DNA of 29,073 bases from Microbotryomycetes sp. JL201. Its lineage: Eukaryota > Basidiomycota > Microbotryomycetes. Numbering within the stretch: position 1 is the stretch's first letter; the number at the start of each line of letters is the position of its first letter. The notes beneath the pieces were generated by a model that was given only the letters and a program-made list of their open reading frames with translations, searched no databases and was not told where the DNA came from. Below are positions 1 through 29,073 of the stretch, piece after piece. The translations under genes and the position numbers were made by a program. Where the stretch lies: the NCBI GenBank assembly GCA_033819885.1, contig JAQYUZ010000075.1, positions 1-29,073 on the forward strand, given 5' to 3'.

Positions 1-31
1 GAAAGAGATGACTGCTGACCGGGGATACTAG
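1..31 (+). CDS. C-terminal end of a gene entering from the left (partial)
   Basis: Only the last nine sense codons and the stop lie in the window: KEMTADRGY, then TAG at 29-31. The other two frames hit stops within a few codons. The same nine codons, base for base, close the gene entering from the opposite end at 29043-29073, where the stop is TAA. Identity ends exactly at the third base of the stop, as expected for conserved coding DNA. The gene converges on the small membrane-protein gene that ends at 140. I do not recognise the protein from this tail. Confidence 0.6.
   Translation, partial: KEMTADRGY
2..30. repeat. Left arm of a perfect 29-bp inverted repeat at the window ends
   Basis: Bases 2-30 equal the reverse complement of 29044-29072 without a mismatch. 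The bases just outside (1 and 29073) do not pair, and beyond the stop codon similarity falls to scattered matches. The arm lies within the coding end of the flanking gene, so a duplicated gene explains it better than a transposon terminal repeat. Confidence 0.85.
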
Positions 32-52
32 ACACGCGCTGTAGATTTTTAA

Positions 53-88
53 ACAATTGGTTAGGTAACAACAATTGGCTAGGTAACG
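53..88. repeat. Two-copy 18-bp tandem repeat
   Basis: Two adjacent 18-bp units, 53-70 and 71-88, both begin ACAATTGG and differ at two positions. They sit in the roughly 108-bp gap between two converging genes, so probably in overlapping 3' untranslated regions. No function is visible. Confidence 0.7.
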
Positions 89-139
89 AAGACTGCTTTC
101 GTTTCATCATATGCTATGCATGCAAGTTAATTGAAAAGA

Positions 140-716
140 TTACTCGTCGGACGGTTTGCGAGCCTTGAAGTCCCCACCTGGGTTCGGTGGACGTTGCAAA
201 GGTTCGTGATCCAAGCCTGCCGCTTTTTTACCCATCTCTGTTTTCGGGTGAGTTGCTTCTGTCATGCCTTTGACAGCTGGAGTTGCAGCCGGCGGAGACT
301 GATGAATTAAATGGGTCAACACCAAAAAGAAGACGAGAGCTTTTCCAAGTATCACACGTCGGATGACTTACGGTGATGACTGTGCGGTAGCCCGCGTACA
401 AAGTTGCGAGGGCGAGAACAATATACAAAGGCGTGCGAGAATGTCCACGTTGTATGTTGATCGGCTCTTGAGGAGGTGGAGTACTCGACTGCGCTGACGT
501 CGAGAGCGAGCAACGTGACTGTTTGAGCGCGAAACCGAACCGGAAACGGTGAATGGATGAAGAGGTGGTAATTGTTCAAAAGAGTTTGGATCAGTCGTCT
601 AGATGGCGGTGCGTCGAGCCGTTTAGTGCACAAATTGGTTCAATACTCACAGCAGCAGGCAATCGAGTGACGAGCGCGCGAGCAGCGAGCGGCTTGCAGA
701 TCGCAAAGCAGGACAT
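140..716 (-). CDS. Small single-pass membrane protein with mitochondrial-type presequence (copy A)
   Basis: Three exons on the minus strand (651-716, 372-518, 140-298) encode 123 residues; both introns are phase 0. The N-terminus starts MSCFAICKPLAARALVTRLP. It is basic, free of acidic residues and rich in Ala, Leu and Ser, so a mitochondrial presequence is likely. One hydrophobic segment covers about residues 53-66 (LYIVLALATLYAGY). A hydrophilic tail carries the block ATHPKT and then KAAG. The gene is a diverged paralogue of the gene at 28536-28967: both share RG-x-SRTP before the membrane segment, AGY at its end and ATHPKT after it, and both introns fall at matching places. The first intron, at 132 nt, is longer than most here. 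I do not recognise the family. Location in an inner mitochondrial membrane is an inference from the N-terminus. Confidence 0.8.
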
Positions 717-1037
717 TAGACGCTGTCAGCCATCAATAGCCACCCAAGGACAGTCTCTGTTCTGCTTGCTCACAGTGTAGACGGTTGTGCGGGCGAGCGA
801 TCGAGTCAGCATGGCGAATTATCTTGGGTGAAAGAGTGCTGGTGATCGCAAGATCGCTAATATCGTAGCGCTCAGGCCTCTAAATTCGAAATGGCGACGT
901 CATGCGCAGTCGCACCATTCATTGTTGCTATCGAAATTGACAAATACACAGAAGCGACTAATTTACATATAAGAAGGCAGTGCAATTTTATGATACACAA
1001 GGAAGCGGAACAGAGCGTCCGAGAGCACATCAGTGGT
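717..1037. other. Intergenic region between two minus-strand genes
   Basis: These 321 bases hold the upstream region of the small membrane-protein gene and the 3' end of the kinase gene. Short open frames here have no recognisable content. No RNA gene or repeat was seen. Confidence 0.5.
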
Positions 1038-4000
1038 TCAAGCAGCCGACGACTTTTCCTGGTTGCGATTGAACATGGATATAGACGTCAACATTTTGGC
1101 CAGCTTTGTCTTTTGAGGGCCAGAGGCTGCAACGGAAGCGGGGACGCCGGTGGAGCTGGTTTGAACATCTCGTGCGACCACGTCCGCGCTCGCGGCGCTG
1201 TCGGCAGACTTGATTGTCGACAGGGGTTTGGAAGAAGCTCGAACGACAGGCGGGGCAGGCGCCAGAGTCGCGATTGACGATGAAGGAGAGTTGGGCGCGG
1301 TCAAGTCGGCCGTGTCGACAGAGACATCGACGAGCTTGGGCTTGCCACTGTTGGGGCGACTGATTGGTCCTTTCGCCATGAGGGATTCACTAGTTGCTTG
1401 CCTCGAACGGGAACCTGGTCGTTGCGGACTATCAGACCTGCGCCAGTCCCTCGAGCTGCTGGCCGTTCCAGACGCAACCTCGCTCGAGTTGACGCTCGAA
1501 AAGCTCGTCAATGGCGTCGGACCCCTTGACTCTGTCGAGACTGTGCCATTTCGCGTCGAACTCGTCGGCGAAAAATCAGATTCAACGCGTCTACGCTGCT
1601 TGTCGAGCCGTTCGCGTCGGTTAGATGTTGATGACCAATGCTTCGGTGACATTTCTCCAGGTTGTACACGACCCCGCGAACTTTCGTCACCTGCCTCGTA
1701 AGACCAGTTGGATCCCCATGAGCTCGCTCCGAATGATCCTCGGCTGGACAAAGGCGTCTCAACCCTTTTGCGACCTTCAATCTTTGCTGGAGCACTGGCA
1801 GCACCAATTGAAGCGTTGCGCTCAGCGGCACGTTGCTTGAACGCTTCAAGGTCAGGATTGCCCTCGGTCACCAGCGATTTAAAACGACCAAACACGCCAC
1901 CACCAGCCTGCTTTGTCGCAGCAGAGGACTTGCGGTCATGGTTGTCGTCGCGGGTGCGCAAGGCCGACGTAGAGTGCGAGCCCAAAGACAGCGGCGGACG
2001 GGATCCCGAGGACCCTCGATGCGAGCGTGGTGGAGCTTTGCTTAGTTCACGAGCCAAGTTTTGGGATGCCGACGCAAGATCTTCGAGCAATTGATCTTTT
2101 GAGAAACCTTCTTCGACCGTTGACAAGCCAGAAGGCGAGCCAAGTGAGATGGGTGAGGTCGAACGTTCGACCGAATGGTGAGGCCTCGAAGACTTGCCCT
2201 TGCGCGCTCCTCGCTTGCGCCGCTTTGACTTTTGACTGTGCTGATCGCCGTCATCGCCTTCTTTCTCATCGACTTTGTCGCTCGTAGGATGAGCATCGTT
2301 ACCGTTGTCGTTGTCGGTCTGGCTCACGTCTTCCTTGGCGGAGTCGTCATTCACTGCGACCGCTGAGATTGGTTCTGCTGGAGAAGCAGGAGCGTCTTCG
2401 GACAGGGGCGCCGACAGCAAAATCGGTGAGGGCGTCGCTGCTTCTGCTGCTGCTGCCGGTGTTGCACTTGACGGCAACGACTGATCGCTGGGATCAGGGT
2501 CGGACGTGTTCCAAGGGAGCATCGGAGGAGGTTTCATTACGTCATGCTTCTTTTCGCCTGGCCCCGTCAATGGAGCATGCTTGACGGGCGAAACTCGAGG
2601 CGAGAAGGTTGGAGACGGCAAACTTTCATCGTCGGAGAATGCGAACGGTGCGTTTGACGAGGCTACGAATGTTCGCTCGTCTTGTTCGTCGATAGCGCTT
2701 GGAACACGAGGAATGTCACCAAGCATGGTCGGAGACCACGGCTTGGTATAGGCCGCCGAAGTGGTCCCGGTCGAAGCTGCGAATTGCTGAGACAGCAAGC
2801 TGGAGCCGAGCGGACCGCCGCCATTTGCACGTGGAGTCGCAGAGAGCAATTCAAATGGACCACTGATAGGCTTCTCCGCACGAATTTGGCGTTGGCGCTG
2901 TAGGACGTCGTCCGACATCATCAAGTGAAGCCTGCTTGCCCATTTGCCAAACTCGCCCGCGGACACGCGTCTTTTTGGCACACCGTCGACTGTCTCGAGC
3001 ACGTCACAAAAGACATTTTCTGACAAGTACGCGGCGACATCGTCAGGCATGCCATCGAACCTGTCTTGAAGGAACCCGCGTTGGTCTCTGACATAAGCTG
3101 AAAAGTCCGGGTCCTCGAGAGACGGGTCCGCCCACGGGTTGCGATGATAAAGCAAGTTGAGCAGGACAAGGCCGAGTGACCAGACGTCTGCCTGTCTCGG
3201 ATCGTACGAAGGCGCGAGGTTGTTGCGACATTCCTAGCGAGTTTCACGCGAGTCAGCTCGGGTGCCTGGTACATGGGAGACACAGGATCGTAAGGAGCTT
3301 ACATAACTCATATAAGGCTTGGAGCCGCAATCAAAATCTTCGCAACGGTCTTCGTTCGTGCCGAGACCCCAATCCGTAATCTTGACGGTTATACGGCCCG
3401 ATCCACCTTCGCTGTCGTTTTGCTTGTTTTCGACGACGATAAAATTCTCAGGCTTAATGTCCCTGTGCGAAATGCCGACGTCGTGACAGGCTTGAACGGC
3501 CTGACACATTTGACCAAACATTCTCGAAATTAGTCGTAGACGTTTACGCGACAAGAGTGACGTGTTGGCAGAGGCGAGCAACGAAGGTGAGGGAGGCGTT
3601 TCGTCGCCGAGCATCTCAATCGCAGGATTGCTGGCAGTGATCGTTCGAGAGAGCTGCGCTTCCTCGTCGCTCGACAAGCCCGATAATGGGCGCGTCCGAC
3701 TGGCAGGCGAGTTGGCTTGCGAGTCGAAAGCTTCGCTCGATCCTTGCCTGCTTTCAAGCAGCCAGTAGAACAGATCACGACCCGGGCAGTACTCAAGGAC
3801 GAGGAATAACCAATCGTCTGTCTCGTATGCCTGTAGGATCATCCTGTCAAAAGATAGACACAGACAAGGACTACCTTCGCAATGCTTACACCGTATAATT
3901 GGACAATGTATTGATGTTCTGGCAGCGATCGATGGAGTACTGCCTCGCCACGTTGAACCTCGATAAGCTCTGGCGTGAGGTCCTTTTTGCACAAGCATTT

Positions 4001-5514
4001 GAGTGCGAAATGTCGACCATAGGTTGTAGGATGAAAGGTGAATGGATCCGAGCCCCAGCTGTGCATTCGCGGGCGGTGACCGAGACTAGACGGCGAGTCG
4101 AATTGAAAGGCTGTAGCGGCATCGATCGGAGATAGCATGTCTTCAGCTGCAAAGTCTGCATCGTACAGCACTTCTCGCACGAGGTAGACACTACAAAGTC
4201 GGATCAGCTGGACGTCATCGAATATATGTGGTTGCCGGCTTACATAGCGTACGTCCCCTCGCCAAGTCGTCGCTCGACCTCCAGTTCTCTTGGCCCTCCA
4301 ATACCATTTCCAGGTCCGTTGCCTTCCTTCGCGTCTGCAAAACAATCTCGCACCCAGCCGCCGCGCCCCTCTAGCCAGACATCGACGCCTATTCTTTCGC
4401 CTTCGGAAAAGATTTCGACCGTATCAACCCCGCCAAAGCCACCTTCGACGATATTCGAGTCTATCGTTCGCGTTCGACGAGGAACGGGTGATTGAGGGGC
4501 ACTGTCAAGGAATGGCTCTTCGCCAGACTTGTCGAGCGTTGACAATCGAGGCGAGACGAAACTGCGCCACGCAGCCGTCCAAGCGTTGGGTCCGCCGTGA
4601 CCGGATTCGATCTTGCCCTCTGCCCCAGTGTGCGGCAACAAGGCTTCGTCGACTTCGTCCATAAACTCCCAGGCTCCTTCACGTCCGCCAGTCGTATTTT
4701 CACGCACAAGCTCATGCAAGACCGGATGTGGACTGCCGTCGCCCGCGTTGCTGACGCTGACCGAACTTCTCCTGCTCCTTGCTATGCTCGAGCTAGCACG
4801 TGACGCCGTTCGCGAGCCCGAACCAGAACCTCTTTCAGATTCTGAATCGTCATCTGTTTCTCCTTCGCTCGCGTACGCTCCAACGGGACGTCTACGGCCT
4901 TCTCCAGCACGACTGTGACTGCGAGATGCGCTGCGACTGACACCTCGACCGCCGCTCGGGCCTGGATGCCGTACTCGCGCGTGATGTTCGATGCCGTTCA
5001 GAAAGCTTGCCAAGTGACTGAGCGAAGACCGTCGAGACGGATCGCGAGATGCCGCCCGCGTCGAAGAGGCTTGCAATGACAAAGCGGCGATCGACGCATT
5101 CGAAGATACTGGAGAAGTATTGCCGACAGACGAGCGTCGCGAGTGAGTTGATAGCGCGGATGGCGACGTGGAACGTGGCGATACTGAGCGTGGAGGCGAG
5201 CCGAGACCAGATGTATGAGACGTGCTGGGCGAGTTGGATCCTCGGCTCGAGCTTGGTGCGGCGTTCAAGGCATTCATAGGTGCAAAAGACACTCCCAGTC
5301 CGAGCGAGACTGCCGACCGTCTGCTCTGTACGCTACCCGACGCCCGTCTGGTCTGTCCTGCACCTAACCCGTTCGGCTCATGCTCGCGGCTGTGCCTGCG
5401 CGGAGATTTGGTTGGCGCTGGCGGCGATGCTGATGATCCAGACTGCGAGCTGCTGTTGGATCCGTTCGGGAACGAGCCCGGTAGTCGTGATGGCGAAGCT
5501 GTCATGGTGCGCAT
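1038..5514 (-). CDS. Ksp1-like serine/threonine protein kinase
   Basis: Four exons (4244-5514, 3890-4190, 3303-3830, 1038-3233) encode about 1431 residues. Introns are 53, 59 and 69 nt. A Ser-rich N-terminal third leads into a kinase domain from about residue 412: glycine loop LGEGTYAIVY (417-426), catalytic Lys in FALKC (K488), HRDIKPEN (646-653, Asp648), DWG instead of DFG (677-679), then CGSKPYMSYECRNNL where most kinases have APE, and DVWSLGLVLLN. This activation segment is the form I know from basidiomycete Ksp1-type kinases, related to yeast Ksp1, Vhs1, Sks1 and fission yeast Ran1, which act in nutrient and growth signalling. Two insertions stand out: about 55 residues between the glycine loop and Lys488, and a Ser-rich one of about 70 before HRD. 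The C-terminal 640 or so residues are low complexity and probably disordered. A second Met, three codons in, is an equally possible start. Confidence 0.9.
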
Positions 5515-6946
5515 TCTGAATACGAGTATTGTCGATCAGTGTCAGCATGCCGTCGCACTCTGGACATGGACAGCGCATATATTCAGGTGGCAGGGGGCTG
5601 TGTAAAAGAAGTGCACGGACTTACACACTCGCCGACTCGTTCGTGGTGATATCGCAGATGAATTTGTTTTATTTCGTTCAAGTGGCGAGGCCTCGGCCGA
5701 GAATCTCGAAGAACTCGACGTGGCCACGAGTGGTGGCCGAGATGAGATACGTCCAAAAGGCAGGGTCGAGGAATGTGCGAGAGATAGAAGCCAAAGGATA
5801 CCTGTGTGGTCTATTCCAGCGCGAGGCATTTCAATGTCAGCGAATCGCTGCCGAATCCTGAACGCGGTAAAGTGCCATCTTCAAAGGAAGCGGCACCGTA
5901 GGCTGGCTAGGCTGGGCAAGTGTACTCGAGCGGCTGAACCAGGCGAGTTAAGGCGAGCTTGCCGGCCATCCAGTACGTGGTCTCCGCCTCGGCCCCCGCG
6001 CTTCGTGCGACCGATGGCGCCAACACCATGCGTGGGTCCGTTTGCTCCACCCCTTGCCCGCCAAGCAAGGCGTGACTGGGGCCTTGAAGCCTGACAAGCG
6101 TCATCTGGGCACAATCGAGCATTGTGGCGACGCGAGGGCGCGCTATTGAGCCTTGTCGGGCGAGTCAACGGCGGCGCGCGCAGCAGCCAACGCACTGCAA
6201 CGCAACACGCCTGCACGCGCACACCCGAGCGCGCACTTGCTGTCCTTGAGGTGATGGCAAGAAGAACTCCGAGTGCACGCGCACGACTCACTCTGTATGG
6301 GGGCGACGGCGACGGGCAAATTAGCGTGCGTGAGCGCCGAGGCCGACGAAGCTGGTTCCGGCAAGCACTGCGTCAACGCGGCGAGTGCAGCTGTTCATGC
6401 CGCGATCGTTCAGTCCACTCCAAGTCGAAGGCGCCGGCTCGGTTCAGTGCAGCATGTTCGGCTCGGCCGGCCCGTGGAAGCTGGTCGAGCACGAGTTGGC
6501 GAGCGTCGGCGCAGACGGAACCGCGTGGTAAATTTTCACCGAAAAATCAGGGCAGGGATGCAGCCTTCAGTTCAAGACGGATTGATAGTCTTTCTTCGAG
6601 CCGACTCTGCTCTCCTGGTCTACAAAAAGGTCGCTTCGGGCCCCCCCCCCCCCCCACTCGGCAATGCGGCAGTGGCCGCGTACGCCGGCACGTGACTTTC
6701 TGCACTGTCAAAGACCGAAACACTTCAGGACGTCGAAAAGCATCTCGCTTCAAACGTAAAGGTGACAACGCTCGCGACAATCACGTCGCTAGCCTAGGCC
6801 GGGTCGCGCCAAAGTCGTCATCGCGTTGCCCTCGACCCCTTTCGACTGAAATAAATGCGTACACAATATGCTCAAGATTGTCTTTCAACAACGACAACAA
6901 CATTTATACGACGCGACAAGAATCCGGCTCTTGGCAGTCCCCTCTT
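5515..6946. other. 1.4-kb gene-poor interval
   Basis: This holds the upstream region of the kinase gene (reading left) and the 3' flank of the unrecognised gene that ends at 6947. Open frames of up to about 340 codons exist, but their translations are Arg- and Ser-rich without motifs, and the longest runs across the C-terminal exons of the neighbouring gene. Apart from a C homopolymer near 6641-6655 I see no repeat, RNA gene or recognisable exon. Untranslated leader exons could be here. Confidence 0.5.
6641..6655. repeat. Poly-C homopolymer, about 15 bases
   Basis: An uninterrupted run of about 15 C lies in the gene-poor interval. Such runs vary in length and are often miscalled in sequencing, so the exact count may be unreliable. 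Confidence 0.85.
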
Positions 6947-9006
6947 TCATGGAAATTCGCCCGTCTCTGGGTTGCGCGACGCCCAGCGCGTATCCGTCGA
7001 GTAATGCCAAAGCTCAGGACATGCCTGCTCGAGTCGTCGAGGTCTGTCAGTTTCGCCTGCGCCGTTGCCCAAACCTTGGCTGACTTACCTCCATGTCAAT
7101 ATACAAACTCGCCCGCAGCTTGGGTTGATCCTGCTTCGGCTCTGTGGTAGCCATGGCGCCACCATTGGCGGCGTACAGCGTAGTCCATTTCTTGTACAGC
7201 GCAGTGTACTCAGGTCCAAACAAGAAATCCCGGACGCCTGTTGATGTAGGGTATAACTGCTCCGCTGGCGTCCATCGTTCAAGTCGTTCTCTCACAACGT
7301 GCCACGAATCCGAATCCGGATTGTACTCTTCAGTCTTACGACGAAGATGCCCAAGAGAGATAGCCCACGCGACAAAGGCCAGTCCATGTTGCTTGATGCT
7401 CGATTCGACTTGTCGCGTCACAAATTCGACGTAGGCTTCCATAGCCGGATCCACATGGCGCCATCCGCGGCTCGAGTCTGGTCAATATGACACTTGTCAG
7501 CACGCAGGTCGACAGACTCTGCCGGAACTTACAGGCAACGGCCAGATGGAAATAAAACGGAAAGTTGAGCAAACCATCAGTGACGCTCGACTCGACACTC
7601 ATCCGCTCCATCGTTTCACCAATCACCTTTGAGCGAGCAACGAGGCATCAAATTCAGCGGTGATAGCAGTCAGAATAGATCGCGTGTACGCACCCGTGCC
7701 AGACCAAGCCCGGGGAACCGCTGACCGGGCAGTAGCGGTCGCGCATCTTTTGATCGTGGGTCATGGGACTGCGCCAGGATGGTCAGACCAAGCTTCTCAG
7801 CTCAGATACATACGCTTCTATTTTTCTCACCTGCATCCATACAATCTCTGTCACCTCCCATTTGCATGAACCACCTTTGGCCGATCTCGAATACTTTGCC
7901 ACGTTGAGTTCCAGAAACTGTGCCACTTCGGCCGCACCTTCCACTGGTATATAAGGAGCCCTCAATTCTCCTGTCATTTCTCTCAGGCCGTCCCAACCGC
8001 CCGCTTTTGTCAAGCGCTTCATAAGTTGGTAGGCGACCATGCTCTCTGCTGTCCAAGCAGACCTCCTCTTCATGTACAAGTCGACCAAAAAACGTTCAGT
8101 CGACCTCAGGTGACTCATCGTCGAGTCGAACAAAGAGCTGTCTACAAGTGACATACGATGTTGCAAGTCGTCCGATGTGTCGAATATTAGAGAGGGATTG
8201 GCGTAGCCGAGTCTGGCAAGCGCTGAAATGATGCCAGAGCGCGTGAGAATGTCAACCATGTCTTCGGACGAGTAATAGTCCAGGAACAACCTCGAACCCT
8301 TGTCGGTAGGCATTTGTGAAGCGTGATCAGTGTCGGTTGCGCCGGGGGTATGCGGAGCATATGATCCGAACGAGTCGTCAAGAACGCCACTGAGATCAAG
8401 GTCAAATTTCGACGTGTCTTCCTCAGTATGCGCGTCCCGGCTTGCTGACTCTGACGGGGACGATGACGATTTACGCCACCAATGGGGCGTGAGGCTCAGG
8501 AGTGCCCGCTCGACGTCGACGAGACTGAACGCGCCTAGACGATGACGGTTCCTCGGTGGCAGAGGCTTGTCCGAATCAGTTGAGGTGTTCTCGTTCTTTC
8601 TGTCGTCGGTAGTAGCGGCTGCTGAGGACGAGCTAAACGGTTGAGCGGCCATGTGCACCGGAGTTGGCGACGTCGATGTACCAGCAACATTTGTGAACGC
8701 TGTAATTGGTTCGACCGGCCGCCTTGTGCTCGAGTGAGACGACGAGGACGACAACAGCTTGCGCCTGGCATATCTGCGCAGGCGTGGCTCAAACTTGCTT
8801 GACCGAGCAACGAAATCGAGCAGCATGGACGGGGCATTCTCATCGTGAATTGCGGCATCAATACGTTCTTGATGTTGCTGGCTGTCGAGAGGGCTCGTCG
8901 GTGACGAAAGCGATGGTAGCTCGCTCGTCTTGGCCCTCGGTGACAAGGGAATGACAAGGCGCGACGGCGAATTTGTCAGCGCTGCGAGAGCCGGAGGTGC
9001 GTCCAT
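6947..9006 (-). CDS. Unrecognised protein, five exons
   Basis: The exons (7831-9006, 7694-7768, 7533-7626, 7089-7477, 6947-7024) encode about 603 residues. I do not recognise the protein. The first 200 or so residues are Ser/Pro-rich. The rest is folded-looking with many aromatic and charged blocks, such as ERFLVDLYMKRRSAWTAESM, GAAEVAQFLELNVAKYS and WAISLGHLRRKTEEY. There is no clear membrane segment or signal peptide. The short last exon (ending RNPETGEFP) joins in frame with good splice sites. The first intron is ambiguous: a 62-nt form (7769-7830) with a CTGAC branch-like motif is preferred over a 38-nt form with acceptor at 7793. The start at 9006 is chosen because the protein upstream of it, open to 9303, looks like translated leader. 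It lies head to head with the GH5 gene, 613 bases away. Conservation is my guess from the composition. Confidence 0.75.
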
Positions 9007-9619
9007 AGCTGTCCTGAACAGCGTTTGAGGGCGTCGCGTTTGTCTGGACGCACTTGCAGCGGCCGGGCGTGCAAGCAGCCGGCAAGTTCCTGCCAGTGTG
9101 TGAGGACACACGACACCAAAGGCTTGGCCTCGATATCTTCTCCTTTCTTCAGTGCGCTGGGCCGATCTACTTTCGCTGGGGGCGCGTGGTCGGTGAGCAG
9201 TGTTGGCTGCGAACCAGCACGCCGAGACACCGACATGCACGGACAAATGCCCCGTGGACTGTAATGAGCAATCATACCATTCATGACAACATCCTTTTAC
9301 CACTGATATCCGATATCACTGTTGCAGAGGAATCGGACGGCGCGTCGCGACGCGCCTGGCAAGCGATATGTCTAGCACATTATATGTTTGTTCCAAACTT
9401 TTCGCAGAGTCCACTTTTCTATGAGCAGATGGCTCATCTTGACACTAACTGACCGGCACGTGACCTGTGGCCAGGCCCTGTGGATTTTTCGTCCGGCCTG
9501 GGCGCTGACTTGTCCCGTGTCGTCTCGCCCGTCAATTCCCAACTTTTGTCGCTCGTTCAAGTGCTTTCGGAGCACCGAGGTGTGCAGCACGTGCTTCAAT
9601 CTCTACGTCGGGCCATCGA
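9007..9619. promoter_or_regulatory. Divergent intergenic region (shared promoter interval)
   Basis: These 613 bases separate the starts of the unrecognised gene (minus) and the GH5 gene (plus), so both promoters should lie here. The minus-strand frame stays open to 9303, but its translation looks non-coding. I could not pick a convincing TATA box or repeated operator. Confidence 0.45.
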
Positions 9620-12231
9620 ATGTCGGCGCAGGCCAGCGCAGCATCGCCTGCTCGAGGGAAGCAACCGCTGCCGCTATCGAGGTGGCGCCGACTGCATACG
9701 AGGTCCAGGATCATACTCGCTCTTCTGTGCACGACTGTTGCCATCACGTGTGCTCTTCTGCACGCGCAGTCGCCGATAGAAAATGCGAGTCCCGAGCGCG
9801 ACGGGACAGTGCTGCGCGCCCGCAGCTTTATACACGTGGACAACGCGCAGGTCGATCACGCACCTTTACCGGCGGATCCTGTCTTGTTCAACTATGCAGC
9901 AATAAGCGTCTCCGACGACAATGCGGCACTCACACAACCGCAGAACCCTGTGGCGACGGCGTTTGTAATTCAAAAGCGCGCCACCACGACAACCACAAGT
10001 CGCCGAACAAGTCAGTCACGAGCCGTTGAGCGGTCAGTCTGCACGCTGAACTTACCAGTCTTATTATTGCTTGCAGCAACCACGACGAAAGCAGGTAAGC
10101 GCCACTCTCTCCCATCGCGCCACTCCGCTCACTCTGAGTACCTCAGCCACAGCCACAGTCAGGTCCTGCACTTCGACAAGTCAGTGTGCCGGCTTGGCCA
10201 TACCAGCGAACTCGCACCATTATTGCAACTATGCTCAGCGTCGCTGCACATGGGTCTGTAATAGCGGCTACACGCTGCGCAACGGAGTTTGCTACAAAAA
10301 CGCCGGAACGTCTACATCTAGAACGACAACAAAGTCGAGCTCTAGTAAGGCTCGTGAACGTTCATGGCCTGGTTCAAGACCTGAATTCTTTGTCTTCCAG
10401 GTTCGCGCACTTCATCTCGGACTACGTCAAGTTCTCGGACAACCACGAGCCAACGCACTACCTCCAGCACAACTACGACTACATCACGTACTACAACGAC
10501 AAGGGCGACGACGACGACGACGACGACGACCCTCCGCCCAAGCTCCACCCAATCGACTCGAACGACATCGACTAGCCGGACTACCACGATATCCTCGACG
10601 TCCACACCTCGCTCGACAGTCTCTACAACGTCCCGCTCGACAACAAAGACGACGATTGGGTCCACTGCGAGCTCATCCTGTGCGCCAAAGTACACCGCCG
10701 CCACCATGATCACTGGTACGGGGACGCTCCCTCGGCCGACGACATGGGTTCAAAAACAGGGCAGTCAGCTCGTGCTAGACGGTGCACCTTTCCGGATGGT
10801 CGGGCCTAGTACGTTCCGATTCGCATTGCTACCAATGTCGCTGACCAGCTGAGCTTTCTTGCAGACATCTACTGTACGGCGTATCGGATGATTATCAGAG
10901 AACAATGCTCATTCCCCATATTTTTCACAGGGCTCTGCAACGATGAGAACGTCGGTCTGCCCAAAGGTCGACCAACAGCGAAGCAACGAGTGCGAGAAGC
11001 CTTGGCGATTGCAGTCGCCATGGGTGCCAATACTGTCCGATTGACTTCGTGTGGAGTCTCTGTCGGCCACCCCTGGGCGGTCGAGCCCAAGCAGGGCCAA
11101 TTTAACGAGACAAACTTCCAGCAAGTCGACTACGTCCTTTATGCCGCTCGGGAGTATGGCTTGCGTGTCATTCTGCCTTTGACGGACAATTTCAACTTCT
11201 ACCATGGTTCGTCTTTGTTTTCCGTCTGCTCCATCCTTTGCTGACTTGCGCTCATGCAAGGTGGAAAATTCACGTTCTTGTATTGGCTCGCATTATCCTG
11301 GGACAACAACGGCAGCGCTTTCTTCACTCAAAGCTCGGCTATCGACGCCTTCAAACTGTACATCAACCGGATGATGACACGGGTCAACAGATTCACGGGC
11401 GTTGCATACAAAGATGATCCGACGATCATGATGTGGGAGACTGGCAACGAGCTCGGGGCGTGGCACAACATGGAAGGGTTCCCGCCTGCGGCGTGGACGT
11501 CCGAGATCACGAGCTACATGAAGAGTCTGTCTCCGAACTCTCTCATCGTCGATGGGTCGTTCGGCTTATACAACGAAAAAGTGGCAAACCTAATATCGCC
11601 TGGTTTGAGCATTCCTTCGGTTGACGCCGTCACGGATCACATATACCCAAGAAACATTTCCTACCTGCGGCCCGATCTTCCTTTGGCGCTCAACCACTCA
11701 AAGGTCGTTTTCCTCGGAGAGTACGACTGGACCAATTCGTTTGGCGGCGACTCTTTCTCCTCGTGGCTCTCATTTGTCGAAAATTCGTCTTTTGCAGGAG
11801 CGCTCATGTGGCAGATCCAAGGTCACGATAGCAAGTGTTGCGCCTTTGTCTCTCACGTCAGCTTTGAATGCGTGGATCTGCGCGTGGGATCAGCACTAAC
11901 ATTTGGGTCTTTCAGAGCGATGGGTACAGTCTAGAGTACCCAAATGGCTCGTCTGGGTCCGCAAGCAATGTTTTGCAGATGGTCCAGTTTGTAAGTTGTT
12001 ACCTACGCTCGCTCGCGACAGAAAAGGTGGCCGAGCTGACGAGCGCTCGCGCACGAAAGAATTATCGGATAACAGGTCGACCTGTACCTGCTACTTTACC
12101 AGGCGTGGCTTGTCCCCAACTGGTCTTTTGAACTCGGTATCCCCGGCGAGTCTCACGCGTATAATATATTTCGGTGGCCTAGACGGAAGTTGGTAACACA
12201 TATTCGCACCATTAGATTAGAAGCGGTCTAG
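9620..12231 (+). CDS. Membrane-anchored GH5-family glycoside hydrolase with Cys-rich module
   Basis: Nine exons (9620-10010, 10077-10094, 10147-10344, 10401-10808, 10865-10873, 10931-11206, 11261-11856, 11916-11990, 12076-12231) give about 708 residues. A basic N-terminus precedes one hydrophobic segment (about 31-48), so a type II membrane anchor or uncleaved signal is likely. A module with six Cys (144, 150, 163, 170, 174, 185), ending CNSGYTLRNGVC, follows. I know similar modules in other basidiomycete secreted proteins. A Thr/Ser-rich linker runs from about 190 to 305. The catalytic part starts near WVQKQGSQLVLDGAPF; it has WETGNELG with the likely acid/base Glu497 and VVFLGEYDW with the likely nucleophile Glu587. 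This resembles fungal GH5 beta-mannanases and glucanases that act on polysaccharide outside the cell or in the wall; the substrate is not shown. Exons of 9 and 18 nt are needed for continuity. The last exon is the least certain part. Confidence 0.85.
10345..10400 (+). other. Intron separating Cys-rich module from Thr-rich linker of the GH5 gene
   Basis: This 56-nt intron (GTAAGG donor, TTCCAG acceptor, phase 1) lies just after the Cys-rich module. Splicing it is what puts the downstream DNA in the Thr/Ser-rich frame that leads into the catalytic domain. Without splicing the frame would become an unrelated, Leu/Arg-rich one. Confidence 0.75.
10506..10530. repeat. (ACG)n microsatellite inside the GH5 linker
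   Basis: About eight ACG-phase trinucleotides in a row encode a Thr run in the linker between the Cys-rich module and the catalytic domain. Length change by whole units would keep frame and only alter linker length. Confidence 0.85.
10865..10873 (+). other. 9-nt micro-exon of the GH5 gene
   Basis: The nine bases ACATCTACT are flanked by CAG upstream and GTACGG downstream. Together with the exons on either side they encode GPNIYWLCND, the expected entry into a GH5 barrel. Skipping the exon would keep frame but remove three residues. Confidence 0.75.
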
Positions 12232-12338
12232 ACCTGTTATTGTCATGATTATCACGTCCATCAGCCCGGTCTCGCGCCGCGACCTTGCGCGCGGGCACGA
12301 TCGTCTCTGGCGCTGCATCGCCCTGAACGACCTGTATC

Positions 12339-13866
12339 ATGGCATCCCGGACCGGTTCATCCGATAGGCTCGAAATGATCTTTCTCGGTACAGGCACTTC
12401 GGCGACCGTGCCTAGCATCCAATGCTTGACGGATCCAAAGCGCGGCTGCTGGTGCTGCAGGTCGACGCTAGACCCAACAAACTTGAACGCCAAAAGAAAC
12501 GTTCGCAAGAATACGTCTGCTGTTTTGAGAATACCATCGAAGGGAAACGACGCTGTGCAACGGAGGAAGACGCTTTTGATCGACGTGAGCACCCTCTTGA
12601 GCACTTTCAATTGTCCGCAACGCAGTATAGATGACGTCTGTCATGATGTGGATGATTGCGTCCAGTGCGGCAAATCATTTCTCTCAAGCGCGCTCGAGCA
12701 TTGGCCAAAACATGGATTGCGAGAGATTGATGCGTTGCTCATCACTCATGCGCACGCTGTCAGTTGACAGGCGCCTGCATGTGTACCATCGACATTGACT
12801 CGTACCTTGACAGGATGCCATGCTCGGACTGGACGACTTGCGGGGCTGGACCTTGCATGGCACGATCCAAAAGTCTGTGCCCATCTATTGCACACAGGAC
12901 ACATATGACGAAATAGCAAAGGTGCGCCAACGTATGTTATTTCGTGTGAGTTTGAAGCTGACCTGTGCGCATCGCAGTGCTTTCCTTATTTGACCGACAG
13001 CATGAAGGCGACCGGCGGTGGCGACGTACCAGTGAGGCACATATCTGGCACTCCATGAGTCCCGCGTTTGAGTTGTTGACAATTATCCCCGACTCTAGGC
13101 ATTCGAATGGCGGATATTCGACGGGAACCAGCCGTTTGATATTCTTGGCGTGCACGTCGTGCCGTTGCCTGTGCACCATGGTAAAATCTTTTCGCGTAAT
13201 GGCGAGCCGTACTATTGCATGGGTTACTTGTTTGACAGGCAGATCGCGTACCTGTCTGACGTTTCCTTGATCCCGGAAGACGTTTGGGACGTCCTGGCAC
13301 AAGAGCTTGAACTGCCGACGGGCAACAGTGTCGTCGCTACCAATGGTCTCCGGTCGAACGGCGCAGTCTCTCGTACAAAACGGCCCCTGCCGATGCTCGT
13401 CGTCGATTGTCTCAGGATAGAAACCTTTACATCGCATTTTGGTTTCGGCGAGGCTGTGGCGGCCGCACGCCGCATGGGCGCTCAGAGGACGTACATGGCA
13501 AGTGCCGGCCTCGTCATCCTTTCCACGACCTGCTCACGGGTACACATGTCGCAGGTCGGTTTCGGGCATTATGTTTCGCACGACTGCTGGGTCAACACCT
13601 GCGAGCAACTGCAAAAAGGAGCTCGCACGACGTTGCCTGTCGACCCAAACGTCAGACTGCCGATAGAGAAGGAGAAATGGCGCGTGATGAACGGCTCGCC
13701 CGACCCGACCAGGGAAGACTGGAGCGTCCACAGCAATTATGCATTGCGCGCCGTTGAAAGTTTTGAGGGCGGATACTTTGGTGGCTTGTGGATCCGGCCT
13801 GCATGCGATGGCATGACAGTTGCCATTTCAGAGACGAGGGCGACAGATGATGTTTACGACATTTAG
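12339..13866 (+). CDS. PhnP-like metallo-beta-lactamase-fold hydrolase (paralogue A)
   Basis: Six exons (12339-12584, 12666-12758, 12814-12921, 12978-13031, 13099-13497, 13555-13866) encode about 403 residues. Features in order: N-terminal strand FLGTGTSATVPS, a Cys group GCWCC, LIDCGKSF, the metal motif THAHADAMLGLDDLRGW (His110, His112, Asp114), VHHGK (193-196), YLSDVS (Asp221) and a late HYVSH (305-309). The fold binds two metal ions and usually hydrolyses phosphodiesters; the family is related to PhnP and RNase Z. The motif ends HADA rather than HADH, which I recall as normal in plant and fungal members. The last intron starts with GC. The gene begins 107 bases after the GH5 stop and ends 47 bases from a converging paralogue. 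Substrate unknown. Confidence 0.88.
13498..13554 (+). other. GC-AG intron, paralogue A
   Basis: This 57-nt intron has donor GCAAGT and acceptor CGCAG, phase 0. Removing it gives QRTYMVGFGHYVSHDCW, which matches the spacing of RTY and GTSH in the paralogue at 13914-15423. It is a multiple of three and free of stops, so retention would add 19 residues before the last metal-binding His. Confidence 0.75.
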
Positions 13867-13913
13867 AAGTTTCCGTAAGATTAGACTAGCGCATTGTAGA
13901 TTGCATTCTCTTA
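13867..13913. other. 47-bp gap between converging genes
   Basis: Only 47 bases separate the stops of the two converging metallo-beta-lactamase paralogues, so their transcripts almost certainly overlap at the 3' ends. No separate terminator element can be told apart. Confidence 0.6.
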
Positions 13914-15423
13914 TCAATGGTACTCGTCATCCCACGACATGCGCCCAAAACGACCTAAACCGGTACCTTCCATCCAAGCAAGCGTCATGCCGTCTCGCGC
14001 CGGTCTCACCCAAGGTCGTTTTCCGTCAAGTCGTTCTCCGTCCCATTCTTCAATCGCTATCAGAGCGCGTTCGACGAATACTTTGTAGTCCTCGACTATC
14101 GGGTTGAAGCCGTCGTAAATTTCTGCGTACGCTCGCTGCTGCGCTTCCTCTGTCCAAGCTTTCCAAATTGATCGCGGACCCGATCGAGTCCACGGAACTT
14201 CCCCGGTTGGTTCCACAGTTTTGCCCCGTCCGTACATTTGACAGAAGCGCAACCAGCAGGCATGCGATGTGCCATGAGGAATGTCTGTCAAGTACGTTTT
14301 CGGGCTACCGAATCGACGCGCGTACCGATCGATTGAGGAAGACCGAAATGTGATTTACTGAGCCGGAGACCAGTGCAGTCGATGACGAGAGCCTGAAGTC
14401 TCGGTTTTGCCGTGAACGAGCTCGCCGAGCCAATCGAGACGGGCCCATCCTTCGCTTCAGATGGTGGAAGGTCAACATACGAGCCCAGAATTGACCAGGA
14501 CGACTCTGGAATGAACCTGCGCGAAACAATAAGCAAGCAAGTCTTATCTCCGGGAAGGCAAGCCAGGAACTTGCGAAACATCGCTTAGGTAAAATACGTC
14601 TTGATTGATCAAGAACCCAAGGCAGACAAGCTTGCGCTTCTTGTCTGAAAAGTAGACTCCGTGATTGACTGTTGGGCTGGTGTCATCAGCACTGATGAGG
14701 TGCGCCTCCTACCAGACTTGCCTGGAATTGGAACGATCTGGGCGCCAAACAGCGACAGCGGCTCGCCTTCTTTGATTGTGTGCCACTCGAAGGATGGAAT
14801 GGCTCCTCCGCCTGATGCAGCAGCCTTGTCGACAAAGTACGGGAACGCTTTTGAAAGTTGTTCGAAAGTGGTCAAGCTCGTGTAGATTGGAATTGTCTTT
14901 TCGATGGCGGAGCGAATAGTCCAAGCTCTCAAATCATCTAGGCCGTCGACAGCGTCTGCGTGGCCATCTGCAGAACGCGGTGGTGAGCCAGACTCTCGCT
15001 CTGCGCGTGCTCGCGGACGCGAGAGATGCGGTTGGATGAAAGGCATATGCTTACGAGTGAGAAGGCATGCGTCAATCTTGCGCAACCCTAGCTTTGGAAA
15101 GTACTTAAGCGCTTGCTCTCGAAAAGTCTTGCCTGCGTCAATGAGCACAGTTCTGGGCCCGAGCAGAATTTAGTAGCCTTGTCGCGATCCACTGTCAAGC
15201 GCTGCACACACTTTTCGGTACCGTCAGGCTGTGGGATTCTCAGAATGGCCCCGGTGTTTCCTCGGACGTCAGGTCCTTCGGGAAATTTGCGGGCCAGCGC
15301 ACACGTCTCGCAGCTGTGGCCGGCTGGCGCGGTGGCGCAAGTAATGTCGGGGACTGCGGCAGACGAGCCAGTGCCAAGCAAGACAAGTCGCATGGGCGCC
15401 GTAGATGTATCAATTGCCGGCAT
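13914..15423 (-). CDS. PhnP-like metallo-beta-lactamase-fold hydrolase (paralogue B), frame disturbed
   Basis: Exons 15212-15423, 15055-15152, 14722-14967 and 14575-14668 join cleanly, then a fifth begins at 14516. Features: LVLLGTGSSAAVPD, a Cys pair in SCETCALARK, VLIDAGKTF, metal motif THGHADAVDGLDDLR (His104, His106, Asp108), PIPVNHG, YLSDVS and, in the last part, IPHGTSHACW. Two introns use GC donors. Near 14285-14300 the frame breaks: the frame coding up to ARKRT meets a stop, while the homologous LTDIPHGTSH continues one frame over. Loss of one GTAC from CGTACGTACTTG (RTYL) would give exactly the observed CGTACTTG. A 41-nt GT-AG intron (14285-14325) would restore frame, giving 403 residues, but would remove conserved sequence and lacks a usable branch region. 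So it is either a recent pseudogene, a sequence error, or a working gene with an odd intron. The start could also be the Met ten codons in. Confidence 0.8.
14517..14574 (-). other. GC-AG intron, paralogue B (second)
   Basis: This 58-nt intron has donor GCAAGT and acceptor CGCAG, phase 2. It joins YLSDVS to FIPESSW, aligning with YLSDVSLIPEDVW of paralogue A. No GT donor nearby gives the right phase. Confidence 0.75.
14669..14721 (-). other. GC-AG intron, paralogue B (first)
   Basis: This 53-nt intron has donor GCAAGT, a CTGAT branch-like motif and acceptor AACAG, phase 1. It joins IVPIP to VNHGVYF, aligning with VVPLPVHHGKIF of paralogue A. Confidence 0.75.
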
Positions 15424-16071
15424 GTTGTCTGCACGTTGTCAAGTGGTAGTTGAAGAGTTTGCAACGCGTCGCGTTACGCCGCGGACATTTCAGTCATCAG
15501 GAGCCTCTGCCATAAGAGCGGCGAACAATGCCCATGGCGGGCGCATCCCTGGCGTCCATCGGTCTCCTCTGACTGATTTGATGCGATATGCAGTGCCAAT
15601 GCGACCCTGGTTAGCCAACACGTGACTCGCGCGACGCGTCTCCTCTTGCGAGAAAATCACTCAACAATAAAATCGGTGACGCGCGAGGGATGTCAGGCGC
15701 GTAGCTATGCCGCGCGTGCAGAGAGAAGCGACACTTTGGGCTACTAAGCAAGTATTATAAATAGATCACATTTCTACACCTCACCGAGCTCGGCGCTTGC
15801 AAAGATGTGGCGGACGGTCCGTGCGCGTGTGCGCTGCGCAAATCGACGCAAGTGCGTTTTCTCCCATCGCCGCCATCACCGAACCCACCAACTCGACGCC
15901 CGGGCAGACTTTTGTTAGTCTTCCGAGGCTTGATTCACGCTCGTTCATCGACCCTTGAAAGGCTCCAGGCGCCTCCTCGCCTGCACTCGCCGCTCGACTC
16001 ACGACGCACGCGGACGACCTCTTGCGGCCTGACTCGACTCTTGAAACATCCCCTCGTGGCTCTTTGTGACC
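15424..16071. promoter_or_regulatory. Divergent intergenic region
   Basis: These 648 bases lie between the starts of paralogue B (minus) and the secreted-protein gene (plus). A TATA-like box sits at 15756-15763. Overlapping open frames here are antisense to the first exons of paralogue B or lack any recognisable content. Confidence 0.5.
15756..15763 (+). promoter_or_regulatory. TATA-like box
   Basis: TATAAATA lies about 310 bases upstream of the secreted-protein start, with a pyrimidine-rich stretch further downstream that could be its leader. Position fits a plus-strand promoter with a leader of roughly 280 bases; there is no further proof. Confidence 0.35.
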
Positions 16072-17507
16072 ATGTCGACCCGAGCTCCCACACTGGCCCA
16101 GCTGGTCGCGTGTTTCGTGGCTGCTGCAACGGCCGTGTTTGCCCAAGACGCGACGCCGCAAACAACAGCCGCCTCGTCCGCGTCATTGACGGCATCAGCG
16201 TCAGGTAAGCAGTGTAGTTGCCAACTTTACAAAGTATCGGATGCGCCTGGTGTAGCACAGTCACATCATGCGATGACACTGCCGCTCGCATGCCTGTGTG
16301 CGCACGGGCCCTTTGAAGCTCGCCGGAATGCAATCTTCTTCAAGACAGGCCTGAACAGACCATTGACACGAAATTTCCTTTCTGTTGTACCGTAGTATCC
16401 GCCCGACAACCTGCTTCGACCGGCAACACAGGCGCAAACCCCCTCATTCCGACTACAATTTCCAACAGCTGCGAAAAATTCCTGACATATCTCAACGGCG
16501 ACAAGAATCTGGCGGCATGCACAGCATCGTTCGCGTCAACCTTGACCGTCTTTGCGCCGTCCGATAATGCGGTCGCGTATACGTCTTCGGCCACGCAAGT
16601 TCACGATACGCTCGAGCAGTTTTGCAACGCCGAAACGTGCTCGGACATGTTCATCAGAACAACGTTGCAACAATTCACGGGCAATTGCACGGCAGAGCTG
16701 CAGGCCAAACAGCCCGTCGTCCTGGGCACGTACGACACACTGTACGCCACGCAGCCGTTCCGCAGGGCAATCTGCGCCAAGGACGCCGAAGAGGGCTTTT
16801 GCCTCGAAGACATTGCGAAAGGGGACGTCCCATCGGGCTCGACCAACGCAAGTGAAGCGCTCGCCTCGAGCGTCTCGGCCAACCTGTCGGCGCCGGCGCT
16901 GGCAACGTCCACTTTCAACACTAGCCAGACTATCGTCCACCTCGCGGCAACAAAGCCTTATATCATTGACGTCATCTCACCGTCACAGCTGTTTGTCCAG
17001 TTCAAATCGACCGCCCGACGTCTGTTTCGCCGCCAAGGCTGGTCGAGCCAGCAACCCAGCGCGTCCGCTTCAGCCAGTCGGTCCGCATCGACGTCGTCCA
17101 CATCTTCACCATCGTCTTCTTCCAGCTCGTCCACGGCGGACATATTTGACTTGACGGGCATTCTACCGAACGCCGACACCTGGCGAACACAAGCGCTGCC
17201 ATTCCTGTTCCTGTCGCCCAACATGTCGTCTTCGGTCCTCTGCACGCAATGCACAAAGACGATTCTGGCGTCGTACGTCGCATGGGAGTCACGAATCCCC
17301 TACGCGATCGGATTAAGCAATTCGCCGCTACTTGGGCAACAAGGCCAACTGTGGACGGAAATCGGCGACAAATGCGGCGGCGGGTTCCTCGCATCGATCG
17401 CAAGCCAGGCCGGTCAGCAAAGCCTGACTGGCGGGGCCAGTCGGGTTGCCATCAAAGGAGGTGTCGCGCTCGTGGCCGTTGCTCTTGGCGTCGCCCTGTG
17501 CTTGTGA
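16072..17507 (+). CDS. Secreted, probably GPI-anchored Cys-containing cell-surface protein
   Basis: Two exons (16072-16204, 16396-17507) encode about 414 residues; the 191-nt intron is long for this window. The first 24 residues are a signal peptide ending AVFAQ. A mature region with paired Cys (SCEKFL, AACTASF, EQFCNAETC, GNCTAEL, AICAKDAEEGFC) is followed by a Ser-rich spacer (about 335-360 of the protein), then SVLCTQCTKTILASY and DKCGGGF. The last 20 or so residues (ending ALVAVALGVALCL) are hydrophobic with small residues before them, as in GPI-attachment signals. N-glycosylation sites such as NCT, NAS and NLS are present. The layout resembles fungal secreted proteins I associate with the DUF7729 group, but that name is from memory. 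Role unknown; location at the plasma membrane or wall is inferred. Confidence 0.8.
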
Positions 17508-18622
17508 TCTGTCCTCTCGCAAAGACCGTCCCTGATTTCCAGCAACCCCTTCGCAAATACTGTTTGTAACCCTTATTCTTGCCGTTTATCGTTCTTTGCC
17601 CCTTGCGTTTTTCGTCCTTTTCGCTACGTGGCAAAGCCTCGTCGGGTAGCTTTTTGCCTCCGGTCGGGTCTTGGGCCACGTCCTTGCTCAAGCACGTTGA
17701 TCGTATTTCTTGTTTGCAATATTCTTTTCCCCCTTGATTGGACACATGTTGGCTCGGGAGACGTCGCCGCGCAAATTTACCCCAGACTGAGCAAGTGCAC
17801 TGCGGCAGCTGGATCGCGCCGAGCCGCCGGCAGCTTCGCACGCCAATTACTCGCAAATTCGCCGTCAACTGAATCGCGACAAGCCGTGCGAGCTTGATGA
17901 ACAAGACATGATTCGATGTTGGCAAATAGTACGTTTGCTGATCCCCGCGATCGGAGCGTTCTGGAGCGTCTCGCTTGATTGAGATGCGCCAAAAATACCG
18001 ACCACGCCACCCAAGTTTAGCGCTGCGAGGCGCAGAAGCGAGCAGCCATCGGAACTCGCGCGCAAATGTTCGGGAGAGGCAGGGGAACGAACTCAGCTCT
18101 AGTCAGCAGCGAGGGCACAAGGTGTAGTAGTTCTCCGCAAACAGTTCGGTCATGGGGAATGTGGAGTCTCCGTCGTTTCTTTCCTTCACCTTTGTCTCGT
18201 CACTTGGCACACATCTTTGCGTGAGTCGCTCAAGGCATTTGCAGACACGTCAGTATGTTGCACTACAGCGAAGAGTGCAAACTTTTCGCTTGCGTCATGG
18301 GGCGCACGCGCGCGCGCCTCGGCTGTTTAGCGCCTCGGTCGTCGACGTGAAGTTCACATATAATGTGCGCACAAATGCGAAAAGATCACTGCTCGGCTCC
18401 GAGGGTCGGAAATGAGCATAGCTCATCTCAATGTCGAGTGGGTCGGTCGTCATAGGGCGCCAGGAGTGGCGCCCCGAGGTGACGCAACCTCCTCACTTGG
18501 CTCTTTTTCCCAGAAAGCTCGACCCCAGACTCCGCTTTCTTGCTTTTCTGACACTGCGCATTTCCCGCTGTTTGTGTTTGCTCTTCTGCAGTTGATCAAC
18601 AGCAACACACGCCGACAGAAAA
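17508..18622. other. 1.1-kb intergenic region upstream of the transporter
   Basis: This holds the 3' flank of the secreted-protein gene and the upstream region of the transporter gene, both on the plus strand. Short open frames on both strands show no motif, and no exon could be linked to a neighbour. An AT-rich spot with ATATAATG lies near 18357. No repeat, RNA gene or mobile element was seen. Confidence 0.5.
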
Positions 18623-20215
18623 ATGACCTCGACCGCAAACGGATCGCTTCATACGACCGACGCCGAAAAAGGCCACATGAACGGCGGCGGCGCTCCCGGA
18701 CGCTTCTCGCACGAAGGTGGAGCGCCTTTCAATGCTCGTAAGTCTCTTCCTCCTCCCCTCGATGTCACATGTAGCCCACAAGCCTTTGCGTGCGTTTTCG
18801 CCGCTGGTTGCCTCGCGAATGCTCCGCCGCTGCGAAGGATCTCTCGCGTGCGACCGCCGCAAAACACCGACGCACTCGACGGGCTGCAAGGGCCTGCGAT
18901 GCACAAGCGCGCGAGACATGGCGCTGACCTATATGCTTGCATTCAACAGGCAACATTACTCCCGGTGGTGTGAGTCATTGACCTGTGTGACAGCTCGGCT
19001 ACGCACAGGCCGTAGAGGCTGACTTCATCGATCGCCGGCGGCTTGGTCCTGCCCGTTTAGCACCCTCTTGACCAAACTCAACCGGCCTTCCCGGTCTAGT
19101 AAGCTACATATCCGTAACAGGACATTGTACGGCTCATTGACTTGAGCGATTCGCGTACAGCCACCGCAGATTTGCCAACCCGGCGCCGCTCGGCTTGTGC
19201 GGTTTCGCCTTGACGACTTTCATGTTGTCGCTCATCAACAGTGAGTCGTCTATATTCCAGCGTCGCTGTACTCGATGTGCTCGAATCCTAAACCCGGCAA
19301 TTTCGAATTGTACTAAACATATCTCTTTTGATAGTGCAAACGCGCGGTGTTACCGTTCCGAACATCGTCGTTGGTCCCGCATTGTTCTACGGTGGTAAGT
19401 TTGAGGAACCATACACTGCGCTTCTCGGACACGTACAAGTTCTGACTTGGTCTTGCAGGTTTGGCCCAGTTGCTCGCCGGCATGTGGGAATTTGCATGCG
19501 GTAACACATTCGGTGCAACTGCATTCTCATCTTATGGTGCGCATTCTTCTGTATTCTGTATGAAACTTCGGCTGAAGGGCAACCCACATTTAGGAGCGTT
19601 CTGGCTCTCGTACGCTTTCATCGTCTCACCTTGGGCTCAGATCGAGTCTTCATACGAGGATGAGTCTATGTTGGCACACGGAGTCGGTTTCTTCTTGTTT
19701 GGGTGAGTGCGGAGCTCTGCCAGGACGAAGAGTCGAAGTTGACACGGCCGAGTCTTGATTAGCTGGTTCATTTTCACCTTTTTGAGTGAGAATCATCGTT
19801 CAATCCCCACTTGTTGGCGTTTCACTGACTGTACATGTCACGCGCACCAGTGTTTGTTGCGTCATTGCGCTCGTCGGTCGCCCTCGCGAGCGTCTTCTTC
19901 TTCTTGACGATCACATTCATGTTAGTCAGATGGCTGCTACGGCAGTACTCTCGACATGCTGACTCGGTGCTTTACGTAGGCTTCTTGGTATTGCCGAGTA
20001 CGTGACCGCGCACGCCACTGCTATCAAGACTGCAGGTGGAGCGTTCGGCATCATTACCGCGTTCAACGCGTGGTATGGTACGTGCATAGGCAGTCAACGA
20101 TCTCGCTCCGAGAAATTGACCTTTTCCTGCGCTCTCAGTCGCCTGGGCCGGTCTTTTGACCCCTGACACGTCCTTCTTTGTGCTCCCGACTGGCGATCTG
20201 TCCAAGAAGGACTGA
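18623..20215 (+). CDS. GPR1/FUN34/YaaH-family membrane transporter (acetate/ammonia type)
   Basis: Ten exons (18623-18737, 18950-18969, 19147-19240, 19335-19394, 19459-19536, 19594-19702, 19763-19785, 19851-19920, 19980-20077, 20139-20215) give about 247 residues. After a polar N-terminus with NITPGG comes the family signature FANPAPLGL (about 54-62), then six hydrophobic segments, among them LCGFALTTFMLSLIN, VGPALFYGGLAQLLAGMWEF, FGATAFSSYGAFWLSYAF, ASVFFFLTITFMLLGI and AFGIITAFNAWYVAWAGLL. The protein should sit in the plasma membrane; relatives (yeast Ady2/Ato, Aspergillus AcpA, bacterial SatP) move acetate or are linked to ammonia export. Nine introns in under 250 codons is very dense. 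The join between exons 2 and 3 is the weak point: the acceptor at 19146 keeps frame, but a hidden micro-exon in 18970-19146 is possible. Confidence 0.9.
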
Positions 20216-20495
20216 ACGCGCTCGAGTCCTATCGGTTTTATCGGGCTGTCTTTCTTTGTATGCGTCGCCTTACTTTCTAATTACCTTCGCACCTTGCATT
20301 CCTTTTTGTATTTCTGTTCTTGTCAACAGCCAAAGCAGTTTTGTCAAATTGAAATTTCAAAAGCAGTGCAATAAATTAGTCACGCTGGCGAATTACGAGA
20401 ACTTTAGCATCTCGACGCCTGATTCCGTCACGCCCTAGCAATCGGGCACGAAAGAGGTGTTCACAAGTCGAGCGCTCTGTCTGACGCGAAGGAGA

Positions 20496-21907
20496 ATGGC
20501 TGCGACCGGTGCAACTGTTAATGCGCCAGCGCCAGAGAATCCAGAGCTCGTGGTACGTCATCGGCCGCTTGCACCCGTTTTCATTGCGACGACGCAGGTG
20601 TTGTCCCCTGTCTGATTCAATATCCATGCGAGGCACTAGTGGCATGTCTCGGCTACGTTCGTGGCTCGTCCTATCGGATGCTGTGTTTACGCAATGCCCA
20701 GTCCATCGAAGCTCGAGCTGACATGTCACGCTCGACCTGAACCTCCTGCAGATCCGCAAGCTTAATGAGAGGACCACCATCTTTAGTGCACCTTTTGCCC
20801 GATTTGGCCTTATTCCCATCGGAGGTCGTTCCGTGAGTTGGCTCGCAGAATCTCCGGTTCTGCAAGCTCATCCTGCGTGCATGTCACATAGACTGCCATC
20901 AAACTTGAGGATGACTCGCTTTGGGTTGTGCCTTCGACAGCGTTGACACCTGCAACTTTGACGGCCTTGCAAGAACTGGCCGGTCAAGGTCCTGGTGTGC
21001 GCCACTTGGTCACGATTGACCGAGAGCACAACATATTTGTACCACAATACATCAAGGCTTTCCCTGAAGCCAAAGTGTATGTGCCAAGTGGAGTTAAGGA
21101 TAGTTGGACAAAGGACGCAAGCAAAAAAGATTTGGTCGACAAGATTACGTTCGTGTTTGGTCAGGGCAAGGGAGACCCTTTCGAGGCAGTGACGAACGGA
21201 GAGATCAAGACGGTCGATTTTGGCAAGAGCCATGGCAATGAGGTCAGTCCTATGCGCCGTCAAACCGATCCATTAATCAACTCGCCCTCTATCCAGGACG
21301 TCGCGTTTTTGCACACTCCCACAAAAACACTGATCCAAGCAGACTTGATGTTCAATCTGCCACCAACGGAGCAGGTGTGTGCCCGCATCGAGTCGAGAGT
21401 GGGCGTTCGGCATTGACCGGTATTTCCTGCAGTATTCGAAGAGTAGCAAGCGATCTTGGTTCCCAATCTTGTCTGGCCAATTCACAGCCGAGGGTTCGCC
21501 GGATCGGTATCGAGTCGGTCATTAACGAGAGCTGATGCGAGAAACTTGCAGGAGCCGGTCACAAGCGCCTTCTCAACATGATTGCCAAGGACAAAAGGTC
21601 AATCGGGATTGTAGAAGCGGAAAGTTTTAGTAGAAATTGACCTCCAGTTCCCTTTGCAGCGAGTACGCCAAGTGCGCGAAAGCAGTATCAGCTTGGGATT
21701 TCGACAAGATTATCCCATGTCACGGGCAAGTCAATCTCAAAAGATCACCAGAGAGACGCTATCTGATAATTTGCTTCCATGCAGAGACGTCATCGAGCAT
21801 GGAGGCAAAGGCAGTGAGTTACTTTTCGCGAGATGTGCTTTGATTTCACCGACCTTTTTTTTTCTGGCACAGTATGGAACAATTTGTATGCCAAGTTTTT
21901 GCAGTAG
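20496..21907 (+). CDS. DUF4336-like protein (metallo-hydrolase-related)
   Basis: Nine exons (20496-20552, 20752-20832, 20892-21242, 21297-21374, 21433-21493, 21552-21597, 21660-21725, 21785-21813, 21873-21907) encode about 267 residues. Motifs: FARFGLIPIGGRST near the start, SLWVVPSTALTP, then HLVTIDREHNIFVPQYIKAF (His84, Asp89, His92), VAFLHTPTKTLIQADLMFN, and WDFDKIIPCHGD near the end (His246). The layout is that of DUF4336 proteins, which look like metallo-beta-lactamase-fold relatives; no function is established to my knowledge. There is no signal peptide or membrane segment, so it is probably soluble. The seventh intron starts with GC. The first intron is 199 nt. The final exon is only 12 codons and ends WNNLYAKFLQ, fitting the family's end. 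Confidence 0.82.
21726..21784 (+). other. GC-AG intron, DUF4336-like gene
   Basis: This 59-nt intron has donor GCAAGT, a CTGAT branch-like motif and acceptor TGCAG, phase 2. It joins IIPCHG to DVIEHGGK. A nearby GT donor four bases on would be in the wrong phase. Confidence 0.75.
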
Positions 21908-22429
21908 ACAGTATTTAAGGAACGCTTGAAACATTGTTGTGTGCTCCCGAACGTCATGCTAGCCGTCTTCTCGAGGTTGGAGACTCGCCAGCCTCGCCAA
22001 CTGTACGTCAAGCGGTTGTCACAGACGAGAAGATGAATCTCGCTTGTATGTCTCAAATCGAGTGTTCAAGTCTCGTGAACCGTGCTCTGCTTGACGACCG
22101 AGTACAAGCTCGCTTGCCGCATTCGGAAGCCGCGACAGGCTCGCGATCCGGCCACAGGAAGCCAGCCACTCGACGTTTCTCTCCTCTACTACCTACCGTC
22201 ACATCACCTCAAAGCACAAGCAAAAAAAGAGTGCTGCCGCAGCCTCTCGCTACATCCCCGTCACTCGTTCGTGTAAGTTGCCGGAAGCGTTCGAGCGGTC
22301 GATCAGAAAGAGTGTCTCACCTCTCCTGGTTTCCGTCCGTGTCGTGCTGGACAGAAGACACTCGTTTCTCTGTTGCCTGGACAGTATCGTCTATCGCTGC
22401 TCGTCAACACCTAGCAATCAATTGTCGCC
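21908..22429. other. Intergenic region and probable leader of the Sur7-like gene
   Basis: These 522 bases lie between two plus-strand genes. An open frame of about 175 codons runs through into the first exon of the next gene out of frame; its translation is Ser/Arg-rich and motif-free. A GTAAGT at about 22272 could be the donor of a leader intron, but no acceptor can be assigned with confidence. Confidence 0.45.
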
Positions 22430-23695
22430 ATGGTCAACTTTTGCGCTGGATCAGGCATCTTGTTTAGCGTGGCGTAAGTCGAGACTCCTCGTCTAGCCGG
22501 TGTCCGTCCTACGACGCGTAATAGTCGGTCGCTGTACTGAACAAGGCAATCCATTTGCAGCGCTGTCGTACTCATCATCTTTGGCCAGGTCAGTGTGAAC
22601 ATCTGCCTCTGAGGCGGCTTCAGCGCGCCGACTGTGCCCAAAAGCTGCTTTACTTGCGTCAATGCTGACCCGGTTGTCCCTCTGATAGATTGGCCAACTG
22701 AGTACCTCGACGGTTACTCGGAACTTGCGCATTGTGTCGATAGACGTTTCTGGCTTGGGCGAGGCTATCGGCGAGGTGACCAACAATGGCGCAAACAACC
22801 TGACAGATCTGTACAATCAAAACACCCCTTACTACGTCAAAGACCCTGTTGGACCCGGCCGTCATGACGGGTTGCGCAAGGTGTACGAGTTTGGCCTGTG
22901 GAGTAAGTCTTTCATGGCACACCAGGCGCCGGGACTAAGACTTGACTGGGGTCGCTCTCAGACTACTGCTCAACGAACGGTGCTGTTGGCTCGTCGCCGA
23001 GGTCGTACTGCACACGTCGCGGTTTTGGCTCGACAATTCAGCCGGCTATCGTACTGCAGCAAGACATCCCGGAGCGCTTTGCGCCGGCGTTGACGCAAGT
23101 GCTGCCCGACAGCGTTTTCACCGCTGACGCGTATCTGGGCACGTACACCAAGGCTGCAGTATGTCTGGTGGAGGCGTCGAAAGAAGCTCTCGGCTGATCC
23201 GTTGCTTGGCGCAGACGTACCTCATTTTCGTTGGCTCGATCGCCGTGAGTTGCCAGCGCGAACGGATTGTTCTACTTCGACTGCTGACATGGTTTGCTCG
23301 CAGGCTGCACTTGTCATGCTCATCGGTCTCATCGCACAACGCTTTGCCTTTTTCCTGGGCAGTCTCTTGGCCCTTTTGTCCTTCCTTTCGCTCGCCGTCG
23401 GTCTCGTCATCTACACCGTCATCATCTCGCGAGTCATCTCAAGCATCGACTCGGCGACTGTCCAAGGTGTCGATTTGGGCGTAAGCGTCTCGTATGGCTA
23501 CTCGCTCTGGATTCTCTGGGCCGCCACGGGCGTCATGCTCCTGAGCATCTTGCCGTTTGCCATTGCTTGTGAGTTGGCACCGTCCTCTTGCAGGGCCGAA
23601 GGGATTTGCGCTGACGTTCGGTGCGCACGAAAACAGGCTGCACTGGTCGCCATGACAAGGGCAAAGAGGTGTACGTGCCTAAAGAGTCGTATTAA
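22430..23695 (+). CDS. Sur7/PalI-family four-span membrane protein
   Basis: Seven exons (22430-22473, 22561-22588, 22689-22902, 22962-23158, 23215-23244, 23304-23568, 23637-23695) encode about 278 residues. One hydrophobic segment at the N-terminus (about 10-24, within LFSVAAVVLIIFGQ) is followed by an outer loop of about 130 residues holding the family hallmark GLWNYC (Cys98) and a second Cys in SYCTRRGFG. Three more hydrophobic segments follow at about 162-182, 186-213 and 237-261. A short polar tail ends KGKEVYVPKESY. This order of spans and the GLWxxC loop match Sur7/PalI proteins, which mark eisosome domains of the plasma membrane or act in pH sensing. Which subgroup applies cannot be told. 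The start is fixed by a CCATGG-type context and the immediate hydrophobic segment. Confidence 0.88.
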
Positions 23696-23780
23696 CCCGC
23701 CATGCTAGCCTGCTTGCACTGGGCGCGCGTGCAATCATTTTCCCGGAAATCACCATTCGTGTTTTGTATTTGCCTTCTCT

Positions 23781-23795
23781 CATTCATTCATTCAT
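23781..23795. repeat. Short (CATT)n microsatellite
   Basis: Nearly four CATT units lie in the 277-base gap between the Sur7-like and CM1 genes. No function is apparent. Confidence 0.7.
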
Positions 23796-23972
23796 ATGTC
23801 GCATCTATTTCTGTCATGTAGCCAGGAGTCTTTATTACTGTGGGACATAGCCGAGCGATCGAGCGCGGCGCGTCGCGCGCGGTTTGCACGTGACTGCATC
23901 TGAGCCCTCGGCAACAGGAACCAGCGTCAAACACGCAAAGAGTAAGAGCGTAAAGCTTGTGTGTGCCTCTCG

Positions 23973-26900
23973 ATGGCATCGAGTGCGGCTCTGCTGCAGG
24001 GCTTGTCATTCAACACTGGCCACCACGGCGACCGCACTACGTTCGACGACAGTGACGCCGGTCACGGCCGCCCTCGCACGTACAACAAAGACGACGATCG
24101 ACGTGCGCATGACGGTCAAGGGACCGGGGGCGTGGGCATGACAACAGTTGGAGGCATCACGCTCGGCAGCATCGCAACAAGCTTTGACGCAGACGACGAG
24201 GACGAGCGTCGGCTGTATGATGAACAATTGCATCAGGTGCAATCCTCCAAGCCGGCTCCGATGGCGTGGTACAAGCCGGCGGCCGGTCACCCGAGACTAG
24301 GCGCCCTTGACGACGACAGCAGTTTGCTGGACGAGCAACACGAAGCTCTGGCGGGCGATCAAGAATCTGTCGTGCACGCCATGCCCTCGGCACGGACGGC
24401 AGAAGGCGCTCGGTACCGTCAGGTGTCTTCACGCACGGGCTCGAGGTCTGCCACAGGTTCGTCCCGGCTCGCCTCTGCATCGACCGCTCCGACAACAGAG
24501 TACGACGACGCCGACGTTGTAGGTTACGGAGAGGCTAGACGCGCCGGTCGCGACGGCCTCGCCAAGCGCGACGTTGCCGCCACAGGACGGTCATCTCCGC
24601 GAGGCAAGAAAGTAATGCCGTCGGGGTTGCAACAAGACTGGTCGCAGCGCAAGGACGATTCTACAGACACGGGATTGCAAGACGACAGTCGTGTGCTGCG
24701 CGACTTGAACGTTGACGACAGCCGAGACTCTGCGCGCTATGACGGTCGACAGTACGGAACGAAAGCGCTGAAAAAATCACCTGGCGGCGTTGGACAGAAT
24801 ATGACATTGAGAGAACAGGAAAAAGTACGCAGCTCAGCGGCCTGGTTTCTTCAGAAAGCTGACGCCTGCTCAAATTTCTAGGTCATCGATGAGGTCAAGA
24901 AGGAAAACTTTGACCTGAAGCTTAAGATTCATTTCTACGAGCAGCGACTTGAGCGGCTCGCTCCAGAGCAGATTGATCAAGCATTAAGAGAAAACATTCA
25001 GCTCAAAGTCGAGTTTCAGACATTGCGGACAGAGCTCAAGCGGTATAAGAAGCTGTTGCTCGAGGGCAACAGAGCCATCGAGCAATTGTCGAGCGAACGT
25101 GATCAGGCTTTGCGCGGCCGAGGAAGCGGAGGAGGAAAGCGAGAACGAGAGGTCGAGAAAGAGCTGGAGAGGGAGAGGGAAGACAAAGAAGCGCTAGAAG
25201 CACGGTTGCGAGAGCAGGCGCTCGAGCTGCGCGAACTGAGGGAGAGCAGGCGACGAGGATTTGGCAGCCACCCAGACGAGGAAGCAGAGGTGAGGACTGT
25301 ATCCGCCCAAAAAGATACTTGCTCATTCTCGGCTGTACAGGATGAGTTTGAGCGCCTGCAAGCCGAGCTTGATGCTATTCGAGACGCGCACGATGAAGCT
25401 CTCGGCGACCAAGATGATCTGCGCCATCAGCTGCGAGACACCCAGGACGCACTTGAAGAAGCCCGCGACGAAATTGCTCGTCTGAGCGAAGAGCGGGCAG
25501 AAAATCAAAGCAGCGTGGTCGGACGAGAAGAAACGAGCGTCAGCGGAACGATCGCAAGTCGAAGGGAGCACGAACGGCTTCAGGCCCGTCTGGACGAGCT
25601 TGAGCGGGTACGGACGTTTTGATTCCTCAGTGTAGCTCTTGCTGATGCGCTATGATGGGCTCGTAGGAGAATGATGCCTTGCGTGAAGATCTGGCGAGAG
25701 CGGACAGCGAGCTGGATCACAGAGACCGCGCAAGAGGCGGGCGAGAATCAAGTGACGCCAGCCAGACAAAGACCCGAGAGCAGCTCGAAGACGTGAGCTG
25801 CTTCTGCACGTTTTCGAGTATCTGCTGACGCCATGCACGGCAGGAAAACGACGAATTCCGTGATCGTGCGAGCGCTCACGCACTGCAAGTCGAGCGCCTC
25901 GAAAACGAACTCGCAGACAAAGAGCGCGAGATTGAAGAACTTTTGGGAGAGCTTGATCGGAAAGATGCGGACCACGTCATTGCGCTGCGGCAGCTTGAAG
26001 ACGAAATCAAGGGCGAAATGGAGGACGCCCGTACTAGAGAAGCTGATGCACGAGATGTGAGCAGAAAGTGTGTGTTGGAGCCGAGCGCACAAGCTGAGAG
26101 CTCCCTGTCAGCTTCTGGACGAGAAGGAATTGGATATCGAGGGTCTTGCCGCAAAGGTCGAGACACTGGTTGTCGAGCTTGGCGACAAAGACCAAGAAAT
26201 GGCTGGCGACAAAGAAGAAATCGAGGCCCTCACGCATGATTTGCAAAAAGTCAGTCGACCTTGCGGGGGCTTGGTAACATTGGACTCACGTTTTCTTGCC
26301 TAGCTCGGTGCGCAGATCTTTGCTTTGGAAGAGGAAGCCGATGAAAAAGATAATCGAATCCAGCAACTAACGTCAGACCTCGAGGCGGCCGACCGCGAAC
26401 TTGAAGTCAAACTGCAGGCGCATGATCGGAACACGGCGTCGGTCCGTGACCAGCTCGCAAAGGCGCGAGCAGCGTTGGACGAGTACGCGATGCGGACGGC
26501 CGACCTCGAAGAAAAATCGAGGGCCGACACGGACACAAAGCAGAAGCTCGAACAGGAGGCTGTCGACATTATGAAAGCGTTAAAGAAAGAAGAAGAGGAG
26601 CACGAGCGGCATCGACGCGAATCGAGTCAACGGCGAAGCGAAGACGAGGCCCGGTGGCGCAAGCTTCTCGAAGAACGAACGAGAGACCTTGAACGGGCAC
26701 AAAGCGATATTGAGCGGTTCAAGGATCTCGTTGGCATCCGTGAGAAAGACGTGCAAGGCTTGCAGCAAGCACTCAATGGGCTCGAGAAGTCGGCTCGTCA
26801 CGACGGCGAGACGCACAGCAACAACCGTTTGGCACTCGAGATAGAGCTCGACAGGCTTAAACGCGACCTGGCGCGCTGCGAAAATGACCTCGAGCGCGCT

Positions 26901-28292
26901 GAAGCCTCTTTGCAAGAGTCCACCGAGGCTCTGCGCGAGCGTGACCTCACAGTTGCAACCTTGGTGAGGATCCGGGCTGTCCTTGTTTCTGCTTCCGGGA
27001 CAACTTACACGAAGGCTTGCAGCAATCTGAAAACAAGGAGCTGTCCGGACAACTGGCTGCTCAGACTCAGACTCGGTTGGCGCTGACCGACAAGTATGAC
27101 GAAGCTGTCAAGGTACGCGAGATGCCAGCGTCATCAGAAACGTACTGATCGAATATGGGGTGCAGAACTTGCGGGCAGCCCAAGAAGACCTTGCAACGAC
27201 GCGCGAGCGGCTACGGAATGCCGAGTCCAAGCTTTCGACCGACCAGCGCACGTCTGGACGAAGCGAGCATCAATTCCGGGACCAGCTAACAGAACGCAAC
27301 TCGCTGCTTCAAAATGTGCACCAGCAGCTTGAGCGCATGTCTCTCTCCCAGGTATGTGAGGATGTCGGTCTTGCCAGGCGTACAGCTAAAACAAAAAGAA
27401 AACTGGAGCAGCGACGGCCCGGACAGGCAGAGCCGTTACCTCACAACAACTTTGGCGCATTCCAAGATAGCCTCTTGTCACGCGTCAAGAGTGTGACACA
27501 GCTACAGGCAGACTTTGAGCAACGTACACGCGACGTCGAGTCGAAATTGGCCAGTGACTACAAGTGAGTTTGATGCGGTCGTTGGACTTTTATGCGAGCT
27601 GATTCCGCGGCTCGCGGCGGGCAGCACCATCAAGCGGCAGCACGAAGCAAAGGTCAAACAGCTCGACAAGCTCGAATCAACGATCAAGAGCGCAAACGAA
27701 TCGCAAAAGCAATGGCGCGAACGCGTGCGCACGAAGCAGGTCGAGGTGGACTCGGGCAAAGTAAGTCGGGGCTGACCGTGTGCACAGTCGAGTGCTGACG
27801 TTCATACTCAATCCTTTCAGTCTGTTATTGCCGATCTTCAGCGACAGATTGCGGCGCTACGCAGTTCGCCAAACGACGACGCGGCCGTTTCGTCACGAAT
27901 TGCTGCGCTGTCGTCTCGTGCATCGAACGCTGAGCGTAAACTGCATCTGACGCAAGCGCAGCTGAGCGACGCCGAAGCCAAGCTTGCCGAGGCCCGGGAC
28001 AAGGTGGGCGTCGCAGAGGGCAAGTGGGAGGCTAGGTTGCAAGAGTTGCAATCGCGTTTGCGAGCAGCAGAAGAAAAGCTCAAGCGCGAGAGACAAGGTG
28101 CCAAAGAGCGCGTACACGAGCTCATCGAGCAAAACACGCAAGTCGTGACCGAGAGACTCGACTCGGAACGCGGACTAACGCTTTTCATCTGCCAGTCTGC
28201 TCAAAGACCAAATCGTCGACTCTCGGAGACGCGGAGACCAGCTCGACGACGTGCTCACCGGCGCCCACGATGGTGTTGGACTTGCCCAGTAG
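23973..28292 (+). CDS. CM1-domain coiled-coil protein of the spindle pole / microtubule-organising centre
   Basis: Thirteen exons (23973-24824, 24882-25289, 25341-25607, 25667-25792, 25844-26056, 26112-26249, 26304-26963, 27023-27112, 27166-27351, 27412-27563, 27625-27760, 27821-28137, 28196-28292) encode about 1213 residues. A disordered, Asp/Ser-rich N-terminal part of about 275 residues leads to a CM1 motif (Centrosomin N-terminal motif 1) at about 277-340, with MTLREQEKVIDEVKKENFDL followed by KLKIHFYEQRL. In Cnn, Mto1, Spc110 and Pcp1 this motif binds and activates the gamma-tubulin complex. The rest is almost continuous coiled coil. The C-terminus (ending GAHDGVGLAQ) shows no PACT or calmodulin-binding block that I can see, so an Mto1/ApsB-type protein fits better than Pcp1/Spc110. 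The last intron has a GC donor. Introns at 25290-25340 and 27352-27411 are in frame without stops, so their splicing is less certain. Confidence 0.88.
28138..28195 (+). other. GC-AG intron, CM1 gene
   Basis: This 58-nt intron has donor GCAAGT, a CTAAC branch motif and acceptor GCCAG, phase 2. It joins HELIEQNT to LLKDQIVDSRRRGDQLDD, keeping heptad-like coiled coil to the stop. Reading on instead gives a Cys/Trp-rich tail unlike anything upstream. Confidence 0.8.
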
Positions 28293-28535
28293 TAATTATG
28301 TGTATCTCCAGTTTCAGGGAATCGCTGTCTTGTTGTCGCTGTTGGTGTATTTTCTTGATTTTAATGCGCTCCTCTGGATGCTAAACTCTCGTGTATCATT
28401 CCTTTAACACTCTCAGAAAGTCATCGTTTCCCCGTTTTTGCTAAGAGTACGAACATTCACAATTTGAGGCGATGACGTCGGCGCGCGACAGAGCGTCTCC
28501 ACCGGGAGCCGGGGTTCTGCTTTCGCAATACCATC

Positions 28536-28967
28536 ATGCAATCACTCTTGACACGAGCTAGACAGCCGGTACGCCAAAGCATGTTGTATCCGACTGTATG
28601 GGTACTGACATGCAAGGTCTTGGCATCGCAGCTGAAGCGCTCCTTCGCAGCTCAACGACGGCTGTACGCGAGCGAACCCGTCAACGCCGAGCGTGGCAGC
28701 TCGCGCACTCCTTTCTACATGATCGCTGCCGGCGTCGTCTTGTTTGCCGGCTACAAGCTCGGCACTCAGGTTCGTCTCTGGACAAAGCTTGGGTCTTGGA
28801 GCATTGCTCAATTATATGGTCTTGACGCACAGGGTACTCCAAACACGCCCGGAGTCGAGGGCATCGTCCAAGCTACTCATCCAAAGACTCCAGACGCAAA
28901 AGCGGCTGCCGGCTTTCCCGACAAGCCTCAAGAGCGATCCTCTCAAGCTGGCGAGCAAAAAAATTAA
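28536..28967 (+). CDS. Small single-pass membrane protein with mitochondrial-type presequence (copy B)
   Basis: Three exons (28536-28568, 28632-28769, 28833-28967) encode about 101 residues; both introns are phase 0. The N-terminus (MQSLLTRARQPLKRSFAAQR) is basic, free of acidic residues and amphipathic, typical of mitochondrial import signals. One hydrophobic segment spans about 39-55 (FYMIAAGVVLFAGYKLG). The tail carries VEGIVQATHPKT and KAAAGF. It is the paralogue of the gene at 140-716 in mirror orientation, with matching intron places: the first near the end of the presequence, the second just after the membrane segment. The tail of copy A has additional residues (NPGGDFKARKPSDE). The second donor is a less usual GTTCGT. 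Family not recognised; a role in an organelle membrane is only inferred. Confidence 0.82.
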   Translation: MQSLLTRARQPVRQSMLYPTVWVLTCKVLASQLKRSFAAQRRLYASEPVNAERGSSRTPFYMIAAGVVLFAGYKLGTQVRLWTKLGSWSIAQLYGLDAQGTPNTPGVEGIVQATHPKTPDAKAAAGFPDKPQERSSQAGEQKN

Positions 28968-28997
28968 TCACACATAGTTGACAAGTGTATTGTAATG

Positions 28998-29037
28998 CAA
29001 GGACGAGATGTCTTGAAAATCTTCAATCAAGGACGAG
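28998..29037. repeat. Short direct repeat, two 10-bp copies
   Basis: CAAGGACGAG occurs at 28998-29007 and 29028-29037 in the gap between two converging genes. It may be chance. Confidence 0.5.
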
Positions 29038-29042
29038 CGCGC

Positions 29043-29073
29043 TTAGTATCCCCGGTCAGCAGTCATCTCTTTG
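29043..29073 (-). CDS. C-terminal end of a gene entering from the right (partial)
   Basis: On the minus strand nine codons, KEMTADRGY, run into TAA at 29043-29045. They are identical at base level to the codons at 2-28. The gene converges on the small membrane-protein gene that ends at 28967, mirroring the left edge. The protein is not recognised. Confidence 0.6.
   Translation of the reverse strand, partial: KEMTADRGY
29044..29072. repeat. Right arm of the 29-bp inverted repeat
   Basis: This is the perfect inverted copy of bases 2-30. It coincides with coding DNA of the right flanking gene, up to the second base of its stop codon. Confidence 0.85.

Follow-up and report, generated by a model that had tools for sequence, protein, structure and literature searches.

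The closest known system to the locus described here is the flip/flop region on chromosome XIV of Saccharomyces, in which, as described in PMC9731477, 24 kb lie between almost identical 4.2-kb inverted repeats that each carry two protein-coding genes. The repeat genes are given as the pairs YNL018C/YNL034W and YNL019C/YNL033W, and the gene pairs of S288C are reported to be 97.9% and 99.9% identical in DNA (PMC9731477). The interval is described as occurring in both orientations, and the same source notes a tendency of short-read assemblies to end at the junctions of these inverted repeats, which are then usually fused in a single contig with twice the coverage (PMC9731477). An interval of 19 kb between inverted repeats is also described for the mating-type flip/flop of Ogataea polymorpha (PMC5720833, PMC5701183, PMC4238957), and interlocus gene conversion is reported for the duplicated histone genes of yeast (PMC4700949).

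The window analysed here, a stretch of 29,073 bases, is the entire contig C73 (1-29073) of a genome of 17,152,241 bases in 92 contigs. As read from its sequence, two inverted copies of a convergent two-gene unit enclose about 29 kb. The outer gene of the unit is seen at both tips through its last nine codons only (KEMTADRGY), and the inner gene is a small gene of about 100 codons; the unit is a two-gene inverted duplication because this adjoining small gene is duplicated too. The locus resembles the Saccharomyces region in the size of the interval, in the inverted two-gene unit, in its apparently homogenised sequence and in the break of a short-read assembly at the junctions. Unlike that region as it is described (PMC9731477), identity here is confined to the visible end of the outer gene, with 29 nt of identical border DNA seen and at least 77 bp more inferred, whereas the inner gene has diverged; the arrangement is also known from one assembly. 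The mating-type region described for O. polymorpha likewise has an interval between inverted repeats, but no MAT gene was found by Pfam in the 20 ORF pieces scanned from the window, and there is no sign of regulated inversion. The likeness to the yeast histone genes, as they are reported, lies in duplicates apparently kept alike by interlocus conversion, although here just nine codons of the gene are visible.

Positions 2-30 (+) and 29044-29072 (-) form an exact inverted repeat of 29 nt, identical throughout and bounded by a mismatch on both its inner and outer side. At the outer limit, a G at base 1 stands against a C, the complement of base 29073; at the inner limit the third base of the stop codon differs, being TAG (29-31) on the left and TAA (29045-29043) on the right. 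The 3' ends of the flanking genes, KEMTADRGY plus stop, therefore occupy 2..31 (+) and 29043..29072 (-), with nine codons visible per copy. The frame was inferred from the mirrored layout and from the bounding mismatches, both of which fall at third codon positions: the outer difference is in the codon preceding KEMTADRGY, and the inner change still gives a stop. The DNA outside the window would then be the remainder of this gene.

The repeat was absent from 100 dinucleotide shuffles of the window, which holds no second exact inverted repeat of 29 nt, and a pattern search of the genome with 0 or up to 3 mismatches found two copies of the arm only. A shorter pattern also matched the genome at the two window tips only. 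The original prediction had reported this perfect repeat and the KEMTADRGY ends with their TAG and TAA stops, and had inferred one gene flanking the interval in opposite orientations; rereading of the sequence gave the same arms and the same nine-codon coding end on both sides, and the case that it had left conditional, that the window is a whole contig, is the actual one. It had overlooked the adjoining small gene, so that its single mirrored flanking gene was correct for the KEMTADRGY end and incomplete for the locus. The KEMTADRGY peptide, padded with X, had 0 matches among solved structures, and a literature search for EMTADRGY found no paper. Degenerate DNA patterns for the peptide found 0 stretches in prokaryotic and viral contig collections, which is weak evidence for a fungal gene. 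The first 400 and last 400 bases of the window had no match in other contigs, in a search blind to matches as short as 29 nt (the other arm was itself unlisted).

Comparison of the window with itself by tblastx paired the tips and, in mirror orientation, 176-467 (-) with 28674-28952 (+). Apart from the tip, small-gene and central pairs, the remaining rows were scattered, scored low (up to about 33 bits) and were taken as noise. The second of these pairs corresponds to the small genes, whose exon borders were drawn by eye. On the left, the last exon (140..298, -) ends in KARKPSDE and a stop, and is separated by an intron (299-371) from an earlier exon (372..530, -) that contains QRGHSRTPLYIVLALATLYAGYRTVIT. 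The right paralog (28536..28967, +) consists of exons 28536-28568, 28632-28769 and 28833-28967. Their local alignment reached a score of 164, where none of 500 shuffles exceeded 56, and each protein matched just itself and the other copy at E<0.01 in a search of its own genome. A possible third copy on contig C9 appeared at E 0.013 with the right protein only; it was not recovered with the left protein and was rejected. Neither protein had a Pfam match at E<=1, the right protein had no match among solved structures at E<=10, and the small gene carries a stretch resembling a membrane segment. At both borders it lies tail to tail with the KEMTADRGY end, with 108 bp between the two genes at the left border and 75 bp at the right one.

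The two genes of the unit differ in how far their copies have diverged. Of 64 compared residues the small genes have 32 in common, and at 14 of 32 degenerate positions they use the same codon, while the visible KEMTADRGY copies agree in 9/9 residues and 8/8 degenerate codons. Synonymous agreement in the outer gene is thus far above that of its neighbour, in a small sample. Some of the shared codons are not the commonest in the window (ACT 0.15, CGG 0.15, GCT 0.20, GGA 0.21), and the chance that all nine agree is 3.2e-4 under window codon usage, which was taken from 3,594 codons of 11 mechanically called ORFs, some possibly non-coding. Purifying selection by itself, acting on a highly conserved and codon-biased gene that stays identical without exchange, would account for the nine identical residues. 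It is nevertheless a rather improbable explanation given that several of the shared codons are unusual and given the low probability of their agreement, a figure that reflects window usage and not that of highly expressed genes.

The outer gene alone looks homogenised, and on these codon counts gene conversion is most likely the cause. The original prediction had left open a strongly conserved or a recently converted gene, and had proposed a synonymous comparison of the flanking genes; made on the visible KEMTADRGY codons, that comparison favours conversion over plain conservation, because all the degenerate codons agree, some of them uncommon, against fewer than half in the adjoining paralogs. 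The argument for conversion would be weakened if the gene is highly expressed and strongly biased in its codons, or if the outer gene was duplicated later than the small one; both are possible. The second of these would have the outer gene duplicated recently and separately, beside an older duplication of the small gene, with conversion unnecessary. Such a history fits the end of identity at the stop codon and the 3' spacers, which have no DNA similarity to each other, but it requires two events to place the same genes tail to tail, and mirrored, at both sites. It is less simple than one duplication with homogenisation and appears unlikely. Conversion of the outer gene, with a tract that would end at the stop codon, is the simplest reading of the border sequences.

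To place the ends of the window among those of the assembly, 145 of 184 contig tips were read, and 124 were usable after exclusion of 21 telomere-like, few-letter or N tips. Where different contigs had a common start of at least 15 bases, exactly 77 bases were shared, in 11 of 11 pairs; this prefix count leaves out tip pairs that overlap at an offset. Such a fixed length of 77 bases resembles the word size of a k-mer assembler, and would fit SPAdes. Mirrored tips were present in four of the 53 contigs for which both tips were read (C21, C73, C84 and C92; two of the 53 have an N tip). The tips of C73, C84 and C92 begin with a mismatch that gives way to identity, which in C84 is offset by one base. 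The tips of C84 and C92 are mirrored and slightly diverged, as those of the window are, and the first-base rule rests on these two contigs besides the window. C21 breaks the rule, as its inverted tips match without a difference throughout the 240 bases read. Both tips of such a contig likely leave one 77-base node that has been trimmed, so that the sequence starts at the first distinguishing base. From this rule at the other contigs, identity of the copies probably extends over 77 bp or more beyond each end of the window. That assembly stopped where the copies become indistinguishable, as had been proposed, is hence supported by inference from other contig tips. The collapsed short contig may be absent from the contig set, since none of the 92 contigs is shorter than 10,602 bases.

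These tips also bear on two other explanations of the arms. Short inverted repeats at both tips could be the terminal repeats of a mobile element spanning the contig. However, the 20 ORF pieces searched with Pfam (E<=0.01; partial coverage of the window) yielded no match to a transposase, integrase or reverse transcriptase, paralogous genes lie directly inside the arms, and three other contigs also have mirrored tips, which therefore mark assembly breaks; an element of this kind is extremely unlikely. One arm could instead be an artefact, the contig being chimeric or folded back on itself. The tips do lie at assembly breaks, and tips elsewhere made of single-base runs or low-complexity sequence suggest that artefacts exist, but beyond the 29 nt the 900-base tips have no significant DNA match to each other, and a copied end would not give small genes that agree in just half of their residues. 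We regard an artefact as very unlikely. Among the other contig tips were telomere-like CCCTAA arrays, runs of C or G and low-complexity strings, of which the runs and low-complexity strings are probably artefacts. C21, a contig of 218,852 bases, has identical inverted tips over its first and last 240 bases.

Continuations of the outer gene were sought at the tips that had been read, including the window's two, by listing open frames in the right phase and ranking the candidates by codon usage; eight were chosen for a Pfam scan, and part of the others were assessed by eye. No credible continuation emerged from the eight. Five had no match, one matched VIT1 inside the domain (E 0.3), one matched a Tudor model (E 0.028) and one matched a gag protein (E 0.00018) and MiAMP1 (E 0.13).

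Our preferred reading, to which we assign a probability of roughly 60%, is an inverted duplication of a gene pair in which one gene has been homogenised by conversion and the copies have been collapsed by the assembler. A convergent pair, the KEMTADRGY gene facing the small gene, would have been duplicated in inverted orientation, with about 29 kb between the copies, and the small genes would since have drifted apart until about half of their residues matched. Interlocus gene conversion from one inverted copy to the other would keep the end of the outer gene's coding sequence identical, synonymous sites included, with the conversion tract ending at the stop codon. If identity outside the window spans at least one 77-base assembly word, the assembler would collapse the copies and produce a contig of 29,073 bases that emerges from one graph node at either end and opens, at each side, with the first base by which the copies differ. 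Short-read contig tips can in this way expose homogenised inverted paralogs that are hidden by assembly.

A crossover during such an exchange would invert the interval. That the locus is a flip/flop region which inverts recurrently through its homogenised border gene, with conversion confined to that gene and its partner free to diverge, is a doubtful extension of the border sequences. If the preferred reading is correct, one gene alone of an inverted pair is kept alike, and the boundary of homogenised against diverged sequence could reveal the target of selection.

The interval between the mirrored gene pairs (531..28535) contains a second mirrored pair near the centre of the window. Its left member (12339..13866, +; span of ORF pieces) is metallo-beta-lactamase-fold-like, with a PF12706 score of 24.9 bits that is below the cut-off of 27, and its right member (13914..15423, -; span of ORF pieces) is a metallo-beta-lactamase-fold gene with 48.6 bits against the same cut-off. 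The two lie tail to tail. They are identical in 81 of 177 compared residues and agree in 27 of 80 degenerate codons, which is similar to the small genes, and searches of the genome with pieces 13150-13866 and 14609-15148 returned just these two genes at E<=1.

One old palindromic duplication could lie behind both pairs, the whole contig then being the relic of an ancient palindrome in which the tip and central pairs are the surviving mirrored genes. Both pairs are mirrored and similarly diverged, a third copy was found for neither at E<0.01, and their centres are close, at about 14.5 and 13.9 kb. Against this, no other gene was convincingly mirrored in the tblastx of the window on itself, synonymous divergence looks saturated, and a local inverted tandem duplication, tail to tail, explains the central pair as well. 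A palindromic origin of the whole contig is accordingly given a small chance, and the preferred reading, an inverted duplication of the border gene pair with conversion of its outer gene, is kept for the tips.

Scans of the window with Rfam (gathering threshold) and for tRNA were empty. Its genes are dense, with short introns, and the gene structure looks fungal. The interval also holds a protein kinase piece (PF00069; 3234-3998, -), a piece with a weak, below-cut-off match to GH5 (10888-11244, +) and an ORF piece for which the genome gave no match besides itself at E<=0.001 (4240-5514, -). Two domains of the DUF class scored above their Pfam cut-offs, DUF7729 at 16542-17507 (+; 37.6 bits) and DUF4336 at 20928-21416 (+; 30.1 bits).
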